In this document: piece by piece, positions 1 through 64,000 of the stretch | Layout: each line of letters starts with the position of its first letter | How positions within the stretch are numbered: the first letter of the stretch is position 1 | Assembly (NCBI RefSeq): GCF_000016425.1 | Contig: NC_009380.1 | Coordinates: forward strand, 1,802,144-1,866,143 | DNA from: Salinispora tropica CNB-440 | GTDB taxonomy: Bacteria > Actinomycetota > Actinomycetes > Mycobacteriales > Micromonosporaceae | Direction: 5' to 3' | DNA: 64,000 bases | The notes under the pieces: model-generated | The model's database searches: none | Told to the model about the DNA's origin: nothing | What the model saw: the letters and a program-made list of their open reading frames with translations, nothing else | Position numbers and translations under genes: made by a program

Positions 1-1
1 C

Positions 2-1018
2 GGGGCCGACATCACCTTCGGCCAACTGGAGACCGCGTACGCCGACCAGGGGTCCCGGGGCTCCTCCGGGCCGCGCGGCGCCGTCCCCCACGACGTGGCG
101 AACTATGCCGCCATCCCGCACGCGGGCTTCGACGTCATCTCGATGGCGAGCAACCACACCGGTGACTGGGGTGCTGACGCGTTGCTCGACTGCATCGGGC
201 GGCTCCGGCGCGATGGCATCACCGTGGTGGGTGCCGGAGCCGACATCGACGAGGCCCGGCGGCCGGGGATCATCGAGCGCGATGGCACCCGGGTCGGGTT
301 CCTGGCCTACTGTTCGGTCGCGCCGGAGGGCTACTACGCCGGGCGGGACAAGCACGGGGTGGCGCCGATGCGGGCGATGACGCACTACGAACCGTTCGAG
401 TCCGACCAGCCCGGCGGTCCGCCCCTGATCTCCACTTTCACCAACGACGCCGATTTGGCGGCGCTCACCGCGGACATCTCCCGGCTGCGGGACCAGGTGG
501 ACGTGCTGCTCGTGTCACTCCACTGGGGCCTGCACTTCCAGCGCGCGAGGCTCGCCGACTATCAGCCGGTGGTGGCCCATGCCGCGATCGACGCCGGTGC
601 GGACGCGGTGCTCGGGCACCATCCGCACATCCTCAAACCGGTCGAGGTCTACCAGGGCAAGGTGATCTTCTACAGCCTCGGCAACTTCGCCCTCGACCTC
701 AACGATTCCTGGTGGCGGTCATTCAGTCGGGAATGGCTCGAAGAAGCCAAGGCGTTCCACGAGGCGCTCTCCCCCGAACGGGATCTGAAGGCGGAGGGAC
801 GGAACTCGGCGATCGTCCGGCTGCACATCGCCGACGGCGGCGTCAGCCGGGTCGAGATCCTGCCCGTGGTGATCAATGAGGAGAACGAGCCGGTGCCGTA
901 CCGGGCGGACACGCCCGAGGGGCGTGCGGTCCGCGACTACCTGGCGGAGATCACGGCGGAGGCGGGGATGAACACCGCCTTCGACGTCGTTGACGACAGG
1001 GTTCTGGTTCGCATCTGA
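2..1018 (+). CDS. CapA-family metallophosphoesterase (PgsA/CapA), 5' truncated by window
   Basis: The frame is open from base 2 through the GTG at 95, and the residues before that GTG (DITFGQLET and on) fit the conserved start of CapA domains, so the gene begins outside the window. CapA hallmarks are present: SNHTGDWG, HWG around nt 520, GHHPHILKPVE around nt 617, and the SLGNFALD strand around nt 675. CapA-like proteins are calcineurin-fold enzymes linked to capsule or poly-gamma-glutamate handling at the cell surface, but the substrate of actinomycete members is mostly unknown. The stop at 1016-1018 is followed by a 178-nt gap before the next gene. Family call is firm; function is inference. 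Confidence 0.88.
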   Translation, partial: GADITFGQLETAYADQGSRGSSGPRGAVPHDVANYAAIPHAGFDVISMASNHTGDWGADALLDCIGRLRRDGITVVGAGADIDEARRPGIIERDGTRVGFLAYCSVAPEGYYAGRDKHGVAPMRAMTHYEPFESDQPGGPPLISTFTNDADLAALTADISRLRDQVDVLLVSLHWGLHFQRARLADYQPVVAHAAIDAGADAVLGHHPHILKPVEVYQGKVIFYSLGNFALDLNDSWWRSFSREWLEEAKAFHEALSPERDLKAEGRNSAIVRLHIADGGVSRVEILPVVINEENEPVPYRADTPEGRAVRDYLAEITAEAGMNTAFDVVDDRVLVRI

Positions 1019-1196
1019 CCGCTTTCGGTCGAGGGGCCGGCTGCCGGTCATGAAAAGTCCGAGCCGGGGACGATCCGCAGGTGAAGCCGCTGGGCGGCTC
1101 AATTTCTCGAGGCGTTTCTCCACGCACCAGAGCGACTGGTGGACGACGATAGTGTTCGTCCTATTGGTGAGCCCTTGTCCGCTTCGGAGGTATTAA
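1019..1196 (+). promoter_or_regulatory. Leader of the RCC1-repeat gene; possible structured RNA
   Basis: The 178-nt gap contains GAGCCGGGGACGAT followed by CAGGTGAAG (around 1066-1090), reminiscent of the ydaO-type c-di-AMP riboswitch core (GGGGA and GGGTGAAT elements) that often precedes secreted wall proteins in actinobacteria. The match is partial and key positions differ. The Shine-Dalgarno GGAGG lies 6 nt before the GTG at 1197. Confidence 0.25.
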
Positions 1197-2909
1197 GTGG
1201 TGTGGAGAATCAGCCAGCGGGCAGTCCGCGGTGCCGGAGCGCATCGGACGGTACGGGACATCGTCGGGTGGTTCTTCCTCGCATTGGCGGTGGTGGTCAC
1301 CCAGGTGGTCGGCGTGTTGCCCGTGGCCGCGCAGAACGAGCCGTCACCTTCCGCCGTCGGGTCGGACGCCTTTCTCGCCTGGGGCGACAACGCCTTCGGC
1401 CAACTGGGTGACGGGACCACCACTGGCAGCAACACGCCCCTCCCCGTGAGTCTGCCGGCGGGTACCGACGCCACCGCTGTTGTCGCCGGTGACTTCCATA
1501 GTCTGGCGTTGACCTCGGCCGGCACTGTTCTTGCCTGGGGCAGAAACGACAGTGGTCAGTTGGGGGATGGGACGACTGTCAGTAGTAGTACGCCGGTCGT
1601 GGTGCGTCTGCCGGTGGGTGTCACGGTCACCGCCGTTGCCGCCGGCTTCGGCCACAGTTTGGCGTTGACGTCGACCGGCGTTGTCCTCGCCTGGGGGAGC
1701 AATTCCTTCGGTCAGTTGGGGGATGGGACGACTGTCAGTAGTAGTACGCCGGTTGCGGTGCGTCTGCCGGTGGGTGTCACGGTCACCGCCGTTGCCGCCG
1801 GCAGCGGCCACAGTTTGGCGTTGACGTCGGTCGGCGCCGCCCTCGCCTGGGGGAACAATTTCTCCGGTCAGTTGGGGGATGGGACGACTGTCAGTAGTAG
1901 TACGCCGGTTGCGGTGCGTCTGCCGGTGGGTACCACGGTCACCGCTGTCGCCGGCGGCAGTCATCACAGTTTGGCGTTGACGTCTGCTGGGGCTGCCCTT
2001 GCCTGGGGGGGTAACTTTTCCGGTCAGTTGGGGGATGGGACGACTGTCAGTAGTAGTACGCCGGTCGTGGTGAGCTTGCCGGTGGGTACCACGGTCACCG
2101 CCCTCGCTGGCGGTGACGCCCATAGTGTGGCGCTGACGTCGGCCGGCGCCGCCCTCGCCTGGGGTAGTAACGGCGATGGCCAGTTGGGCGATGGGACCAA
2201 TGCGGACAGCAGTGTTCCCATTGCGGTGAGTCTCCCCGCGGGCGCCACGATCACGGCCATCGCCGCCCACGACGGCGCTCACAACCTGGCGATCACCTCC
2301 ACCGGCGCCGCCCTCGCCTGGGGTGGTAACGGCGATGGCCAGTTGGGCGATGGGACCAATGCGGACAGCAGTGTTCCCATTGCGGTGAGTCTCCCCGCGG
2401 GCACCACGATCACGGCCATCGCCGCCTCCGTCGAACACAGCCTGGCACTCGCCGCACCGCCGTCGACGTCCACCACCGCATTGCAGATCACGCCACTCCA
2501 CCCGAAAGCCGATCAGGACATCACCCTCACCGCCACCGTCACCTGCACCACCGACACCCCCACCGGGAGCGTCACCTTCCGCAACACCACCACCGACCTC
2601 GCCACCACACCCCTGAACTCCGCCGGCGTCGCCACCCACACCACCACGCTCCCCGCCGGCACCCACACGCTCACCGCCCACTACACCAGCGACGGCACCT
2701 CCTGCCCCAACAGCCAGTCCGAGGCCACCACCGTCACCATCGACGCCCCCACCGACCCCGACGCCCCCACCGACCCCGACCTACCCATCACCGGCCCCAA
2801 CCTGCCCACCACCATCGGCACCGCCGCCCTGCTCATCCTCATCGGCGCCACCCTCATCCACCTCACCAACCGACGCCGACCAACAGACCATCCCTCGCGG
2901 TCAGCGTAG
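1197..2909 (+). CDS. Sortase-anchored RCC1 beta-propeller repeat surface protein
   Basis: The 570-aa product starts at GTG 1197 (GGAGG 6 nt upstream). It has a signal/TM segment at residues about 22-46, then about seven RCC1-type repeats (roughly 55-420) with the LAWG...GQLGDGT and HSLALTS motifs spaced about 52 residues apart. A bacterial Ig-like domain follows (about 430-520, PTGSVTF). The end is a cell-wall sorting signal: LPITG near residue 530, a hydrophobic helix and a basic tail. RCC1 repeats form seven-bladed propellers; the surface ligand is unknown. The repeat DNA is nearly identical between units (four copies at a 156-nt period, then two of another type), suggesting recent duplication or gene conversion. 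Confidence 0.88.
   Translation: MVWRISQRAVRGAGAHRTVRDIVGWFFLALAVVVTQVVGVLPVAAQNEPSPSAVGSDAFLAWGDNAFGQLGDGTTTGSNTPLPVSLPAGTDATAVVAGDFHSLALTSAGTVLAWGRNDSGQLGDGTTVSSSTPVVVRLPVGVTVTAVAAGFGHSLALTSTGVVLAWGSNSFGQLGDGTTVSSSTPVAVRLPVGVTVTAVAAGSGHSLALTSVGAALAWGNNFSGQLGDGTTVSSSTPVAVRLPVGTTVTAVAGGSHHSLALTSAGAALAWGGNFSGQLGDGTTVSSSTPVVVSLPVGTTVTALAGGDAHSVALTSAGAALAWGSNGDGQLGDGTNADSSVPIAVSLPAGATITAIAAHDGAHNLAITSTGAALAWGGNGDGQLGDGTNADSSVPIAVSLPAGTTITAIAASVEHSLALAAPPSTSTTALQITPLHPKADQDITLTATVTCTTDTPTGSVTFRNTTTDLATTPLNSAGVATHTTTLPAGTHTLTAHYTSDGTSCPNSQSEATTVTIDAPTDPDAPTDPDLPITGPNLPTTIGTAALLILIGATLIHLTNRRRPTDHPSRSA
1555..2400 (+). repeat. Near-identical tandem repeats coding RCC1 blades
   Basis: A block beginning CAGTTGGGGGATGGGACG recurs about every 156 nt at roughly 1557, 1713, 1869 and 2025, with long exact stretches. 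A second block beginning GGCGATGGCCAGTTGGGC occurs at about 2172 and 2331 with over 60 nt of near identity. In-frame unit gain or loss would add or remove whole propeller blades. Confidence 0.85.
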
Positions 2910-2966
2910 AACTGGGTCACCAGTGCCCCTCTTTGTGTGGCGCACCGCCGGGGTCGCCGCGTGACC

Positions 2967-3929
2967 TCACAGCTCGCGCAGGCGGGGCAGAAGGTGCTCG
3001 TGCGCCCACGTCAGGAACATCGGTTGGCTCCCGCCACCGACCTGGAGGAGCGCGACGTGGCTGAAGCCGGCGTCGACGAAGCGCCGGAACGCCGCGACGT
3101 GCCGCTCGACGTCCGGGCCGTAGGGGATGCCAGCGGCGGCGTCTTCCTCGCGGACAAACCGGGTGGCCTCAGCGAAGGAGTCCGGGCCGGGTAACTCCGC
3201 CTTGACCTTCCAGCCCAGCCCGTACCAGCGGAACTGGTCGTGCAGAAGCGAGCGGCACTCGGCCTCGTCCGGGCCGTAGCAGATGACGACCTGCCCGTAG
3301 CGGGGCTTGCCCGCACCGCCGGCCTCGTCGTACATCTGGAGCAGGTGGGGGTCCGGCTCGGTGGCGATGACAGCGTCGGCGTACTCGGCGGCGAGGGTGG
3401 CGGACCGGCGGCCGGAGGCGGCGACGGCCATCGGGACTGGCTGCTCCGGCCGATCCCACAGGTAGGCGTCGGGTACCGCGTAGTGGTTGCCGGAGAAGGC
3501 CACCGTCTCGCCGTTCAGCAGCGGCTTTATGATCTTCAGCGCCTCCTCGAACATCTCGTGTCGCTGTCGCACGTGCGGCCACCTGCCGGTGACGTACTCG
3601 TTGAGGTGCTCGCCGGCGCCGAGGCCGAGGGTGAACCGGCCGTCGGAGAGCACCCCGACGGTGCTCGCCTTCTGCGCCACCACCGCCGGGTGGTAGCGGC
3701 GGATCGGGCAGGTCACGTAGGACATCAGCGCCGCCCGGGAGGTGGCATGGGCAACCGCGCCGAGCACCGACCATGCGTACGGGGAGTGGGCCTGGGAGTC
3801 GAGCCAGGGGGAGTAGCAGTCGGACACGACCAGGTGGTCGAAGCCGACCGCCTCGGCACGTACGGCGTGGTCGACCAGTTCTTTGGGCCCGGCCTGCTCG
3901 CTGAGCAGGGTGTAGCCGACGCTCACCAT
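2967..3929 (-). CDS. LLM-class F420-dependent oxidoreductase (G6PDH-related family)
   Basis: 320 aa from ATG 3929, preceded by GAGGAGGTCGCC. The frame is open further upstream, but the added residues are low-complexity and the RBS fixes this start. The product shows the luciferase-like TIM barrel pattern of F420-dependent enzymes: GYTLLSEQAGPKELVDHAV at the start, a central LGLGAGEHLNEYVTG stretch and the PVPMAVAASG strand. This subfamily contains F420-dependent glucose-6-phosphate dehydrogenase and many uncharacterised paralogues; the substrate cannot be read from sequence. It follows a DivIVA-like gene on the same strand after a 68-nt gap. Confidence 0.85.
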   Translation of the reverse strand: MVSVGYTLLSEQAGPKELVDHAVRAEAVGFDHLVVSDCYSPWLDSQAHSPYAWSVLGAVAHATSRAALMSYVTCPIRRYHPAVVAQKASTVGVLSDGRFTLGLGAGEHLNEYVTGRWPHVRQRHEMFEEALKIIKPLLNGETVAFSGNHYAVPDAYLWDRPEQPVPMAVAASGRRSATLAAEYADAVIATEPDPHLLQMYDEAGGAGKPRYGQVVICYGPDEAECRSLLHDQFRWYGLGWKVKAELPGPDSFAEATRFVREEDAAAGIPYGPDVERHVAAFRRFVDAGFSHVALLQVGGGSQPMFLTWAHEHLLPRLREL

Positions 3930-3997
3930 GGCGACCTCCTCGTCCGACCCGGGCGGATCCCCGGTTACCCCGGCCGGCGCGGGCCAACCCTGGCCGG

Positions 3998-4249
3998 TCA
4001 GGGCGTGCGTCGTCGGGCCTGGGCGCTCTGCCAGTCCCGCAGCGCCCGCTTGATTCGGGTGTTCTCGTCGTGGAGCCGAGCCACCTCCTGACGCAACGTG
4101 GCCAGTTCGTGCGCGACTCGGTGCAGGAAGTGTCGTACCTCCTGGGGGTCCAGACCACGCCGGCCGAGGCCCACCGTGGAGAAGTTTCGTTCGCGGACGA
4201 GGCGCGGGTGGAGCTGCTCGGTGCCGCCGTAGACGGTGCCGTGACGCAT
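3998..4249 (-). CDS. Small DivIVA-domain protein
   Basis: 83 aa from ATG 4249, with GAAGGGAACC upstream. Residues about 20-45 (FSTVGLGRRGLDPQEVRHFL) resemble the N-terminal membrane-sensing part of DivIVA, and residues 46-75 form a short coiled coil (HELATLRQEVARLHDENT). It is much shorter than true DivIVA/Wag31 and lacks the long C-terminal coiled coil, so it is a small relative of the kind common in Micromonosporaceae rather than the polar growth determinant. Role unknown; curved-membrane association is inferred from the family. Confidence 0.7.
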   Translation of the reverse strand: MRHGTVYGGTEQLHPRLVRERNFSTVGLGRRGLDPQEVRHFLHRVAHELATLRQEVARLHDENTRIKRALRDWQSAQARRRTP

Positions 4250-4691
4250 CGATTGGTTCCCTTCGTGGGTGTTGGAAGGGGCGGCCCCGGCCGGGGAGGG
4301 AGAGTTCCGGCCAGGGCCGCCCCGCCCGACGACCGCAGCCCTCCTCGGCGGTACGGCCACCGGGCTGCCGGTGGGTGGTGTCAGTTCGTGGTGAGGCAGG
4401 GTCGCGGGGACCCGCCTTTCCGTGATAGGTATTCGTCAAGTCGGTCGGAGCCGGAATGCGCGCTTGTCGCGGCTCCATGTTGAGACCCGACGAGGGCCGG
4501 TATGCGTCTGCCAAACGCCAGGCCGTCCCTCGTCACCTTCTCGGCTGTTGGCACAGCCGCGGTTACCGTGCTTGCACCGGGCGTCCCCGGGGGTCGGTGA
4601 TCACCCTCACCCGAAGGCCACATTTCCAGTCGGCTCGAACTGGAGCAATGGTTCCTTCGCGGGCCTTGTCGAATTTCCGAGAGGTGAGAGC
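4250..4691. other. Divergent intergenic region with a large hairpin
   Basis: 442 nt between the DivIVA-like gene (minus) and the XRE regulator (plus). It holds a GC-rich inverted repeat: arms 4278-4292 (GGGGCGGCCCCGGCC) and 4309-4323, 15 bp with one mismatch, 29 nt upstream of the DivIVA-like start codon, so it would lie in that gene's 5' UTR. I see no convincing ORF or clear promoter in the rest. Confidence 0.5.
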
Positions 4692-5552
4692 ATGCCGCAC
4701 AAGCCGTTTATCCGGACTCTCCGCGCGCAGTGGCTCGGTCAGCAGCTACGAGCCCTACGTGAGGAACGGGGGATGACGTTGAAGCTCGTCGCCGAGCACC
4801 TGCAACGGGACATGTCTGCGCTCGGTCGCTACGAGCGTGCGGACTGGCCGATCCGGAAGGGCGACGTCATCGCGCTGCTCGATCTTTACGGCTTCCACAA
4901 CGCAGCCGAACGCGCCCGGCTGCTGTCGCTGGCCGAGGAGGTCTGGCGAACTGACCGCTGGGATGAGGACTACGGCGATGTGGTCGACTCCTCGTTCATC
5001 GAGTACCCATGGTTGGAGGGCCGCGCCGAGAGTCTGTGCTGCTTTCACATGACGTTGGTGCCAGGGCTGCTCCAGACGCGTGCCTATGCGGAGGCGGTGA
5101 TCCGAAGTGCAGCGGAGCCGGGGGCTCCGGAGGCGACGATCCTTCGGTGGGTCGAACTGCGGATGTCCCGTCAGGAGGTACTCGCCAAGCAGTGCCCCAT
5201 CAAGATCTCTACAGTGATTGACGAGTCGGTACTCCGACGTCGAGTGGGTGGCGCGGAGGTGTTGCGATATCAGCTACAACATCTTGTGAAGCTTCAGCAG
5301 CTACCGCAGGTCGGAATTCAGATCATGTCCTCCTCGACGGCACTCCATCAGGGACTCGACGGAACGTTCTGGATATTTCACCTTCCTGATCCATACCCGG
5401 CCGTCGCCTACACGGAATCCTTGGGCGGCCGGCTCTACCTGGAGTCGCCGAAAGCCGAGCGCTTCCTTCGTGCGTACGATCAGGTGTCAAGGGTCGCGCT
5501 CAACGTGAATGAGTCGACCGAGTTGATGGCGAGCATTGCAGAGGAGCTGTAA
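4692..5552 (+). CDS. XRE-family regulator with DUF5753
   Basis: 286 aa from ATG 4692, preceded by GAGAGGTGAGAG; the open frame upstream is not coding-like. Residues 10-70 form a helix-turn-helix (LGQQLRALREERGMTLKLV, then MSALGRYE). The rest is the DUF5753 effector domain (WLEGRAESLCCFHMTLVPGLLQT; LHQGLDGTFWIF). Its TAA overlaps the next ATG (TAATG), giving the classic actinomycete XRE-DUF5753/DUF397 pair. In Streptomyces such pairs (BldB/WhiJ-like systems) influence development and antibiotic production. The target promoters here are unknown. Confidence 0.9.
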   Translation: MPHKPFIRTLRAQWLGQQLRALREERGMTLKLVAEHLQRDMSALGRYERADWPIRKGDVIALLDLYGFHNAAERARLLSLAEEVWRTDRWDEDYGDVVDSSFIEYPWLEGRAESLCCFHMTLVPGLLQTRAYAEAVIRSAAEPGAPEATILRWVELRMSRQEVLAKQCPIKISTVIDESVLRRRVGGAEVLRYQLQHLVKLQQLPQVGIQIMSSSTALHQGLDGTFWIFHLPDPYPAVAYTESLGGRLYLESPKAERFLRAYDQVSRVALNVNESTELMASIAEEL

Positions 5553-5767
5553 TGGGCGAGAGTCTGCCAGAGGTCGCTTGGCATATCAGCACGAAGAGTG
5601 ACAGTAACGGTGGCAGCTGCGTCGAGGCGGGGCCGTTGCTCGACGGGTCGGGTCGGGTGGCGGTGCGGCACAGTAAGGCCCCCGAGGCTGCCACGATCAT
5701 CTATACGGCCGAGGAGTGGGCGGCGTTCGTGGGCGGCGTGCGTGACGGTGAGTTCGACTTCATCTAG
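5552..5767 (+). CDS. DUF397 protein, partner of the XRE regulator
   Basis: 71 aa; the ATG at 5552 overlaps the regulator's stop by 1 nt, so translation is coupled. The product follows the DUF397 pattern: WHISTKSDSNGGSCVEAG, then VAVRHSKAPEA, then ending with FTAEEW-like YTAEEWAAFVGGVRDGEFD. DUF397 proteins pair with neighbouring XRE-DUF5753 regulators and are proposed to act as antagonists or cofactors. Length and motifs are complete. Confidence 0.9.
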   Translation: MGESLPEVAWHISTKSDSNGGSCVEAGPLLDGSGRVAVRHSKAPEAATIIYTAEEWAAFVGGVRDGEFDFI

Positions 5768-5965
5768 TTGTCCTGGCCATGCCGGCCCGGGGATGTGGTT
5801 GCCGGGGCCGGGTAGCGTCCACAGCGACGGGAGCGTCCGGTGGAGGTGGCGGCCGACCCGGCGCTGGTGGGAGACTTACAGCGGCTTCTCGACAGCATCC
5901 GGTACGGTGCACACCGTCACCGTCGGCTCCAGGAGAGTGCGACACCAGACCCAGCGGGAGTTCCG

Positions 5966-6919
5966 ATGGTCTTCAAGAAAATGTTGAGCGCGTTAGGCGT
6001 AGGCGGACCCAGCGTGGACACCGTCCTTACGAACCCCAACACCCGGCCCGGCCTGGCCCTCGACGGCCAGGTCAACCTGATCGGCGGGGACTCGCCGGCG
6101 GCCATCGAGCAGATTGTCGTCGGCCTGGTCACCCGAGTCGAGATCGAGGGTCACGACACCGAGTACGCGGGGCTCATGGAGTTCCAGCGGATGCCGGTCT
6201 CCGGGGCGCTGCAACTGGCTCCCAAGCAGCAGCTGTCGATCCCGTTCCAGCTGCCGGTCCCGTGGGAGACCCCGATCACCGATGTGTACGGCCAGCGCCT
6301 GCACGGGATGACGATGGGTCTGCGGACCGAGTTGGCGATCGCCCGCGCCGTGGACAAGAGCGACCTGGACCAGGTCAACGTGCACCCGCTACCGGTGCAC
6401 GAGCGCATCCTGGAGGCGTTCAACCGGCTTGGCTTCCGGTTCAAGAACGCCGACCTGGAGCGTGGTTCGCTCTACGGGGTGCAGCAGACGTTGCCGTTCT
6501 ACCAGGAGATCGAGTTCTTCGCGTCCCCGCAGTACGCGCAGACGATCACTGAGGTGGAGCTGACGTTCGTCACCAACCCGCAGGGTGTGGACGTGATCCT
6601 GGAGTGCGACAAGCGCGGCGGTTTCTTCACCTCCGGGCAGGATGTCTTCGGTCGCTACCAGGTCGCCCACCAGGACGCCGACCGGGTGGACTGGGTGCAG
6701 GTGGTCGACGGGTGGCTGCGCGAGACGACCTCCCGCTACGGCAGCCTGCGGGCGCAGGGCTTCGGCGTCCCGCACCAGCACGGCGGCCAGCGGGGGATGG
6801 GCATGGGCGGCATGATCGCCGGCGCTGCCCTCGGCGTGGCCGGCGGCATGATCGCTGGTGAGATGATCGAGGACGCGATCGAAGGGGACTTCGCCGAGGA
6901 CTTCGGCTTCGAGGAGTAA
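5966..6919 (+). CDS. Sporulation protein Spo0M-like (arrestin fold)
   Basis: 317 aa from ATG 5966, with GGGAG 5 nt upstream; the frame is open from 5840 but only this start has an RBS. The N-terminal MVFKKMLSALGVGGPSVDT and the LDGQVNLIGGD segment match SpoOM/Spo0M. The body (residues 1-250) should form the arrestin-like fold. A Gly/Met-rich segment (MGMGGMIAGAALG) near residue 285 and an acidic tail follow. Spo0M affects sporulation or stress control in Bacillus; the role in actinomycetes is not defined. A strong terminator lies 30 nt downstream. Confidence 0.88.
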   Translation: MVFKKMLSALGVGGPSVDTVLTNPNTRPGLALDGQVNLIGGDSPAAIEQIVVGLVTRVEIEGHDTEYAGLMEFQRMPVSGALQLAPKQQLSIPFQLPVPWETPITDVYGQRLHGMTMGLRTELAIARAVDKSDLDQVNVHPLPVHERILEAFNRLGFRFKNADLERGSLYGVQQTLPFYQEIEFFASPQYAQTITEVELTFVTNPQGVDVILECDKRGGFFTSGQDVFGRYQVAHQDADRVDWVQVVDGWLRETTSRYGSLRAQGFGVPHQHGGQRGMGMGGMIAGAALGVAGGMIAGEMIEDAIEGDFAEDFGFEE

Positions 6920-6948
6920 ATCAGGCTTCGAGCAGTCATCCAGGCAGA

Positions 6949-6984
6949 GGGTGCCCTCCGGGAGGCAGATCCCGGAGGGCACCC
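6949..6984. terminator. Rho-independent-type hairpin after spo0M
   Basis: Perfect 15-bp stem, arms 6949-6963 (GGGTGCCCTCCGGGA) and 6970-6984, 6-nt loop, followed by TTTC. It sits between the convergent spo0M-like gene and the small membrane protein gene, so it may serve both strands. Confidence 0.85.
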
Positions 6985-6999
6985 TTTCGCCGCTACCGG

Positions 7000-7407
7000 T
7001 TAACGCCGGGCCAGGCCCCGCTCACCAGTGAGACGCCGGTCCGAGCCGGCCTTCGCCAACCCCCGACTGATGAGGTACGCGGCGGTCAGGGCGGAGAGGA
7101 ACCACCACGCCAAGGTCGGATCGTTGATGTTCAACCCGTTGGCGGCCGACCCACGCCAGAAGGCGGAGATCACCACCAGGGCGACCGCGCCGGCGTAAAT
7201 CCAGAACTCGGTGGTCAGGAACGAGCTCTTCGTCTCCGTGTCCGGAGCCGACATCTGCTCCCGGTGCCCGTTGTCCATCGCCCGCATCGGCCGGGTCGGG
7301 GCGTCCTGCAAGCGGTCCCGGTTCTGGACTTCCTGCATGCGCTCCCGGCTCTGGGCTTCCGCAGGGGGCCGGTTCTTCGGCCTCGTGGACGCAGCCTCTG
7401 TGCTCAT
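7000..7407 (-). CDS. Small membrane protein with two TM helices
   Basis: 135 aa from ATG 7407 with GAGGAGGAGCAG directly upstream. Residues 1-62 are hydrophilic and Arg/Glu-rich. Two membrane helices follow: FWIYAGAVALVVISAFW (about 67-83) and WWFLSALTAAYLISRGLA (about 101-118), with a basic C-terminus. No domain that I recognise. The layout fits the small actinomycete inner-membrane proteins that often neighbour stress or sporulation genes, but no function is assigned. Confidence 0.7.
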   Translation of the reverse strand: MSTEAASTRPKNRPPAEAQSRERMQEVQNRDRLQDAPTRPMRAMDNGHREQMSAPDTETKSSFLTTEFWIYAGAVALVVISAFWRGSAANGLNINDPTLAWWFLSALTAAYLISRGLAKAGSDRRLTGERGLARR

Positions 7408-7613
7408 CTGCTCCTCCTCGGATTTGATGAGTACCTGAGATCCCTCGCCCCGCTACCGCGTCTCGGCCACGGCACGGTTCGTGGCGGGGGCATCCTGGGT
7501 CTACCCGACCGGCCGGGGGCAGTAACCCCCGCCTCGGCCGCGCCCACGAGTTTGGGCGGCCTGGGGGGCGGGTACCCAACGAGACTTCCGACGAGTCTGC
7601 GAGGTGATGCAAC

Positions 7614-8021
7614 GTGCGTACCGACGACACCCGGAACGAGGTTGCCCGGCGGGCCGAGGAGCGGATCGCCGGCGACCAGTACGGCGAGGGCGTCCTGGCC
7701 GAGGTGACCGTGCCGCAGACCGACGTACAGCGGGTCATCCAGGACGAGGACCCGGGCGACCCGGCGCACAGCCGGATCGACCCGCAGGTGCTGCGCGACG
7801 GTGGTCCGACCCGGGGCCAGGGCGCGGTCACGACGACCGGCGGGACCGCCGGCCCGGCCAGTGTTCGCCGAGTGGCCCGCCAACCGGAACGGCACCGGGG
7901 CAGGGTCGCCCCGACCACGACGGGGGACGCCACCACCGGCGGCCTGAGCACCCCGACCGCCGGCTCCACCAGCGACGCGGCCGGTCCGGGCGTGCACGTC
8001 GCGAACCTCTCCGACGACTGA
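7614..8021 (+). CDS. Hydrophilic hypothetical protein
   Basis: 135 aa from GTG 7614, preceded by GAGGTGATGCAAC. Highly charged, with acidic N-terminal motifs (RTDDTRNEVARRAEERIAGD), no membrane segment and a Thr/Gly-rich disordered C-terminal half. The opposite strand is also open here, but the RBS, the codon usage and the terminator right after this stop favour the plus strand. Not recognised. Confidence 0.55.
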   Translation: MRTDDTRNEVARRAEERIAGDQYGEGVLAEVTVPQTDVQRVIQDEDPGDPAHSRIDPQVLRDGGPTRGQGAVTTTGGTAGPASVRRVARQPERHRGRVAPTTTGDATTGGLSTPTAGSTSDAAGPGVHVANLSDD

Positions 8022-8056
8022 CGGCACGCACCGTTCGGACGGCCCGCACCGACCCG

Positions 8057-8085
8057 ACGGCCTGGCCCGGTTCGGGCCAGGCCGT
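8057..8085 (+). terminator. Terminator hairpin
   Basis: Perfect 12-bp stem: ACGGCCTGGCCC at 8057-8068 and its complement at 8074-8085, 5-nt loop. It lies 36 nt after the hypothetical protein's stop and before the convergent helD-like gene. Confidence 0.75.
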
Positions 8086-8129
8086 TGGTTGGCGTACCCG
8101 GTCATCGGCCGGGACCGGGCGCGGGGCGG

Positions 8130-10493
8130 TCAGGAGGTGGGGCGGAGCACCGTCAGGCGTTGGGTGGCGCGGGTCAGAGCGACATACAGGTCGTTACGCC
8201 CGCGGGGAGACTCTGCGACGATCCCATCGGGGTCAACCACCAGGACCGCGTCGAACTCCAGCCCCTTGGCCTGGGCGACGGTGAGCAGGACGGTGCGGCC
8301 CTTCAGGTCGGGCTGGTCACCGACGGTGGCCTCCGGAATGGCATCCGCCAGGGCGGGACCCAGGTCGGCGACGCGGGCGGCCGGCACGATCACCCCGAGA
8401 CGGCCGTCGGTGAGGGTCGCCGCCGTAGCGGTCGCCGCGTCCACCAGCTCCGCCGCCAGCCGCTCCGGCGCCACCGACCGGTCGATCGGCGGCACACCGG
8501 TGGACCGTACCGACCGGGGCGGGCGCAGAGTCGGGTCGATCTGGGCGAGCACCTCCGCGGCGACCGCCATGATCTCGGCGGGTGTGCGGTAGCTGACCGC
8601 CAGCTCCGTCAACCGCCAGCGCCGTGCCACGTACGGCTCGAGCACCTCGGCCCAGGACGCGGTGCCCGCCAGCGCCCCGGTTTGCGCCACATCACCGACG
8701 ATGGTCATCGACCGGCTGGGGCAGCGGCGCATCAGTAGCCGCCAGGCCATCGGCGACAACTCCTGCGCCTCATCCACGATGATGTGGCCGAACGCCCAGC
8801 TCCGGTCGGCGGCGGCCCGCTGCGCGGTGGTCAACCGATCCCCCTCCTCCTGCCGCTCCACCATCCGGTCGGCGTCGAGCAGGTCGGTGACGCCGAGGAT
8901 CTCACCACCGTCCGCCTCGTCCTCCACGTCGATCGACCGGGACCCCCGGGCGATCTCCAGCACCCCCTCGGCGTACTCCCGCTGAAGGGTCCGCAGCCGC
9001 TCTCGACGGGCCGCGGCGGCACGGTCGTCCTCGCCGAGTAGCTCGGCCGCCTCGTCCAACAGCGGCACGTCGGCCGGTGTCCAACCACTCGGCTGGCGGT
9101 GCAGCAGGGCCTGCTCGGCCTCGGTCAGCATGGGCGCGGCGGTGGCGATTCGCGCCGGGTCGGCGTACAGGTCGGCGAGCAACTGCTGCGGGGTGAGCAG
9201 CGGCCACAGGTGGTCCAGCGTCGCCCGTACCTCCGGGTCGTCCCGCAGCTCCCGACGGATCTCGGCGAGGTCGGCCTCCTCGAGCAGGTTCTCCCCACCC
9301 AGTGGGTCCGCGCCGATGCGCTCGGCGACCTGCGCGGCGAGAGCGTGCACGAGTTCGACATCGAAGACTGCTCGGGCGAGGTTGTGCGGCCTGCCGGACC
9401 GGCGGGCCCGGTCCCGGGCGGCCCGGACGGTCTCCGGGTGCAGCACCAGGATCTCCCGCTGCGGCTGCTCGATCTCCAGTGGCTCGTCTGGCACCCACTG
9501 CCGGTCCCGGACCGCGGCGGCGAGGACCTCCACCAGCACCGCGCGACCCTTCAGCGCGGCGGCCTCGGCCCCCTCGGTACGCCGCGCGGTGACCCCGGGA
9601 AAGAGGTCGGCCTGGGTACGCAGCAGCACCCCGGTCTCGGCGAGGGCGGGCAGCACCTGGGAGATGTAGCGCAGGAAGGTCGCATTCGGCCCGACCAGCA
9701 GCACGCCCCGGGTGGCAAGTTCACGCCGGTGCGTGTAGAGCAGGTAGGCCGCCCGGTGCAGCGCTACGGCGGTCTTGCCGGTGCCCGGACCGCCCTGCAC
9801 CACCAGCGTGCCCGGCAGCTCGGCGCGGATGACCGTGTCCTGCTCGGCCTGGATGGTCTCGACGATGTCCCGCATCCGGCCGGTGCGGCCGGCGGTCAGG
9901 GCCGCGAGTAGCGCCGCCTCGCCGGTCAGCTCCTCGTGGGCGGTGGGGGAGGCGGCGGCAATGTCGAGCACCTCGTCGTTGAGGCCGGTCACCTTGCGTT
10001 GCCGGGTCCGCAGGTGCCGTCGTCGGTGGACGCCCTGCGGGTTGGCGGCGGTGGCGAGGTAGAAGGCGCGCGCCGCCGGGGCTCGCCAGTCGATCAGCAG
10101 CGGGTCGTAGTCGCCGTCGGAGTCGAAGATGCCGATCCGGCCGATGTAGTGCCGGCCGCCGTCGTCGGTGTCCAGCCGGCCGAAGCACAGGCCCTGCTCG
10201 ACCGCCGAGTACTGCTCCACCTGCTCGCCGTACATGCGTACGGCGCTGTCGCGTTGGGAGCGGGCCTGGAGGGTGCCACCTGTCGCCCGGAGCTGTTCGG
10301 CCAGCCGGTGGGTGGCCTGTTCCCGCAGCGCGTCCAGCCGGCCGTAGAGCATCGAGACGTACTCCTGCTCCTGGCCGATCTCGTCGTCGTGTATCGGCGA
10401 ATCGCCGGGACCGCCGGAGTGCTGTACAACGCCGGAGTTGCTTGACAAGCCATCTCGCAATTCGCTACCCTTGCCCGAAGGAACGGCTTGCAT
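8130..10493 (-). CDS. helD: HelD-type SF1 helicase (RNA polymerase recycling / HelR-like)
   Basis: About 787 aa. The N-terminal coiled coil (EYVSMLYGRLDALREQATH) precedes a UvrD-like ATPase: Walker A GGPGTGKTAVALHRAAYLL, a DEAQELSP Walker B, the IVGDVAQTG motif and a C-terminal LYVALTRATQRLTVL motif VI. HelD releases stalled RNA polymerase; actinomycete HelR versions protect RNAP from rifamycins. The start is uncertain: ATG 10493 lies in the loop of a hairpin, with only TTG codons downstream before the conserved coiled coil. The frame is open to 10640, but that extension runs through an AT-rich terminator-like stretch. Confidence 0.88.
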   Translation of the reverse strand: MQAVPSGKGSELRDGLSSNSGVVQHSGGPGDSPIHDDEIGQEQEYVSMLYGRLDALREQATHRLAEQLRATGGTLQARSQRDSAVRMYGEQVEQYSAVEQGLCFGRLDTDDGGRHYIGRIGIFDSDGDYDPLLIDWRAPAARAFYLATAANPQGVHRRRHLRTRQRKVTGLNDEVLDIAAASPTAHEELTGEAALLAALTAGRTGRMRDIVETIQAEQDTVIRAELPGTLVVQGGPGTGKTAVALHRAAYLLYTHRRELATRGVLLVGPNATFLRYISQVLPALAETGVLLRTQADLFPGVTARRTEGAEAAALKGRAVLVEVLAAAVRDRQWVPDEPLEIEQPQREILVLHPETVRAARDRARRSGRPHNLARAVFDVELVHALAAQVAERIGADPLGGENLLEEADLAEIRRELRDDPEVRATLDHLWPLLTPQQLLADLYADPARIATAAPMLTEAEQALLHRQPSGWTPADVPLLDEAAELLGEDDRAAAARRERLRTLQREYAEGVLEIARGSRSIDVEDEADGGEILGVTDLLDADRMVERQEEGDRLTTAQRAAADRSWAFGHIIVDEAQELSPMAWRLLMRRCPSRSMTIVGDVAQTGALAGTASWAEVLEPYVARRWRLTELAVSYRTPAEIMAVAAEVLAQIDPTLRPPRSVRSTGVPPIDRSVAPERLAAELVDAATATAATLTDGRLGVIVPAARVADLGPALADAIPEATVGDQPDLKGRTVLLTVAQAKGLEFDAVLVVDPDGIVAESPRGRNDLYVALTRATQRLTVLRPTS

Positions 10494-10508
10494 GCCGTTC
10501 TTTTTTTG
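10442..10508 (+). promoter_or_regulatory. Promoter-like element plus hairpin/poly-T at the helD 5' end
   Basis: On the plus strand TTGACA (10442-10447) is followed after 18 nt by TACCCT (10466-10471). Ten nt on comes a hairpin, GAACGGC at 10481-10487 pairing with GCCGTTC at 10494-10500, then seven T residues. Read this way it is a complete promoter-terminator unit for a very short antisense RNA. Read on the minus strand it puts the helD ATG in a hairpin loop. It could also be a palindromic operator. Confidence 0.45.
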
Positions 10509-10588
10509 TTCCCTGAACTGGTCAGGATACCGGGCGGCGCGACCGCCGGGGTGCCCATGGTGATACGCCCGGCTGGGCCGAGCGTGGG

Positions 10589-10633
10589 CAACGCCCCCGG
10601 GGACCGCGCACCGCGCGGGCCCCGGGGGCGTTG
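10589..10633 (-). terminator. GC-rich terminator hairpin downstream of the LolA-like gene
   Basis: Perfect 14-bp arms: CAACGCCCCCGGGG (10589-10602) and 10620-10633. It lies 11 nt after the stop of the minus-strand LolA-like gene, upstream of helD on the same strand. Confidence 0.75.
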
Positions 10634-10643
10634 GCGACAAACG

Positions 10644-11738
10644 TCAGCCCCGGGCCACCTCGTACAGTCGCTCCGGGGAGACCGCCCCCACGATCAGCCG
10701 GCCGTCGTCGGTGAGTAGCGCCGTCACCAGATCGGTGCGGAACAGTCGACCGCTGCCCCAGTCACCCTGGACCGCCGGCAACTGACCGGCGAGCAGGTCC
10801 AGGTCGGGCGCATCCTCGGCGGCAGCGGTGGGACGCTCCACCTCGTCGATCTTCGCGACCAGGACCGTGGTCCAGCCCGTGCCGACGGTACGCAGATCGG
10901 GGTGCCCGCCGTCGTTGGTCGGTCCCGGCTGCTCGGACTGCTCGGGATGCTCCCAGCCGCCCTTCTTCTCGGTGACCTGAACATCCGGTGGCGGGTTGAA
11001 GGTGAACTGGTCGGCATCCGGCCGGGCATAGTCGATCTGGGTGAACGCCAGCTCGAACGCCGGGCGATCCCCACCCGCGGCGAAGACCTCGAACCGCAGC
11101 GGCAGGTGCGCGGTCGCGTCGATGGCGATCCGGACCTGGTGCACCAGGGAGGCGGCGTCCCGGGGCGTGAGCACCAGCTCATACGCGTCCCGCCCGGCGA
11201 CCGTCGCCGACCGACCGACACTCACCTCGGTCGTGGGATCAACTGCGGCGAGGGCCTGCGCGGCGGCCTCCTGCGGCGTCGCCGGCATCTCCGCCGGGTT
11301 CGCAGCCTCCTTGCCCTCCGGCAGCACCCGGTGGGTTGCCGTGTTCGTTCGGCTGTTCCACAGCCACACGTCCCGTCCGTTGCGGATGAAATCCCGCTGC
11401 CCGAGCGTGTCAACGAGCGCGATCCGCTGCTGGTCCGGCCCGGAGTGCCAGACCCGCAACGTGTGGGAGCCGGTCAGCAGGCTGGCCGGACCATCCGCGG
11501 CGACCAGGCCGGCGATCGGGGGCAGGCCGAGGTCGGCCCGCTGCACAACGGTGCCGGAGAGACCCTCGAAGCGGGCGGTCTGGAGATCGACCAAAAGCTG
11601 GGCGGCGGATCGGGGCGGCAGGCTCGGCTCGGCTTCGGCGGCGAAGCGGCCCAGCGCGGCGCCGCCGCCGATGACGGTCACGACGGCGGCCACCGGAACC
11701 AGCCACCGTAAGGCGGGACGGCTTGTCAGAACGGACAT
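10644..11738 (-). CDS. LolA/RseB-like exported protein
   Basis: 364 aa from ATG 11738 with TAGGAGGTGCCCG upstream. A single N-terminal membrane/signal segment (ALRWLVPVAAVVTVIGGGAA) is followed by AEAEPSLPPRSAAQLLVDL, the start of a LolA/MucB-RseB-type half-barrel (residues about 45-265). Such proteins in Gram-positives bind lipids or act as periplasm-side sensors; here the hydrophobic-ligand idea is inference. It is divergent from an OmpR-type two-component system 95 nt away, which suggests shared control or a sensing role. Confidence 0.75.
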   Translation of the reverse strand: MSVLTSRPALRWLVPVAAVVTVIGGGAALGRFAAEAEPSLPPRSAAQLLVDLQTARFEGLSGTVVQRADLGLPPIAGLVAADGPASLLTGSHTLRVWHSGPDQQRIALVDTLGQRDFIRNGRDVWLWNSRTNTATHRVLPEGKEAANPAEMPATPQEAAAQALAAVDPTTEVSVGRSATVAGRDAYELVLTPRDAASLVHQVRIAIDATAHLPLRFEVFAAGGDRPAFELAFTQIDYARPDADQFTFNPPPDVQVTEKKGGWEHPEQSEQPGPTNDGGHPDLRTVGTGWTTVLVAKIDEVERPTAAAEDAPDLDLLAGQLPAVQGDWGSGRLFRTDLVTALLTDDGRLIVGAVSPERLYEVARG

Positions 11739-11833
11739 CGGGCACCTCCTACCGACCATCCTGCCGAACGCACCCTGTGCGGACGCTGAGGACGGCGTTT
11801 CCGGCGCGCCCAGGCCGGTGGCACTCTTGACCC

Positions 11834-12493
11834 GTGCGACTGCTGGTGGTGGAGGACGAGGCGCGGCTGGCGGCCGCACTGCATCGTGGGCTCCAGGCCG
11901 AAGGCTTCGTGGTGGATGTGGCCTCGACCGGGCCGGCCGGCCTGGATGCGGCCCGGCACGGCGACTACGACGCGATGGTCCTCGACGTGATGTTGCCCGG
12001 CCTCTCCGGCTACGAGGTGGTCCGCCGGCTGCGGGCCGAGCGGCGCTGGCTGCCGGTGCTCATGCTCTCGGCCAAGGACGGCGAGTACGACCAGGCCGAC
12101 GGGCTGGACTGCGGGGCCGACGACTATCTCACCAAGCCCTTCTCGTACGTGGTGCTGCTGGCCCGGCTGCGCGCCCTGCTGCGCCGCGGTGCACCGGAGC
12201 GACCGGCGGTGCTGACCGTGGGGGACCTGCGGCTGGACCCGGCCCGGCGGCGGGTGACCCGAGACGGCGCCGAGGTGGCGCTGACCGCCCGGGAGTACGC
12301 CCTGCTCGACTACCTGATGCGCCGCCCCGGCACGGTGGTCTCCAAAATCGAACTCCTCGACCACGTCTGGGACGCCAACATCGAGACCGCTCCGAACGCG
12401 GTGGAGGTGTACGTGGGATACCTGCGCCGCAAGCTCGGCCGGGACCGCCTGGAGACCGTCCGCGGGGCCGGCTACCGCCTCGTCACCTCATGA
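11834..12493 (+). CDS. OmpR/PhoB-family response regulator
   Basis: 219 aa from GTG 11834. The receiver domain has the acidic pair in VVEDEARLA, the phospho-acceptor Asp in VLDVMLPGLSG (about residue 51) and Lys in YLTKPF. A C-terminal winged helix (about 125-217) ends in the conserved VRGAGYRLV. The TGA overlaps the ATG of the kinase gene (ATGA), so the two are translationally coupled. Similar to the MprA/CseB/TcrA group; regulated genes are not visible, though the divergent LolA-like gene is the natural candidate. Confidence 0.93.
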   Translation: MRLLVVEDEARLAAALHRGLQAEGFVVDVASTGPAGLDAARHGDYDAMVLDVMLPGLSGYEVVRRLRAERRWLPVLMLSAKDGEYDQADGLDCGADDYLTKPFSYVVLLARLRALLRRGAPERPAVLTVGDLRLDPARRRVTRDGAEVALTAREYALLDYLMRRPGTVVSKIELLDHVWDANIETAPNAVEVYVGYLRRKLGRDRLETVRGAGYRLVTS

Positions 12494-13935
12494 CCGAACC
12501 CGCCGCGCCTGCCGATCGTTCCCACCCCGACACGGGCCCCCCACCCCGCACGGCCGGCCGGGCGCGCGGACGGCGCTGGACCCCCCTTGGCCTCCGCGGA
12601 CAGCTGATGGTGATCGGCGTGCTCGGCGTGTCGGCGGGGCTCGTCGTCGGCGGTCTGGTGCTGCTGGCCGTGCTCAACTGGACTCTGCACCGCAACGTCG
12701 ACACGGAGGCGCTGCGCACCGCCGACGCCATCGCGCTGCTGGCCGCCGAAGACGCCCTGCCCGACCCCCTGCCCGTCGCCGGCAGCCAGGTGCGGGTTCA
12801 GGTGATCGACGCGCGGGGACGGGTCCGTGCCGCCTCCATCGACGCCGACCGGCTGGTGCCGATGGTCCGGCCGGAACAGGTCGACCGCACCGCCCGCGCC
12901 GGCATCACCGTGCCGGGGCAACGAATGGGGCTGACCGGGCCGATGCGGGTGGTGGCCGTCCCGGCCGGCGTCGACGGCGACCCGCTCACCGTGCTGGTCG
13001 CCCGCTCGCTGCTGGACGTGCGGCAGAGTATCCACGTCGTCCAAACTGTCCTGCTGGTGAGCTTCCCGCCGCTGGTGGGTCTCCTCGCCCTCGTGGCCTG
13101 GCGGGCCGTTGGCGCGACGCTACGCCCGGTGGAGGCGCTGCGCCGGGGCGCCGAGGAGATCACCGGTCGGGACGGGCGCGGCCAGCTACCCGTACCAGCG
13201 TCACAGGACGAGATCCACCGGCTCGCGGTGACCCTTAACGACATGCTGGATCGGCTGCGCGCCAGCCGGGACCGGGAGCGGGCGTTCGTCGCCGACGCCG
13301 CGCACGAACTGCGTAGCCCGCTGACCAATCTGCGGACCGAGCTCGAGGTCGCGCAGCGGCTGGGGGACCGGACCGACTGGGGAGCCATCTCGGTGGACCT
13401 GCTGGCCGACACCGAACGGCTCGGCCGGCTTGTCGACGACCTGCTGCTGCTCGCCCGCCTTGACGAGGCCCCACCCGCCCGCGGCACCGGGCCGGTCGCC
13501 CTGGGCGCCCTGCTGACCGAGGTGGCCGCTCGCCACCCGGCGACGAGTGTCCAGGTGGCACCCTCGGCGGCGCCGCTCTGGGCGGTCGGCGACCTGGACG
13601 AACTGCGCCGGGTGCTGGTCAACCTGGTCGACAACGCGGTACGGCACGCCCGCAGTCGGGTGCTGCTCAGCGTCGAGCCGGACGGGCCCGCGTACCACCG
13701 GGTGACGGTGACCGATGACGGGCCCGGCATCCCGGCGGTGGACCGGGAACGGGTTTTCGGCCGGTTCACCCGGCTGGACGTCGCGCGCGACCGGGACGCC
13801 GGTGGCGCCGGCCTGGGGCTCGCCATCGTGCGCGAGTTGGTCCGGCGCGCCGGCGGTTCTGTCGACCTCGACGACGCCGACCCGCCACCGGGCCTGCGCG
13901 TGCGGGTAACCCTGCCCGCGCTGCCCACCGAGTAG
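12490..13935 (+). CDS. Sensor histidine kinase
   Basis: 481 aa; ATG 12490 overlaps the regulator stop by 4 nt. Order: TM1 about residues 38-62 (LMVIGVLGVSAGLVVGGLV), a roughly 120-residue extracytoplasmic sensor, TM2 about 185-207, HAMP, HisKA with the phosphorylated His in ADAAHELRSPLTNLR, then HATPase_c (N box NLVDNAVRHA, G boxes DDGPGIP and GGAGLGLAIV). The long open frame upstream in the same phase is antisense to the LolA-like gene and not part of this protein. The signal sensed is unknown. Confidence 0.93.
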   Translation: MTEPAAPADRSHPDTGPPPRTAGRARGRRWTPLGLRGQLMVIGVLGVSAGLVVGGLVLLAVLNWTLHRNVDTEALRTADAIALLAAEDALPDPLPVAGSQVRVQVIDARGRVRAASIDADRLVPMVRPEQVDRTARAGITVPGQRMGLTGPMRVVAVPAGVDGDPLTVLVARSLLDVRQSIHVVQTVLLVSFPPLVGLLALVAWRAVGATLRPVEALRRGAEEITGRDGRGQLPVPASQDEIHRLAVTLNDMLDRLRASRDRERAFVADAAHELRSPLTNLRTELEVAQRLGDRTDWGAISVDLLADTERLGRLVDDLLLLARLDEAPPARGTGPVALGALLTEVAARHPATSVQVAPSAAPLWAVGDLDELRRVLVNLVDNAVRHARSRVLLSVEPDGPAYHRVTVTDDGPGIPAVDRERVFGRFTRLDVARDRDAGGAGLGLAIVRELVRRAGGSVDLDDADPPPGLRVRVTLPALPTE

Positions 13936-13946
13936 CGGACGCGGCG

Positions 13947-15635
13947 TCAACCGCGCTCGGTGCAGACATCCCCGGAGCGGGCGATCGTCTCCGTCGACCA
14001 CACCACCGCCACGGCGAAGCAGTAGTCGACGCCACCATTGAGCCCGTGCACGACGAATTCGGTGCTGCCGGCGGGCAGGTTGGCGAAAACGGCCTGCGAC
14101 TCGCCGGGCTGGCCCCCCGAGACCACCACCGGGCCCTCTCCTCCCTCCGGGTAGGTCCAGCTCAGGGCGACGTTGTCCCGGTTGTCGGTCAGGGTCAGCT
14201 CACCGGGCGGAGTGCCGGGAGTGGTCGCCGGTGTGGTCGGAGCCCCGGTTACCGGGTCCGCCGCCGGCGGCGGTGTCGATCCGTCGAACCGGGATACCCC
14301 GGCGATCACCGCGGCTGTCCCCAGCAGCACCACCACCCCACCCACCACGAGTGGCAGCCGGTGACGGGGCGGCCGTGTGGCGCGCGGCACCGGCACCGGC
14401 AACAGCCGCGACGGCTGATCCGGCGGCGCGTCGGGCAACTCGTGGGGTTCGACCCGGCGGACCCCGTCGGCCTCCTCCAGGCGGGTCAGGGGAAGCACCG
14501 CGGGGGGTACGGCGGCACCCCAGTGTTCGGTCGACGACTCGGGCTGCCACGGGTCGTGCTCGCCCCCGCTGATCGGTGAATCCGGCGTGAAGGGCTCGGG
14601 TGGTCGGTGGACTGCGGCGCCGTCCACCGGTAGCCGGGGCGTCGGGACCGTCGGCGGCGGTGAGTATCCGGCCGTCGGATGCTCCTCGGCCACCGGCCGG
14701 GCCGGCTCCGGCGGACGGTACAGGTCGGCGGGTTTGTACCCGGGCTGCGACGGATGCTGAGGCCCGGCCTCATCCAGTGGCGCGTCGTCGGGTAGTAGCT
14801 CGTCGTCGGGAAGCGATCCGTGGTGGGGTAGCAGCCCGTCGTCGGGTAGCAGGCGGTCCTCGGGGAGCGGCCCCTCTCCCGGCGGGGGCGTCCGAGCGGC
14901 CGGCACGATCGGGGCCTCCCGCCCGTCTGCGGCACGGCCGCCACAGCGGTGCTCCGGATCAGCCGCCGCCCGGCCCAGCGCGGCCACCTGCCCCGCCAGT
15001 GGGTCCTCCTCGGCCAGGTGCTGGCGGCACAACTCCTCGGCCAGCGCCAGGCTCTCCTGCGCCGAAGCGAACAACCCGCAGTCGCGCTGCATCGCGCCGA
15101 GTCGGGCGAGCATCTTGATGCCGCTGGGATGCCCGTCGCCGTACACCTCGCGGTGCAGCTCCCACGCGTCGGCGAGCCGGTCGCGGGCCACCCGGCACTG
15201 TCCGCGGGCGTACTCCAGCGTGGCCAGATCGGCGTGCGCGGCGAGAACGCGAAGCGCCTCCGGGCCGTCCAGGGCGGTCAGCTCGATAATCACCTCCTGG
15301 TAGATCCGGGCTGCCCGGGACCAACTACCGACCCGGTGCAACACCGCGGCCAGGGTGGCGGCTGCCGTGACGGTCCGTTCGTCCGAGCGGCCGTGCAGGT
15401 GGTTGCTGGCTGCGTACGCGTAGGCGGCCCAACCTCGCGCGGCCTGCGGATCGCCGAGCCCCACCAGCACCCTCGCCTGTAGGCTCGCCAACTCGGCCAA
15501 CTCGGCGCTGGCCTTGGTAGGCCGTGGGTCGGCGTCGGTCAGCGCGTCGGAGAGGAGCCGCTGGGCGCCGGCGAGGTCGCCGGTAGCCACCAGATGATGC
15601 GCGTGGTCAGTCAGGTCACCGAAGCCGGAAGGCAC
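13947..15635 (-). CDS. TPR protein with proline-rich stalk, TM helix and C-terminal FN3-like domain
   Basis: 562 aa from GTG 15635. Residues 1-215 are alpha-helical TPR-like repeats. Residues 230-420 are Pro/acidic low complexity with a degenerate LLPDD-type repeat (about 255-285). A TM helix (LPLVVGGVVVLLGTAAVIAG, about 432-451) is followed by a Thr/Pro linker and a fibronectin-III-like domain (about 475-562; LSWTYPEGG, VDYCFAVAVVW). The topology is N-in, with an external FN3 domain. It is convergent with the histidine kinase gene, 11 nt from its stop. Function unknown. Confidence 0.7.
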   Translation of the reverse strand: MPSGFGDLTDHAHHLVATGDLAGAQRLLSDALTDADPRPTKASAELAELASLQARVLVGLGDPQAARGWAAYAYAASNHLHGRSDERTVTAAATLAAVLHRVGSWSRAARIYQEVIIELTALDGPEALRVLAAHADLATLEYARGQCRVARDRLADAWELHREVYGDGHPSGIKMLARLGAMQRDCGLFASAQESLALAEELCRQHLAEEDPLAGQVAALGRAAADPEHRCGGRAADGREAPIVPAARTPPPGEGPLPEDRLLPDDGLLPHHGSLPDDELLPDDAPLDEAGPQHPSQPGYKPADLYRPPEPARPVAEEHPTAGYSPPPTVPTPRLPVDGAAVHRPPEPFTPDSPISGGEHDPWQPESSTEHWGAAVPPAVLPLTRLEEADGVRRVEPHELPDAPPDQPSRLLPVPVPRATRPPRHRLPLVVGGVVVLLGTAAVIAGVSRFDGSTPPPAADPVTGAPTTPATTPGTPPGELTLTDNRDNVALSWTYPEGGEGPVVVSGGQPGESQAVFANLPAGSTEFVVHGLNGGVDYCFAVAVVWSTETIARSGDVCTERG

Positions 15636-15902
15636 GCCCCATCGTGCTTAACCAGCGACGGTATGTACAAGACCCGCGCCGGTCGGGTTTCCTGAAGATC
15701 GCCAAGTCCTAGGTCAAACAGTGGATCGGTGCGCACCCTCCGACGTGTGGGGTGCCCCATCGCTCACCCACTCGTCCGGACCGGCACGAACCCGAGCACC
15801 GGAAGGGTCGTGGTCGGCGCGGGCCTGCGGCCACGGCGGTTGACCGCTTTTGGTGGCCCCGCCGCCCCCGGCCCATCCCGGTGCGGTAGAACCGATGACG
15901 TG

Positions 15903-16877
15903 ATGGACGGGGTGGTACGGGAACTGCTCGGCCGGCAGCTCGAAGCGTGGTTGTCCCGGGCGGTTGCGCGGGGGCGGCCCAGTGTCGTGGCGCTCGCGTA
16001 CGGTCCAGGGGCCCTACTCGCGGCCACCGACTCCGCCGAAGCGGTGCTCGGCGTGCTCGCCGAACACGCCAGCCAGCTTCGCGGGCGGCAGCTCACCGTG
16101 CTGGTGCTCGCTGACGGAAGCGAGGAACTCCCCGCCCGACTGGGCGCGATGGAGGCGACCCTGCCGGCCGAGACAGCCGTACACCTGGTGCCCGGCGGGC
16201 CCGCCCGGCTGCCGGTCGCGGTGAAGGCGGCCGGTGCCACGGGGGCGCCACTGCTGTCGTACCTGGACGGGGCCGGCGCCACCGACCCCGCCGTGTTGGC
16301 TGCCAGCGCCGCCGGCCGTCCCGCCGAACTCCTGCTGGTCACCGAGGCGGTGCCTCCGCCTGCTGCCTCCACAGCTGCCGGTGTTCCGCCTACTGCCTCA
16401 TCGTCTGCTACCCCGGCGTCCGCTGGCCTGTCGAGCTCGGTGCGGGCCAGGCTCGCCGACGCCGGCTTCCCGCTCACCACCCAGGTCGACCTGGTCCCGG
16501 TGGACGGGTCACCCGCGCGGCGGCTCGCCTTCGGCACCGGCCACGACCGGAGCCTGGAGGCGTTCAAGGAAAACCTGTGGGCGGCGGACGACGACACCCT
16601 GGTCCGCTACCGGGACCCCGCCGACCCGGCCGGGCAGCTGCTCGACATCGCACCCGAGCCCGAATCGCTACGCCAGGAACTCCTCGCCGAGCTGGCCCGC
16701 TCCGGCCCCCGCACCGTCACCGAGCTGCGCCGACACGCTCTGACCGCGACCGCGTACCGGTCAGTCGACGTGCAGCGGGCGCTCACCGGGCTGCTGCGAT
16801 GCGGCGCCGCTGTTCGCGACCCCGAGCACGGCCGACTCGGCGGTGACGTGGTCATCGCTGTGGCCCGGCATCTGTGA
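15903..16877 (+). CDS. Conserved hypothetical, possible winged-helix C-terminus
   Basis: 324 aa, start placed at ATG 15903; the frame is open from 15729 but the added residues are not protein-like. The N-terminal half is an alternating alpha/beta segment with a Ser/Pro/Thr-rich insert near residue 155-180. The C-terminal third (SLEAFKENLWAADDDTLVRY to the end) looks like a small helical/winged-helix module resembling the tail of TcmP-type proteins. I do not recognise a catalytic motif. Its last 117 nt overlap the convergent AraC gene. Confidence 0.6.
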   Translation: MDGVVRELLGRQLEAWLSRAVARGRPSVVALAYGPGALLAATDSAEAVLGVLAEHASQLRGRQLTVLVLADGSEELPARLGAMEATLPAETAVHLVPGGPARLPVAVKAAGATGAPLLSYLDGAGATDPAVLAASAAGRPAELLLVTEAVPPPAASTAAGVPPTASSSATPASAGLSSSVRARLADAGFPLTTQVDLVPVDGSPARRLAFGTGHDRSLEAFKENLWAADDDTLVRYRDPADPAGQLLDIAPEPESLRQELLAELARSGPRTVTELRRHALTATAYRSVDVQRALTGLLRCGAAVRDPEHGRLGGDVVIAVARHL

Positions 16878-17816
16878 CTGACCGTCGTCGGCGTCGGCGG
16901 GTGGGCGCGGGCGTACCAGGGACGGAGCGTCCCGGGCGGGCAGGGTGGGTGCCGAGTCCGGTTCGGTCGGCGTCGAGTGGTCGGCGGGGTGCTCCCAAGC
17001 GGCGCGGTACGCTCCCGGACTGACCCCGACCTCCCGGGTGAAGAACCGGCCGAAGTTGGTCGGCTCGGAGAAACCGAGCCGCTGGCCTACTCGCGCCACC
17101 GGTTCGTCGGTCGCCGCGAGGAGGCGGCGGGCCTGCAACGCCACCCGCTCGTCCACCACCTGCTTCGCGCTGCGCCCGGTGACCGCCAGGCAGGCGCGGG
17201 TCAGGGTACGAACGGAGCAGCCCAATTGGTCGGCGTAGTCCTCCACCCGTCGGCTGCGCTGGTAGCCCTGCTCCAACTCCCGGCAGAGCAGTCGGAACGT
17301 GTTGGTCTCGGTGCGCGACGCCGACCGCGGCGCGGGCTGAGACCCCCGGCCGGAGTCCACCAGCAGGGCCAGCCGTAGCAGCAGCGCCGCCAGCTGGTGG
17401 CGGAACAGTGCGGCGGGCGCCCCGCGATGCCGCTCGCAGTCCGCCGCGAGCTGATGGACCCCGGTGCTGATGGTCGCCCCGTCCGCACCGGTCAGCTCAA
17501 GCCAGGCCGGGGCCGCCTCGGGGGCAACGTCGAATCCGTGCAGCGCCGTCGACGTCCAGTGCACCACGATCGCACCAAGGCTGGATGGTCCACACCGAAG
17601 CACCTGGCCGGCCCGGACCCGCAGCAGTGTGCCCGGGCGGCAGGACAGGGTGTGGAAGTCCACCTCGGCGCGGCCATGCCCCGCGGTGACCAGGATGAGC
17701 AGGTCCCTCTCCACCAGGATCGGACGCAGCCACACCGGATCGGCCACCAGGTCACCGAAGCCGAGCGCCGCGCTGACGGCGGCGTCCCGAAAGTGATGAA
17801 CAGGAGAGAACATCAC
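16761..17816 (-). CDS. AraC-family transcriptional regulator
   Basis: 351 aa from ATG 17816. An N-terminal cupin-like sensing region (residues 1-150) precedes a two-HTH AraC domain (about 175-275): YADQLGCSVRTLTRACLAV and VGQRLGFSEPTNFGRFFTREVG ending SPGAYRAAW. After that there is a 78-residue Pro/Asp-rich tail not typical of the family, coded entirely by sequence that runs into and overlaps the opposite-strand gene by 117 nt. This suggests an ancestral stop codon was lost. Confidence 0.85.
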   Translation of the reverse strand: MMFSPVHHFRDAAVSAALGFGDLVADPVWLRPILVERDLLILVTAGHGRAEVDFHTLSCRPGTLLRVRAGQVLRCGPSSLGAIVVHWTSTALHGFDVAPEAAPAWLELTGADGATISTGVHQLAADCERHRGAPAALFRHQLAALLLRLALLVDSGRGSQPAPRSASRTETNTFRLLCRELEQGYQRSRRVEDYADQLGCSVRTLTRACLAVTGRSAKQVVDERVALQARRLLAATDEPVARVGQRLGFSEPTNFGRFFTREVGVSPGAYRAAWEHPADHSTPTEPDSAPTLPARDAPSLVRPRPPADADDGQSQMPGHSDDHVTAESAVLGVANSGAASQQPGERPLHVD

Positions 17817-17982
17817 CTGTGACGGTAGCCCCGTACGCCGATTCCCGCATCCCAGCGGGCACGTATCGAGGGAGTCTCGGTATGGGAGCTGCCCCCACTC
17901 GCCGAGCGGTGCCGGCGTCAGGGGTTGTGAGGGTTGAGCGAGGCGATTACGTTACCGAGCGGTAGGGGAGTACAGCGAGGGG

Positions 17983-18765
17983 ATGGGCATGACGGATCTT
18001 TTCTCGGTTTCCGGCAAGACCGTCCTGGTCACCGGCGGCTCGCGCGGGATCGGCCGGATGATTGCCGAGGGTTTCGTCCGGGCCGGCGCCAAGGTGATCA
18101 TCGCTGCCCGGAAGGCGGACGTCTGCACCGCGGTCGCCGGCGAACTGTCGACGCTGGGCGAGTGCACGGCGGTCCCCGTCGACCTCAGCAGCGACGCCGG
18201 CGCCGAGGCGCTCGCCGCCGCCGTACGAGAGCGGCACGACCGACTCGACGTACTGGTCAACAACGCGGGTGCCACCTGGGGTGCGCCACTGGAGGCCTAT
18301 CCAGAGAGCGCGTTCGACAAACTCTGGGCGGTCAACGTCAAGGCCGTCTTCCGGCTCACCACCGCCCTGCTGCCCGTACTGCGTGCGGCGGGCACCGCGG
18401 ACGAGCCCGCCCGCGTCATCAACATCGGCTCGGTGGACGGGATCCGGGTCCCCTGGATGGAGGTCTACGCGTACTCCGCCACGAAGGCCGCCGTGCACAT
18501 GCTGACTCGCAGCCTCGCCCACCAACTCGCCACCGAACACATCACCGTCAACGCGATCGCCCCGGGCCCGTTCGAGAGCAAGATGATGGCGTTCGCGCTG
18601 GATGACCCCGCCTCCCGGGCAGCCATCGAGAAGCAGGTGCCGCTGGGCCGCATCGGCCGGCCGGAGGACATGGCGGGCACCGCGATCTACCTGTCGTCGC
18701 GGGCCGGCGCGTACCTGACCGGCGCGGTTATCCCCGTTGACGGCGGCATCACCACCCACGGCTGA
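17983..18765 (+). CDS. SDR-family NAD(P)-dependent oxidoreductase
   Basis: 260 aa. The Rossmann fingerprint is VTGGSRGIGRMI (TGxxxGxG) near residue 17, with NNAGAT near 93. The catalytic Tyr and Lys are in AYSATKAAVHM near 167-171, and the IAPGPFES segment follows. The ending YLTGAVIPVDGG is typical of FabG-like enzymes. Substrate unknown. ATG 17983 has GCGAGG upstream; ATG 17989 in the same frame is equally possible. Monocistronic, followed by a strong bidirectional terminator. Confidence 0.9.
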   Translation: MGMTDLFSVSGKTVLVTGGSRGIGRMIAEGFVRAGAKVIIAARKADVCTAVAGELSTLGECTAVPVDLSSDAGAEALAAAVRERHDRLDVLVNNAGATWGAPLEAYPESAFDKLWAVNVKAVFRLTTALLPVLRAAGTADEPARVINIGSVDGIRVPWMEVYAYSATKAAVHMLTRSLAHQLATEHITVNAIAPGPFESKMMAFALDDPASRAAIEKQVPLGRIGRPEDMAGTAIYLSSRAGAYLTGAVIPVDGGITTHG

Positions 18766-18810
18766 GCCGGGCGCATCCGCGGCGCACCGCTTCGCGTACC
18801 GACCGGGGTA

Positions 18811-18851
18811 GCCGGGGTCGCGCGGACTCGGCAGCTCCGCGCGGCCCCGGC
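18811..18851. terminator. Bidirectional terminator between SDR and ssgA-like genes
   Basis: Arms 18811-18826 (GCCGGGG, then CGCGCGGA) and 18836-18851, 15 pairs with one mismatch, 9-nt loop. It lies between two convergent genes. Confidence 0.8.
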
Positions 18852-18883
18852 TGACCAGTCACCAGACTCCAGCCCCTTCGATC

Positions 18884-19315
18884 TCAGCGTCCGGCGAGCA
18901 GCCGGTTCACCGCCGTGTCGACGTCCAGGTGCTCGGCCTCCCGGCCGCGCGCGACGACGACGTAGGTCCGCCGCAGGAAGCGCACCAAGACGCTCCGCGG
19001 CACCTCAAACAGGGCGTTGCCATCTGGGGACGACAACGCCAGGGCGACGAAGTCCCCGCGCGGGGTGGCCCAGGGCCAGACCCGCACATCGCCGATGCCG
19101 GCCGGCTCATCGAGGCCGGTCACCAGCAGTTCCCGTGCGAACGACCAGCTGACCGCCTCGCCACCAGCCGATTCCGCATGGAACAGGACGTGGACGGCAT
19201 ACGGGTCAGCAGGGTCGTAGCGCAGACTGGCGCGCACCGGCAAGGCCGTGGCGTCAGGTGCGACGAGCCTTAGCGACGTCTCGACCTCTACGGTCGTCGG
19301 TCGGATGACACTCAT
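18884..19315 (-). CDS. SsgA-family sporulation/cell division regulator
   Basis: 143 aa from ATG 19315. Full-length SsgA-like fold with the family signatures LRYDPADPYAVHVLFH, VSWSFARELLVTGL and GDVRVWPW, then FEVPRSVLVRFLRRTY. SsgA-like proteins control septum placement and FtsZ recruitment in sporulating actinomycetes; SsgB is the conserved core member. Presence and spacing are typical for Micromonosporaceae, which supports the host call. Divergent from the PGPGW gene. Confidence 0.92.
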   Translation of the reverse strand: MSVIRPTTVEVETSLRLVAPDATALPVRASLRYDPADPYAVHVLFHAESAGGEAVSWSFARELLVTGLDEPAGIGDVRVWPWATPRGDFVALALSSPDGNALFEVPRSVLVRFLRRTYVVVARGREAEHLDVDTAVNRLLAGR

Positions 19316-19588
19316 GGACGTTCTCCCCCCGGCACCGCTGCGGGACGCGCGTGTCCCGCTTTTCCCATACTCAGGTGCTGCCCCTAGCTACGCTCCGCCA
19401 TACGCTGACTTCACCCAGTGGTGGGAAGGTCTTCGGAGTGTCCTCCAGAATGTGAAAGTTCCTGTAGGATTTCCGGTTCTGCCCGTCCGCGGTGCCGATC
19501 GGCATCAGGTGCTTCAGTCGTCGACTACTCCGGTAACGTCCAGTCCACGGTCGCAGTGACGGGCGCGCGCCACACTGGGGGAGGAAAA

Positions 19589-20167
19589 GTGACGGAGCGA
19601 TCCTCAGTGGATCGAGCCACGCCGCTGGGCCAACTGATCATCGCGACCCAGACGGCCGAACGGCGGGGGTGCGGGGTGTCGAACGAACAGCGGAGTAAGC
19701 CGGGCCGAACCGGCTCGGAGGCGGGCGCGCCGGCAGCGGGGGCGGCGCTCGTCCCCGCCCAGCGAGAACGGTCGCGGTGGCGCCAGCGAATCTCGACCAC
19801 CCTCGCGCTGATTCGCGCCAACCCCACCGGCCGACTTGCCCTCAAGGTCTTTGTTGCGATCACTGGCGCCATCATCGTGACCGTCGGAATCGCGCTGATC
19901 CCACTGCCGGGCCCCGGCTGGTTGCTGGTGATCGCCGGCCTCGGGGTCTGGGCGGTGGAGTTCCACTGGGCGCGGCGGCTACTCACCTTCACCCGCCGGC
20001 ACGTCTACAACTGGACCGAATGGGTTAAGCGTCAGTCACTCTCGGTGCGGTTTGTCATCGGCTCGGTCGGGCTCGTCTTTGTGTCGACCGTCGTGTGGCT
20101 GTCGCTCAAGTACAGCGTCGGCATCGACGTGGTGGCCTGGGTCCTGGGTCACCTGAGGCCGCGTTGA
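19589..20167 (+). CDS. PGPGW-type membrane protein (TIGR02611 family)
   Basis: 192 aa from GTG 19589, preceded by GGGGGAGGAAAA; the frame is open upstream from 19418 without an RBS. A hydrophilic N-terminus of about 75 residues is followed by two closely spaced TM helices around LKVFVAITGAIIVTVGIALIPLPGPGWLLVIAG (PGPGW box) and a third at about 155-175. These proteins are conserved in actinobacteria with no established role. The gene ends 51 nt before the tRNA-Val gene. Confidence 0.82.
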   Translation: MTERSSVDRATPLGQLIIATQTAERRGCGVSNEQRSKPGRTGSEAGAPAAGAALVPAQRERSRWRQRISTTLALIRANPTGRLALKVFVAITGAIIVTVGIALIPLPGPGWLLVIAGLGVWAVEFHWARRLLTFTRRHVYNWTEWVKRQSLSVRFVIGSVGLVFVSTVVWLSLKYSVGIDVVAWVLGHLRPR

Positions 20168-20218
20168 GGGCTCGGTTTGGGTCGGCATCGGCGATCAGGT
20201 AGAGTCATCCGAGCCAAC

Positions 20219-20290
20219 GGGCGATTAGCTCAGCGGGAGAGCGCTTCGTTCACACCGAAGAGGTCACTGGTTCGATCCCAGTATCGCCCA
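20219..20290 (+). tRNA. tRNA-Val (anticodon CAC)
   Basis: 72-nt cloverleaf: acceptor arms GGGCGAT and ATCGCCC pair over 7 bp, D-arm GCTCAGCGGGAGAGC, anticodon stem CTTCG/CGAAG with loop TTCACAC (anticodon CAC), T-arm CTGGTTCGATCCCAG, discriminator A. CCA is not encoded. It is the probable attachment site of the decayed element that follows. Confidence 0.97.
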
Positions 20291-20298
20291 CCCAGCTC

Positions 20299-20331
20299 AA
20301 AGGCCACCTCCCATCGAGGGAGGTGGCCTTT
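20299..20331 (+). terminator. tRNA-Val terminator
   Basis: Perfect 14-bp stem, AAAGGCCACCTCCC at 20299-20312 and 20318-20331, loop ATCGA, then TCTG. It follows the tRNA by 8 nt. Confidence 0.9.
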
Positions 20332-20340
20332 CTGCTGCCC

Positions 20341-20361
20341 ATACAGCAGCGAAGTACAGCA
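20341..20361 (+). repeat. Left copy of the 21-bp element direct repeat
   Basis: Identical to 27701-27721 over 21 bp (begins ATACAGCAGC, ends GTACAGCA). Such repeats near integrase ends often act as integrase arm sites or mark element ends. Confidence 0.9.
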
Positions 20362-20394
20362 ACGGCGGTAATTCTCTCGCGAAATGCGGTGCAC

Positions 20395-20730
20395 ATGACA
20401 GGGACACTCACGGTCGAGGAACTTCGTCAGGTGTGCACGATGTTGCTGGACGCCGTGCAGGAGCGGTTCGGTTCGGAGATTGATCTGTCAGTCCTCGACG
20501 TCGACCAGTACTGGAATGTGGACCTACCTTCTGCCTTCAATATCCGGGAGGACCCGGCCTCTGGAACTGACGTCGGGCAGAGCAGTGACGACGTGGCGGA
20601 GCTGCGTGATCTGTTGCGCGGTCCGGCGGACGACGAGCCGGTGCTCTGGCACGACCTGCAACATCTTGCCGGGGTGCTGCGGTTGCTGGCCTATCTCGAT
20701 CTGCCTGCCGTTGAGGCAGACGAACGCTGA
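20395..20730 (+). CDS. Hypothetical acidic protein near attL
   Basis: 111 aa from ATG 20395. Acidic and mainly helical (VEELRQVCTMLLDAVQERFG; DDVAELRDLLRG), soluble, no known motif. It lies between the tRNA and the integrase remnant, where attP-adjacent DNA would be expected, so it may be a later insertion or element cargo. No strong Shine-Dalgarno is visible. Codon usage is coding-like. Confidence 0.55.
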   Translation: MTGTLTVEELRQVCTMLLDAVQERFGSEIDLSVLDVDQYWNVDLPSAFNIREDPASGTDVGQSSDDVAELRDLLRGPADDEPVLWHDLQHLAGVLRLLAYLDLPAVEADER

Positions 20731-20759
20731 GCCCGGCGCCGGCTCGGGGCCGTGGTAGA

Positions 20760-20898
20760 TCAACCTTCTAGGGGGTCGCCGAGGGCGTTTCAGGGCGTCG
20801 CGGGTCGCGGTGGAGGTGGCCTGGGTGTAGATCTCCATCGCTACGGAGAAGCGGGCGTGCCGGAGGATCTGCATGGCGACTCGCGGGTGGACGTCGAG
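20760..20898 (-). pseudogene. Tyrosine integrase C-terminal remnant
   Basis: The minus strand reads DVHPRVAMQILRHARF, then SVAMEIYTQATS, matching the catalytic H-x-x-R box and active-site Tyr region of actinophage and AICE integrases. One extra C near 20785 breaks the frame; without it the protein would end LGDPLEG and stop at 20760. Upstream of about 20898 the sequence changes abruptly to a regulator remnant, so only about 45 codons survive. Confidence 0.7.
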
Positions 20899-21480
20899 TT
20901 GCGCGCCGGAGGCGCAGGCCCGTTCGGGTTGCCCCTGGTGGGCGTGGATGTTGGCGAGTAGGGCGAGGTTGAAGGCTTTGCCGCGTACGAAGCGATCGTT
21001 CATGCGTAGGGATCGGGCGGCGAAGCGTTCGGCGTGGGTGTTGCGGCCGAGGGCGTGGAAGCAGTGTCCGGACTTGGCGGACAGGTACGCCTCGTCGAAG
21101 TAGCTGAGCCATTGCGGGTCGGTGCTGCGGTCGGCTCGGTCGAGGGCTTGTTCTGCCTGGCGTTGTGCAGGGCGGTGGCGCTGGCTCATTCGTCGTTGGC
21201 TTTGGCCAGGGCGTGGGCTTGGATGACGTGTGCTGCGGCGGTCAGGGCGGGAAGTCCGGCGCGGTGGGCGGTCTGGCCGGCGGCTCGGGCGGGGTCGAGG
21301 CCGGCGGCGGTGTAGCCGAGGTAGGGGGCCTGGTGGCTATGCCGTGTTGGGCGGTGTCGTACGCCGGCCAGCCGGCCAGCCGGCGAGTTGGGCGAGTTCG
21401 GCGGCGGCGCTGAGCAGCTGTTGACCAGTGGGGTGGTCGAAGCGGCCGTCGGTGAGCAGCGGGGTCACCTCTTGGCTGTG
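20899..21480 (-). pseudogene. Remnant of a TPR-containing XRE regulator, C-terminal part
   Basis: Pieces in two frames reconstruct a Streptomyces-type regulator: VTPLLTDGRFDHPTGQQLLS (about 21415-21470), AARAAGQTAHRAGLPAL-like helices, then an in-frame TGA near 21187 where the family has Arg. After a frameshift come EQALDRADRSTDPQWLSYFD and KAFNLALLANIHAHQGQPE. Disabled by nonsense, frameshift and fusion to the integrase remnant. It starts in a 27-bp segment repeated at 24384-24410. Confidence 0.65.
21443..21469 (+). repeat. 27-bp repeat, copy 1 (in split regulator)
   Basis: Matches 24384-24410 at 26 of 27 positions (begins CGGCCGTCGGTGAGCAGCGG), same orientation, coding VTPLLTDGR on the minus strand in both places. 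It flanks a 2.9-kb segment. Confidence 0.85.
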
Positions 21481-21867
21481 GCTGGAGGGCTACGAGCTGG
21501 ACGGCTCGGGCAATGCGGTGCGCCGTCGCCAGTTGTACGTCAGATACGACGGGATCGGTCGGCATCAGTAGACTGGGGTGTGCACTGGAACCAACGCTGA
21601 CCATGTGGCCGTTGGTGCCCCCTTTTGTGCTTGGGTGGCAGTGACGGCGAGAACGTCGTGGGCACCGTCGCCGCAAATGTGCCCGATTCCAGGCCTCGCA
21701 GGGGGCATGGCTCCACCCGCCGAAACCGGCCAGCGATCCGCGTTTTAAGGTCGTCCAGACCTGCCCCGCACCCGAAAGATCATGTGTTCGATGCCTGATC
21801 CGTGTCTGCGGTCCTAGCTGCGCAAACGCCGCCGACGGAAGTGCGGCTGGAATACTAACGTCAAGGT

Positions 21868-22884
21868 ATGCCCAACTCCAGGTCTCGCTGGTCGATGCCG
21901 CCGCAGGCTGTTTCGGCGCCCTCCGACATCTTGACATTCGTCCTCTCCGGAGTGGTAGCTGTGCTGCTCACTCGGGCGTATCTTCACGCGACCGGCTTCC
22001 CGCGATTCGACGCTGGAAGCCTACGCATCGCGCACGTGCTCTGGGGTGGTCTGTTGCTGACCGTAGGCTTTGGTGTCGTGCTGGTATTCCTCGGCAGCAG
22101 GGCGCGCTTCTTCGGCGCGATCCTCGGCGGGATCGGGTTCGGGCTCTTCATCGACCAGGTCGGCAAATTCGTCACCGCCCAGGCCGACTACTTCTACGCA
22201 CCGGCGGCCGGCATCATCTACGCGGCGTTCGCCCTACTCCTCATCATCACCCAGGCGCTCCGGGAACGGACCCGGTTGTCCTGCACCGAACGGACGGCGA
22301 ACGCCCTGGACACGGTGATCGGGGGCCTCGACAAGGGGTTGTCCGATCGGCGTAGACGCGCGGTACTGCGGCTGGTCCGCGACTGTGGTCCGGACGTGAC
22401 GGAGGCGGTGGCCCGGCTGCTGGAGACCGTACCCCGGAGGGAGCCAGCCCGAGCCCCACTCCGGCGACCGTGGGCACGACGTGCCCGGCAGGCGATGGCC
22501 TGGGTGGTCAGCCGTCGGTGGGTAGTCGGCTTGGTGGTGGTCTACCTGCTCGGCGAGCCGCTCGTCGTCGTGGCGCGGGTCGGGGTGGATACAGTCGTTG
22601 GAGATCTACCGAACCATCAGGAATGGGGTGCGGTGCTAGGGGTCGCGTCCTCCGCGCTGGCCACTGTGGTGCTCAGCATCCGCGGGGCGCTGCTGCTGCC
22701 CCGCGACGAGGTGGGGGCCTTCCGGCTGTTTAGGCTCGCGCTTCTGGTGGACCTGTTGTTCGGTCAGGTCTTCAGCTTTACCGTTCACCAGTTCGGGGCG
22801 CTCGTTGGGCTCGCCATCGACCTATTCCTACTTGCGGTGGTTACCGTCAAGTATCGCGAGCTGCGCCGGAATGCATCGGCGTGA
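21868..22884 (+). CDS. Polytopic membrane protein of unknown function
   Basis: 338 aa from ATG 21868. About seven TM helices: four in residues 18-135 (ILTFVLSGVVAVLLTRAYL; IIYAAFALLLIITQAL), a cytosolic helical segment with paired Arg at 140-210, then three or four more (WVVGLVVVYLLGEPLVVVA; the end LAIDLFLLAVVTVKYREL). No transporter or enzyme signature seen. It sits between the two pieces of a broken regulator, so it is probably imported cargo. Confidence 0.72.
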   Translation: MPNSRSRWSMPPQAVSAPSDILTFVLSGVVAVLLTRAYLHATGFPRFDAGSLRIAHVLWGGLLLTVGFGVVLVFLGSRARFFGAILGGIGFGLFIDQVGKFVTAQADYFYAPAAGIIYAAFALLLIITQALRERTRLSCTERTANALDTVIGGLDKGLSDRRRRAVLRLVRDCGPDVTEAVARLLETVPRREPARAPLRRPWARRARQAMAWVVSRRWVVGLVVVYLLGEPLVVVARVGVDTVVGDLPNHQEWGAVLGVASSALATVVLSIRGALLLPRDEVGAFRLFRLALLVDLLFGQVFSFTVHQFGALVGLAIDLFLLAVVTVKYRELRRNASA

Positions 22885-23322
22885 AACCTGAGGCGGTAGC
22901 AGCGATTGAGGAGCGCCCGAGCCAACGGTCCGGCCATACTCGACCAGACGAGTCAGGCGACCAGCAGCGGAACCGTGTGCCCCGATAGACGCCCGGGTTG
23001 GAGGTCACCACCACGCCACGCAACAGCCGCGCCTCGTACGCAGTGCGCCGAGTCCCCGCGGCCTGGCTCCGACACACCACACCAGGCGGGCTGGTTCGAC
23101 CGGGCGCGGCAGGCTTTGCGTCGAGTGCGCGGTGGATCATGGTGAGTCACCTGTCAGTCATGATCTTGACGCCTCATGGTGACTCCGCCTAACTTGGCCT
23201 ATCTTCCGGTGCAGGTCAGACGCGTGACCGCCGTTCCGCCCCAGGTCCGGGAAACGGCTGGAATGACGGCGTGGTCCGATACCCGCCAGACCCGCTGCCC
23301 GATTGGCGGTTTGCTTAGGTCC
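22885..23322. other. Intergenic, no supported gene
   Basis: 438 nt. Open frames exist on both strands but none has an RBS or recognisable product. A short imperfect repeat, ATGGTGAGTCACC and ATGGTGACTCC, lies near 23138 and 23176 around the upstream region of the next gene. Confidence 0.5.
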
Positions 23323-24132
23323 ATGACCAACTCGCACCAGGATCAAGCCGTGCACTTCCGCTCCCTACACCGCCCCGGTCAACCGCTGGTGCTGCCCAAC
23401 GCCTGGGACGCCGCGAGCGCCCGGCTGATCGAGGAGGCCGGCGCAGCCGCCATCGCAACTACCAGCGCCGGGGTGGCCTGGAGCGTAGGCGCGGGCGATG
23501 GCGAGACGATGGGCCGGGACCGCGCACTCGACCTGATCGCCCGCGTAGCGTCCACGGTCAGTGTGCCGGTCACGGCTGATATCGAAGGCGGGTACGCGGA
23601 GGACCCCGACGGGGTCGCCGAGACGATCCGCAGGGTGCTCGATGCCGGAGCGGTAGGGGTCAACCTGGAAGACGGTCCGCGGCCGCCCGCCGAACACGTC
23701 GAACGGATCGGGGCCGCGCGGAAGGCCGCCGGTTCGGCGCTGTTCGTCAACGCCCGGATCGACACCTACCTGCTGTCCATCGGAGATCCCGCCACCCGGC
23801 TGCGGGACACGCTGGACCGGGCGGCGGCCTACATCGCCGCCGGCGCGGACGGCATCTTCGTGCCCGGCGTGGCCGACGCCGAAACGATAGCGGCGCTCGC
23901 CGCCGAGCTCACCGTGCCGCTGAACGTCATGGCCGGGCCGGGCTCACCCTCGATCAGTGAACTCGCCGGCCTGGGTGTCACGAGGGTCAGCCTCGGCCCG
24001 GCGATCGCCCTGGCCGCGTACGCGACGGCGCGGCACGCCGCCCGCGAGTTGCTGACCGCTGGGACCTACCAGGCCCTCGACGGCTCACTGGGCTTCGCGG
24101 AGACCGACGCGCTGATGGCTGCGCCGGCCTGA
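23323..24132 (+). CDS. Isocitrate lyase / PEP mutase superfamily protein
   Basis: 269 aa from ATG 23323. TIM-barrel signatures: LVLPNAWDAASARLIEEAG, TSAGVAWSVGAGDGE, the metal-binding strand PVTADIEGGYAEDP, and GVNLEDG near residue 118. The length is typical of the oxaloacetate decarboxylase-like or carboxyphosphonoenolpyruvate-mutase-like proteins in this superfamily; the KKCGH-type isocitrate lyase motif is absent. C-C or P-C bond chemistry on a 2-oxo acid is expected; substrate unknown. It stands alone within the decayed element. Confidence 0.85.
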   Translation: MTNSHQDQAVHFRSLHRPGQPLVLPNAWDAASARLIEEAGAAAIATTSAGVAWSVGAGDGETMGRDRALDLIARVASTVSVPVTADIEGGYAEDPDGVAETIRRVLDAGAVGVNLEDGPRPPAEHVERIGAARKAAGSALFVNARIDTYLLSIGDPATRLRDTLDRAAAYIAAGADGIFVPGVADAETIAALAAELTVPLNVMAGPGSPSISELAGLGVTRVSLGPAIALAAYATARHAARELLTAGTYQALDGSLGFAETDALMAAPA

Positions 24133-24205
24133 TGGGTGACGAACTGAGTGACACCGGAAGCGTCCGGCAGTGGACATCCATGGACTGGCGGACCGTTCCC
24201 GCAGG

Positions 24206-24556
24206 TCAGCTCCGGCGTGTGAGCACGTCGGCGCTCTCTGATCGTTCGTTCGGGACGAAGAGTCGCCTGTCGCAGCGGCACGCGTAACAGCCGCCCCTAG
24301 ACTCGGGCGTCGCGGACTTCGCCGTAGGACGCCAAGTCGCTGGGTTGTCCTCCTCCGCTCTGGGGCGACGATCGAACTGGTAACGGCCGTCGGTGAGCAG
24401 CGGAGTCACCCCCTGGTGGAGGTAGCGGGCGACGGTATCGCGGGCATGTCCACCGCCGTACTGGTGGTCCAACTGGCGGTACGTGGCGGTCATGGCGCGG
24501 ATGGTGTCGATCTCACCGACGACCGCCACCAAGGACAGCCCGTGAGCCATCCGCAT
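24206..24556 (-). pseudogene. Remnant of a TPR-containing XRE regulator, upstream part
   Basis: Residues DTIRAMTATYRQLDHQYGGG and DTVARYLHQGVTPLLTDGRY match the middle of Streptomyces-type XRE/TPR regulators. After DGRY the frame turns into unrelated sequence. It ends in the same 27-bp segment with which the remnant at 20899-21480 begins, in the same orientation and in N- to C-terminal order, as if one gene had been split. No HTH part is found. Confidence 0.6.
24384..24410 (+). repeat. 27-bp repeat, copy 2 (in split regulator)
   Basis: 26 of 27 positions identical to 21443-21469; the only difference is G to A. Possible target-site or recombination duplication. Confidence 0.85.
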
Positions 24557-24980
24557 TTACATCTGTGCCGGATTACGCATCGCGACTAGCCACCTTACTA
24601 GGACAGCTGGGCTAACCAGCTGAGGATTCGGCAGTAAGCGAGCGCCTGGACTACTGGCTGAACGACCCGGCAAGCACGCTCATCGGCGTCGACATAGCGG
24701 GGAACTAGCCGGAGTTGCGGCTTTGCACGCGAGTCCGCTCCTCGAAGTCACGGGCAAGTCGGGTCGCCTCGTGGCCATGGTCGTCGACGGGCAGCACCGC
24801 AGCAAGGGCATCGGGCGGTCCCTAGTTGAAGCCGCCGAGAACCGAGCAAAGGAATTGAGCTGCCTTCGCATGGAGGCTACGAGTAGCCGCCCCCGAGAGC
24901 ACGCCCATCGCCTATACCGCCAACACGGATACGAGGACGTCTGTGAGCGGTCGGCACGCTTCATGAAGCACCTGCGGTAG
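24550..24980 (+). pseudogene. Broken GNAT acetyltransferase
   Basis: Frame 1 reads SVPDYASRLATLLGQLG, then TAA (24613-24615) where relatives have Tyr, then PAEDSAVSERLDYWLNDPAS to TAG at 24706. A one-base shift then restores GELAGVAALHASPLLEVTG, the acetyl-CoA site VVDGQHRSKGIGRSLVEAAE (motif A, RxxGIG) and an intact end, YEDVCERSARFMKHLR at 24978. One nonsense and one frameshift disable it; only 85 codons from ATG 24723 remain open. Confidence 0.75.
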
Positions 24981-25184
24981 ACGTCCGAGCAGCCAGCGCC
25001 GACAGCAACAGTGACAGCAACCGGGCGGGACGAGGACGGCCCCGCTTGCCGAGCGCGGACAGCCGCCCGAGGTCGTAGACGTGGACGGACCCTGCCGGAC
25101 GGAGCGCCCAGAACTTACACGCGAGGGGTCCTCATGCTTGGAGTTATCGGCCCCGGTGGTAGGTCTGTGCCTGGTGCCTGGTGA

Positions 25185-25769
25185 CTATGCCGTCGGTGGG
25201 GGAGGGGTGAGCCAGGCGAGGGGTAGTCCGTTGAGGGCGGCTTCGGCGAGGCGGTGGGCGCTGGTGGTTTTGAGTGCCGTGCGTGAGCTGTCGATCCAGC
25301 GTTGGACGTTGTCGATGCCTTGGTGGCGGTATTCGACGGCTTGGACGAGGCATTCCAGTTTGTCGGCGTCGTGGGCGACGATGGCTTCGAGAGTATCGCC
25401 GGTTTCGTATTCGGCGACGGCGGAGGTGATGAGATCGGTGACGGCTGGTGGGCAGGCGGCGACCTGGTCGGCGGTGATGGTGGGGTTGGGCGCGGCGGTG
25501 AGGTAGCGCTTGGCGATGTGGGGGATGTCGGTGATCCGGGTTTCCTGGGTGTCGTGCAGGACGCACAGCATCGACACCCGGGCCGGGTCAGCGCCTTCCA
25601 TGGCAGCGAGCATCATTCCGATGAGCGCGGTGCGGAACGAGTGGTCGGCGATGGACTCGGGTTGTGTGACGCCGGCGAACCACCAGCCGGTGCGGGCGGC
25701 ACGTTTGAGGACGCCGGCTTCGAAGATGAAGCTCATGGCTCCGTCGGCATCGTGGTCGTCGTTGTTCAT
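25185..25769 (-). CDS. HD-domain phosphohydrolase (YfbR-like)
   Basis: 194 aa from ATG 25769, whose ATGA overlaps the stop of the regulator gene. HD metal-site residues are clear: ADHSFRTALIGMM (H), LHDTQET (HD), AHDADKLECLVQA (D). It begins with a GVLKRAARTGWW helix typical of 5'-deoxynucleotidase/YfbR and related small HD hydrolases, which act on dNMPs or other nucleotides. Coupling to an XRE regulator suggests a nucleotide signal or a regulated nucleotide pool; this is inference. Confidence 0.85.
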   Translation of the reverse strand: MNNDDHDADGAMSFIFEAGVLKRAARTGWWFAGVTQPESIADHSFRTALIGMMLAAMEGADPARVSMLCVLHDTQETRITDIPHIAKRYLTAAPNPTITADQVAACPPAVTDLITSAVAEYETGDTLEAIVAHDADKLECLVQAVEYRHQGIDNVQRWIDSSRTALKTTSAHRLAEAALNGLPLAWLTPPPPTA

Positions 25770-26893
25770 CTGTCCGTCCCTGTGCCGGTGATTCCGTCTG
25801 CGCGCAGGCTGTAGACGATAGAGGTTAGTTCCTGTCGGGATTGCGGACAGATGCGGTCGCTGTCCAGGATTCGGGTGCTGCGATCGAGGAGCATGCGGCC
25901 CTCGGCGGGGTTGCCCAGAGGGAGGCCGCGTCGCACGGCTAGCAGCGCCCAGATGTTGTGGATGTTGAGGTCGATAAGGGGGTGCGTTGAATTGAGGCGT
26001 TGGACCAGGTGCCGGAAGAGAACCGAGCCGTGCCAGTCTGTGAGCGGTGCGGGCATGAAGGAGTCGTCGCACTGGCGGTACGGGATCTCCCCGACCCAGT
26101 AGGCCGAGTAGTTGAGGGCGGCTCGCTGGCAGGTATCGTCCGGGTGTGCGTGGGCGAGGAAGTCCCGCAACGGCTCCGGGTCGCCCTGGTTGGCCAGGGA
26201 TGTGACGACGGAGCGGGCGTCGGGCCACAGCGGTGACCAGGTGCGGAACGTGATCGTCCTGCGGGCGCGGGTGGTGGTCTGAGCGAGCCATGCTGCGGCT
26301 GTCCTGGTGGGGTCCATGCCCGCGAGGAAGCAGGCTTGCCGGTGCAGCAGAACGTTTGGGTCGCGTTCGGCGGCTGCGCGTTCGGCGAGCAAGTGAAGCC
26401 GGGCGAAGAACAAGCGTTGCTCGTCGGTGGGCAGGGTTGGTCCCGAGGCCACCGGACCTCGCCGGGCGTGGGTGACGGCTAGCCCTCTGGCGAAGGTCGG
26501 TGTTTGCCCGAGAACAGCCCAGAGGATCAGGTCGGTCAGCCGGTGGGTGAGGACGGACCAGCCGAGTGGCTGTTCAGCGATGTCGTTGCGGTCCGCCTGC
26601 CCGTTGAGGACCGCGGTGAGGATGAAGTCTGCCTCGGCGGCGTCGTCGAGTGCGGCGAGAAGGGTCACGTTCGCTCCGAGCCGTCCGAGTCTGCGCCGGA
26701 CGGCGATTGCCTGCCCGAGCGGCATCGCCGCAAATGGACGACGTCCGGACTCCCAGCTCTGCACGGTCACTCGGTCCACGTCCAGATCGGTGGCGAGTTG
26801 CTCCTGCGTCAGCGGGATGGACTCCCGGATCAGCTTGAGAAGGTAGCCAGTCACCTCGCCGCGCTGTGGTGCTGATCGTCCGCGACCTGCCAT
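25766..26893 (-). CDS. XRE-family regulator
   Basis: 375 aa from ATG 26893 (GGAGGGATGACGA upstream). N-terminal HTH at residues 12-65: LLKLIRESIPLTQEQLATDL, then VTVQSWESGRRPFAAM. The rest is an all-helical, TPR-like region with conserved HRQACFLAGMDPTRTAAAWL and YRQCDDSFM motifs. The same architecture is known in actinomycetes next to an HD hydrolase and small cysteine-containing proteins. A perfect palindrome lies 14 nt upstream of the start, consistent with autoregulation and control of the divergent genes. Confidence 0.85.
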   Translation of the reverse strand: MAGRGRSAPQRGEVTGYLLKLIRESIPLTQEQLATDLDVDRVTVQSWESGRRPFAAMPLGQAIAVRRRLGRLGANVTLLAALDDAAEADFILTAVLNGQADRNDIAEQPLGWSVLTHRLTDLILWAVLGQTPTFARGLAVTHARRGPVASGPTLPTDEQRLFFARLHLLAERAAAERDPNVLLHRQACFLAGMDPTRTAAAWLAQTTTRARRTITFRTWSPLWPDARSVVTSLANQGDPEPLRDFLAHAHPDDTCQRAALNYSAYWVGEIPYRQCDDSFMPAPLTDWHGSVLFRHLVQRLNSTHPLIDLNIHNIWALLAVRRGLPLGNPAEGRMLLDRSTRILDSDRICPQSRQELTSIVYSLRADGITGTGTDR

Positions 26894-26906
26894 TCGTCAT
26901 CCCTCC

Positions 26907-26923
26907 GTTGACCGGTGGTCAAC
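26907..26923. promoter_or_regulatory. Palindromic operator candidate
   Basis: GTTGACCGGTGGTCAAC, 7-bp perfect arms around GGT, in the divergent promoter region between the XRE regulator (14 nt from its ATG) and the three-gene operon. The left arm includes a TTGACC that could serve as a -35 element. Likely site for the adjacent regulator. Confidence 0.6.
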
Positions 26924-27123
26924 GTTTCCGCGTCAAACCAACGCTGTGGCGGACATGCGGCCAGCTCACTCGTACTACGGGTGAGTCCCACCGCCGTCGT
27001 TGTGATCGTAGCGTCGCAGTAACCGAACGTTCCAGATCCGGTCCCGTGGCTCGGGGGCGGCCATGGGGCGCTGCCCGGCGGAGGGAGCCAGTAGTGCGGG
27101 ACAGGACATCACCGGGGCGACGC

Positions 27124-27300
27124 GTGTCCTACGACCAGTACCTGATCGCCGTCGCGATGACCATGGTACGGCGACACCGACCGGCATGGTCGTGGCACAA
27201 ATGGAGGTGGCTGTGCCGGTGCGGGGCCGATCTGCCCTGTCGGAACCGACACCGCATCCCGATCAACCGCAGGCACTGGCCGGCAAAGGAAGAGCAGTGA
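27124..27300 (+). CDS. Small conserved Trp/Cys-rich protein (first of three)
   Basis: 58 aa from GTG 27124. Contains YDQYLIAVAMTMVRRHRPAW, a tryptophan-rich WHKWRW segment, and a LCRCGADLPC cysteine cluster that could bind metal. The stop overlaps the next GTG (GTGA). I recognise it only as a type of small protein that accompanies XRE/HD loci in actinomycetes. Function unknown. Confidence 0.6.
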   Translation: MSYDQYLIAVAMTMVRRHRPAWSWHKWRWLCRCGADLPCRNRHRIPINRRHWPAKEEQ

Positions 27301-27476
27301 CCAACGACGCCGAGAGACGGATCCTGCTCGCGCATCGGCTAGGGGCGGATGGCCTGTGTGCCGGCTGCCGCGCGTGGTGGTCACGCCTTGTCCCGTACCC
27401 GTGCTGGCAGGTGGAATGGGCGACCAGCCGACAGGCCCGCGCAAGCGTCGCCCGGTTTCTCGACGGTGTGCGGTGA
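27297..27476 (+). CDS. Small conserved protein (second of three)
   Basis: 59 aa from GTG 27297 with GGAAGAG upstream, overlapping the preceding stop by 4 nt. Conserved core ILLAHRLGADGLCAGCRAWW (CxxC) then PYPCWQVEWATSRQA; three Cys suggest a small metal site. The stop again overlaps the next start (GTGTGCGGTGA arrangement). Function unknown. Confidence 0.65.
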   Translation: MTNDAERRILLAHRLGADGLCAGCRAWWSRLVPYPCWQVEWATSRQARASVARFLDGVR

Positions 27477-27769
27477 CCACCCACGGTCCGGTCATGCCCG
27501 TCTGGAGCTGCGGAGGCTGCGGCCTGCCCTGGCCCTGTCCCACACGCAGACAGGAGTTGTGGGCGCAGTTTGCCGGCGCTCCGACGTCGCTGGCGCTCTA
27601 CCTTGGCTCCTACCTTGTCCAAGCCGCCGAGGACATGCCCTGGACACCGGCCGGTGCGCTGCATCACCGCTTCCTCGGCTGGACCAGACAGCCGCCAGCA
27701 ATACAGCAGCGAAGTACAGCATCCGTGCCAGCCGAACCAGGCCGGAACGGGCGGCACCAGGCCGGGTGA
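27473..27769 (+). CDS. Small conserved protein (third of three), C-terminus altered
   Basis: 98 aa from GTG 27473, overlapping the previous gene by 4 nt. Conserved part: MPVWSCGGCGLPWPCPTRR (four Cys in CxxC and WPC contexts) and SLALYLGSYLVQAAED, ending LHHRFLGWTR at about residue 74. The remaining 24 residues run through the 21-bp element repeat (27701-27721), so the native C-terminus was probably replaced at the element boundary. Relatives are sometimes labelled flavin reductase without support. Confidence 0.65.
   Translation: MTTHGPVMPVWSCGGCGLPWPCPTRRQELWAQFAGAPTSLALYLGSYLVQAAEDMPWTPAGALHHRFLGWTRQPPAIQQRSTASVPAEPGRNGRHQAG
27701..27721 (+). repeat. Right copy of the 21-bp element direct repeat
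   Basis: Exact match to 20341-20361. It lies inside the 3' end of the third small gene. Confidence 0.9.
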
Positions 27770-28195
27770 CCTCGTATCAGGCCCGATCCGACCGGCTCGC
27801 CGAGAGTTCACACCGAAGCGGTCGTTGGCTCGATCCCAGTATCGCCTATCATGGATATGCGCAGGTAGAAAGCCCGTCACAGGTTCAGCCGGTCACGGGC
27901 TTCCGCGCTTTTGCCCCGTAGATGGGGAGCAGATGGGAGCAGGGCCGAAGCTGGCTTGTGTTCCTGCCTGGGAGCTAGCGTCATTCCGGACGCCCAAGAC
28001 TCACTCCTGGGAGTGGTTCAAGCAGGCCGACCTCGACGTCGGTACTCGGTCGGATGGGTAACAGCCGACACTCTCCACCGTCTGTCCGCCTGTTGGAACG
28101 GGTAGGTGTAGCTGCGCTCGGTCTGGCTAGCCACCTGAACCAACTTGACGTAGTTCTCGTCCACTTCCGGCCGACCTGATGGTCCCGTCCTGAAC
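27770..28195. other. Gene-free element/chromosome junction
   Basis: Holds the attR-like tRNA copy, its stem, and a second short direct repeat (GATGGGGAGCA then GATGGGAGCA near 27921-27943) of the sort seen beside other integrases, hinting at stacked insertions. No gene is supported. Confidence 0.5.
27806..27847 (+). other. Degenerate tRNA-Val 3' half, candidate attR
   Basis: Copies the anticodon loop to 3' end of the tRNA at 20248-20290 with five substitutions (for example GTTCACACCGAAG exact, CGATCCCAGTATCGCC exact). No 5' half is present. A stem of 8 bp (AAGCCCGT 27870-27877 with ACGGGCTT 27895-27902) follows, like a tRNA terminator. Confidence 0.7.
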
Positions 28196-28208
28196 GGGAC
28201 TTAGTCCC
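28182..28208 (+). promoter_or_regulatory. Overlapping palindromes, DosR-box-like
   Basis: GTCCCGT (28182-28188) pairs with ACGGGAC (28194-28200), and GGGAC (28196-28200) with GTCCC (28204-28208) around TTA. The second reads GGGACTTAGTCCCCT, one mismatch from the DosR/DevR consensus GGGACTTNNGNCCCT. It lies about 65 nt upstream of the sulfide operon start. Confidence 0.4.
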
Positions 28209-28231
28209 CTATGACGCGACTCGCACCGCTA

Positions 28232-28247
28232 ATACCCTGGGGGGTAT
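28232..28247 (+). promoter_or_regulatory. CsoR/CstR-type operator
   Basis: ATACCCTGGGGGGTAT is an inverted repeat with the A/T-CCC-G-rich-GGTAT layout bound by CsoR-family repressors. It is 26 nt upstream of the first gene of a persulfide-type operon, so the sulfur-responsive member CstR is the more likely regulator; no such repressor gene is in the window. Confidence 0.6.
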
Positions 28248-28272
28248 CAGCGATTGGCGGGAGGTGGGCGTG

Positions 28273-29514
28273 ATGCGACGGTTGCTTGTGCTGGGCGCTG
28301 GCACGGCGGGCACGATGGTGGTCAACAAGCTGCGGCACCGGCTGGCCCGCTCGGACTGGCAGATCACCGTGGTGGAGCCCAACGACACGCACTACTACCA
28401 GCCGGGCTACCTGTTCCTGCCATTCGGCGTGTACAGCCCGGAGCAGGTGCTCAAGCCGACCGGGCCGCTGATCTCCGACGGCGTGGAGCTGATCTGCGGC
28501 GAGGTCGACCAGGTGATGACGTCGGACAACCGGGTCCTGCTGTCCGACGGTCGGTCCCTGCCCTACGACTATCTGGTGATCGCCACCGGTGTCACACCGC
28601 GGCCAGACCAGACCCCGGGCATGCTCGACGGCGGGCAGTGGCGTGAGCGGATCTTCGACTTCTACACCTACGACGGCGCGCTGGCCCTCGCGAACGCCCT
28701 CGACTCGTTCGACGAGGGCCGGCTGGTCGTGCACATCACCGACATGCCGATCAAATGCCCGGTCGCGCCACTGGAGTTCGCCTTCCTCGCCGACGCGTAC
28801 TTCCGGCAGCGTGGCATGCGGGACCGGGTCGAACTGGTCTACGCCACCCCGCTGCCCGGGGCATTTACCAAACCGGTCGCGTCCGCCCGGCTCGGCTCGA
28901 TGCTCGACGACCGGAAAATCACCGTTGAGTCGGACTTCCTGGTCGAACGCGTTGACGACACCACCCTTGTCTCGTACGACGAGCGGGAAGTCGGTTTCGA
29001 CCTGTTGGTCACTGTGCCCTTGAACATGGGCGCCGACTATGTTGCCCGCTCCGGGTTGGGCAACGAGCTGAACCTGGTCCCGGTCGACCGGCACACCATG
29101 CTCGCCAAGGGGTACGACAACGTTTTCGCCCTCGGCGACGCCAGCGACATCCCGACCTCCAAGGCGGGGTCGGTGGTGCACTTCTCCGTCGAGGTGTTCG
29201 TCGACAACTTCGTCGACCACGCCGCTGGCAGGCCAATGACGGGCAGCTTCGACGGGCACGCCAACTGCTTCGTTGAATCCGGCGACGGCAGGGCGCTGCT
29301 CATCGACTTCAACTACGACACCGAGCCCCTGCCGGGCAGCTACCCAGTGCCGTTCGTCGGCCCGTTCCGCCTGCTCGACGAGGCCGCCGTTAACCATTGG
29401 GGCAAGCTTGCGTTCCGCTGGATGTACTGGAACGTGCTGTTGCCCGGGCGGCCAATTCCGTTGCCGGCGCACATGTCGATGGCCGGCAAACACGTCCCGA
29501 GAACCGGAAAGTGA
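28273..29514 (+). CDS. Sulfide:quinone oxidoreductase-like FAD/NAD(P) protein
   Basis: 413 aa from ATG 28273 (GGGAGG 8 nt upstream; GTG 28264 is an alternative). FAD-binding GAGTAGTMVVNKL at the N-terminus, YLVIATGVTPRPDQTPG, and a second FAD motif NVFALGDASDIPTSKAGSV near residue 285. SQR-type cysteine in PIKCPVAPLEFAF (about 160); the C-terminal amphipathic WMYWNVLLPGRPIP could dip into the membrane. SQRs oxidise sulfide to persulfide with electrons to quinone. First gene of a four-gene sulfur operon. Confidence 0.85.
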   Translation: MRRLLVLGAGTAGTMVVNKLRHRLARSDWQITVVEPNDTHYYQPGYLFLPFGVYSPEQVLKPTGPLISDGVELICGEVDQVMTSDNRVLLSDGRSLPYDYLVIATGVTPRPDQTPGMLDGGQWRERIFDFYTYDGALALANALDSFDEGRLVVHITDMPIKCPVAPLEFAFLADAYFRQRGMRDRVELVYATPLPGAFTKPVASARLGSMLDDRKITVESDFLVERVDDTTLVSYDEREVGFDLLVTVPLNMGADYVARSGLGNELNLVPVDRHTMLAKGYDNVFALGDASDIPTSKAGSVVHFSVEVFVDNFVDHAAGRPMTGSFDGHANCFVESGDGRALLIDFNYDTEPLPGSYPVPFVGPFRLLDEAAVNHWGKLAFRWMYWNVLLPGRPIPLPAHMSMAGKHVPRTGK

Positions 29515-29521
29515 GGCAGCC

Positions 29522-29836
29522 ATGCCCATCACCACCATCGCCGGCCGCGACATCCACGTCGACGACGAAGGCTTCCTGACCGCCTACGACGAATGGGACG
29601 CCGACCTGGCCAAGCAACTGGCCGCCCAGATCGGCATCGACCTGACCGACGCGCACTTCAAGGTGCTCACTTTCCTGCGCGCCGACTACGCCGCCCAGGG
29701 TGAGACCGCTACCCTGCGACGCGTCTCGACGCTGGGCGGCATCCCGACCAAGGAACTCTTCACGCTGTTCCCCAAGAAGCCGGCCAAAAAGATGGCCTAC
29801 ATCGCCGGCTTGCCCAAACCACACGGCTGCGTCTGA
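29522..29836 (+). CDS. TusE/DsrC-like sulfur relay protein
   Basis: 104 aa from ATG 29522, 7 nt after the SQR stop. Full-length DsrC/TusE fold (GFLTAYDEWDADLAKQLAA; THLGGIP-like segment) ending AGLPKPHGCV. The penultimate Cys, the sulfur-carrying CysA, is present. The second Cys of true DsrC, 11 residues before it, is Ala. Chemically it therefore resembles single-cysteine TusE-type persulfide carriers rather than dissimilatory DsrC. Likely accepts sulfane sulfur from SQR or the DsrE-like partner. Confidence 0.88.
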   Translation: MPITTIAGRDIHVDDEGFLTAYDEWDADLAKQLAAQIGIDLTDAHFKVLTFLRADYAAQGETATLRRVSTLGGIPTKELFTLFPKKPAKKMAYIAGLPKPHGCV

Positions 29837-29850
29837 ACGGGAGTACTGCC

Positions 29851-30363
29851 ATGACAACCCAGGCCGCACCCGCGATCGTCCCGAACTTCGACGACGACCG
29901 GAGCACCGATCGCAAACTCGCCATCATCTGCTCCAAAGGCAATCTCGACATGGCCTACCCTGGCCTCATCCTCGCCAACGCCGCCCTGGGCGAAGGCGTC
30001 GAGACCCACCTGTTCTTCACCTTCTGGGGCTTCGACATGATTACCAAGTCGAGGATGGGCGACCTGAAGTTCACGATGCTGGGCAACACCGCCACCCACC
30101 TGCCGCAAGGCATCGGCGGTCTGCCCGGGATGACCGCGATGGCCACCCACCAGATGAAAAAGCAGATCGCCGAGGTCGGCGTCCCCGAGGTGCCCGAGTT
30201 CCTGGAGCAGATCGTCGCCTCCGGCGGGCACCTGTGGGCCTGCCGGATGTCCGCCGACATGATGCACCTGGCCAAGGACGACCTGTATGAGGGCGTCGAG
30301 GACATCATCAACGCTGCTGACTTCATCGAGAAGACCGACGGCGCCCAACTGCTGTTCATCTAG
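29851..30363 (+). CDS. DsrE2-like sulfurtransferase
   Basis: 170 aa from ATG 29851. DsrE/DsrF-like fold of the DsrE2 type: Cys in KLAIICSKGNLDMAYPGLIL, the strand HLFFTFWGFDMITK, and a second Cys in LWACRMSADMMHL near residue 132. These cysteines are the persulfide carriers in characterised DsrE2A proteins that mobilise cytoplasmic sulfur. Position between the TusE-like and OsmC-like genes supports a sulfur-transfer chain. Confidence 0.87.
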   Translation: MTTQAAPAIVPNFDDDRSTDRKLAIICSKGNLDMAYPGLILANAALGEGVETHLFFTFWGFDMITKSRMGDLKFTMLGNTATHLPQGIGGLPGMTAMATHQMKKQIAEVGVPEVPEFLEQIVASGGHLWACRMSADMMHLAKDDLYEGVEDIINAADFIEKTDGAQLLFI

Positions 30364-30373
30364 GAGGACTGCC

Positions 30374-30775
30374 ATGGCCAGCGGAAATGTGAACGTCGAA
30401 CACGTCGACGGAGACGTCTACGAGATCCACGTACGCGGACACCACCTCACCGTCGACCAGCCCGTCGACGTCGGCGGCACCGACAAGGCGCCCACCCCGA
30501 CCGAGTTGTTCGCTGCCTCACTCGCCGCGTGCGTCTCCTTCTATGCCGGCCGGTACCTCGACCGGCACGGTGACGACCGCACTGGGCTACGCGTGCACGC
30601 CGACTTCGACATGGCCACCGACCGGCCCGCCCGAGTCGCCGCGATCCGGGTCACCATCGACCCACCTGTGGGCTTCCCCACCGATCGCATCCCCGCGCTG
30701 ACCGCGGTCGCCCGGCATTGCACCATCCACAACACCCTGTTGAACCCGCCAGAAGTGACCATCACCGTCGAGTAG
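30374..30775 (+). CDS. OsmC-family protein
   Basis: 133 aa from ATG 30374, 10 nt after the previous stop, with TAGGAGGACTGCC upstream. Both family cysteines are present: LAACVSFYAGRYL (about residue 55) and RHCTIHNTLLNPP (about 115). OsmC/Ohr proteins reduce organic hydroperoxides; with sulfide genes they may act on polysulfide or persulfide. Last gene of the operon. Confidence 0.87.
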   Translation: MASGNVNVEHVDGDVYEIHVRGHHLTVDQPVDVGGTDKAPTPTELFAASLAACVSFYAGRYLDRHGDDRTGLRVHADFDMATDRPARVAAIRVTIDPPVGFPTDRIPALTAVARHCTIHNTLLNPPEVTITVE

Positions 30776-30789
30776 GAGGCACGAGCTGG

Positions 30790-31290
30790 ATATCGACAAG
30801 CCTTTCAGCCCTATCGAACTCGACTTATGGGTTCAGGCCGGACCGTGCCCAGGGCGCTTCGACATGGTGCAGGACGAGGATGGCCTGCACGATCGTGGTG
30901 ACGCCGTCGGCCGGAAGCGGCGCCGCTTGAATGGCGTGCACACGCTGCCCGGGGTGCGCTGGTAGCCCTTGTCGGCGGCGGTCATCACGTCCACGCTGGC
31001 CAGCGCGTCGATGATGCCGTGGACGCGGGCGGCGCTCAGATCGTGTGCTGATCCTGGCATCGCCGGTGAAGCCCACACGAACCGGCCGACGGTGTGCCGG
31101 ACACGTTCGGCGAGGTGGTGCAGGGTGCGGCTGGACAGCGAGACCGTGGGGACGGGAAAGACACACAGGCGAGGCTTCCGGTCGGGGCATCAGATCCTGG
31201 TCGACTGCTGTCTCACCGGGAGCCTCGCACTCATCACTCTTCGGGCTCGCCGCACCCACCCTGAGCTGCAAGATCGAGGTGCCACCTGAG
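30790..31290 (-). pseudogene. IS5-family transposase remnant A
   Basis: The minus strand contains the N-terminal RTLHHLAERV piece, then after an internal deletion the DDE-domain block WASPAMPGSAHDLSAARVHG, DALASVDVMTAADKGYQ and TPFKRRRFRP, and the C-terminal TTIVQAILVLHHVEAPW, in different frames. Several frameshifts make it inactive. Its N-terminal end is about 75% like remnant B at 35330-35615. Confidence 0.75.
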
Positions 31291-31640
31291 CAGGCGCCGA
31301 AGTCAGATCTCGCTGGTACCGGTACAGCGGCTCTTGGTTCCGCTTCAATCTGTGAGTTAAGGCGTTGCCGTGGGAGTACGGCACCTGGTTGAATCCAGCG
31401 GTCCTCGCTCAAGGTGTGGTGGCTCCGGTTGACCATGCCCGCAACATGGAGAGGGTGGCAGCCCGTTCGAGTCGGGCCGAGTCCGGGGAGCCCCGCCGGC
31501 TGTGGGGCTCCCAAGCCTCGCACATCGTCTGTGGCTAATCCTGAGATCCGATCAGGCTGGTTGACGACGGATCGCTGTTACTTGATTCGTGATACCCCGG
31601 TTTGGTGATCTTTGTTGTTTCTGGCTCAGGCTACCGGTGC

Positions 31641-32005
31641 TCAGTCCCAGAAGACGAACGTCAGCATGGCATCGCTGTTGGCGTGGGGCGGGCGAAGGCG
31701 ATGAAAGGCCGGGTGGTGTCGCAGCACCGCGATGTGGTGCTGGGCATGGGCGATATCGACGGTGTGGAAGTCTGATGTGACCTTGCGGGTTCGATCGTCG
31801 ATACTGCGCCAATCGCGCCATTGAACAACTTGCGCGTCGATTAGGTCGTTCCGGGCCCGGCAACGCTTCCGGCTGTATCGGTCCGGTCGGCGCTCGGACG
31901 CCTGACGTGTTGCTACCCGGGCCCAACTGCGAAGCTGTAGGCGCTGAGTGCGGCCGCCACCGCCAGCAGCCCGGCAGCCAGTGGAAGTGATGGGCGGATT
32001 CCCAT
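31641..32005 (-). pseudogene. C-terminal fragment of an unidentified protein
   Basis: The minus frame is open for about 120 codons to TGA at 31641, with coding-like end DIAHAQHHIAVLRHHPAFHR and final AMLTFVFWD, but it has no start codon or RBS. I do not recognise the family. It lies in IS debris, so a truncated gene is the simplest reading. Confidence 0.3.
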
Positions 32006-32098
32006 CAGTTCAACCGACCAATCAGCGTTGGTGGCGTGCATCGCGTCGGCGACAACACGGTCGGAGAATGGCCCCCTGTTGACGCCGTCGCTGTTCAC
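31913..32098 (-). CDS. Possible small membrane protein
   Basis: 61 codons from GTG 32098. A hydrophilic half is followed by one C-terminal hydrophobic helix (SLPLAAGLLAVAAALSAYSF). No RBS is evident and it overlaps another open frame, so support is weak. Confidence 0.25.
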   Translation of the reverse strand: MNSDGVNRGPFSDRVVADAMHATNADWSVELMGIRPSLPLAAGLLAVAAALSAYSFAVGPG

Positions 32099-32248
32099 AT
32101 GGACATGACTCAGCGGACCGAGCCGAGTCCGCTGGCGATGTCGTAGTCACGGTTGGCCGGATCCGAAGACCGTTACGATGTGAGCCTAGGGGCGACCATG
32201 ACCATCGCGTGATTGACGCGGCTGTCCCTCACTGGCCTACTTCTGAAC

Positions 32249-32443
32249 ATGATTGACGACAGGACGTGGCAGCTGCTCGAAGACGTGATCGAGGCGGTCG
32301 CTCACGGAGAGATGGCCAGCGCCGCCGACGCGTTCTCGATCCGCCGTTTGGGTGGGGAGCCCGAGATCGAGGTTGCCTTCGACGGTCACGCGGCGGTGTA
32401 CCGGATCACCGTCTCCCGAACTACCTGTCCTGCCGACGCCTGA
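32249..32443 (+). CDS. Small hypothetical protein
   Basis: 64 aa from ATG 32249: DDRTWQLLEDVIEAVAHGEM helix then a beta-like GEPEIEVAFDGHAAVYRITV. Codon usage looks coding and the fold is plausible, but no clear RBS and no recognised family. It sits alone between IS debris and the metallophosphoesterase gene. Confidence 0.35.
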   Translation: MIDDRTWQLLEDVIEAVAHGEMASAADAFSIRRLGGEPEIEVAFDGHAAVYRITVSRTTCPADA

Positions 32444-32685
32444 CTCGACGAGGCGATCAGCGGCAACGGGTGCGTGTCCGGTCCAGGCGAACGTGGGTGA
32501 CGGCACGGGGCGGTGACCTCGGGCGTCAAACAAGGACCCCGAGGTCACTCTGACGCGCACCCTCGCATTGAGGACGGCGCTCGTTGGGATACTGTTCCCG
32601 AGGCGGCGGGTAGGAGGCGAGAGTGTCGTCTCAATCCATCCCCCGGGTGTGTCCCGTGATAGCCCATACGTGTGGCGTGCGGTCC

Positions 32686-34821
32686 TTAGCGGGCCGGCCT
32701 CTCGTCGTCCGGCGTGACCACAGTGACGCGGCGCCTGCGAACGAGCAGGAAGAGTGCGATACCGAGGGCGAGCATGGCGGCTCCGATGCCGCCGAACAGG
32801 CCAGCCTGCGCGCCGGTCACGGGTAAGCCGCCGTCACCGTCACCAGCCTCACCGTCACCAGGCTCACCGTCACCGTCGCCAGGGTCACCATCATCCAAGC
32901 GGCTCGTGAGCCACTCCTCGGGCCCGGTCGGATGGTCGATCACCCGGGTTTCTCCGACGCATCCGTTCCATCCCTGCGTGGCCTGGTCGTCGACCCAGTC
33001 CGTGCCGATCAACCACGGCATGTCGGGGTTGAGGCTGTGGCCCAGCGTGTCGGACGCGTTCCGCAGCACCGGTGCGCCGTTGACGTACATGGTCGTGGAT
33101 TGGTTGGCCGGATCGTTCACCAGCGCGATGTGCATCCAACGATCGAGAATTATTTCACCCGACCATGCGGTGCGATCCCCCTTCGTGGTTTCGATGGGCA
33201 CCTCGGTCCACTGGAATTCCTTCAGGTTGGAAAGTCCCAGCGCAACCGGCGACGCCGTGTAGTCCCAGCGAGACCATGGCATTCCCGGGATCTTCGAGCG
33301 GTTCCCTGAGCGCACCAGCGCCTTCATCCAGGCGTTAGATTCCTCGGTGAAGTCATCCTCGATCTTGAGGAACGTCTCGATCGTGTAGCCGTCGGGAAAC
33401 TGTACGTCGTTCAGCTCGGCAGTTGGATCGGTGGACAGGTAGCTCAGCCGATTCGTCCGCTTGTCCGAGTCAGCGAAGCATACCGCTGCTCCGTCTGACG
33501 AGAGCGGGTGAACATCGTGCGTGATTGTGACGTCGCCGATCTTCGCGGTGGCCGAGCCCGACTCGGCAATCGAGACCCGACGCATATCGTTGTCACCCGC
33601 GACATCCGGCACGACGACGCCCTCGTCGACCACTCCGCTGAGTTCGTTGAAGCGCCAGTGTGCCAGCGTGCCCGCAACGTTGGGGTAGTCGTCCGTCGAG
33701 CTGGGAGGCTCGGTCGTGATGGGGTCGGGACCAACGAACCCGTCGAGGAGAAGATCACGCGCGATGTCCGAGAGTGACGGCGTCGTGGGCTCGCCAGCGG
33801 AGAATTCGGGCGCGAATCCGGCAAACCGCTTGGCGAAGTCGATGTCGATAGTGAGCTTCTGGTTCGGCCCCTCGAGGATTGGCTGGTCGAACGAGGTGAG
33901 CGACTCCTGTGGTTTGAGGACTACCCACGGTGACGCCGTCTGCACGTTGATTTTGTTGTTCGTCAGGTCGAACTCGAAGAGCCCCAAATAGCCGTTCCCG
34001 CCCTCGTACGCCATCTGATAGTCGATGACCATTTGTGTCACGGGGTTGCCGAATGAGTTCAGCTTCGTCTGCTTCGCAGCGCCATGGAAGTGACCGTTTA
34101 GGGTGAGAAAGATCTGGTCGTTCACCGAGATGAGGTCGTTCCAGAGCTTCAAACCGTATTCGGTTTCCCTTGCCGTGATGCCATCATTGTCAATATCGAT
34201 AAGTGCGTGTGTCGTGAGTATGACCGGCATCGTGGAATTCGCGTCGATGACGTCGTTCGCCCACGCGATCGTCTGATCGCTCGCGCGCCACGTCATCGCG
34301 AGTACGAGGTATTGCTGTCCCTCCGCCTCGAACACGTGGTACTGACTGAGCCCTGTTGGGTCGCTGCCACGGAAGGTGCCCATCGCGGATGCCCGGTCGG
34401 GGCCGAACCAGTCGAGGTACGGCTCGTTGTCCAGGTCGTACTCGATGTCGGTCACATGGTCGGCTGAGTTCCGCACGTCGTGGTTGCCCGGAAGGACGGA
34501 GTAGTCGAGGCCCGCGTCCTCGAGGGCGCGGGTCGCGACATCCGCGGCGTTCCACTCGCCCTCCTCGGCGACCCGGTCAACGACGTCGCCGAGATGGGTC
34601 GCGAAGGGGATCTTGAGTGTGTCCTGATGCCTGGCCAGCCACGCGGCCTGCGCACGGAATGGGTCGCTCCCGTACCGCGGCATGAACTGGCTCGCCGAAT
34701 AGCGGCTGTAGAACTGTGTGTCGGGAATGACGGCGAGGGTGAATCGTGACGCCAGTTCGTCACTCTCGGCGGCCGGACGAGGTGCCGCCGAGGCGGGGGT
34801 GGACGGCGCGGGTGACGCCAT
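32686..34821 (-). CDS. Metallophosphoesterase with LamG-like domain and LPxTG anchor
   Basis: 711 aa from ATG 34821. Calcineurin-type motifs: IPDTQFYSRYSA, THLGDVVDRV, LPGNHDVRNS, and LNGHFHGAAK (residues about 30-290). A LamG/concanavalin-like domain spans about 410-640 (WMHIALVNDP; TTMYVNGAPVLR). An Asp/Gly-rich spacer, LPVTG, a TM helix and RRRR form a sortase signal. Secretion needs a signal peptide, which lies in another frame just upstream (34822-34919). GC and codon use are lower than in neighbours, and the sequence resembles Micrococcales surface phosphoesterases; with IS remnants on both sides, acquisition by transfer is likely. Confidence 0.82.
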   Translation of the reverse strand: MASPAPSTPASAAPRPAAESDELASRFTLAVIPDTQFYSRYSASQFMPRYGSDPFRAQAAWLARHQDTLKIPFATHLGDVVDRVAEEGEWNAADVATRALEDAGLDYSVLPGNHDVRNSADHVTDIEYDLDNEPYLDWFGPDRASAMGTFRGSDPTGLSQYHVFEAEGQQYLVLAMTWRASDQTIAWANDVIDANSTMPVILTTHALIDIDNDGITARETEYGLKLWNDLISVNDQIFLTLNGHFHGAAKQTKLNSFGNPVTQMVIDYQMAYEGGNGYLGLFEFDLTNNKINVQTASPWVVLKPQESLTSFDQPILEGPNQKLTIDIDFAKRFAGFAPEFSAGEPTTPSLSDIARDLLLDGFVGPDPITTEPPSSTDDYPNVAGTLAHWRFNELSGVVDEGVVVPDVAGDNDMRRVSIAESGSATAKIGDVTITHDVHPLSSDGAAVCFADSDKRTNRLSYLSTDPTAELNDVQFPDGYTIETFLKIEDDFTEESNAWMKALVRSGNRSKIPGMPWSRWDYTASPVALGLSNLKEFQWTEVPIETTKGDRTAWSGEIILDRWMHIALVNDPANQSTTMYVNGAPVLRNASDTLGHSLNPDMPWLIGTDWVDDQATQGWNGCVGETRVIDHPTGPEEWLTSRLDDGDPGDGDGEPGDGEAGDGDGGLPVTGAQAGLFGGIGAAMLALGIALFLLVRRRRVTVVTPDDERPAR

Positions 34822-34919
34822 GGTCAGCCGGCGAGTGCGAGTATGGCCCCAGCGGCGCGGAGCGCGCGGGTGGTCTTGCGTGTCGCTTTCGGAGCCGTGA
34901 GCTCCAGCGGTCGGGTCAC
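34822..34919 (-). pseudogene. Out-of-frame signal peptide of the metallophosphoesterase
   Basis: From GTG 34919 the minus strand reads a basic region (KATRKTTRALRAAG) and a hydrophobic start (AILALAG), then TGA at the point where the phosphoesterase frame continues LTMASPAPSTPASA. One missing base in CCGGCTGACC would join them into a normal signal peptide with Ala-rich cleavage region. The gene is therefore frameshifted, or the assembly has a one-base error. Confidence 0.65.
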
Positions 34920-35329
34920 AAGTATCCAATCTTCGGGTTGATCGAATCAGCGCGAACAACTGCTGGTCACCCTTGCTGCCAAGGCTGAACGCCACAGGAC
35001 TGTGTGAGGAATGTTTAGTAAAGAGCAGCACTACGATCTCAAGCGAATCGTGGTGTTCTTGAGCACGTCGATCGGCCGTGCACGGACGCGTAGTCGCAGG
35101 TTGACGGGCTGTGGAAGACTGATGTTGCGGCGATGCTCCTGTTGGTTGAGGAAGTCTTATCTGGATAGTGCGAAGGTTGGGAAAGAAGTGCCTACCATCG
35201 GTGGGAACTGATTCCGTGATTGGGTGTTACGTATGACTGGCAGTCGGCTGCATCGAAGGTGCGGCGATGTTGGCGGTGTCCCCGGCTGACGTGGCCGAGT
35301 ATCTCGCGATGCGGATCTCGAAGCCGGCC

Positions 35330-35615
35330 GCGAGTCGGGAGTAGATGTCGTCGTCACGCGGGTGGGCCAGAGCCAGTAGCGCCTGCCGTCCGGGTTCGGG
35401 ACGTCGCCATCGGGATCGGCGCTACTGACGGTGGCCTTGGATGCGTTCGGCGAGGTGGTGCAGGGTTCGGCTGGACAACGGAATCGTGGCGGACTACGAC
35501 AGCATGGCGAGGCTCTCGGTCGGGGCTTCGAGTCTTGGCCAACGGCTGTCCTACCGGGAGCCTCGCCACCATCGACCGCCGGGCCCAACTCCCCCGTCCT
35601 GAGCTGCACGATCAG
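35330..35615 (-). pseudogene. IS5-family transposase remnant B
   Basis: The minus strand encodes RTLHHLAERIQ and, in a shifted frame, EPGRQALLALAHPRDDDIYS and RLAAGFEI, the N-terminal HTH of IS5-type transposases. A premature stop and frameshifts are present and the DDE part is absent. It is the partner of remnant A 4.1 kb away in the same orientation; the pair brackets the phosphoesterase gene. The rest of 34920-35634 has no supported gene. Confidence 0.65.
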
Positions 35616-35634
35616 CGTGGAAAGGGCTGAGCGA

Positions 35635-36129
35635 TCATTTGTCGAATTCGTACGTGGATTCGTAGACCAGGCCCGTCACGAAGGTCTCGAAGTCGGGGGC
35701 GAGGGCTGTGATCTGGTAGTCCCTTTCCTGATCGACGTGTACGACGGTGGGGCTTCCGGGCGAGCGGTAGTCAAGGGCGATCATGTCGTGGCCCGCCGAC
35801 GGACAGTCGGCGATGTAGATGCCGATGTCGGGGTAGCCCCATTCCGCTACCCAGAACGCGCTGCCGAGCTCACCGCAGAGACTGAACGGAGCGGTGTGAC
35901 CGATTGCCGCCAGGATGTCCACGCCGATGTGCTCTTCAGCCCAAGAGGTTGGACTGGGTGCCGGGTGGGCATCACGGGCGAACGAGCCGCCGTTGTGTCG
36001 ACGAGCCAGGTCGACGTATGCGGTGGGTAGCTTGTGTCCAAGCTGTGCCTCCACTACCTGTAGGACTTCGTCGGTGAGCGGGTCCTCCAGCGGGCCGGAG
36101 CGGTCGAAGACAGTTGTGGGATCGAGCAC
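35635..36129 (-). CDS. SMI1/KNR4 (SUKH) family protein
   Basis: 164 aa if started at GTG 36129; the frame is open to 36357 and relatives suggest 10-15 more residues, but no good start codon with RBS is visible. SUKH signatures: PLTDEVLQVVEAQLGHKLPT, DLARRHNGGSF, CGELGSAFWVAEWGYPDIG and CPSAGHDMIALDY, then VVHVDQE. SUKH proteins include immunity proteins for contact-dependent toxins, but this subtype is widespread as a stand-alone gene. No toxin is adjacent. Confidence 0.8.
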   Translation of the reverse strand: MLDPTTVFDRSGPLEDPLTDEVLQVVEAQLGHKLPTAYVDLARRHNGGSFARDAHPAPSPTSWAEEHIGVDILAAIGHTAPFSLCGELGSAFWVAEWGYPDIGIYIADCPSAGHDMIALDYRSPGSPTVVHVDQERDYQITALAPDFETFVTGLVYESTYEFDK

Positions 36130-36355
36130 GGGTCGACGGTAGTCGGTTGCCGTCAGTTCCAACGCCCGGTACGGCCAGCGGGGAGTTGCAGGGGTCAGCG
36201 TCGAGGGCCGAGGGTGGCGTCCACACGGCCGGTGCAATGCCGGACTGTGGTTGGTCGCCGGTGTGAGGCGAGGTGGGTCATCCTCGGGACACGGGAGCCG
36301 TATCGACTGATGGACATTCAGTTTGTTGTCGTTGGCCCGTGGCAGCCTGGCGGGC

Positions 36356-36943
36356 ATGGTTGATGTGACGGACCCGAAGGGCGTGCTGCACCACTACCTG
36401 CAGGCGACTCGTGATGACCTGCTCTGGAAGCTCGACGGGCTGGGCGAACGCGAGGTGAGATGGCCGCGTACGTCGACTGGCAACAACCTGTTGGGAATCC
36501 TCAAACACTGTCTCAACGTCGAAGCTGGATACTTCGGCCCTACCTTCGGGCGCACGTTTCCGACGCCCGAGGAGTTGGTATCCGTGGAGGCGTGGGAGAA
36601 GGACGCACAGGCGGACTGGTATGCACGGGTGGACGAGACGAAGGGTGGGCTGATTGATCTCTACCGCCGGGTGGCCGCCTTCGCGGACCAGACGATCGAG
36701 CGACTCCCACTCGATGCTCCCGGGCGGGTGATGTGGTGGCGACCGGACAAGCAGGACGTGACCTTGCAGCGGATCATTGTTCACGTGACCTGTGACCTGA
36801 CCCGTCACGTCGGCCAGGCTGACATCCTCCGTGAGCAGCACGACGGAGCGATCGGTTTGCATCTGGGCAACACCAACGTTCCCGACTACGACTGGTCGGC
36901 GTATGTCGCCAGGCTGACCGACCTCGCCCAGCGGTTCGCGTAG
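36356..36943 (+). CDS. DinB-family protein
   Basis: 195 aa from ATG 36356. Four-helix DinB/mycothiol-transferase-like fold: HHYLQATRDDLLWKLDGLGE, LLGILKHCLNVEAGYFG and VTCDLTRHVGQADILREQ, with His residues (HHYL, LKH, TRH) placed as the family's metal triad. Members are thiol-dependent transferases (mycothiol or bacillithiol) or unknown. The gene is single, with the first beta-helix leader downstream. Confidence 0.85.
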   Translation: MVDVTDPKGVLHHYLQATRDDLLWKLDGLGEREVRWPRTSTGNNLLGILKHCLNVEAGYFGPTFGRTFPTPEELVSVEAWEKDAQADWYARVDETKGGLIDLYRRVAAFADQTIERLPLDAPGRVMWWRPDKQDVTLQRIIVHVTCDLTRHVGQADILREQHDGAIGLHLGNTNVPDYDWSAYVARLTDLAQRFA

Positions 36944-37034
36944 CTGATCGGAGCTGCGGGCGTGTTCCGGTTGCGGCACTGGTGTCTCGTTTGGGTGTTT
37001 TGTTCGTATTCATGTCTTGATGGCGCTGGCGCCC

Positions 37035-37146
37035 GTTTGGCTCGGGGTGGTTGCTACCGCCGGCCGGGTAGCCGAGGGCCACCACTCGGGCCTGTCCCTG
37101 GGTGGCTGGCTCCTTGTCCACGACGGGAGAAAGACACCGGGACCAC
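37035..37146 (+). promoter_or_regulatory. Conserved leader, copy 1
   Basis: Starts GTTTGGCTCGGGG and carries GCTACC (37053-37058) pairing with GGTAGC (37067-37072), then CCGAGG. Upstream is the conserved TTCATGT block. The distal SD-region hairpin is the least conserved of the set (GACGGGAGAAAGACACCG). Confidence 0.7.
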
Positions 37147-38511
37147 ATGAAGCATCAGCACCACACACACAAGCCGAATCAGCCCAACGTGCGCCGGGTC
37201 AGATCCCGATGGTGGGTTGCTGGGCTGGCCGGGATGACTGGCCTGGCTCTGACCGCCGTCGGCGTCGCCGTCAGCCCAGCGGCTGACGCTGGCGCACGCA
37301 CCCTCACCACCACCACCGATGATGATCGTGGCAAGCGCGAGGACAAAGACAAGGAGCAGGGCGACAGCGGTAGGAGTGCGGATAGGGAGAAGAAGCGGAA
37401 GGGCACACCCGTTCCGTGTGGGGCGGACGCTCTGATTGCCGCGATCACCCTCGCCAACGCCCGCGGTGGAGCTGTGCTCGACCTCGCCGCACAGTGCACC
37501 TACACTCTCACCGCGGACCTTGACGGCGCCGGCCTGCCCGCCGTTACCGCCCCCGTCACCCTCAACGGCAACAAGAACACCACTATCACCCGCGCCGCCG
37601 CCGCCGACCAGTTCCGCATCCTCACCGTTGACACCGGTGGCGACCTCACCGTCAACCACCTGAAGGTCACCGGCGGCCACACCGCCGACGATGGTGGTGG
37701 GATCCTCGTCAACACCGGAGCAACGCTCACCATCAATCACAGCGCCATCACCCGCAACATCGCCAGCAACAGGGGTGGAGGCATCGCCAACAACGGCACC
37801 ACCCGGGTGCTGCACTCCACCGTCAGCCGCAACACTGCCAACTCGATCGGCGCAGGCATCACCAGTATCGGCGTACTCGAGGTCCGAAAGTCTCACGTTA
37901 ACGCGAATAGTGCCGCTGTGGGTGTGGCGGGAATCTTCAGCATCGGAACTGTTCGGATCGAGCACAGTACCATTGCCGCCAACCACGGTCAGATCGGGAA
38001 TATCGGCGGTCTTTTTGTTCGTGGAACCGGCACTGTCACGAATAGCCGCGTCGTGAACAACACCGCCGGGGAGGTTGGCGGCATACTAGCGGACTTCGAT
38101 TCTCAGCTCATACTCAGATCCGTCACTCTCACTGGAAACCGTGCCCGGACGGGGCGGGGTGGCGGGCTGGCGATGAACCCGAACGCCGCCGTTGTGGTCG
38201 AGAAGAGTGTCGTTACGAACAACACCGCTGCGGCGGAGGGGGGCGGTGTCTACAGTTTTGCCGAGCTGGTTACGCGACACACCAAGATCACCGGAAATCA
38301 GGCCAGTCGAGGTGGCGGCGTCTTCAATACCACCATCGGCACCGCCGACCTCTTCAGCACGAAGGTACGGCAGAATGTCGCCGTCACCGACGGTGGTGGC
38401 ATCCTCAACGCGGCGGGCGGCTCGGTGAATCTGAACACCGCCACCGGCACCTCTGTGGTGAGCAACCGGCCGGACAACTGCTCCGGCGACGTACCCGGCT
38501 GCGTCGGATAG
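37147..38511 (+). CDS. Secreted right-handed beta-helix protein, paralogue 1
   Basis: 454 aa from ATG 37147. His-rich N-terminus (MKHQHHTHKPNQP), basic RSRWW, then a signal helix (GLAGMTGLALTAVGVAVSPA). A charged linker is followed by PVPCGADALIAAITLANA and a QCTYTL strand, a conserved Cys pair. Residues about 90-435 are repeating rungs of the GGGI.N.G type (pectate-lyase-like / polymorphic-membrane-protein repeats). It ends NRPDNCSGDVPGCVG with a second Cys pair. No catalytic residues recognised; adhesin or surface polymer binding is a guess. Confidence 0.85.
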   Translation: MKHQHHTHKPNQPNVRRVRSRWWVAGLAGMTGLALTAVGVAVSPAADAGARTLTTTTDDDRGKREDKDKEQGDSGRSADREKKRKGTPVPCGADALIAAITLANARGGAVLDLAAQCTYTLTADLDGAGLPAVTAPVTLNGNKNTTITRAAAADQFRILTVDTGGDLTVNHLKVTGGHTADDGGGILVNTGATLTINHSAITRNIASNRGGGIANNGTTRVLHSTVSRNTANSIGAGITSIGVLEVRKSHVNANSAAVGVAGIFSIGTVRIEHSTIAANHGQIGNIGGLFVRGTGTVTNSRVVNNTAGEVGGILADFDSQLILRSVTLTGNRARTGRGGGLAMNPNAAVVVEKSVVTNNTAAAEGGGVYSFAELVTRHTKITGNQASRGGGVFNTTIGTADLFSTKVRQNVAVTDGGGILNAAGGSVNLNTATGTSVVSNRPDNCSGDVPGCVG

Positions 38512-38793
38512 CAGTCCGAGCACGCGGACTTCGAGGGGTCCCGTTCCGCCGCTTGCCGGTAGGGGTGGGGCCCCTTGGCTGCCAGGGGCATGGCGTTGGC
38601 GGGCAACTGCTGTCCCGGTGGTGATCAGGTCGTGTGAGTGGCAGTCGGCCTGGTGGGTGGTGCGGGGCCCGTCCTGCTCCGGTGGCGGGCTGACTCCACA
38701 ATCCGGACCGTGGAGGGCGGGCGCGCCGACGCCGAGACAAGAGCCTCATTCGCGTATTTCCTTCGTGTTCGCCACCCGGTGAGCCCGATGTCG
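38512..38793. other. Intergenic, short hairpin only
   Basis: 282 nt between paralogue 1 and leader copy 2. AGTCCG (38513-38518) pairs with CGGACT (38525-38530) just after the stop. No gene supported. Confidence 0.5.
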
Positions 38794-38907
38794 GTTTAGC
38801 TCGGGGATGGCCGCTACCGCCTGTCTGGTAGCTGAGGAACACGCCACCCCGTGTGCCTGGAGTGTGGTGGTTCCTCGCCGTTCACGGGGAAGGACACCGA
38901 GACCGCG
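38794..38907 (+). promoter_or_regulatory. Conserved leader, copy 2
   Basis: Begins GTTTAGCTCGGGGATGGC. GCTACC (38813-38818) pairs with GGTAGC (38827-38832), and GGGGATGGC can close around it with GCCACCCC at about 38843-38850. Then TTCCTCGCCG (38871 on) faces GGGGAAGGA, the only Shine-Dalgarno, 14 nt before the ATG. Confidence 0.75.
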
Positions 38908-40239
38908 ATGCCATCTCATCGACACGCCTATAGCTCCGCCCGCACCGATGGTCGGCCACCGCGGTGGTGGTGGTCCGTCGGGATGGCCGGCATGACCGGC
39001 CTGGCGTTCACCACTGCCGCTGTGGCCACTGCCGCTTATGCCCAACCGAACCAGCCCGCACCGAGCTTCACCACCGCGACCGACACGGACCTCCGCGACC
39101 GGGCAACCGAGAGCGGCCGGAACGGAGGCGGCACTCCCGTCGCGTGTGACGCGGATGCCCTGATTGCCGCGATCACGTCCGCCAACGCCACCGGCGGCGG
39201 TGTGTTCGACCTGGCCAAGGACTGCACCTACCTGCTTACTTTCGATATTGGTGGGGCCGGTCTGCCCGCGGTCACCGCCCCGATCACGCTTAATGGCGGT
39301 AAGAACACCACCATCGAACGCGCCGCCGCCGCAGACCAGTTCCGCATCCTCACCGTCGGCACCGGCGGCAACCTCACCCTCAACCATCTGAAGATCACCG
39401 GTGGCCAGACCACCGCGGCGGGTACCGACGGGGGCGGCATCCTCGTCAACACGGGCGGCGGGCTGGCGGTCAACCACAGCGCTGTCACGAGCAACATCGC
39501 CGGCGGCAATGGTGGCGGTATCGCCAACAACGGCGTCACCACCGTCAAGCGCTCCACCGTCAGCCGCAACACCGCCCGACTGGAAGGGGGCGGCATCTAC
39601 AGCACGGGCGCGCTGACCGTCGGCCGGTCTGAGGTGGAGGCGAACACCGGTACCGCCGGAGGAGGTGGCATCGCGAGCATGGGAGGAACGGTCGAGGTCG
39701 CCAAGAGTTCCCTCTCCGGCAACTGGTCCAATCAGGGGGCCGGTCTCTTCATCGTGGATAGCGGAATCGGCTCGGTTACCGACACCCATATCACGAAGAA
39801 TTCCGCTGCCGATGTTGGTGGGGGTGTCTTCATTCTGGGGCAGCTGACGATGCAGAAGGTTGTCCTTGCCGGCAACACCGCCGAAACCGGTGCCGGCCTC
39901 AGTGTCGTCAACGGCTCCACGGCCGACATCATGGACAGCGCCATCGTCGACAACACTGCCGGTGCACAGGGCGGCGGCATCTTTAACGCTGGTATGACCA
40001 CGCTGAACAACACCAAGCTCGACGGTAACCAGGCCGACATGGGCGGTGGTGTCCAGAACCTCGCAGCAGCGACGCTGACCTTCTTCGCCTCGACGGTCAC
40101 CGACAATCTCGCCGTGACCGACGGCGGGGGAATTTTCAACGAGGTAGGCGGGACCGTCACCCTGAATACGGCTACCGGCACCACCGTTATCGGTAACCGT
40201 CCGAACAACTGTGTGAATGTTCCCGGCTGCGCCGGGTAG
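38908..40239 (+). CDS. Secreted right-handed beta-helix protein, paralogue 2
   Basis: 443 aa from ATG 38908. Same plan as paralogue 1: basic N-terminus (MPSHRHAYSSARTDGR), RWWWSVG and signal helix, short linker, PVACDADALIAAITSANATG with KDCTYLL, about 13 beta-helix rungs, C-terminal NRPNNCVNVPGCAG. The linker is shorter than in paralogues 3 and 4. Stretches around LPAVTAPITLNGGKNTTIER are almost identical to paralogue 3 at DNA level, which points to duplication or gene conversion. Confidence 0.85.
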   Translation: MPSHRHAYSSARTDGRPPRWWWSVGMAGMTGLAFTTAAVATAAYAQPNQPAPSFTTATDTDLRDRATESGRNGGGTPVACDADALIAAITSANATGGGVFDLAKDCTYLLTFDIGGAGLPAVTAPITLNGGKNTTIERAAAADQFRILTVGTGGNLTLNHLKITGGQTTAAGTDGGGILVNTGGGLAVNHSAVTSNIAGGNGGGIANNGVTTVKRSTVSRNTARLEGGGIYSTGALTVGRSEVEANTGTAGGGGIASMGGTVEVAKSSLSGNWSNQGAGLFIVDSGIGSVTDTHITKNSAADVGGGVFILGQLTMQKVVLAGNTAETGAGLSVVNGSTADIMDSAIVDNTAGAQGGGIFNAGMTTLNNTKLDGNQADMGGGVQNLAAATLTFFASTVTDNLAVTDGGGIFNEVGGTVTLNTATGTTVIGNRPNNCVNVPGCAG

Positions 40240-40326
40240 CGACCCTGCGGGTCAGCTGGACCTGGGCCCCGCTCCTGCCGTATGAGGAAGGGGGCGGGGC
40301 TCTGCCGGTCCAGTAGATCACCAAAG

Positions 40327-40611
40327 CTACGGCGCGCCGCCCGAATCGCTGCTCACGCCGCTGTCGAGGGCCTGGCCCTCGCTGCCGCCGCCACCTTTCC
40401 CGCGGAGGCTGCCGGAACGCCGGCGGCGACTCTGGCGGGCGCTCTTCCGGATCGCCTTGCGGGCGTTCGCTATCGTCTCGTGTCTGCTGTCTGTCCGGGG
40501 ACCAGCTCTGCGTCGACGCCTCCGGGTCACGATGACGATCAGCAGGTGAACGACCAGCACAAGTGCGACCAGCAAGGGTAGAGCGAGCCACCCGAGGTGA
40601 ATCTTGGACAC
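40327..40611 (-). CDS. Small single-TM protein with basic tail
   Basis: 94 aa from GTG 40611. One N-terminal TM helix (LGWLALPLLVALVLVVHLLIV) followed by TRRRRRR and a Ser/Arg/Gly-rich cytosolic tail. AAGGAG is too close to the GTG for an ideal RBS, so the start is uncertain. Convergent with paralogue 2 and upstream-facing the PfaD-like gene's 3' end. Not recognised. Confidence 0.5.
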   Translation of the reverse strand: MSKIHLGWLALPLLVALVLVVHLLIVIVTRRRRRRAGPRTDSRHETIANARKAIRKSARQSRRRRSGSLRGKGGGGSEGQALDSGVSSDSGGAP

Positions 40612-40728
40612 TCCTTGAGGGTAACGACCCTAGTCGATGATCGGGAGTCGGACGTGCGGCGACCAGTCGAAGGGCGAGCCGGATCCTCGACGACGCGCCC
40701 GCGACCACTGCGAGTCGCGCCGGTCTGG

Positions 40729-42198
40729 TCAGCGTCCGGAACGGGCCGCCGTGAGCAGGTAGTGCAGCACGTCCGCGGCCGCGTAGTCGTCCCCGAAGCG
40801 TCGGTGTAGCTCGCTGAGGACATCGATGTCCTGGCCGATGGTGATGATCGGCGGCTCGGTGCCGTTGCCGCCCCGTCGCTGGCCCAGGCCGATCGTGCCC
40901 ATGAGCCCGTTGCACAGGCAGCGGCTACCCGTGGTGTCCTCCCCTGCGCCGCCCTTGCGGAGGTAGTCGTCTACCGGCTCAGCCGGGCACCGGAAACCGA
41001 TTTGGCCGGTCGGCCGTAGGTACGGGGTGCGCAGATATCCCAGATCGCACCGGCGGGCGCGGGCCTGGTAGACACTGTCCTCGGCGGCGGTGCCGTCCAG
41101 CTGGGCGATCTTGAAGGGGAAGCCGGTCGGGGAGGCGGCCGGATCGTTGTGGACCGCAAGCTGCCCGCTGGTGGCCCGCTGGAGCAACTGGTGTCGCAGC
41201 TGGGGGCTGATTCCGGATTCACGACACAGGGCGAATGCGGTGCCGACCTGGATTCCGGTGGCCCCGGCTGCCTGGACGGCGGCCAACTGCCGTGGGTCGG
41301 CCTGCCCGCCGGCTACCCAGAACGGCAGCCCGGACGCGGCCACCTTGGCCAGGTCGATCCGGTCCCGCTCGCCGTAGACGGGTTCGCCGTTGTCGTCCAG
41401 GACCATTTTGCCGCGGGGTCGAGCCGAGTGGCCGCCCGCGGTGGACCCTTCGAGGACGAAGCCGTCGGGGCAGGTGCGGGGGCTACGGGCAAGGTAACTC
41501 ACCAGGGACGCGGCGGAGACGATGGCCAGGAACCGCGGCCGCGGAAGGGGCGGTAGCTGGCCGATCAGATCAGGTGGGTTGAAGGCGACGGCGTGGGTTT
41601 CGCCCGCCGGGCTGCCCTCAACGGCGACGGGTAGCTTGACCGGCTGGTGGTGGGCCAGGGCGTCGATCAGAGAAGGGATCTCACTGGGCAGGCCGGCACC
41701 CATCAGGATGTAGTCGACCCCGGCCAGCATCGCTCCATACACCGCGGCGGGGGTAGCGAGCTGGATTTTTTCTAGGTAGTTGATGCCGACGACACCGCTG
41801 TGGCCTTGCTTGGCCAGGTGGACTTCGACGAAGTTGGCGACCACAGCCAGCTCGTTCGCGTGTCGTCGTGGTCGCATGCTCAGCAGGGGTGCCGGTCGGA
41901 ACGGTTTGTCCGCGGGGATTCCCCCCGCCACGTAGTAGCGGTCCAGCACTCGCTGGGCGATCTCCGGCGCAGGGAAGGCGCTCAGTGCCTGCCGCAGCGT
42001 GCCGTCCTCGTCGCCGAGCTGTAACCGGCGGGCCAGAGACGCGTCGAGTGCTACCCCGGACACCACTCCGAGCTGGCCTGCCGCGGATACGGCGGCGGCC
42101 AGCCGCCAGCTGGAGACACCGACGCCCATCCCACCCTGAATGACGATCGGAAATTCCACCTGAACCTGCCCTTCAGCCGGCACTGTCGGCACTGGCAA
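40729..42198 (-). CDS. PfaD-family nitronate monooxygenase-like flavoprotein
   Basis: 489 aa from the start at 42198. FMN-barrel features of 2-nitropropane dioxygenase/PfaD: PIVIQGGMGVGVSSWRLA, GVVGINYLEKIQL, GVDYILMGAGLPSEIP, VLEGSTAGGHSARPRG, WVAGGQADPRQL and GIQVGTAFALCRESG. PfaD proteins are trans-acting enoyl reductases in polyunsaturated fatty acid or trans-AT polyketide synthesis, yet no PKS or PUFA synthase is in the window. The C-terminal CRCLCNGL-type Cys region is typical of the longer PfaD group. Either an orphan or a stand-alone nitronate oxidase. Confidence 0.8.
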   Translation of the reverse strand: MPVPTVPAEGQVQVEFPIVIQGGMGVGVSSWRLAAAVSAAGQLGVVSGVALDASLARRLQLGDEDGTLRQALSAFPAPEIAQRVLDRYYVAGGIPADKPFRPAPLLSMRPRRHANELAVVANFVEVHLAKQGHSGVVGINYLEKIQLATPAAVYGAMLAGVDYILMGAGLPSEIPSLIDALAHHQPVKLPVAVEGSPAGETHAVAFNPPDLIGQLPPLPRPRFLAIVSAASLVSYLARSPRTCPDGFVLEGSTAGGHSARPRGKMVLDDNGEPVYGERDRIDLAKVAASGLPFWVAGGQADPRQLAAVQAAGATGIQVGTAFALCRESGISPQLRHQLLQRATSGQLAVHNDPAASPTGFPFKIAQLDGTAAEDSVYQARARRCDLGYLRTPYLRPTGQIGFRCPAEPVDDYLRKGGAGEDTTGSRCLCNGLMGTIGLGQRRGGNGTEPPIITIGQDIDVLSELHRRFGDDYAAADVLHYLLTAARSGR

Positions 42199-42377
42199 TC
42201 CTGTGGCCCGTGGATCAGGGGCGACAGGGCAATTGGTCCTGTGGTTGCGTGTGCCAGGTCACGTAGGGCGGGCTCCGACCGGAGGTCGGCGTGCCTGTGC
42301 GGGTCGCATCGGCACACCGGAACTTTGTCTAGTTTGGGGGTGTTTCTCGTGTTCATGTTCGGCTGGGGTTGGTGTCG

Positions 42378-42484
42378 GTTTAGCGTGCGGAGTGGCTGCT
42401 ACCGCCTGCCTGGTAGCCGAGGAAGCCGGCCTGGCCTGGGTTGGTCCTCCTCGCCGCTCACGGGGGAAGGACATCGACACCGCG
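42378..42484 (+). promoter_or_regulatory. Conserved leader, copy 3
   Basis: Begins GTTTAGCGTGCGG, preceded by GTTCATGTTCGG. GCTACC (42398-42403) pairs with GGTAGC (42412-42417). GTCCT (42444-42448) pairs with AGGAC (42468-42472), covering the SD GGGGGAAGG. The SD is 14 nt from the ATG, an unusually long spacing also seen in copies 2, 4 and 5. Confidence 0.78.
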
Positions 42485-43906
42485 ATGAATCACCAGCATC
42501 ACACCCACGAACCCGACCGGCCAGACGGACGTCGGCTGCGGTCCCGGTGGTGGGCTGTCGGCTTGGCGGGCGTAGCTGGGCTGGCTCTCACCGCCGTCGG
42601 CGTCGCAGCGGCTCCGGCCGCCGGCGCTGCGGGACGCGCCGCCACCAGCGCTGAGAACCAGCCCGGGGCCGGACACGACGCCAGCGACATGTCCAAGCAC
42701 GACGACAAGTCCAAGCACGACGGCAAGTCCAAGCACGACGGCAAAAGGGAAAAGGGCGGCAAGGAGAAGGGGAAGAAGGAGAAGCCGAAGGGCACGCCGG
42801 TCCCCTGCGACGCGGATGCGCTGATCGCCGCGATCACTCTCGCCAACGCCCGCGACGGCGCGGTGCTCGACCTCGCCAAGGACTGCACCTACCTGCTTAC
42901 GGTCGACATCGACGGTTCCGGTCTGCCCGCGATCACCGCCCCGATCACCCTCAACGGCGGTAAGAACACCACCATCGAACGCGCCGCCGCGGTCGACCCG
43001 TTTCGGATCTTCACCGTCGACGTCGGCGGCAACCTGACCCTCAACCATCTGAAGGTCACCGGCGGCCAGACCGATGGCAACGGTGGGGGAGTCCTCGTCA
43101 ATCCCGGTGGAGCGTTGACCACCAACCACAGCGCCATTACCCGAAACATCGCCGAGGGTGACGGTGACGGCGGTGGCATCGCCAACCTGGGCAGTACCCG
43201 GGTCAACTACTCCAAGGTCGACTGGAATACCGGCAACGAGCAGGGCGGCGGTATCTTCAGCACCGGACTATTGAAGATCGTCAAGTCGCACGTCGACAAC
43301 AACATCGCTAACACCGGCGGCGGCATCTACCAGGGCGGTAGCTCCATCACCGTCAAGGGCGGCAGCATCTCCGGCAACCAGGCAACCGCCGGTGGCGGGT
43401 TGTACCTGGCAGGCGGGATCGGCATGCTGACCGGCACCAAGGTCGCGAAGAACACCGTCAGTGGCAACGGTGGCGGTATCCGGGTTGGCGAAGGCGGGCA
43501 GTTGACGCTGCGGAAGGTCAGCCTCGCCGACAACGCCGCGGCATCGGGTGTCGCCGGTGGCTTGTACATCGAGGGAGCGGAGGTGCTGGATACCATCGCC
43601 GTCGTCGAGGACAGCGTCATCAAGAACAACATCGCCGGCATCAGCGGTGGAGGTATCCAGAGCACAGCGGTAGGAGTGTTGCGACGCACCAAGGTCATCG
43701 GCAACCAGGCCGATGAGGGCGGCGGCATCTTCAACACCGGCACGATGAACCTCTTCACCACAAAGGTCGTCGAGAACATCGCGATCACCGACGGCGGGGG
43801 CATCGTCAACTCCGGTGGCACGGTGAACCTGAACACCGCCACCGGCACCGTGGTCATCAAGAACCGGCCCAACAACTGCGTCGACGTTCCCGGCTGCGCG
43901 GGCTGA
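42485..43906 (+). CDS. Secreted right-handed beta-helix protein, paralogue 3
   Basis: 473 aa from ATG 42485. N-terminus MNHQHHTHEPDRPDGR, RSRWW, signal helix, then a Lys-rich linker with an 18-nt tandem repeat (SKHDGK units, about 42692-42745) ending KEKPKG. Then PVPCDADALIAAITLANARD, KDCTYLL, beta-helix rungs with GGGI motifs (about 125-455), and C-terminal NRPNNCVDVPGCAG. The basic linker could bind anionic wall polymers. Its stop is followed by a strong terminator. Confidence 0.85.
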   Translation: MNHQHHTHEPDRPDGRRLRSRWWAVGLAGVAGLALTAVGVAAAPAAGAAGRAATSAENQPGAGHDASDMSKHDDKSKHDGKSKHDGKREKGGKEKGKKEKPKGTPVPCDADALIAAITLANARDGAVLDLAKDCTYLLTVDIDGSGLPAITAPITLNGGKNTTIERAAAVDPFRIFTVDVGGNLTLNHLKVTGGQTDGNGGGVLVNPGGALTTNHSAITRNIAEGDGDGGGIANLGSTRVNYSKVDWNTGNEQGGGIFSTGLLKIVKSHVDNNIANTGGGIYQGGSSITVKGGSISGNQATAGGGLYLAGGIGMLTGTKVAKNTVSGNGGGIRVGEGGQLTLRKVSLADNAAASGVAGGLYIEGAEVLDTIAVVEDSVIKNNIAGISGGGIQSTAVGVLRRTKVIGNQADEGGGIFNTGTMNLFTTKVVENIAITDGGGIVNSGGTVNLNTATGTVVIKNRPNNCVDVPGCAG

Positions 43907-43927
43907 CGCTTCGAGGAAGTACCAAGA

Positions 43928-43968
43928 GGGTTCCGTCCCGCCGCGCGAAGTGCGGCGGGACGGAACCC
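43928..43968. terminator. Strong bidirectional terminator
   Basis: Perfect 17-bp stem: GGGTTCCGTCCCGCCGC at 43928-43944 and 43952-43968, loop GCGAAGT, between paralogue 3 and the convergent lysin-like gene. Confidence 0.88.
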
Positions 43969-44024
43969 TTGGTCAGTCGCCGCGGGCTTCCGGCGTCCGT
44001 GTCGCGTCGTGGACGGCCGGATGG

Positions 44025-44837
44025 TCAACGAATTGGGTTGCGGTAGGCGGCGTCCCATGTGTTACGGCCGAGTAGCCCGTCTCTGCTCAGGCCCTGATCT
44101 GCTTGGAATGCTGTGATCAACTCTCGGTGCTCTGGGCCGTACAGGCCGTCATGGCCGTTTTTGCGAAGGTACCTCTTTCCCTTGCCGGCGGGCCAGCCCC
44201 GGCGGGTGAGCTGCTTGGTCCACATGGCGAGCCACTGTCGGTCCAGTTTGCCGTTGAATCTCCGGCGGTAGTAGCCCGACACCGATCGATCTCCGCCGCT
44301 ACGTGGACCAAAGTAGTAGCCGCTCGGCAGAGGGAATGACACTGCTGGCCCCGGTGCCGGTTCGACCGGCCCCGGATCGCCGAGTTGGTCGAGTCGCCAG
44401 TTCGTACCCCGCACCGTGTCGGCAGCTTGGGTGAAGTCAGAATTCACGTGGCAGTGACTCGTGTGCTGGTTCGAGCCGGTGTAGGTATGCGTGGCAAAGC
44501 CGTGGCGGCGGTGCCAGATCCGGCCGTTGTAGATGATGTACCGCACCCACCACAGATCGTTGGAGCGGGCAAGCTTCACCCACAGCTGCACGACGTGTTC
44601 CATCGTGACCCCGCCCGGGTCGCGCAGGTCGGCGTCGAAGTCTCGGGCGCGTACCTCGTCGAGGTCGTCGCCGTCGCGGTATTCCGGCCGGCCGGTTCGG
44701 TCCGGGTTGTGACTCGACGGGGAGTCCTGGTGGGAGGTGTCTCCGATCGAGCCGTCCGATCTCTTGTCCCGCTTGGGGAACCGCTTGTTGAGCTGATCGC
44801 GAGCTTCATCCAGGTTCGGAACCACCATCCATGCCAT
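44025..44837 (-). CDS. Lysin-like protein with C-terminal peptidoglycan-binding domain
   Basis: 270 aa. The N-terminal two thirds (LDEARDQLNKRFPKRDKRSD, SSHNPDRTGRPEYRDGDDLD, FATHTYTGSNQHTSHCHVNS) follow the pattern of phage and actinomycete endolysin-like hydrolases with His/Asp residues fit for metal binding. Residues about 190-265 are a PG_binding_1 domain (DGLYGPEHRELITAFQADQG, GLLGRNTWDAAY). No signal peptide is seen, as in phage lysins. The start overlaps the small upstream ORF by 32 nt. Confidence 0.72.
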   Translation of the reverse strand: MAWMVVPNLDEARDQLNKRFPKRDKRSDGSIGDTSHQDSPSSHNPDRTGRPEYRDGDDLDEVRARDFDADLRDPGGVTMEHVVQLWVKLARSNDLWWVRYIIYNGRIWHRRHGFATHTYTGSNQHTSHCHVNSDFTQAADTVRGTNWRLDQLGDPGPVEPAPGPAVSFPLPSGYYFGPRSGGDRSVSGYYRRRFNGKLDRQWLAMWTKQLTRRGWPAGKGKRYLRKNGHDGLYGPEHRELITAFQADQGLSRDGLLGRNTWDAAYRNPIR

Positions 44838-44961
44838 CGATGTTCACCTCCACAACTGGCCAGTCGGTCTGCTCAGGGTCGAGCCATGGATCCGGGGTCT
44901 GCATCCCGATGTGCTGCTCCGGGTCCTCGTTCGGGTCCGGGTGTGGGTTGGTGACGGACAT
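44806..44961 (-). CDS. Small acidic protein upstream of the lysin-like gene
   Basis: 51 aa from ATG 44961 with GGGAGGGAC immediately upstream, one of the best RBSs of the region. Pro/Asp-rich (TNPHPDPNEDPEQHIG; TDWPVVEVNIDGMDGG). It overlaps the lysin-like start by 32 nt, suggesting coupled translation. Not recognised; phage-like small proteins look similar. Confidence 0.6.
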   Translation of the reverse strand: MSVTNPHPDPNEDPEQHIGMQTPDPWLDPEQTDWPVVEVNIDGMDGGSEPG

Positions 44962-45269
44962 GTCCCTCCCTTGAGGTGAGATGTGATTTGATCGGGCATG
45001 CGTGCCCCGGCGAATTGCGGCACGATTAGCGTGATAGCGTTTCGCTGCGAATTGCGCTGTCGGCAATTCATGTTTTGTTGGTGATTCATCGATCCTAGCG
45101 CCCATGTGGCTCATGGGCATGATCAAATCCTTGTCGCAGATTGCCCTCTGTGGGGGCGTGGCGGACATTGACGACTGAAATGTGTATTCACATTCTCGGC
45201 AACGGGGTGTCGCACCCAGGTCGGTAGCGATCATGGTCTGCCGCAGTCTTGGCGTCTGTTCCCCTATCG

Positions 45270-45402
45270 ATGTTCATCGGCCTTCAGCGCGGTTGTCCTG
45301 CGGGCTGGCGGCCCGCTGGCGGCCGATGGTCGGGGCGGACCACCCGTGCCGCTCCTGGGTGGCCGCTCCTCGTCTGTGCTGGGGAAGGCGGCCGATGCGG
45401 CG
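45270..45402 (+). promoter_or_regulatory. Diverged leader, possible copy 6
   Basis: TCGGCCTTCAGCGCGG resembles TCGGTTTAGCGTGCGG of copy 3. It is followed by a GCGGGC/GCCCGC hairpin in the place of GCTACC/GGTAGC, an outer CATCGGCC/GGCCGATG stem, and GGGGAAGG 14 nt before ATGAACCCC (45403), like the start of the beta-helix genes. The ATG at 45403 opens a short sequence in frame with the MFS gene. The rest of 44962-45543 has no other gene. Confidence 0.4.
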
Positions 45403-45543
45403 ATGAACCCCGGCACCCACTCGTGGTCCCGCCGTTGGGTGGAAGTCGGCGGAGGCGGAGTTGGTGTCTTCCTCCGTCAGGTCCTGATTCTGCCGAGCGC
45501 ATATTTTCTTGCATATTTTTTGGGGGCGGATGATGCTTCCGGG

Positions 45544-46848
45544 ATGGTTGGCCGGAAGAAAGTGCCGGTGTTTGTTCGGTCGTCGCCATACTGGCCGGTG
45601 GTGCGGCACCGCATTCTGCGGCGACTGTTCCCGGGGTTTGTGTTGTCATACCTGGGCGACGGTATGAGTCTGGTCGCGGTCAGTTGGCTTGCGATTCAGT
45701 TGGCCCCGCAGGAAAACAAGGCCACCTGGGCCGCGGCGGCGATCGCCGCGTACACCCTGCCCGGTGCGCTCGGATCGGTGCTGTTCGGTCGGTGGCTCAG
45801 TGGCCGCGGTGGTGCCCAGCTGGCCGCGTGGGATGCGGTTCTGCGGACCGTGATGCTGGCGCTGATTCCGGTTGCGCACCTTGCCGGAGTGCTGGACATC
45901 TGGCTGTACACGGTGTTGCTCGGGCTCTCTGCGCTGCTGCGGTCATGGGGGTCGGCCGGCCGCTTTACCCTCGTCGCCGAACTGCTACCGCCGGAACACC
46001 GCTTGGCGGGTAACGCGCTCATCGGTCTCCTGGCCGAGGCGGCAATCCTGATCGGCCCTGCCCTGGCGGCGGTGATCATCGGTCTCGGTGGCCCGGTCGT
46101 CGTCATCGCCATTGACGCCGCTACGTTCGCTGTCCTGGCGATCACCTATCTGCTCGGTGTGCCGAAGGCGGCGCGTGCTCCGTTCGGAGCGCGGAGGTCA
46201 TCAGGTCTTGCCGGTTTCGCCGCGATCGCACGTGACCGCGGCATGCTGGGTCTCTCCATCCTGACCTTCGGCTTCTTCTTCCTGTACGGGCCGATACTGG
46301 TGGCGCTGCCGGTCCACGTTGAGGAGACGCTCGGCGACTCGGCTGGAACACTCGCCGCGTTCTGGGTGGTCTTCGGCATCGGCGCGATCGTCGGCGGTGT
46401 CGTCGCTGGCTACCTACGGCGCTGGCGGCTGTGGCCGGTCACCATCACCATCGTGCTGGCCTGGGGCGTCGCCCTGCTGCCGCTGGGTGCGGGGGCGCCG
46501 ACGGGGGTGGCGCTCGTCATGTTCGCGGTCGGTGGCCTGGTCTGGGCCCCTTTCCCCGCCACCACGATGGCCCTGTTGCAGGCCCAGACCGAGGGTGGTA
46601 CGAGAGCCCAGGTGATCGCCGCGTACAGCGGGATCGCGACTCTCTCCGTGCCGCTCGGCACCCTTGCCGGCGGGCCGATGATCACCAGCTTCGGTGCCCA
46701 GCCCACCATTCTCGGCTGCGCCGGACTGACGCTGGCTCTCGGCTCGGTGGCGGCTGTTGTCGCGATCGGCCGGGCTGGCCGCCAGTCGGGCAGCCGGGTG
46801 GCGGCTGAGTTCCGGCCCAGCATGGAGTCCGCAGACAGCGGGACATAG
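45544..46848 (+). CDS. MFS transporter, DHA3-like exporter
   Basis: 434 aa from ATG 45544, the usual family length; the frame is open from 45403 (481 aa) but 45480-45543 is AT-rich and not coding-like. About twelve TM helices. Motifs: LFPGFVLSYLGDGMSLVAVS at the start of TM1 and LFGRWLSGRGGAQLAAWD in the TM2-3 loop (motif A-like). ITFGFFFLYGPILVALP-like TM7 region follows. DHA3 members export macrolides and related drugs by proton antiport. It may sit behind a diverged copy of the beta-helix leader. Confidence 0.85.
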   Translation: MVGRKKVPVFVRSSPYWPVVRHRILRRLFPGFVLSYLGDGMSLVAVSWLAIQLAPQENKATWAAAAIAAYTLPGALGSVLFGRWLSGRGGAQLAAWDAVLRTVMLALIPVAHLAGVLDIWLYTVLLGLSALLRSWGSAGRFTLVAELLPPEHRLAGNALIGLLAEAAILIGPALAAVIIGLGGPVVVIAIDAATFAVLAITYLLGVPKAARAPFGARRSSGLAGFAAIARDRGMLGLSILTFGFFFLYGPILVALPVHVEETLGDSAGTLAAFWVVFGIGAIVGGVVAGYLRRWRLWPVTITIVLAWGVALLPLGAGAPTGVALVMFAVGGLVWAPFPATTMALLQAQTEGGTRAQVIAAYSGIATLSVPLGTLAGGPMITSFGAQPTILGCAGLTLALGSVAAVVAIGRAGRQSGSRVAAEFRPSMESADSGT

Positions 46849-46913
46849 GGCTGTTCATTTTGATCTGGTTTGGTGGATTTAGCCGTATTTAGGGTTTCGC
46901 GGCGCTTCCCATT

Positions 46914-47025
46914 GTTTAGCGTGCGGTGGCTGGTACCACCCTGCGGGTAGCTGGGGAGTGACCTCGACTGGCGCCCAGGCCGAGTGGTTCCTTGCCGTGC
47001 ACGGGGGAAGGACATCGAGATCGCG
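46914..47025 (+). promoter_or_regulatory. Conserved leader, copy 4
   Basis: Begins GTTTAGCGTGCGGTGGCTGG. The first hairpin is partly altered (GGTACC and GGGTAGC). TCCTT (about 46989) pairs with AAGGA in the SD GGGGGAAGGA, 14 nt before the ATG. The 3' half is almost identical to copy 3. Confidence 0.72.
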
Positions 47026-48453
47026 ATGAACCATCAACGCCACACCCAGGTAGACAAGCCCGATCGTCCGGGCGAGAGGCCGGTGAGGCCATGGTGGCGG
47101 TGGTGGGCTGTGGGGTTGTCCACGGTGACGGGTCTGGCCCTTACCGCCGTCGGTGTTGCTGCGACCCCGGTCGGTGACACGATCGGACGCGCCCTGCCGG
47201 CCGTCGATGCGCCCGAAGCCCCTACTGGCGAGCTTCCCGCCAACAGCCGTCGGGACGAAAGCGGAGCCGAGGAGGGCAAGGACGACGGGGTCAGGGGCGA
47301 GACGGGCAAGGGCGACGCGGACCATGGGGAGCGGCGGGAAGGTAGGCCGGTCCCGTGCGACCCGGATCGACTGATCGCCGAGATCGTCCGGGCCAACGCC
47401 GGCGGTGGCGCCGTGCTCGACCTCGCCGAGGGCTGCACCTATCTGCTCACCGCCGACCTCGGTGGTGCCGGTCTGCCCGCTGTCACCGCCCCGATCACCC
47501 TTACCGGCGGTAGGAACACCGCCATCGAGCGGGCCGCCGCCGTTGACCAGTTCCGGATCCTTGCCGTGAACGCCGGTGGCGATCTCACCCTGAACCAGTT
47601 GACGATCACCGGCGGCCACGCCGCCGATGGTGGCGGGGGGATCCTCGTCAACACCGGTGGAGCGTTGACCCTCAACCACAGCACCATCAATCGCAACATC
47701 GCCGATGTCCTGGGCGGCGGTATCGCCAACAACGGCACCACCCGGGTCAGACACTCCAGCGTCGAACGGAACATTGGGAACCAGCGCGGCGGTGGGATCT
47801 TCAGTGCCGGCCCGCTGGAGATCGTGCAGTCTCACATCGACAGAAACACCGCCGACCTCGGCGGCGGCATCTTCGAATCCGACAGCAGCGTGACCGTCAA
47901 GGGGGGCAGCATCGCCGACAACCGGGCGCAAGCTGTCGGCGGGCTGTTCGTCTCCGGTGGCATCGGCACGGTTACCGGCACTCGAATCACCGGGAACTCG
48001 GCCCACTCAGACGGCGGTGGTGTCCGGGTTGGTCTCGGCGGGCAGCTGGCGTTGCGGTGGGTGCGCCTGACTGACAACACCGCCCTGTCGGGGCTGGCCG
48101 GTGGCCTCTTCATCGAGGGGGACATCGGAGGAGGGAGCTACGTCGTCGTCGAGGACAGTGTCATCAGGAACAACACCGCGATGGCTGCCGTCGGTGGTGG
48201 AATCCTCAACGCGGGGCAGGCGGTGTTGCGACGTACCCGGATCCTCGGTAACCGGGCCGCGCAGGGCGGCGGCATCTACAACTCCGGTACGGTCAGCCTC
48301 GCCGCAACGAAGGTGGTCGACAATGTCGCGGTCACCGATGGTGGAGGAGTCGTCAACGACGGCGGCACGGTGGACCTGAACATCGCCACCGGCACCGTCG
48401 TGATCAAGAATCGGCCGAACAACTGCCTCAACGTTGCGGGCTGCGTTGGATAG
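47026..48453 (+). CDS. Secreted right-handed beta-helix protein, paralogue 4
   Basis: 475 aa from ATG 47026. N-terminus MNHQRHTQVDKPDRPGE, then WWRWW and the signal helix LSTVTGLALTAVGVAA. The linker is acidic and Gly-rich rather than Lys-rich. PVPCDPDRLIAEIVRANAGG with GCTYLL carries the Cys pair, beta-helix rungs span about 130-455, and the C-terminus is NRPNNCLNVAGCVG. It is the most diverged copy at the N-terminus. Tail-to-tail with the esterase gene: its stop overlaps that gene's 3' end by about 26 nt. Confidence 0.85.
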   Translation: MNHQRHTQVDKPDRPGERPVRPWWRWWAVGLSTVTGLALTAVGVAATPVGDTIGRALPAVDAPEAPTGELPANSRRDESGAEEGKDDGVRGETGKGDADHGERREGRPVPCDPDRLIAEIVRANAGGGAVLDLAEGCTYLLTADLGGAGLPAVTAPITLTGGRNTAIERAAAVDQFRILAVNAGGDLTLNQLTITGGHAADGGGGILVNTGGALTLNHSTINRNIADVLGGGIANNGTTRVRHSSVERNIGNQRGGGIFSAGPLEIVQSHIDRNTADLGGGIFESDSSVTVKGGSIADNRAQAVGGLFVSGGIGTVTGTRITGNSAHSDGGGVRVGLGGQLALRWVRLTDNTALSGLAGGLFIEGDIGGGSYVVVEDSVIRNNTAMAAVGGGILNAGQAVLRRTRILGNRAAQGGGIYNSGTVSLAATKVVDNVAVTDGGGVVNDGGTVDLNIATGTVVIKNRPNNCLNVAGCVG

Positions 48454-49654
48454 CAGCCGAGGGCCGGCCTCCACCGAGCAGGTCCGTGATTCCGTCCTCC
48501 CACAGCCCGCGCCACCAGGCCATGTCGTGCCCACCCTGGAACTCTCGGTAGGCCATTGTGGGCGGGCGCTCCGCAAGCGCCTCCCGCAGCCGTCGGTGCG
48601 GCTCCAGCAGTGTCGGTTCGAACACACCCACGGTGAGGAAGAGGCGCACCGGCCCGGCCGTCGCGGCGCGGTCAAGCAGGTCGGCCTGCCACAGTGACGC
48701 CGACTGGCTGAGCGCCGCACCCACCGACTCCGGGTGGTCGAAGGCGGTCTTCAGTGCGGTCAGCCCGCCCAGGCTCTCTCCGGTCAGCACGACATCCCGG
48801 GGGTCGGCGCTTACCGGCACCCGATCGCGTAGCCACGGCAGCAGGGTCGTGACCACCTCCTCGCTCATCGCGCCGTCAATGCTCAGGTCGGCCATTCGCC
48901 GCGGCGAGGTGCCCCCGGTCTCGACCAGTGCCAGATAGGGCGCACGGATCGTTCCCGACTCTGCGAGCCGGTCCGCGCTGGCGGCGGCGTAGCCGGAGGC
49001 GTGCCACACCTCCCCGTCCAACACCACGACCAGCGGCCGGGGCGTGCCGTCAGCATCGGGCGGCGGGGACAGCCACACCGGGCGCCCGGTGGGTGTGACC
49101 AGACGCTGAGCGCGGGGAGACGGTCCGTGCGCCGGCGCTGCCCGCGGCGACGCGGTGTCCAGTTCCGCCACCGAGGCGAGTCGGCCACTGTGGGTACGGA
49201 TGCGCCTCGGGTTGCGGGGGTCGGTGCTGCCCTCCTCGCGGATCGTGCGCATCGCCCACCGCGACTCGGTGCCGGACAGCGGGCTGCTTCCCGCCGCGTC
49301 GGTTTCGAGCACCGTGTACGACCCACGCCAGTCGGCGGGTAGGCGGAACGCGGCGTACCACACGTCGGTACCGGGCACCCGTTCCATCCGGCTGTCGTCG
49401 AGGTCATAGGTCACCCGGTTGACGGTCACGTGGACCGCGGTGGCAGCGATGGAGCGCCACAGGAACGTCACCCGGCGCTCGCCGTCGCCGGCCTCCTCGA
49501 CCAGGGGCGTACGGCGGGCAACCGTCTCCCAGAACTCCGTCGCCGAGCAGTCGGCTGCGAGCCGGGCGATGCGCGGGCTCGGGGTGCGGCGCGACGGCGG
49601 TTTCGGCGGTGCGGGCGGCAGCGTGATCCGGCTGGGGCCACTAGTGAGGTTCAC
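48428..49654 (-). CDS. Enterochelin-esterase-like ferri-siderophore hydrolase
   Basis: 408 aa from GTG 49654 with AAGGAGCAGAC upstream. N-terminal Fes domain (VTFLWRS, VYAAFRLP-like), then an alpha/beta-hydrolase: LVVVLDGEVWHASGYAAAS, nucleophile Ser in LTGESLGGLTALKTAF, catalytic His in FQGGHDMAWWRGLW near the C-terminus. Fes enzymes cut ferric catecholate siderophores in the cytoplasm to free iron. Last gene of the iron operon, 35 nt after the ATPase gene. Its 3' end overlaps beta-helix paralogue 4. Confidence 0.88.
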   Translation of the reverse strand: MNLTSGPSRITLPPAPPKPPSRRTPSPRIARLAADCSATEFWETVARRTPLVEEAGDGERRVTFLWRSIAATAVHVTVNRVTYDLDDSRMERVPGTDVWYAAFRLPADWRGSYTVLETDAAGSSPLSGTESRWAMRTIREEGSTDPRNPRRIRTHSGRLASVAELDTASPRAAPAHGPSPRAQRLVTPTGRPVWLSPPPDADGTPRPLVVVLDGEVWHASGYAAASADRLAESGTIRAPYLALVETGGTSPRRMADLSIDGAMSEEVVTTLLPWLRDRVPVSADPRDVVLTGESLGGLTALKTAFDHPESVGAALSQSASLWQADLLDRAATAGPVRLFLTVGVFEPTLLEPHRRLREALAERPPTMAYREFQGGHDMAWWRGLWEDGITDLLGGGRPSAAIQRSPQR

Positions 49655-49689
49655 GTCTGCTCCTTCTGTTCTGCGTCCCAGCGATGACG

Positions 49690-50496
49690 TCACGCGGCGG
49701 CGGTGTTCCGAGCGGCGATCGGGATGACCAGCGGTGTGCCGAACACCGGGTCGGTGACGACGCGGGCCTTCAGCCGGAAGACGTCGTGCAGCAACTGCTC
49801 GGTGAGCACCGTGTGCGGGGCGCCGGTGGCCGCCACCGCGCCGTCGTGCAGCACCACGAGATGGTCGGCGTAGCGTGCTGCCTGATTGAGGTCGTGCAGC
49901 ACCAGGACCACGGTGCGCCCCTGGTCGCGGTTGAGCCGTCGGCACAGTTCGAGCACCTCGAGCTGGTGTGAGATATCGAGGTAGGTGGTGGGTTCGTCCA
50001 GGAGTAGCACCGGCGTCTCCTGGGCGAGGATCAGTGCGATCCACACCCGCTGTCGTTGGCCGCCGGACAACTCCTCGACGGTCCGGTCCGCCAGCTCCGC
50101 CACCCCGGTCGCCGCGAGCGCCCGGGCCACCGCCGCTTCGTCCTCGTGGCTCCACTGCTGCAACATTCGTTGGTGCGGGAAGCGGCCACGGCCGACGAGG
50201 TCGGCGACGGTGATGCCGGCCGGCGCCACGGAGGACTGCGGTAGCAGCCCGAGTCGGCGGGCCAGTTCCTTCGGGGCCAGCCGCTGTACGTCCTGGCCGT
50301 GGAGCAGTACCTGGCCGGTCCTGGGGCGGAGCAGTCGCGCGAGCGCCCGTAGCAGCGTCGACTTGCCGCACGCGTTCGGGCCGAGGATCACGGTTACCGC
50401 GCCGTCCGGGATGGAGACGTCAAGATCGTGAGCGACCTGACGTGACTCGTACGCGAGCGTCAGGCGGGCTGCCTCGAGAGCGGGTGGGGAGGTCAT
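49690..50496 (-). CDS. Iron-siderophore ABC transporter ATPase (FepC-like)
   Basis: 268 aa from ATG 50496. Walker A LGPNACGKSTLLRAL, Q-loop RRLGLLPQSS, signature VEELSGGQRQRVWIAL, Walker B PVLLLDEPTTYLDISHQ, and a switch His in VLHDLNQAARYAD. This is the FecE/FepC family that energises FecCD permeases. It lies 14 nt after the permease gene in a five-gene minus-strand operon. Confidence 0.94.
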   Translation of the reverse strand: MTSPPALEAARLTLAYESRQVAHDLDVSIPDGAVTVILGPNACGKSTLLRALARLLRPRTGQVLLHGQDVQRLAPKELARRLGLLPQSSVAPAGITVADLVGRGRFPHQRMLQQWSHEDEAAVARALAATGVAELADRTVEELSGGQRQRVWIALILAQETPVLLLDEPTTYLDISHQLEVLELCRRLNRDQGRTVVLVLHDLNQAARYADHLVVLHDGAVAATGAPHTVLTEQLLHDVFRLKARVVTDPVFGTPLVIPIAARNTAAA

Positions 50497-50510
50497 GGGG
50501 TCCTTCCGGC

Positions 50511-51563
50511 TCAGACCTGCTTGGTGCGGGTCAGCATCCAGATGAGGTACAGGCCACCGACGATGCCGGTGGTCCGGCCGATCGGGACGGCGGCGGTGAT
50601 CGGCAGCAGCCGGGTGACCGTGTCGGCGAGTATCAGCAGGCACCCGCCCATCGCAGCGGCGCTGATCACCGGCATGCGACGCCAGCCGGTGAGTCGGACC
50701 ACGAGTTGCGGTGCGGCCAGGGCGATGAACGCGATTGGTCCGGCGGCTCCGGTGGCCAGCCCGGCGAGGGCTACCGCGGCGAGCATGAGCAACACCCGGG
50801 TGCGTTCCACCCGGACCCCGAGCTGCTGGGCGATGTCGTCGCCCATCTCGATGAGCGACGCCCGGCGGGCGAGGGGGAGAACGAGCGGTACGAGAACGAG
50901 CACACCGACCGTGACCGGCAGGGCGTGCGTCCAGGTACGGGCGTCGAGTGACCCCGACAGCCACAGGCTGGCGGTGAAGACCTGGTTCAGATCTCCGGTC
51001 ACGAGCAGCAGGCCGTTCACCGCGCCGAGCACGGCGCTCACCCCGATCCCGATCAGGATCAGCCGGTAGCCGCCGGTCACGCCGCCCCGGCGGGAGAGTA
51101 CATAGACGGCTACCGCGGTGAGGAGCCCTCCGGCCACCGCACCCAGTGACACCTGTAGGGCTTCGGCCTGGAAGACGATGATCTGCACGATCGCCCCGGT
51201 CGCCGCTCCGGTGGTGAAGCCGATCACGTCGGGTGAGCCGAGCGCGTTGCGGGACACCGACTGGAAGATGGCTCCGGAGATACCCAGCGCGGCCCCGGCG
51301 AAGATCGCGGTGATCACGCGGGGTAGCCGCAGACCCCGTACGACGCGGTCGTGCTGGATGTTTCCGGAGGTGTCCAGGACCGCCGCGACCACCTCGGCGA
51401 ACGAGAGTCGCAGCGTGCCGATCGTCATCGCCGCGACGCCCAGGGCCACGCCGACGACCAACAGGACGCCCGTGATCGTCACCAGCCGCGGCGAGATCAC
51501 CAGGGAGGTTCCGCCCACCCGCCACACCCGTCGCCCCTCGGGGAGCAGCCGGGCCGGGGTCAC
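50511..51563 (-). CDS. FecCD-family siderophore permease (FepG-like)
   Basis: 350 aa from GTG 51563; the GTG overlaps the previous stop (GTGA). About ten TM helices, with the family motifs RVVRGLRLPRVITAIFAGAALGISGAIFQ, GSPDVIGFTTGAATGA-like, and the GLATGAAGPIAFIALAAPQL segment that contacts the ATPase. Forms a heterodimer with the upstream permease. Confidence 0.93.
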   Translation of the reverse strand: MTPARLLPEGRRVWRVGGTSLVISPRLVTITGVLLVVGVALGVAAMTIGTLRLSFAEVVAAVLDTSGNIQHDRVVRGLRLPRVITAIFAGAALGISGAIFQSVSRNALGSPDVIGFTTGAATGAIVQIIVFQAEALQVSLGAVAGGLLTAVAVYVLSRRGGVTGGYRLILIGIGVSAVLGAVNGLLLVTGDLNQVFTASLWLSGSLDARTWTHALPVTVGVLVLVPLVLPLARRASLIEMGDDIAQQLGVRVERTRVLLMLAAVALAGLATGAAGPIAFIALAAPQLVVRLTGWRRMPVISAAAMGGCLLILADTVTRLLPITAAVPIGRTTGIVGGLYLIWMLTRTKQV

Positions 51564-52651
51564 AGCCGCACCATCCGGCGACGTCGCACCAGCAGGACGA
51601 AGAACGGCCCGCCCAGAATCGAGACCATGATGCCGACGCTCACCTCACCGCTGGCCGGGAGGGCCCGGCCGAGCGTGTCGGCGACGACGATGAGTGCAGC
51701 GGCCAGCGCGCCCGAGTACGGCAGAACCCAGCGGTGGTCCACACCGGCCAGGAGTCGGGCGAGGTGCGGCGCGGCCAGCCCGAGAAAGGCGATCGGCCCG
51801 GCCGCGGCCGTGGCGGCGCCGGCGAGCACGATAACGGCGAGGCCCGCGGTCGCCCAGACCTGGGTGGGGCGGCCCCCCAGTGACCGGCTGAGCTCTTCGC
51901 CGAGCATCGCCGCGTCGAGCGGACGCGCGAGGGCGTGGGCGAGCAGGAGCCCGGCGGTGGTGAGGAGGCCGGCGGCGATCAGTACGTCGGTGCCGCGGCC
52001 GGCGAGCGAGCCGACCATCCAGTGCCAGTAGCGGTCGTAGATCTGCTCGGTGCTGTTGACGAGAATGAGGTGGGTCAGGGCCATGAGGACGACGGTGAGG
52101 GCGGCGCCGGCAAGCACGAGCCGTACCGGGTTGGTGCCGGTGCGCAGGCCGCCGAGCAGGTAGACGATGGCTCCGGCGATTCCCGCGCCGAGGACGCCGA
52201 GCCACATGTAGGCGGACGGCTCGGTCACGCCGAAGAACGTGATGCCGGCGGCGATGGCGGTCGCCGCCCCGGCGTTGACGCCGAGCAGTCCCGGGTCGGC
52301 CAGCGGGTTGCGGGTGAGCGCCTGCATGACCGCGCCGGCGACGCCCAGGCTGACGCCGACCACGACGCCGAGTAGCGCACGGGGAATGCGTTGATGGACG
52401 ACGAGCAGGTGTGCCGAGTTGGTCGGATCGAACGCGGTCACCGCGTCCCAGGTGGTGGCGAGGGGGATGGCCCGGGTACCGACGGTGGCGCTGGCGAAGG
52501 TGCCGATCACCAGTACGGCCGAGAGCAGGAGCAGCCCGGTGCCGCGGTGCCGCGGGCGTGGGCTGGTGGTTGTGGTCCGGACCGGGTGGGGGCGAGGCCG
52601 CCTCCACCCGGTCGTCGGGTTACTTGGCAAAGCGCGCGACGACGCTGTCAA
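51560..52651 (-). CDS. FecCD-family siderophore permease (FepD-like)
   Basis: 363 aa if started at TTG 52651, which overlaps the binding-protein gene by 32 nt; no ATG or GTG precedes the first TM, so the start is approximate. About ten TM helices, motifs RIPRALLGVVVGVSLGVAGA, NPLADPGLLGVNAGAATAIA and AAAGPIAFLGLAAPHLARLL. N-terminal 35 residues are Pro/Arg-rich and cytosolic. Partner of the FepG-like permease. Confidence 0.9.
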   Translation of the reverse strand: MTASSRALPSNPTTGWRRPRPHPVRTTTTSPRPRHRGTGLLLLSAVLVIGTFASATVGTRAIPLATTWDAVTAFDPTNSAHLLVVHQRIPRALLGVVVGVSLGVAGAVMQALTRNPLADPGLLGVNAGAATAIAAGITFFGVTEPSAYMWLGVLGAGIAGAIVYLLGGLRTGTNPVRLVLAGAALTVVLMALTHLILVNSTEQIYDRYWHWMVGSLAGRGTDVLIAAGLLTTAGLLLAHALARPLDAAMLGEELSRSLGGRPTQVWATAGLAVIVLAGAATAAAGPIAFLGLAAPHLARLLAGVDHRWVLPYSGALAAALIVVADTLGRALPASGEVSVGIMVSILGGPFFVLLVRRRRMVRL

Positions 52652-53612
52652 CGATCTCGGTGGCGCTGTACTGGTCCACCCGGAACGAGTTCAGCCCGAG
52701 CCCGTACACCTGGCCCTGCTTGACCGAGGGCACGTTCGCGAGCACCGGATCATCGGCGAAGGCCTGCGCGCCCACGTCGTCCTTGCTGAGGATGAAGGTG
52801 GTCTCCGCCGTCAGGGTGGTCAGGTTCTCGTACGCGGTCCAGATGAAGTCCTCACGAAGTTGGCTTCGGGTGTTCCACTCTGGGTTCGGGTCCTCGATGG
52901 TGAAGCCGAGGTCACTGAGGAGACGTGCCTGGGCGGAATCCTGGCGCGCGATCGGGTTGCTCTCCCCGGCGCCGTTGAACGAGATGACGTTCGCGCCGCC
53001 GTCGGGCACCTGGATCTTCGACGCCGCCTCCTGGACATAGTCGTCGAACGCGGTGACGGTCTGCTCGGCCTCGGCCTCCAAACCGGTTGCCTGCCCGAGC
53101 GTTGCGGCGAGCTCCTGCCAGGTCTGCCCGCCGTAGTCGACGACGATCGTCGGGGCGATCGCGCGCAGTTCGCCGATCTGTTCCACCAACGAGTCGGCGC
53201 CGGTGGCGGAGACGACGACGAGGTCGGGCGTGTGGGCGTACACCGCCTCCAGGTCGACCTTCCCGGCGGGCCAGAGGTTGGCGACGTCGCGTTCGTCGGC
53301 CACATCGGCCCACTGGGCGAAGAACTCACCGGAACTTCCGGCGCCCGAAGCGACCACCGGGGCGTCGAAGGCGAGCAGGGTGCCGGTCACCGAGACGGAG
53401 GTGGAGACGATCGCTTCGGGCTTCTTCGTGATCTTGGTGGTGGTGCCGTCGGCGTTGGTGAAGGTGCGGGGCCACCCCTCGGTCTGGGAGGTGGCCGATT
53501 CGGAGGTGTCGGTGTCGGAGGTGCTGGAGCAGCCGACCGTGGCCAGGGCGGCGATGGCGACGACGGTGACGCCCGCGAGAGCCCGGGCGGGTGAGGGGAA
53601 GTTGTGCACCAT
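52620..53612 (-). CDS. Siderophore-binding lipoprotein (FepB-like)
   Basis: 330 aa from ATG 53612; an upstream in-frame ATG at 53654 lies within the iron box region and is unlikely. Signal peptide with lipobox ALATVGCSS, then a Ser/Thr linker and the helical-backbone binding fold: WPRTFTNADGTTTKITKKPE, VVSATGADSLVEQIGELRAI, APTIVVDYGG and VPSVKQGQVYGL. First gene of the operon, directly behind an IdeR-type iron box. Confidence 0.92.
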   Translation of the reverse strand: MVHNFPSPARALAGVTVVAIAALATVGCSSTSDTDTSESATSQTEGWPRTFTNADGTTTKITKKPEAIVSTSVSVTGTLLAFDAPVVASGAGSSGEFFAQWADVADERDVANLWPAGKVDLEAVYAHTPDLVVVSATGADSLVEQIGELRAIAPTIVVDYGGQTWQELAATLGQATGLEAEAEQTVTAFDDYVQEAASKIQVPDGGANVISFNGAGESNPIARQDSAQARLLSDLGFTIEDPNPEWNTRSQLREDFIWTAYENLTTLTAETTFILSKDDVGAQAFADDPVLANVPSVKQGQVYGLGLNSFRVDQYSATEIVDSVVARFAK

Positions 53613-53656
53613 AACGATCCTTGTTCGGGGCTGGAGCGCGACACGCTCCTGCAAAG

Positions 53657-53675
53657 TTAGCTTAGGCTAACCTAT
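53657..53675 (-). promoter_or_regulatory. IdeR/DmdR iron box
   Basis: TTAGCTTAGGCTAACCTAT on the plus strand; its complement matches the IdeR/DmdR consensus TTAGGTTAGSCTAACCTAA at about 17 of 19 positions. It is 45 nt upstream of the fepB-like start, so the operon is probably repressed by iron-loaded regulator. Confidence 0.85.
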
Positions 53676-53756
53676 CGAGATCGATCGTGGCTGGGTGGTA
53701 GGTGGACCCACTCGAGGACTAATTTTCGGGTTCATGTTCGTATGGGGTTATTGTCG

Positions 53757-53870
53757 GTTTAGCGTTTGGGCGGCGGCTACCGCCGGTTCGGTAGCCGAGG
53801 GGACACCACGCCGGGCTGGTCCCGGTTTGGCGGCGTTCCTCGCCGTTCAGGGGAAGGCACCGACACCGCG
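53757..53870 (+). promoter_or_regulatory. Conserved leader, copy 5 (upstream of the asparagine synthetase fusion)
   Basis: Begins GTTTAGCGTTTGGG, preceded by GGTTCATGTTCG as in copy 3. GCTACC (53776-53781) pairs with GGTAGC (53790-53795). GTTCCTCGCCG faces GGGGAAGG, about 14 nt before ATGAGGCAT. Despite this conservation, the coding region behind it is only a 55-codon beta-helix N-terminus. Confidence 0.75.
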
Positions 53871-54038
53871 ATGAGGCATCACGACCACAAAGGTGAACCG
53901 GAGTGTCCTGGTCGGGACCGCACCCGCGCCCGGAGCCGGCGGTGGTGCGCGACCCGGATATCCGGGGCGACCGGCCTCGCTCTCGTCCCGGTGGTGATTT
54001 CCCACCACACAATGCGCGAATCGTCAACCCAGAGGTGA
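53871..54038 (+). CDS. Truncated secreted-protein N-terminus acting as an upstream ORF
   Basis: 55 codons from ATG 53871. MRHHDHKGEPECPGRDRTRA, then RSRRWC and a degraded hydrophobic stretch (ISGATGLALVPVVI) match the His-rich start and signal helix of the beta-helix paralogues, then the frame stops at TGA 54036-54038. The stop lies within the GAGGTGA Shine-Dalgarno of the next gene, 7 nt before its ATG, so ribosomes leaving this ORF could re-initiate there. Either a gene fossil or a working leader peptide. Confidence 0.6.
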   Translation: MRHHDHKGEPECPGRDRTRARSRRWCATRISGATGLALVPVVISHHTMRESSTQR

Positions 54039-54045
54039 TCTTCCA

Positions 54046-56826
54046 ATGTGCGGGATAGCGGGGTACGTCGGCATCAGCGCATTCTGGGGTGAGCCGGTGC
54101 TTCACCGGATGGCCGACGCCCAGGTCCACCGTGGCCCCGACGGGGAGGGCTACCTGGCCGAAGGGCTGATCGGGTTGGCGCACCGGCGCCTGGCGGTCAT
54201 CGATCGGGACGGTGGGAAGCAACCGTTGCACTCGGCAGACGGCCGGTACGTGCTGGTGTACAACGGCGAGGTCTACAACTACCGTCAGCTGCGCGCGGAG
54301 TTGAGCGATCTCGGCCATCGATTCACCACGGAGAGTGATACCGAGGTGGTGCTGACCGCGTGGATCCAATGGGGTCGGGCCGCCTTCGACCGCTTCAACG
54401 GAATGTTCGCCCTGGCAATCGCCGATCTGGAGCGTGGCGAGGTGGTGCTGGCCCGGGACCAGTTCGGCATCAAACCGCTCTACCTCGCCGACGACGGAGA
54501 CGGACGGGTCTTCTTCGCCAGTGAACTCCGTCCCCTGTTCGTCACCGGTGCGATCGCGCCCAAGCCCGACGACCGGACCGTCTACCGATACCTTCGGTTC
54601 CGGATCCACGACGACACCGCACGGACGTTCTTTCACGGGGTGACCCGGTTGATGCCGGGAGAGACCGCCGTGCTCACCTCCGACGGTGGCATCCAACGCT
54701 CGACCTACACCAGCCTCTACGCGGACATGGACGCACTGGCGGCAGTGCCAGCACCCTACGACCGGGCAGCTCAGGGGCGGTTTCGGGCGGCGCTTGACCG
54801 AGCGATCCAGGCGCGGCTGGTCAGCGACGTTCCGGTCGGTACGGCCCTCTCCGGTGGCTTGGACTCCTCGGCCGTGGTGGCCAGCATCCATCGGATGATG
54901 GCCACCACGGCCGCCGCCGACGACACCCGGTCGGTCGGTACGACCCAACAAAGCTTCTCCGCGGTCTTCCCCGGGGAACGAAACGACGAGGAGCGCTACG
55001 TCGACACGGTCGCGGCCACCTGCGCCGAGGCGCTACAGGTGCACAAGGTGCGCCCGACGCCCGACCGGTTCCTGGTTGATCTGCGGGACTTCATCCGGAC
55101 CCAGGAAGAACCGGTCATCTCCACCGCGCCATATGCGCAGTACTGCGTGATGCGTGAGGCGAGCCAACATGTGACGGTGATGCTCGACGGCCAGGGCGCC
55201 GACGAGTTGCTCGCCGGCTACCTGCCCTACTACCTGGTGCATCTGCGCGGCCTACGTGGTGGCCGGGTGGCCGGCGAAGCCTTCCGCTCCATCGATGTGC
55301 TCTGGCGGCTCGGCCGAACCCGGCTGACCGACACCCTTGGCCGTCGACGGCGGGTACCCACCGTCAACCTGCTGGGCCGGGACTTCGCCGAGACCTATCG
55401 GAATGAGCGCTTCCCGATGGTGCGCAATGACATCAAGGCCCGGCTGGCGACCGACCTCTTCCGGCACAGCCTCCCCGCGCTACTCCGCTACGAGGATCGG
55501 AACAGCATGCGATTCTCGGTCGAGGGTCGGCTGCCATTTCTCGACACCGCTCTGGTGCGTACCGTGTGGTCGCTTGACTCGTCCGCGATTATTCACCACG
55601 GATGGAACAAGCGGGCACTGCGGGACGCAACTGTCGACCTGTTGCCCCGGCTGGTGCATCAGCGCCGCAACAAGATTGGCTTTACGACGCCCGAGGACAG
55701 CTGGTTCCAGCGCATCAAGAACGATGTGTATCTGATCTTCGCCTCCAGGTCGTTCGGTGCGCGACCCTACTTCGATCAGCGAGCCGTGCTCCAGGCCTTC
55801 GAGGATCACGTCGCCGGTCGGGGCGGCGTGGAAACCATGACGTTCTGGCGGATGCTCAATGTTGAACTGTGGCTGCGCGAGTTCATCGATACGCCGCCGG
55901 CCAGCGAGGCGGGCGGATGGGGACCGGTGGAGCCGGCCCGGGTCGCCATCCAGCGCGTTGCCGGCTCGGACACCGACCAGAGTGCAGACCCGCAGGTGCT
56001 TCCGAAGCCGGACTTCGTACCCAACCCGGAGAAGGAGTTGCTGACACCCGGTGGTGCCTGGGCCCGGTTCCCGCTGCATACCGACCTCATCGCGACCGGT
56101 GACGATGTCTCCGCGCTCGCCGTCAACCGGGTCGGTGAGTTCTACAAACAGGGGGCCGAGATGCCACTCTCCGTCCAGCAACTGGCGACAGCCGGACCCT
56201 GGTACCTGTTTGTCAGCGAGAAGGTGGTCGCGGTCGCGCAGGGACGAATCTTCAACGTGACAGACATCAGGAGCGGGGCCTGGGCGCGGCTGCTGTCGCG
56301 ATATGTCCTGCGTACGCCGTACGGCGTGGGGCTGGGGCATCCGGCCACGATGCAGCTGGCCGTCCAGGAGGTGGGTCTGCCCCGCGTCCTGGCCGCCGCA
56401 GCAGCCGGGGCGGTTGGTAAGGCGGTCGGGCGACGGGGACTGTTCTACCGGGTCGCGGGTTCGGCGGTACGCGCCATAGACGGACCCACCGAGTACTCGG
56501 CCTACCCGGCGAACGTGTCGGCGAAGCTGGCGCCGCGCGATCCGGATCGGGTTGCCCAGGAGATCTCGTCGGCGATCCGGGCGGCCCTGCCCGCCGAGTT
56601 CGCGGAGCGGTTCGCTGGCACGGTGATTATCGATGCCAATGACTTTGGCCAGGACATTCTGGGTCAGGACGCCGACCTACCCGACGCGGTGTTGGTGGAG
56701 GCGTTCGCCGACAACCCACTCGGCCAGGCCCGGGAGCAGACGCCGTTCGCGGTAGTGGTTGCCCAGGCCCAGACCGGGGTTGCGGTTCAGAGTGGCGGCC
56801 AGCGGGTGGGCCATACCGGTGGCTGA
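54046..56826 (+). CDS. Asparagine synthetase fused to an F420-0:gamma-glutamyl-ligase-like domain
   Basis: 926 aa from ATG 54046, giving the N-terminal nucleophile Cys2 (MCGIAGYVG). GATase II domain to about 165 (AHRRLAVIDRDGG, VYNGEVYNY, RDQFGIKPLYLA). ATP-pyrophosphatase synthetase domain about 235-615 (PP-loop ALSGGLDSSAVVAS at 267-274; LDGQGADELLAGY; YEDRNSMRFSVEGRLPFLD). After a linker, about 670-905 resembles F420-0:gamma-glutamyl ligase (CofE/FbiB-like): LFVSEKVVAVAQGR, RTPYGVGLGHPATMQLAVQE, RAIDGPTEYSAYP and IDANDFGQDILG. Normal AsnB has about 600-640 residues. The fusion would couple amidotransfer with gamma-glutamyl amide bond formation. Product unknown. Confidence 0.85.
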   Translation: MCGIAGYVGISAFWGEPVLHRMADAQVHRGPDGEGYLAEGLIGLAHRRLAVIDRDGGKQPLHSADGRYVLVYNGEVYNYRQLRAELSDLGHRFTTESDTEVVLTAWIQWGRAAFDRFNGMFALAIADLERGEVVLARDQFGIKPLYLADDGDGRVFFASELRPLFVTGAIAPKPDDRTVYRYLRFRIHDDTARTFFHGVTRLMPGETAVLTSDGGIQRSTYTSLYADMDALAAVPAPYDRAAQGRFRAALDRAIQARLVSDVPVGTALSGGLDSSAVVASIHRMMATTAAADDTRSVGTTQQSFSAVFPGERNDEERYVDTVAATCAEALQVHKVRPTPDRFLVDLRDFIRTQEEPVISTAPYAQYCVMREASQHVTVMLDGQGADELLAGYLPYYLVHLRGLRGGRVAGEAFRSIDVLWRLGRTRLTDTLGRRRRVPTVNLLGRDFAETYRNERFPMVRNDIKARLATDLFRHSLPALLRYEDRNSMRFSVEGRLPFLDTALVRTVWSLDSSAIIHHGWNKRALRDATVDLLPRLVHQRRNKIGFTTPEDSWFQRIKNDVYLIFASRSFGARPYFDQRAVLQAFEDHVAGRGGVETMTFWRMLNVELWLREFIDTPPASEAGGWGPVEPARVAIQRVAGSDTDQSADPQVLPKPDFVPNPEKELLTPGGAWARFPLHTDLIATGDDVSALAVNRVGEFYKQGAEMPLSVQQLATAGPWYLFVSEKVVAVAQGRIFNVTDIRSGAWARLLSRYVLRTPYGVGLGHPATMQLAVQEVGLPRVLAAAAAGAVGKAVGRRGLFYRVAGSAVRAIDGPTEYSAYPANVSAKLAPRDPDRVAQEISSAIRAALPAEFAERFAGTVIIDANDFGQDILGQDADLPDAVLVEAFADNPLGQAREQTPFAVVVAQAQTGVAVQSGGQRVGHTGG

Positions 56827-56840
56827 GCCCGGTCGGCACC

Positions 56841-56875
56841 GCCGATGCCGCCCCGACAGTAGGGGCGGCATCGGC
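56841..56875. terminator. Bidirectional terminator
   Basis: 14-bp perfect stem: GCCGATGCCGCCCC (56841-56854) and 56862-56875, loop GACAGTA, between the asparagine synthetase fusion and the convergent OpuC operon. Confidence 0.88.
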
Positions 56876-56901
56876 AACGACGGTGCGACGGTCGAGGTGC
56901 C

Positions 56902-57885
56902 TCAGCCGATGAAGCCCTCGGCCTTCATCCACTCGGAGACGACCTGCGCCACCGGCTCGCCCTGGACATCCACCTTCTCGTTGAGCCCGCGGAGGGTCTC
57001 GTCGTCGAGTTTGGCCACCACCGGCTCGAGGATGGTCAGGATACTGCTGTAGGACTCGGCGGTCTCACCGTTGAGCGTGGGGGCCGGGTTGTAGATCGGG
57101 AAGAAGCTCTGGTCATCCTCCAGTACCCGCAGGTCCAGGTGGCTGATCCGGCCGTCGGTGGTGAAGACCTCTCCGAAGTTGCAGGCCTCGCCCTTCTTCG
57201 TCTCGGTGTAGACGACGCCGGTGTCGACGACCTTGACGTTTTCCGCCGGGATGTCCATCCCGTACGCCGCGGTCATTCCGGGCCAGCCGTCGTTGCGTCC
57301 GACGAACTCGGTCTCCAGGCAGAAGGTCGCCTCCTGCGGGTTGTTCTTGGCGAACTCGGCCAGATCAGAGACGTTCGTGAGGTTCCACTCCGCGGCCTTC
57401 TCCTCGCGCAGCGCGATGGCGTAGGTGTTGTTCGCGGGAGCGTACGCCCCCCAGACGACGTTGTTCTTCTCCTTGTCCTCCTCGACCACGGCCGCGTACT
57501 GCTCGGCGGAGTCCTGGATCGGGTCGGTGTGGTCGAGGTAGGTGATCCACGCCGTGCCGGTGTAGTCCCAGTAGACGTCGACGTCTCCGCTGAGCAGCGC
57601 CTTGCGGACGTTGACGGAGCCCTTGATGTTGGTCTTGTCCTCGACCTCCGCGCCAGCGGCGGTCAGCGCCTGCATCGTGATGTGGCCGAAGACGATGTTC
57701 TCGGTGAAGTCCTTGGAACCGACCACGATGGTCTGTCCCTTGAGGGTGGCGTCCTCCTTGATCGACCCTTCGCCGACCGCGACATCGGCGTTGGAGTCCT
57801 CCGTGGTCACCGAGCAGCCGGTGAGCGCGAGGGCGACCACTGCGGAGCCGGTCACCAGGCGGGTGAGTGCAGTTCGATTTCGCAT
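56902..57885 (-). CDS. Glycine betaine/choline-binding lipoprotein (OpuCC/ProX-like)
   Basis: 327 aa from ATG 57885. Signal peptide with lipobox ALALTGCSV. OpuAC-type domain: QTIVVGSKDFTENIVFGHIT, VDVYWDYTGTAWITYLDHTD, WGAYAPANNTYAIAL, NDGWPGMTAAYGMDIPAENV and DLRVLEDDQSFFPIYNPAPT. Aromatic residues for a quaternary-amine cage are in YWDYTGTAW. Last gene of a four-gene importer operon. Confidence 0.92.
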   Translation of the reverse strand: MRNRTALTRLVTGSAVVALALTGCSVTTEDSNADVAVGEGSIKEDATLKGQTIVVGSKDFTENIVFGHITMQALTAAGAEVEDKTNIKGSVNVRKALLSGDVDVYWDYTGTAWITYLDHTDPIQDSAEQYAAVVEEDKEKNNVVWGAYAPANNTYAIALREEKAAEWNLTNVSDLAEFAKNNPQEATFCLETEFVGRNDGWPGMTAAYGMDIPAENVKVVDTGVVYTETKKGEACNFGEVFTTDGRISHLDLRVLEDDQSFFPIYNPAPTLNGETAESYSSILTILEPVVAKLDDETLRGLNEKVDVQGEPVAQVVSEWMKAEGFIG

Positions 57886-57944
57886 CGTTACCTTCCTTGG
57901 GTAGCGCGAGTGTCGAGTAGTGCGTCGGTGCGGGATGAGGCCGT

Positions 57945-58730
57945 TCAGTCAAGCCCGCGGGGCCGTAGCAGGTCGGAGAGGACTCCGCCCAGCCAGTCCA
58001 GGGTCAACGCGAGGGTCGCGGTCAGGACGGCGCCGGTGACGAGGATCGTTTCGCGTTGAAGCTTGATCCCGGTCACGATCAGCGAGCCCAGTCCGCCGGC
58101 GTTGATGAACGTGGCGAGGGTGGCCACGCCGACGGCGAGGACGATTGCGGTCCGCACGCCGGCGAGGATCACGGGAACAGCCAACGGCAGTTCGATTCGG
58201 AGCAGGACGGTCAGGGGTGACATACCGATACCCCGTCCTGCCTCGATCAGGTGGCGGTCCACCTGGTTGATCCCGACGATGGTGTTCTGGAGTACGGGAA
58301 GGACGGAGTAGGCGACCAGGCAGATCAACGCGGTCGAGAAGCCGATGCCGAGAAAGATGCTCAACAGGACGAGCAGCCCGATCGCGGGAGTCGCCTGCCC
58401 GATGTTGGCCAGGCCGGTGGCGAACGGAGTCAGCCACCGCATGGAGGGACGGGTGAGCAGGATGCCGCCACCGCCGGCGATCGCCACGACGAGCAGGGTG
58501 GTCAGCGCGGTGAGCGTCACATGCTCTCCGGCCGCCCGCAGCAGGTTGTCCACGTCCAGGGCGCGCCGTTCGATGTCGTCCAGATCCGTGGCGCTGACCC
58601 AGAGGTAGGTGCCGAGCAGCACCACCGCGAGGATCATCGGCATCGTGCGGTGTCGCCGTAGTAGCCCGCGCCAGCGTGACGGCGGAGCTAGTACGGTCTC
58701 TTCGGCCTGGATCTTTGTGGCGCCGCTCAT
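57945..58730 (-). CDS. Osmoprotectant ABC transporter permease (OpuCD-like)
   Basis: 261 aa from ATG 58730, overlapping the ATPase stop by 4 nt. An N-terminal cytosolic segment, then about six TM helices with the BPD permease signature EAGRGIGMSPLTVLLRIELP. It pairs with the second permease at 59917. Residues FINAGGLGSLIVTG close the EAA-linked loop. Confidence 0.92.
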   Translation of the reverse strand: MSGATKIQAEETVLAPPSRWRGLLRRHRTMPMILAVVLLGTYLWVSATDLDDIERRALDVDNLLRAAGEHVTLTALTTLLVVAIAGGGGILLTRPSMRWLTPFATGLANIGQATPAIGLLVLLSIFLGIGFSTALICLVAYSVLPVLQNTIVGINQVDRHLIEAGRGIGMSPLTVLLRIELPLAVPVILAGVRTAIVLAVGVATLATFINAGGLGSLIVTGIKLQRETILVTGAVLTATLALTLDWLGGVLSDLLRPRGLD

Positions 58731-59920
58731 CGCTGCTCAGGGGTTAGCTCGGCGGCGGTTGCCACGCCCGAACGCTGGTCGGGAACCCCGGAACCCGGCT
58801 CGTCCTCTGGCGTGTGGTGGATCACCTGCATCAAGCCGTCCAGCGTTACCGTGCCGGCGTAGCGACCCTGCTCGTCGACCACGACCGCTGCGCCGTCGCG
58901 GGAGGCGAGCATCGCGTCCAGGGCGTCGCGAAGCGTCGCCTCCGGCTCGACTGTCGTCACCGCCTGGCCGGCGTCGTCAAGGACGCCCGGGCGAGAGGTC
59001 AGATCGTGGGAACTGACCCAGTGCAGCGGCCGATTGTCGGCGTCGACGGTCAGTGCCGCGGAGCCTTCGGCCTGGTCAAGCTGGCGCTTTGCGCCGTTGG
59101 ACTTGTCCAGCCGGATCAGCGGGACGTCCTCCCAACGGATTGCGTCGACCCGGCGCAGGTCGAGCTGCTTGAGCCGGGCACCGCGGCCGATGAACTGGGC
59201 CACGGTGCTGTCGGCGGGACTCGCCAGCAGGTTTTCCGGGGTGTCGAACTGCCGAATCTTGGACCTCTCCCCGAGGACGGCGATTCGGGTCCCCATCTTG
59301 ATCGCCTCGTCGAAGTCGTGCGTGACGAAGACGATGGTCTTGCGCAACTGTTCCTGCAGGCGGAGGAACTCGTTCTGCAACCGGTCCCGGGTCATCGGGT
59401 CGGTGGCACCGAAGGGCTCGTCCATCAGCATCACCGGCGGATCCGCGGCGAGCGCCCGGGCCACCCCGACGCGCTGCTGCTGCCCGCCGGAGAGTTGGCG
59501 GGGCAGCCGGTTGCGGTAGATGGCCGGATCGAGGCCGACGAGGTGGAGGAGTTCGTCGGCCCGTGCCTCGATCCGCTTGCGGTCCCAGCCGAGCATCTTC
59601 GGCACCAGCCCGACATTGGTGGCGACGCTCATGTGGGGGAAGAGCCCGACCTGCTGAATGACGTAGCCGATCTGCCGGCGCAGGTCGTTGCCGTCCAGCG
59701 CGGTTACGTCGGTGCCGTCGATGAGGATCCGCCCGCTGCTGGGCTCGATCAACCGGTTGATCATTTTCATGGTCGTGGTCTTGCCGCAGCCGGAGGGGCC
59801 GACCAAGACGATGATCTCGCCCTGCTGGATCGTCATCGACATGTTCTCGACGACCGGGGCTTTCTGTCCCCGGTAGAACTTGCTGACCTGCTGCAGATCG
59901 ATCATTACGTCGCGGTTCAT
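58727..59920 (-). CDS. Osmoprotectant ABC transporter ATPase with CBS domains (OpuCA/ProV-like)
   Basis: 397 aa from ATG 59920, overlapping the upstream permease. Walker A LVGPSGCGKTTTMKMINRL, signature RQLSGGQQQRVGVARAL, Walker B PVMLMDEPFGATDPMTRD, His switch VFVTHDFDEAIKMG. The C-terminal tail (about 320-385, VEPEATLRDALDAMLASRDG, VVDEQGRYAGTVTL) is a CBS region, which senses ionic strength or c-di-AMP in OpuA/OpuC homologues. Confidence 0.93.
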   Translation of the reverse strand: MNRDVMIDLQQVSKFYRGQKAPVVENMSMTIQQGEIIVLVGPSGCGKTTTMKMINRLIEPSSGRILIDGTDVTALDGNDLRRQIGYVIQQVGLFPHMSVATNVGLVPKMLGWDRKRIEARADELLHLVGLDPAIYRNRLPRQLSGGQQQRVGVARALAADPPVMLMDEPFGATDPMTRDRLQNEFLRLQEQLRKTIVFVTHDFDEAIKMGTRIAVLGERSKIRQFDTPENLLASPADSTVAQFIGRGARLKQLDLRRVDAIRWEDVPLIRLDKSNGAKRQLDQAEGSAALTVDADNRPLHWVSSHDLTSRPGVLDDAGQAVTTVEPEATLRDALDAMLASRDGAAVVVDEQGRYAGTVTLDGLMQVIHHTPEDEPGSGVPDQRSGVATAAELTPEQR

Positions 59921-60645
59921 TCTCGGCCTCCGAGGGAGGGGGAAGGGACTGCCGTGCTGGGCGTGAGCGCTGGGCGGCGAGCCAGGCGGGGGCGGAACAG
60001 CTTCGGTCGTTGCCCGGCCTGGGTCAGCTTGCCCAGGAGGGCGAGGGCCAGGTCGACGGTGAGGGCCAGAACGATGACGCCGACCGTGCCGACCAGAGCC
60101 TGGTTCAGGGAGTTCACGCCGCCGAGGTTGGACAGGCCGGAGAAGATCTGGTTGCCCAGTCCCGGGCCGCCGACGTAGGCCCCGATCGCGGCGATCCCCA
60201 TCGTCATCTGGGTGGACACTCGAATCCCGGTCAGGATTACCGGCCAGGAGAGTGGGATCTCCACAGTGGCCAGAGACCGGAGTCGGCTCATGCCGATTCC
60301 TCGCGCGGCCTCGGTCAGGGCCGGGTCGATCTCGGTCAGGCCCACGATGGTGTTCCGAAGGATCGGTAGCAGGGCGTACATGGTGAGGGCCACCAGTGTG
60401 GGCGCGTAGCCCAGCCCAAGCGGTGCGATCAGTAGGCCGAGCAGTGCGAATGACGGGATGGTGAGCATGGCCGCGGCCGTACCCGTCGCGATGGCCCGGG
60501 CGCGTGGGTTGCGGTAGGTCCAGAGGGCGATCAAGACGCCGATGACCGTCGCCAGGGCAACGGACATCAGCACAATGGTCGCGTGTTCGAGGGTCTGCGC
60601 GACTAGCAGCTCACGCCGGCTCTGTAGATATTCCAGGAACGTCAT
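59917..60645 (-). CDS. Osmoprotectant ABC transporter permease (OpuCB-like)
   Basis: 242 aa from ATG 60645, behind an AGGAGGTGACAGGTGAC stretch. First gene of the operon. Six TM helices and the EAA-type loop TEAARGIGMSRLRSLATVEIP; GIAAIGAYVGGPGLGNQIF closes the transport domain. Basic tail with no extra domain. Confidence 0.92.
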   Translation of the reverse strand: MTFLEYLQSRRELLVAQTLEHATIVLMSVALATVIGVLIALWTYRNPRARAIATGTAAAMLTIPSFALLGLLIAPLGLGYAPTLVALTMYALLPILRNTIVGLTEIDPALTEAARGIGMSRLRSLATVEIPLSWPVILTGIRVSTQMTMGIAAIGAYVGGPGLGNQIFSGLSNLGGVNSLNQALVGTVGVIVLALTVDLALALLGKLTQAGQRPKLFRPRLARRPALTPSTAVPSPSLGGRE

Positions 60646-61153
60646 GTGTCACCTGTCACCTCCTGCTGTGGCAATCGTGGCCCGTGGATCGAGGAGCGGC
60701 TGGGTGGGCCATAGCGAAAGCGGGTCAGCCATCAGCGAGTGGTGATCGGCCGATGGTGGCAAAGGGGGTCCGACCAGGGGCTGAACCGTTGCTCAGTGCG
60801 TACGGGCCCACGTCGGTTCGAAGCCGCCGTCCTCCCTTGCCTCGTCATATTCGGATCACAATCTTAACTCAACGTCACGTCATCGGCGGATTGCCGGTGT
60901 GGATCAGGCGTTCCGTGGCTGTTCGTTCTACCTCAGACCGCCGGTCGGCAACCGGGCGGCCTCCTCTGAATCAGGTTTACCTTCGGTGACATTGTCGTAC
61001 GCTGCGTGATGGTTTCGCGGTGGGCCACAGGTGGGTACTGCCGTGTCCCAGCCTGATCCCCGAGCGCTTCGTCGGGCACCGAAGCGACCTGTTGGCCCAC
61101 GAGTGGGACAGCGGCCTGCGGCCCGGCGGACGGATTTGGAAGGAGTGGCCGCG
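60646..61153. other. Divergent intergenic region, opuC operon / glf
   Basis: 508 nt. The part near 60840-60890 is AT-richer (CGGATCACAATCTTAACTCA) and probably holds the promoters. The glf frame is open back to 61031, but its RBS (AAGGAGT) fixes the start at 61154. No other gene supported. Confidence 0.5.
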
Positions 61154-62305
61154 ATGAATGTGGACCTGGTGGTCGTCGGTGCCGGGTTGTGTGGCCTGAC
61201 CGTGGCCGAACGGTGCGCCAACCGCCTGGGGATGCGGGTGCTGGTGGTCGAGGCGCGGCGTCACATCGGGGGCAACGCCTACAGCGAACTGGAACCCGAG
61301 ACCGGAATCGAGGTGCACCGCTACGGCGCTCACCTGTTCCATACATCGAACGAATCCGTGTGGGCCTACGCCAACCGGTTCACCCGCTTCACTGACTATG
61401 TCCACCGTGTCTACATCCGGCGTGGCGACGAGATCTTTCCGCTGCCCATCAACCTGGCCACGATCAACCAGTTCACCCGCTCGGCCATGTCCCCGAGCGA
61501 GGCGGCGGCCTGGGTGCGAGACCGCGCTGCGCAGTATCGCGACGGTGACGTCGGCAACCTGGAGCGGAAGGCGATCTCGTTGATCGGGCGGGACCTCTAC
61601 GAGGCGTTTGTCCGTGGATACACGGCCAAACAGTGGGAAGCGGACCCGATGGACCTTCCTGCGGCGGTCATCACCCGACTTCCCGTGCGATACACCTATG
61701 ACAACCGGTACTTCAGCGACACCCACGAGGGACTGCCCGTCGACGGGTACACCCGCTGGTTCGAGCGGATGATCGACAGCGACCGGGTCGAGATCCTGCT
61801 GGGCAACGACTTCCTTGACCGCCAATCAGCGGTCAACAAGCACAACACTGTCGGCCGCGTCGAGGTGGTTTACACCGGTCCGCTCGACCGCTACTTCGAC
61901 CGCGCGGTGGGCGGGCTGACCTGGCGGACCCTGGACTTCGCGTGGGAAATCGTTCCCACCGGCGACTACCAGGGCACAGCCGTGATCAACTACGCCGACC
62001 GTAGCGTCCCCTTTCTGCGGACCATCGAATTCCGGCACTTCCATCCGGAGCGCGACTACCCCCGCGACCGCAGTGTCATCGCCCGGGAGTACTCCCGTCT
62101 CGCCCGCCCCGAGGACGAGCCGTACTATCCGGTCAACTCCACGATGGACCGGCGCATCCTGCGTAGGTACCGGGACCTGGCGCGACAGGAGACTGGAGTG
62201 CACTTCGGCGGCCGGCTCGGGACGTATCGGTATCTCGACATGCACATGGCGATCGCCTCAGCGCTTAGAGTGGTCGACCGGTTGGCCGCCCGACGGACGG
62301 TGTGA
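61154..62305 (+). CDS. glf: UDP-galactopyranose mutase
   Basis: 383 aa from ATG 61154 with GGAAGGAGTGGCCGCG upstream. FAD site VVGAGLCGLTVAERCANRLG, the UGM motif EARRHIGGNAYSE, RYGAHLFHTSNESVWAYANR, PLPINLATINQF, ARG residues in RGYTAKQWEADP and the end LGTYRYLDMHMAIASA. Converts UDP-galactopyranose to UDP-galactofuranose, the donor for galactofuran. It is followed 3 nt later by a galactofuranosyltransferase-like gene. Length matches bacterial Glf. Confidence 0.95.
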   Translation: MNVDLVVVGAGLCGLTVAERCANRLGMRVLVVEARRHIGGNAYSELEPETGIEVHRYGAHLFHTSNESVWAYANRFTRFTDYVHRVYIRRGDEIFPLPINLATINQFTRSAMSPSEAAAWVRDRAAQYRDGDVGNLERKAISLIGRDLYEAFVRGYTAKQWEADPMDLPAAVITRLPVRYTYDNRYFSDTHEGLPVDGYTRWFERMIDSDRVEILLGNDFLDRQSAVNKHNTVGRVEVVYTGPLDRYFDRAVGGLTWRTLDFAWEIVPTGDYQGTAVINYADRSVPFLRTIEFRHFHPERDYPRDRSVIAREYSRLARPEDEPYYPVNSTMDRRILRRYRDLARQETGVHFGGRLGTYRYLDMHMAIASALRVVDRLAARRTV

Positions 62306-62308
62306 ACG

Positions 62309-63277
62309 GTGCGCAATGACGCCGTCGACTCGACCCGTCGGTCGCTGCCGGATGAGGTCTCCGTCGCTGCCCTCGTCGTCACCCACAACAGACGCCACCA
62401 GCTCAGGGCCTGCCTGTCGGCGCTGGGAGCGCAGACGCGCCCGATCGATGAGATCCTGGTGTACGACAACTCCTCGACCGATGGCAGCGTCAGGATGGTG
62501 CGCCGGGACTTCCCCGCCGTCACCGTGGAGAGCAGCCCGCGCAACTCCGGCGGTGCCGGAGGATTCTCCCGCGGGCTCGACATCCTGATCCGCCGTGGGC
62601 ACACGTTCGTCTGGCTGTTGGACGATGACGCCCTGCCGTGCTCCGACGCCCTGGCGCCGCTGCTGCACGCGATGACGTCCACCGGTGGGACCGCGCCCGG
62701 GTTCGTCGCCTCGACGGTCCTGTCGCACGCAGGCGACCCCATCGACAGTCACGTCCCCGCGCGCATCACGGCCGAGGCGAACCAGGGGCTGCCCACGCCG
62801 CCGAACACGTACCCCGCGGCCTACGCCACCTTCGTGGGGGTGTTGGTCAACCTCGCCGTGGCCCGGCGTACGTACCTGCCGATCGCGGACTTCTTCATCT
62901 GGTGGGATGACTACGAGTACACCGCCCGGCTGCAGTCGATCGCCGGCGGTCTCGGCTGCACCGCCAGCGTGGTGCTGCACCCGGACAAGCCGGAGTGGCT
63001 GTCAGACCTTGGCCCGCGGCTGCGCTACGCGGTTCGAAACCGATTGTGGATCATCCATGGCCGCCGGCGTGGGCTGGCCTCACCACATGCCCGACAGCGG
63101 GCGGCCAGCGGTCTGTGGACCGATGTACGGTCGTATGCGCGGTGTGCCCGCCGTAAGGACCAATTCGTGTGGTGGCTCGGTCGTGCCTTGGCCGAGGGCC
63201 TGCTGACCCGTCCCCGGTTGGTCCGACCCGGCGCGAGTCGGACCGACACCCCGACGGCAGGCGGGGGTTCTGGGTGA
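62309..63277 (+). CDS. GT2 galactofuranosyltransferase-like enzyme
   Basis: 322 aa from GTG 62309, 3 nt after glf. GT-A features: AALVVTHNRRHQLRACLSAL, YDNSSTDGSVRM, the SPRNSGGAGGFSRGLDI loop, metal-binding WLLDDDALPC and catalytic-region FFIWWDDYEYTARLQSI. These are the motifs of GlfT1-like galactofuranosyltransferases that use UDP-Galf. Acceptor unknown; the glf coupling supports Galf transfer. Confidence 0.88.
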   Translation: MRNDAVDSTRRSLPDEVSVAALVVTHNRRHQLRACLSALGAQTRPIDEILVYDNSSTDGSVRMVRRDFPAVTVESSPRNSGGAGGFSRGLDILIRRGHTFVWLLDDDALPCSDALAPLLHAMTSTGGTAPGFVASTVLSHAGDPIDSHVPARITAEANQGLPTPPNTYPAAYATFVGVLVNLAVARRTYLPIADFFIWWDDYEYTARLQSIAGGLGCTASVVLHPDKPEWLSDLGPRLRYAVRNRLWIIHGRRRGLASPHARQRAASGLWTDVRSYARCARRKDQFVWWLGRALAEGLLTRPRLVRPGASRTDTPTAGGGSG

Positions 63278-63605
63278 ATCGGGCCGTGCCGTCCGGATTC
63301 GGTCCGCATGGGTGCAAGAACGTTATCTTGTGATCATCATCCTGTGATCTACCCCGTATGCGCAGGTCACGAGGACGTGGGTTGGCGGGGCGCCGGATAA
63401 CGCGAGGTAAGGTTGCATCCCTGCACGCATCCGGTTCGACCCCCGAACCGGTCGGGAGCGCGCGGCCGGTCGGGAGCCGGTGCGGACGCACCGGACGGAC
63501 GCGACTGTGGAGTGACGTGCGCCATGCCCCCCAAGTCGCCGTGTCGTCCTGTCGTCATGCCCGGGTTCGACGAGTTCCGCGACCAGTTGAGTGAGGTGAG
63601 TGGAA
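63278..63605. other. Intergenic, short direct repeat
   Basis: 328 nt between the glycosyltransferase and the GMC oxidoreductase. CCGGTCGGGAGC occurs twice (63448-63459, 63466-63477). No convincing gene: the overlapping small frames have no RBS. Confidence 0.45.
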
Positions 63606-64000
63606 GTGACAACCCAACGTTACGATTACGTCATCGTTGGTGGCGGTTCTGCCGGTAGCGCGCTCGCCGACCGGATCTCCGCCGACCCGGGCAACCGGGT
63701 TCTGGTCCTGGAGGCGGGGCGTCCCGACTACCCGTGGGACGTCTTCATCCACATGCCGGCGGCGCTGCCGTTTCCGATCGGGAGCCGGTTCTACGACTGG
63801 CAGTACAACTCGGAGCCGGAACCGCACATGCACGGGCGGCGCATCTACCACGCCCGGGGCAAGGTACTGGGCGGGTCGAGCAGCATCAACGGGATGATCT
63901 TCCAGCGGGGCAACCCGTTGGACTATGAGCGGTGGGCCGCTGATCCGGGTATGGAGACCTGGGACTTCGCTCACTGTCTGCCGTACTTCAACCGGATGGA
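63606..64000 (+). CDS. GMC oxidoreductase, choline-dehydrogenase-like, 3' truncated by window
   Basis: 131 residues visible from GTG 63606, behind GAGGTGAGTGGAA. FAD fingerprint [33 protein letters not shown], and the GMC signature [19 protein letters not shown], then [15 protein letters not shown]. This start matches BetA and related alcohol dehydrogenases. With an OpuC importer 3 kb away, choline to betaine aldehyde oxidation is plausible but not proven by the visible part. Confidence 0.85.

Follow-up and report, generated by a model that had tools for sequence, protein, structure and literature searches.

The analysed stretch of Salinispora tropica CNB-440 (64,000 nucleotides in all, hereafter the window) contains five alike leaders, which begin at 37035, 38794, 42378, 46914 and 53757 (copies A to E, Table 1). 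All five had been located by the initial annotation, and all five were matched by a leader sequence model trained on these copies and 20 others. Four of the leaders precede paralogues of one gene family, and the fifth precedes a 55-aa remnant. In the mRNA, the order of the elements would be hairpin P2, hairpin P3 (paired, with a variable sequence), the Shine-Dalgarno (SD) sequence, and the ATG. The model also matched a sixth, decayed copy, which adjoins an MFS transporter gene and from which the GCTACC/GGTAGC hairpin is absent.

Table 1. Leader elements and downstream genes in the window (P2 and P3, hairpins; SD, Shine-Dalgarno)
Feature	Position	Strand	Remark
Copy A promoter region	37003..37041	+	upstream box TTCGTATT (37003-37010), -10-like GTTTGGC (37035-37041)
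Copy A P2	37053..37072	+	GCTACC...GGTAGC
Copy A P3	37074..37116	+	arms GAGGGC / TCCTTG
Copy A SD-like	37126..37133	+	GGAGAAAG
Pmp paralogue 1, 454 aa	37147..38511	+	downstream of copy A
Copy B promoter region	38762..38800	+	box TTCGTGTT and GTTTAGC
Copy B P2	38813..38832	+	
Copy B P3	38834..38877	+	GAGGAA / TCCTCG
Copy B SD-like	38886..38893	+	GGGGAAGG
Pmp paralogue 2, 443 aa	38908..40239	+	downstream of copy B
Copy C promoter region	42346..42384	+	box CTCGTGTT and GTTTAGC
Copy C P2	42398..42417	+	
Copy C P3	42419..42453	+	GAGGAA / TCCTCG
Copy C SD-like	42462..42470	+	GGGGGAAGG
Pmp paralogue 3, 473 aa	42485..43906	+	downstream of copy C
Sixth, decayed leader copy	45273..45409	+	sequence-model match, E 3.4e-8, model positions 28-166
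Copy D promoter region	46883..46920	+	box CCGTATT and GTTTAGC
Copy D P2 place	46932..46951	+	variant GGTACC...GGTAGC, one G-G mismatch
Copy D P3 place	46953..46994	+	GGGGAG / TCCTTG, by alignment
Copy D SD-like	47003..47011	+	GGGGGAAGG
Pmp paralogue 4, 475 aa	47026..48453	+	downstream of copy D
Copy E promoter region	53725..53763	+	box TTCGGGTT and GTTTAGC
Copy E P2	53776..53795	+	
Copy E P3	53797..53842	+	
Copy E SD-like	53850..53857	+	GGGGAAGG
55-aa Pmp N-terminal remnant	53871..54038	+	downstream of copy E; 42% over 38 aa to a Pmp, E 1e-6

GTTTAGC and the GCTACC hairpin, described at the outset as common to the five leaders, are indeed carried by most copies, but copy A has GTTTGGC and copy D has GGTACC. 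The exact combination GTTTAGC-N5-20-GCTACC occurs three times in the window, against 0 expected from 100 shuffles. A purine run lies 13-14 nt upstream of the ATG in all five leaders, close to the 14 nt first given for the SD, although copy A has only GGAGAAAG. The block TTCATGTTCG, said to lie upstream of several copies, is exact in two of them, and a third differs from it at one position. With up to one mismatch, it has 6 matches in the window versus 1.67 expected (6 were reached in 2 of 100 shuffles), and the TTCGnnTT core at its place is conserved across 137 copies.

The sequence-only model gave 154 matches across 100 loci, with at least 17 leader copies in each of the eight Salinispora-type genomes. 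A sister form, GCTACAA/TTGTAGC, was present in 159 of the 160 genomes of the genus Micromonospora (including Salinispora) and in 9 others out of 354, which belong to three other genera; most non-Salinispora genomes have one to three matches each. The genome of the window itself carries a sister leader at 3506057. The Salinispora GCTACCG-CCGTT-TGGTAGC aligns with the sister GCTACAA-CCGAT-TTGTAGC, and pair 6 is changed on both sides. Searched with the sister model, the Salinispora-form leaders gave matches only below the threshold (E 0.13-0.56). As the sister form is found genus-wide, the leader predates its rise to high copy number in Salinispora. Matches of the Salinispora model in nine other genomes of the genus (E 7e-4 to 7e-3) were taken as chance; three of the alignments were inspected. 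One match (G013:705919-706029, model positions 8-123, E 1e-9) could not be aligned over its 3' half and was therefore kept out of the leader sets, and no Pmp-like ORF was found downstream of it within the stretch examined. A loose hairpin pattern found no leaders at the other Pmp genes of the same genome in the stretches fetched.

The leaders were initially thought to precede different genes. Instead, the next ORF was similar to a window Pmp, by BLASTP at the least, in 144 of the 148 Salinispora-form copies having an ATG, and a Pmp-profile ORF lay downstream of all 81 sister leaders at loci fetched by leader sequence. These sequence matches tie the leader to a single gene family, the Pmp-type beta-helix surface proteins. 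From their number, host, and character, we infer that the downstream genes are the Salinispora Pmp family, for which passages of a published study describe two Salinispora genomes with 28 or more copies (30 and 28 pass a phylogenetic test), compared with two in Micromonospora (PMC3314556). The passages on this family mention neither a shared leader nor an RNA structure (PMC3314556).

GTTTAGC had been taken as the 5' boundary of the leader. The motif is conserved, but the boundary is doubtful, since GTTTAGC is most likely the -10 region of a promoter, that is, DNA rather than leader RNA. The spacing between the upstream box and GTTTAGC is 32-33 nt in 127 of 137 copies, and conservation begins about 20 nt upstream of the box. 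In the sister form, TACNGTG lies 16-17 nt upstream of P2 in 91 of 95 cases; TAnnnT at 15-17 nt upstream of P2 was counted 67 times in the 137 Salinispora-form copies, which counts against the promoter reading. The promoter would consist of an upstream TTTTTCG box followed, 34-35 nt downstream, by a TAnnnT-like -10 element (TACGGTG in the sister form, and within GTTTAGCGT in the Salinispora form). As P2 would lie about 17 nt downstream of this -10 element, the mRNA probably starts a few nucleotides before P2.

P2 consists of GCURC and two variable pairs, with a loop that mostly begins with CC. All seven pairs form in 113 of the 137 Salinispora-form copies and in 25 of 25 sister leaders whose loci were fetched by protein and not selected for P2, compared with 1.3% for the same search in shuffled segments of all 99 leaders. 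Among 111 Pmp genes, comparisons at 45-65% protein identity showed 82-87% identity in the P2 columns, 53-58% at four-fold sites, and 52-54% in the variable part of P3; P2 and the SD region are 78-87% identical, whereas four-fold sites and the other parts of the leader are about 50-58%. Transitions in P2 kept pairing through G-U in 17 of 26 cases (36% expected, p 0.0024), and 10 more changes were transversions. The consensus fold beat column-shuffled alignments on the sense strand alone. For 42 divergent Salinispora-form leaders it scored -8.35 versus -0.77 (sd 1.07) for shuffled alignments, none of 200 being as good, and the antisense value was 0.0; this fold is essentially P2. In sister subfamily A7 (16 of the 31 leaders), the fold included P2, P3, and a helix around the SD, with -18.15 versus -3.29 (sd 1.77), again with none of 200 shuffles as good and an antisense z of -1.5. 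RNAalifold over all 31 sister leaders gave P2 alone, because P3 has no single alignment register.

Evidence for P3 came from an arm-swap test of how well each arm fits its own partner. Over 16 sister groups, 0 of 10,000 swaps reached the observed fit (controls p 0.16-0.55), and over 42 Salinispora groups p was 0.0016 (controls p 0.18-0.99); changes on both sides were seen in 3 of 18 pairs. The position-by-position tests of P3 in Salinispora gave none below 0.05, one sister subfamily gave p 0.055, and the sister leaders divided into three coarse groups gave p 0.51. The evidence on covariation, which the initial annotation had proposed to check, was divided: in the Salinispora set, no pair of columns reached significance against a phylogenetic null, whereas the arm-swap and G-U tests were positive, with the exceptions given. 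Comparison of the aligned leaders supports the view that P2 and P3 pair in the RNA and are maintained by selection. The structure is visible solely by comparison, not in single folds. The individual window leaders barely beat shuffles (z -1.83, -1.20, -0.60, 0.18, and -0.70), and the mean z of single leaders in the Salinispora-form set was -0.73. In single-sequence folds, the P3 arms of copy A pair with other partners, and the P2 place of copy D is paired otherwise. An outer stem P1 forming a three-way junction, present in several single folds, was rejected after the arm-swap test (p 0.12-0.17).

The proposal of a conserved, structured, non-coding leader outside any known riboswitch class has held up, as the consensus fold was found and no Rfam family matched. 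For the whole window, tRNA was the sole match at the gathering threshold. In relaxed searches of Rfam 15, the best match to one window leader was a microRNA model (E 3.9), and three sister loci gave no match on their leaders. No published description of the leader was found in the literature searched; it is apparently an undescribed RNA family. It resembles riboswitches and the cis-regulatory families of Rfam in being a structured leader upstream of the SD, but has no meaningful match among them and is limited to one gene family. Some 5'-terminal stem-loops protect mRNAs, as in the ompA leader, and the Pmp leader likewise has a hairpin at or near its putative 5' end followed by more structure and the SD; P2 differs in its strong sequence conservation and in its link to a single gene family. 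Ribosomal-protein and other autogenous leaders are also structured 5' untranslated regions. Like them, the Pmp leader belongs to one gene family and could bind a factor, but its genes encode proteins with signal sequences. We know of no candidate binding protein for it.

On balance, we think it probable that the repeat is the promoter and structured 5' untranslated leader of the Pmp genes of Micromonospora (including Salinispora), and that it acts post-transcriptionally on them in common. It would act in cis on all Pmp mRNAs together. Most likely, a trans-acting factor (an RNA-binding protein, an RNase, or a small RNA) would recognise the 5'-terminal P2 and thereby determine how stable the mRNA or how accessible the SD is. 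The best reading is therefore a leader that may set the stability or translation of the Pmp mRNAs jointly, perhaps through such a P2-recognising factor. A more specific version, in which a dedicated RNA-binding factor or small RNA on the GCURC hairpin sets the dosage of the whole surface-protein family, as an RNA-level regulon copied with the genes as they multiplied in marine Salinispora, is possible, and we put it forward tentatively.

Control at the DNA level seems rather unlikely. Here, P2 would be a palindromic operator just past the -10 of a promoter specific to the family, and duplication would have carried the remaining leader along. In the sister P2, a 5-nt spacer separates the 7-bp arms of an inverted repeat, which sits where repressor sites usually lie, the promoter elements are conserved with near-fixed spacing, and the sequence conservation of P2 exceeds the needs of pairing. 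However, an operator predicts neither the preference of P2 changes for sense-strand G-U nor the loss of the consensus fold on the antisense strand, and the pairing of P3 is kept while its sequence turns over. It is far less probable still that there is no regulation and that the leaders are alike from recent gene duplication alone. Although almost every copy goes with a single gene family, P2 and the SD region have kept their identity at levels where four-fold sites and the rest of the leader have diverged, and the sister form is conserved genus-wide at low copy number.

The initial annotation had the TTCC/GTCCT segment sequestering the SD. A switch of this kind, in which TCCT would pair with the SD (OFF) or with GAGGA of P3 (ON) in response to a ligand, temperature, or a factor, appears quite improbable. 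TCCTC matches GAGGA as its complement and also a part of the SD, and the arm-swap test for SD pairing gave p 0.005 in Salinispora, but p 0.98 in sister leaders. Pairing was predicted for 69 of the 137 Salinispora-form leaders. In these, the segment pairs more with the GAGGA directly after P2 than with the SD: the mean pairing probability was 0.41 with the 5' arm of P3 versus 0.14 with the SD, P3 being higher in 70%. In the same 69 leaders, the SD was unpaired at 0.49 versus 0.37 for the whole leader. Sequestration as the main state is thus not supported by the predicted pairing, although it may still occur in Salinispora, given the arm-swap result there.

If the reading of a common post-transcriptional leader is correct, an apparently undescribed RNA family would span a genus studied for natural products. 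It would also give a handle on how bacteria control many similar surface proteins, which have been proposed as marine adaptations, and its copies are a natural series of variants, losses included.

At copy E, the stop codon of the 55-aa remnant lies 7 nt upstream of an asparagine-synthase-like ORF at 54046. The Pmp body has been lost in the genome of the window and in S. vitiensis, and the leader now precedes the asparagine synthase gene.

All five leaders of the initial annotation were found at its positions, and the motif GTTTAGC-N5-20-GCTACC occurs three times within the window, against none expected. A sequence-only leader model, with 25 copies as input including the window's five, gave a sixth, decayed copy, which adjoins an MFS transporter gene. 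The genome of the window is one contig of 5,183,331 bases.

Leaders and neighboring features (window coordinates unless stated otherwise)
Feature	Position	Remark
Leader copy A	37035	
Leader copy B	38794	
Leader copy C	42378	
Sixth leader copy, decayed	45273-45409	Model match, E 3.4e-8
Leader copy D	46914	
Apparent iron-siderophore uptake gene set	49690-53654, minus strand	Adjoins leader copy E
Leader copy E	53757	
Stretch with Pmp body lost	53757-54060	Compared with loci L102, L093, L095, and L142
Sister-form leader	3506057 (genome)	
Sister-form leader	3507974 (genome)	
Further weak model match, S. pacifica	L044:4141-4286 (fetched locus)	E 2e-6

Four of the five leaders are followed by ORFs for paralogues of 443-475 aa, the three others being 56-60% identical to the first one aligned, and none has a Pfam match at E 0.001. 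We infer that they are members of the Salinispora polymorphic membrane protein (Pmp) family, for which PMC3314556 reports at least 28 copies per genome versus two in Micromonospora. Copy E precedes a 55-aa Pmp remnant ending 7 nt before an asparagine-synthase-like ORF. When this leader, Pmp, and synthase arrangement was compared among loci, S. fenicalii and S. mooreana had the order leader, 433-aa Pmp, synthase gene, the last starting some 1350 nt past the leader; in another genome searched (G063) it starts 1836 nt after a leader, and in S. vitiensis a 53-aa Pmp remnant precedes it, as in the window. In the window genome, as in S. vitiensis, the Pmp body has been lost, leaving the leader and a mini-ORF directly before the synthase. 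Thus, the genes after the leaders, formerly described as different, are one family and its remains.

In the search of the genus (160 Micromonospora genomes, including Salinispora), the Salinispora-form model matched in 18 genomes, with at least 17 matches in each of 8 genomes and 3 in G013; weak matches in 9 other genomes were treated as chance. The same model gave 154 matches in 100 fetched loci taking in most of the genus-search matches. The best 150 of the 154 were aligned; 146 were at least 135 nt long, and 137 remained after removal of near-duplicates at 95%. Among the 148 copies that have an ATG close to their end, 122 precede a full Pmp-like ORF, many of the remainder being cut by the stretch end or shortened; in 144 the following ORF is similar to a window Pmp, by BLASTP at the least.

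In other Micromonospora, the same layout precedes Pmp homologues, but the hairpin there is another one, GCTACAACCGATTTGTAGC; this pattern was present in 97 of 300 sampled Micromonosporaceae genomes. When 354 Micromonosporaceae genomes were searched with a covariance model built from 31 leaders of this sister form, 168 gave a match. The genus accounts for 159 of these, out of its 160 genomes, and three other genera for the remaining 9; across the order, 33 of 249 genomes matched, all within the genus. The sister leaders were sorted by fetch route. Where the leader pattern, the model, or the place had served to fetch the locus, all 81 leaders were followed by an ORF with a match to the window's Pmp profile. 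Where the protein had served, all seven pairs of the first hairpin, P2, were present in 25 of 25 leaders, as compared with 1.3% of shuffled segments.

The sister model scored Salinispora leaders only below threshold. Of its seven matches with E < 1 outside locus L292, six hit true leaders at P2 and were correctly oriented; a single locus accounts for four of these six. P2 has a five-nt loop in 24 of 137 Salinispora copies (for example, GCTACCG-CCGTT-TGGTAGC) and then aligns base for base with the sister GCTACAA-CCGAT-TTGTAGC: pair 6 is changed on both sides, pair 7 is A-U in the sister form and G-U in the Salinispora form, and both loops begin with CC. Because of this alignment and the same genes, order, and spacing, we consider with good but not complete confidence that the two forms are homologous.

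Conservation begins about 20 nt upstream of the TTTTTCG box. From this box to GTTTAGC the distance is 32-33 nt in 127 of 137 Salinispora copies; to TACNGTG it is 34 nt in 56 of the 63 listed sister measurements. TACNGTG is 16-17 nt upstream of P2 in 91 of 95 sister leaders, and TAnnnT was counted 67 times at 15-17 nt before P2 in the 137 Salinispora copies. From these spacings, GTTTAGC is probably the -10 region, with the RNA starting a few nt upstream of P2. In sister promoters (e.g., L241-L311), an upstream TTCGGATA box, which is not a usual -35, stands at a fixed distance from CATACGGTG; 24 nt separate them in 6 of 6 matches from 5 of 31 genomes, in a search that allowed 20-30. The TTCGGATA box may be the sign of a sigma factor or an activator specific to this family.

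In favor of an RNA structure, identity in P2 columns is 82-87%, versus 53-58% at four-fold sites, and all seven P2 pairs occur in 113 of 137 Salinispora copies (best of four registers). Against it, column-pair covariation with a phylogenetic null gave no significant pair, and single-sequence fold z-scores were weak. Again in favor, on the sense strand none of 200 shuffles folded as well as the consensus, in the Salinispora and sister sets alike (the latter being one subfamily, 16 of 31 leaders); antisense folds were no better than shuffles (z 0.19; z -1.46, 17 of 200). The Salinispora consensus consists of P2 and two further pairs, and that of all 31 sister leaders of P2 alone. Among P2 transitions, 17 of 26 keep pairing via G-U versus 36% expected, besides 10 transversions. 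For the second hairpin, P3, arm-swapping among 16 sister groups gave -14.88 kcal/mol with the own partner versus -12.11 swapped (0 of 10000); by subfamily, the result was 0 of 10000 in one and p 0.055 in the other, and with only three coarse groups p was 0.51. Among 42 Salinispora groups the mean effect was small (p 0.0016). The supposed outer stem, P1, was without support in the arm-swap test.

The leader is thus real, conserved, structured, and belongs to one gene family. The earlier proposal of a structured leader without a known class is borne out, with no Rfam match to leaders of either form (whole window, one window leader, and three sister loci); as literature searches agree, it is apparently undescribed. 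Sequestration of the Shine-Dalgarno (SD), also proposed, is not supported as the main state: in computed ensembles of 69 of the 137 leaders, the TCCT segment pairs at 0.14 with the SD versus 0.41 with P3. In the swap test, TCCT/SD pairing was favored in Salinispora (p 0.005) and disfavored among sister leaders (p 0.98). P2, at the probable 5' end, is conserved in sequence and pairing, and P3 keeps pairing but not sequence, a pattern that fits a recognition hairpin and a structural hairpin. For this reason, we propose that a putative factor binds P2 and would set how stable all Pmp mRNAs are or how well they are translated. The main rival to this proposal is a DNA operator at P2.

In L363 (from G013) and L368 (from G085), P2 is broken or imperfect in leaders before 41-aa frames; this is no rule, because P2 is intact before other Pmp remnants, such as that of copy E. 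Divergent leaders precede Pmp-profile ORFs in L367 and L369, and L369 seems to carry a different hairpin sequence, CGACC/GGUCG, at the position of P2.
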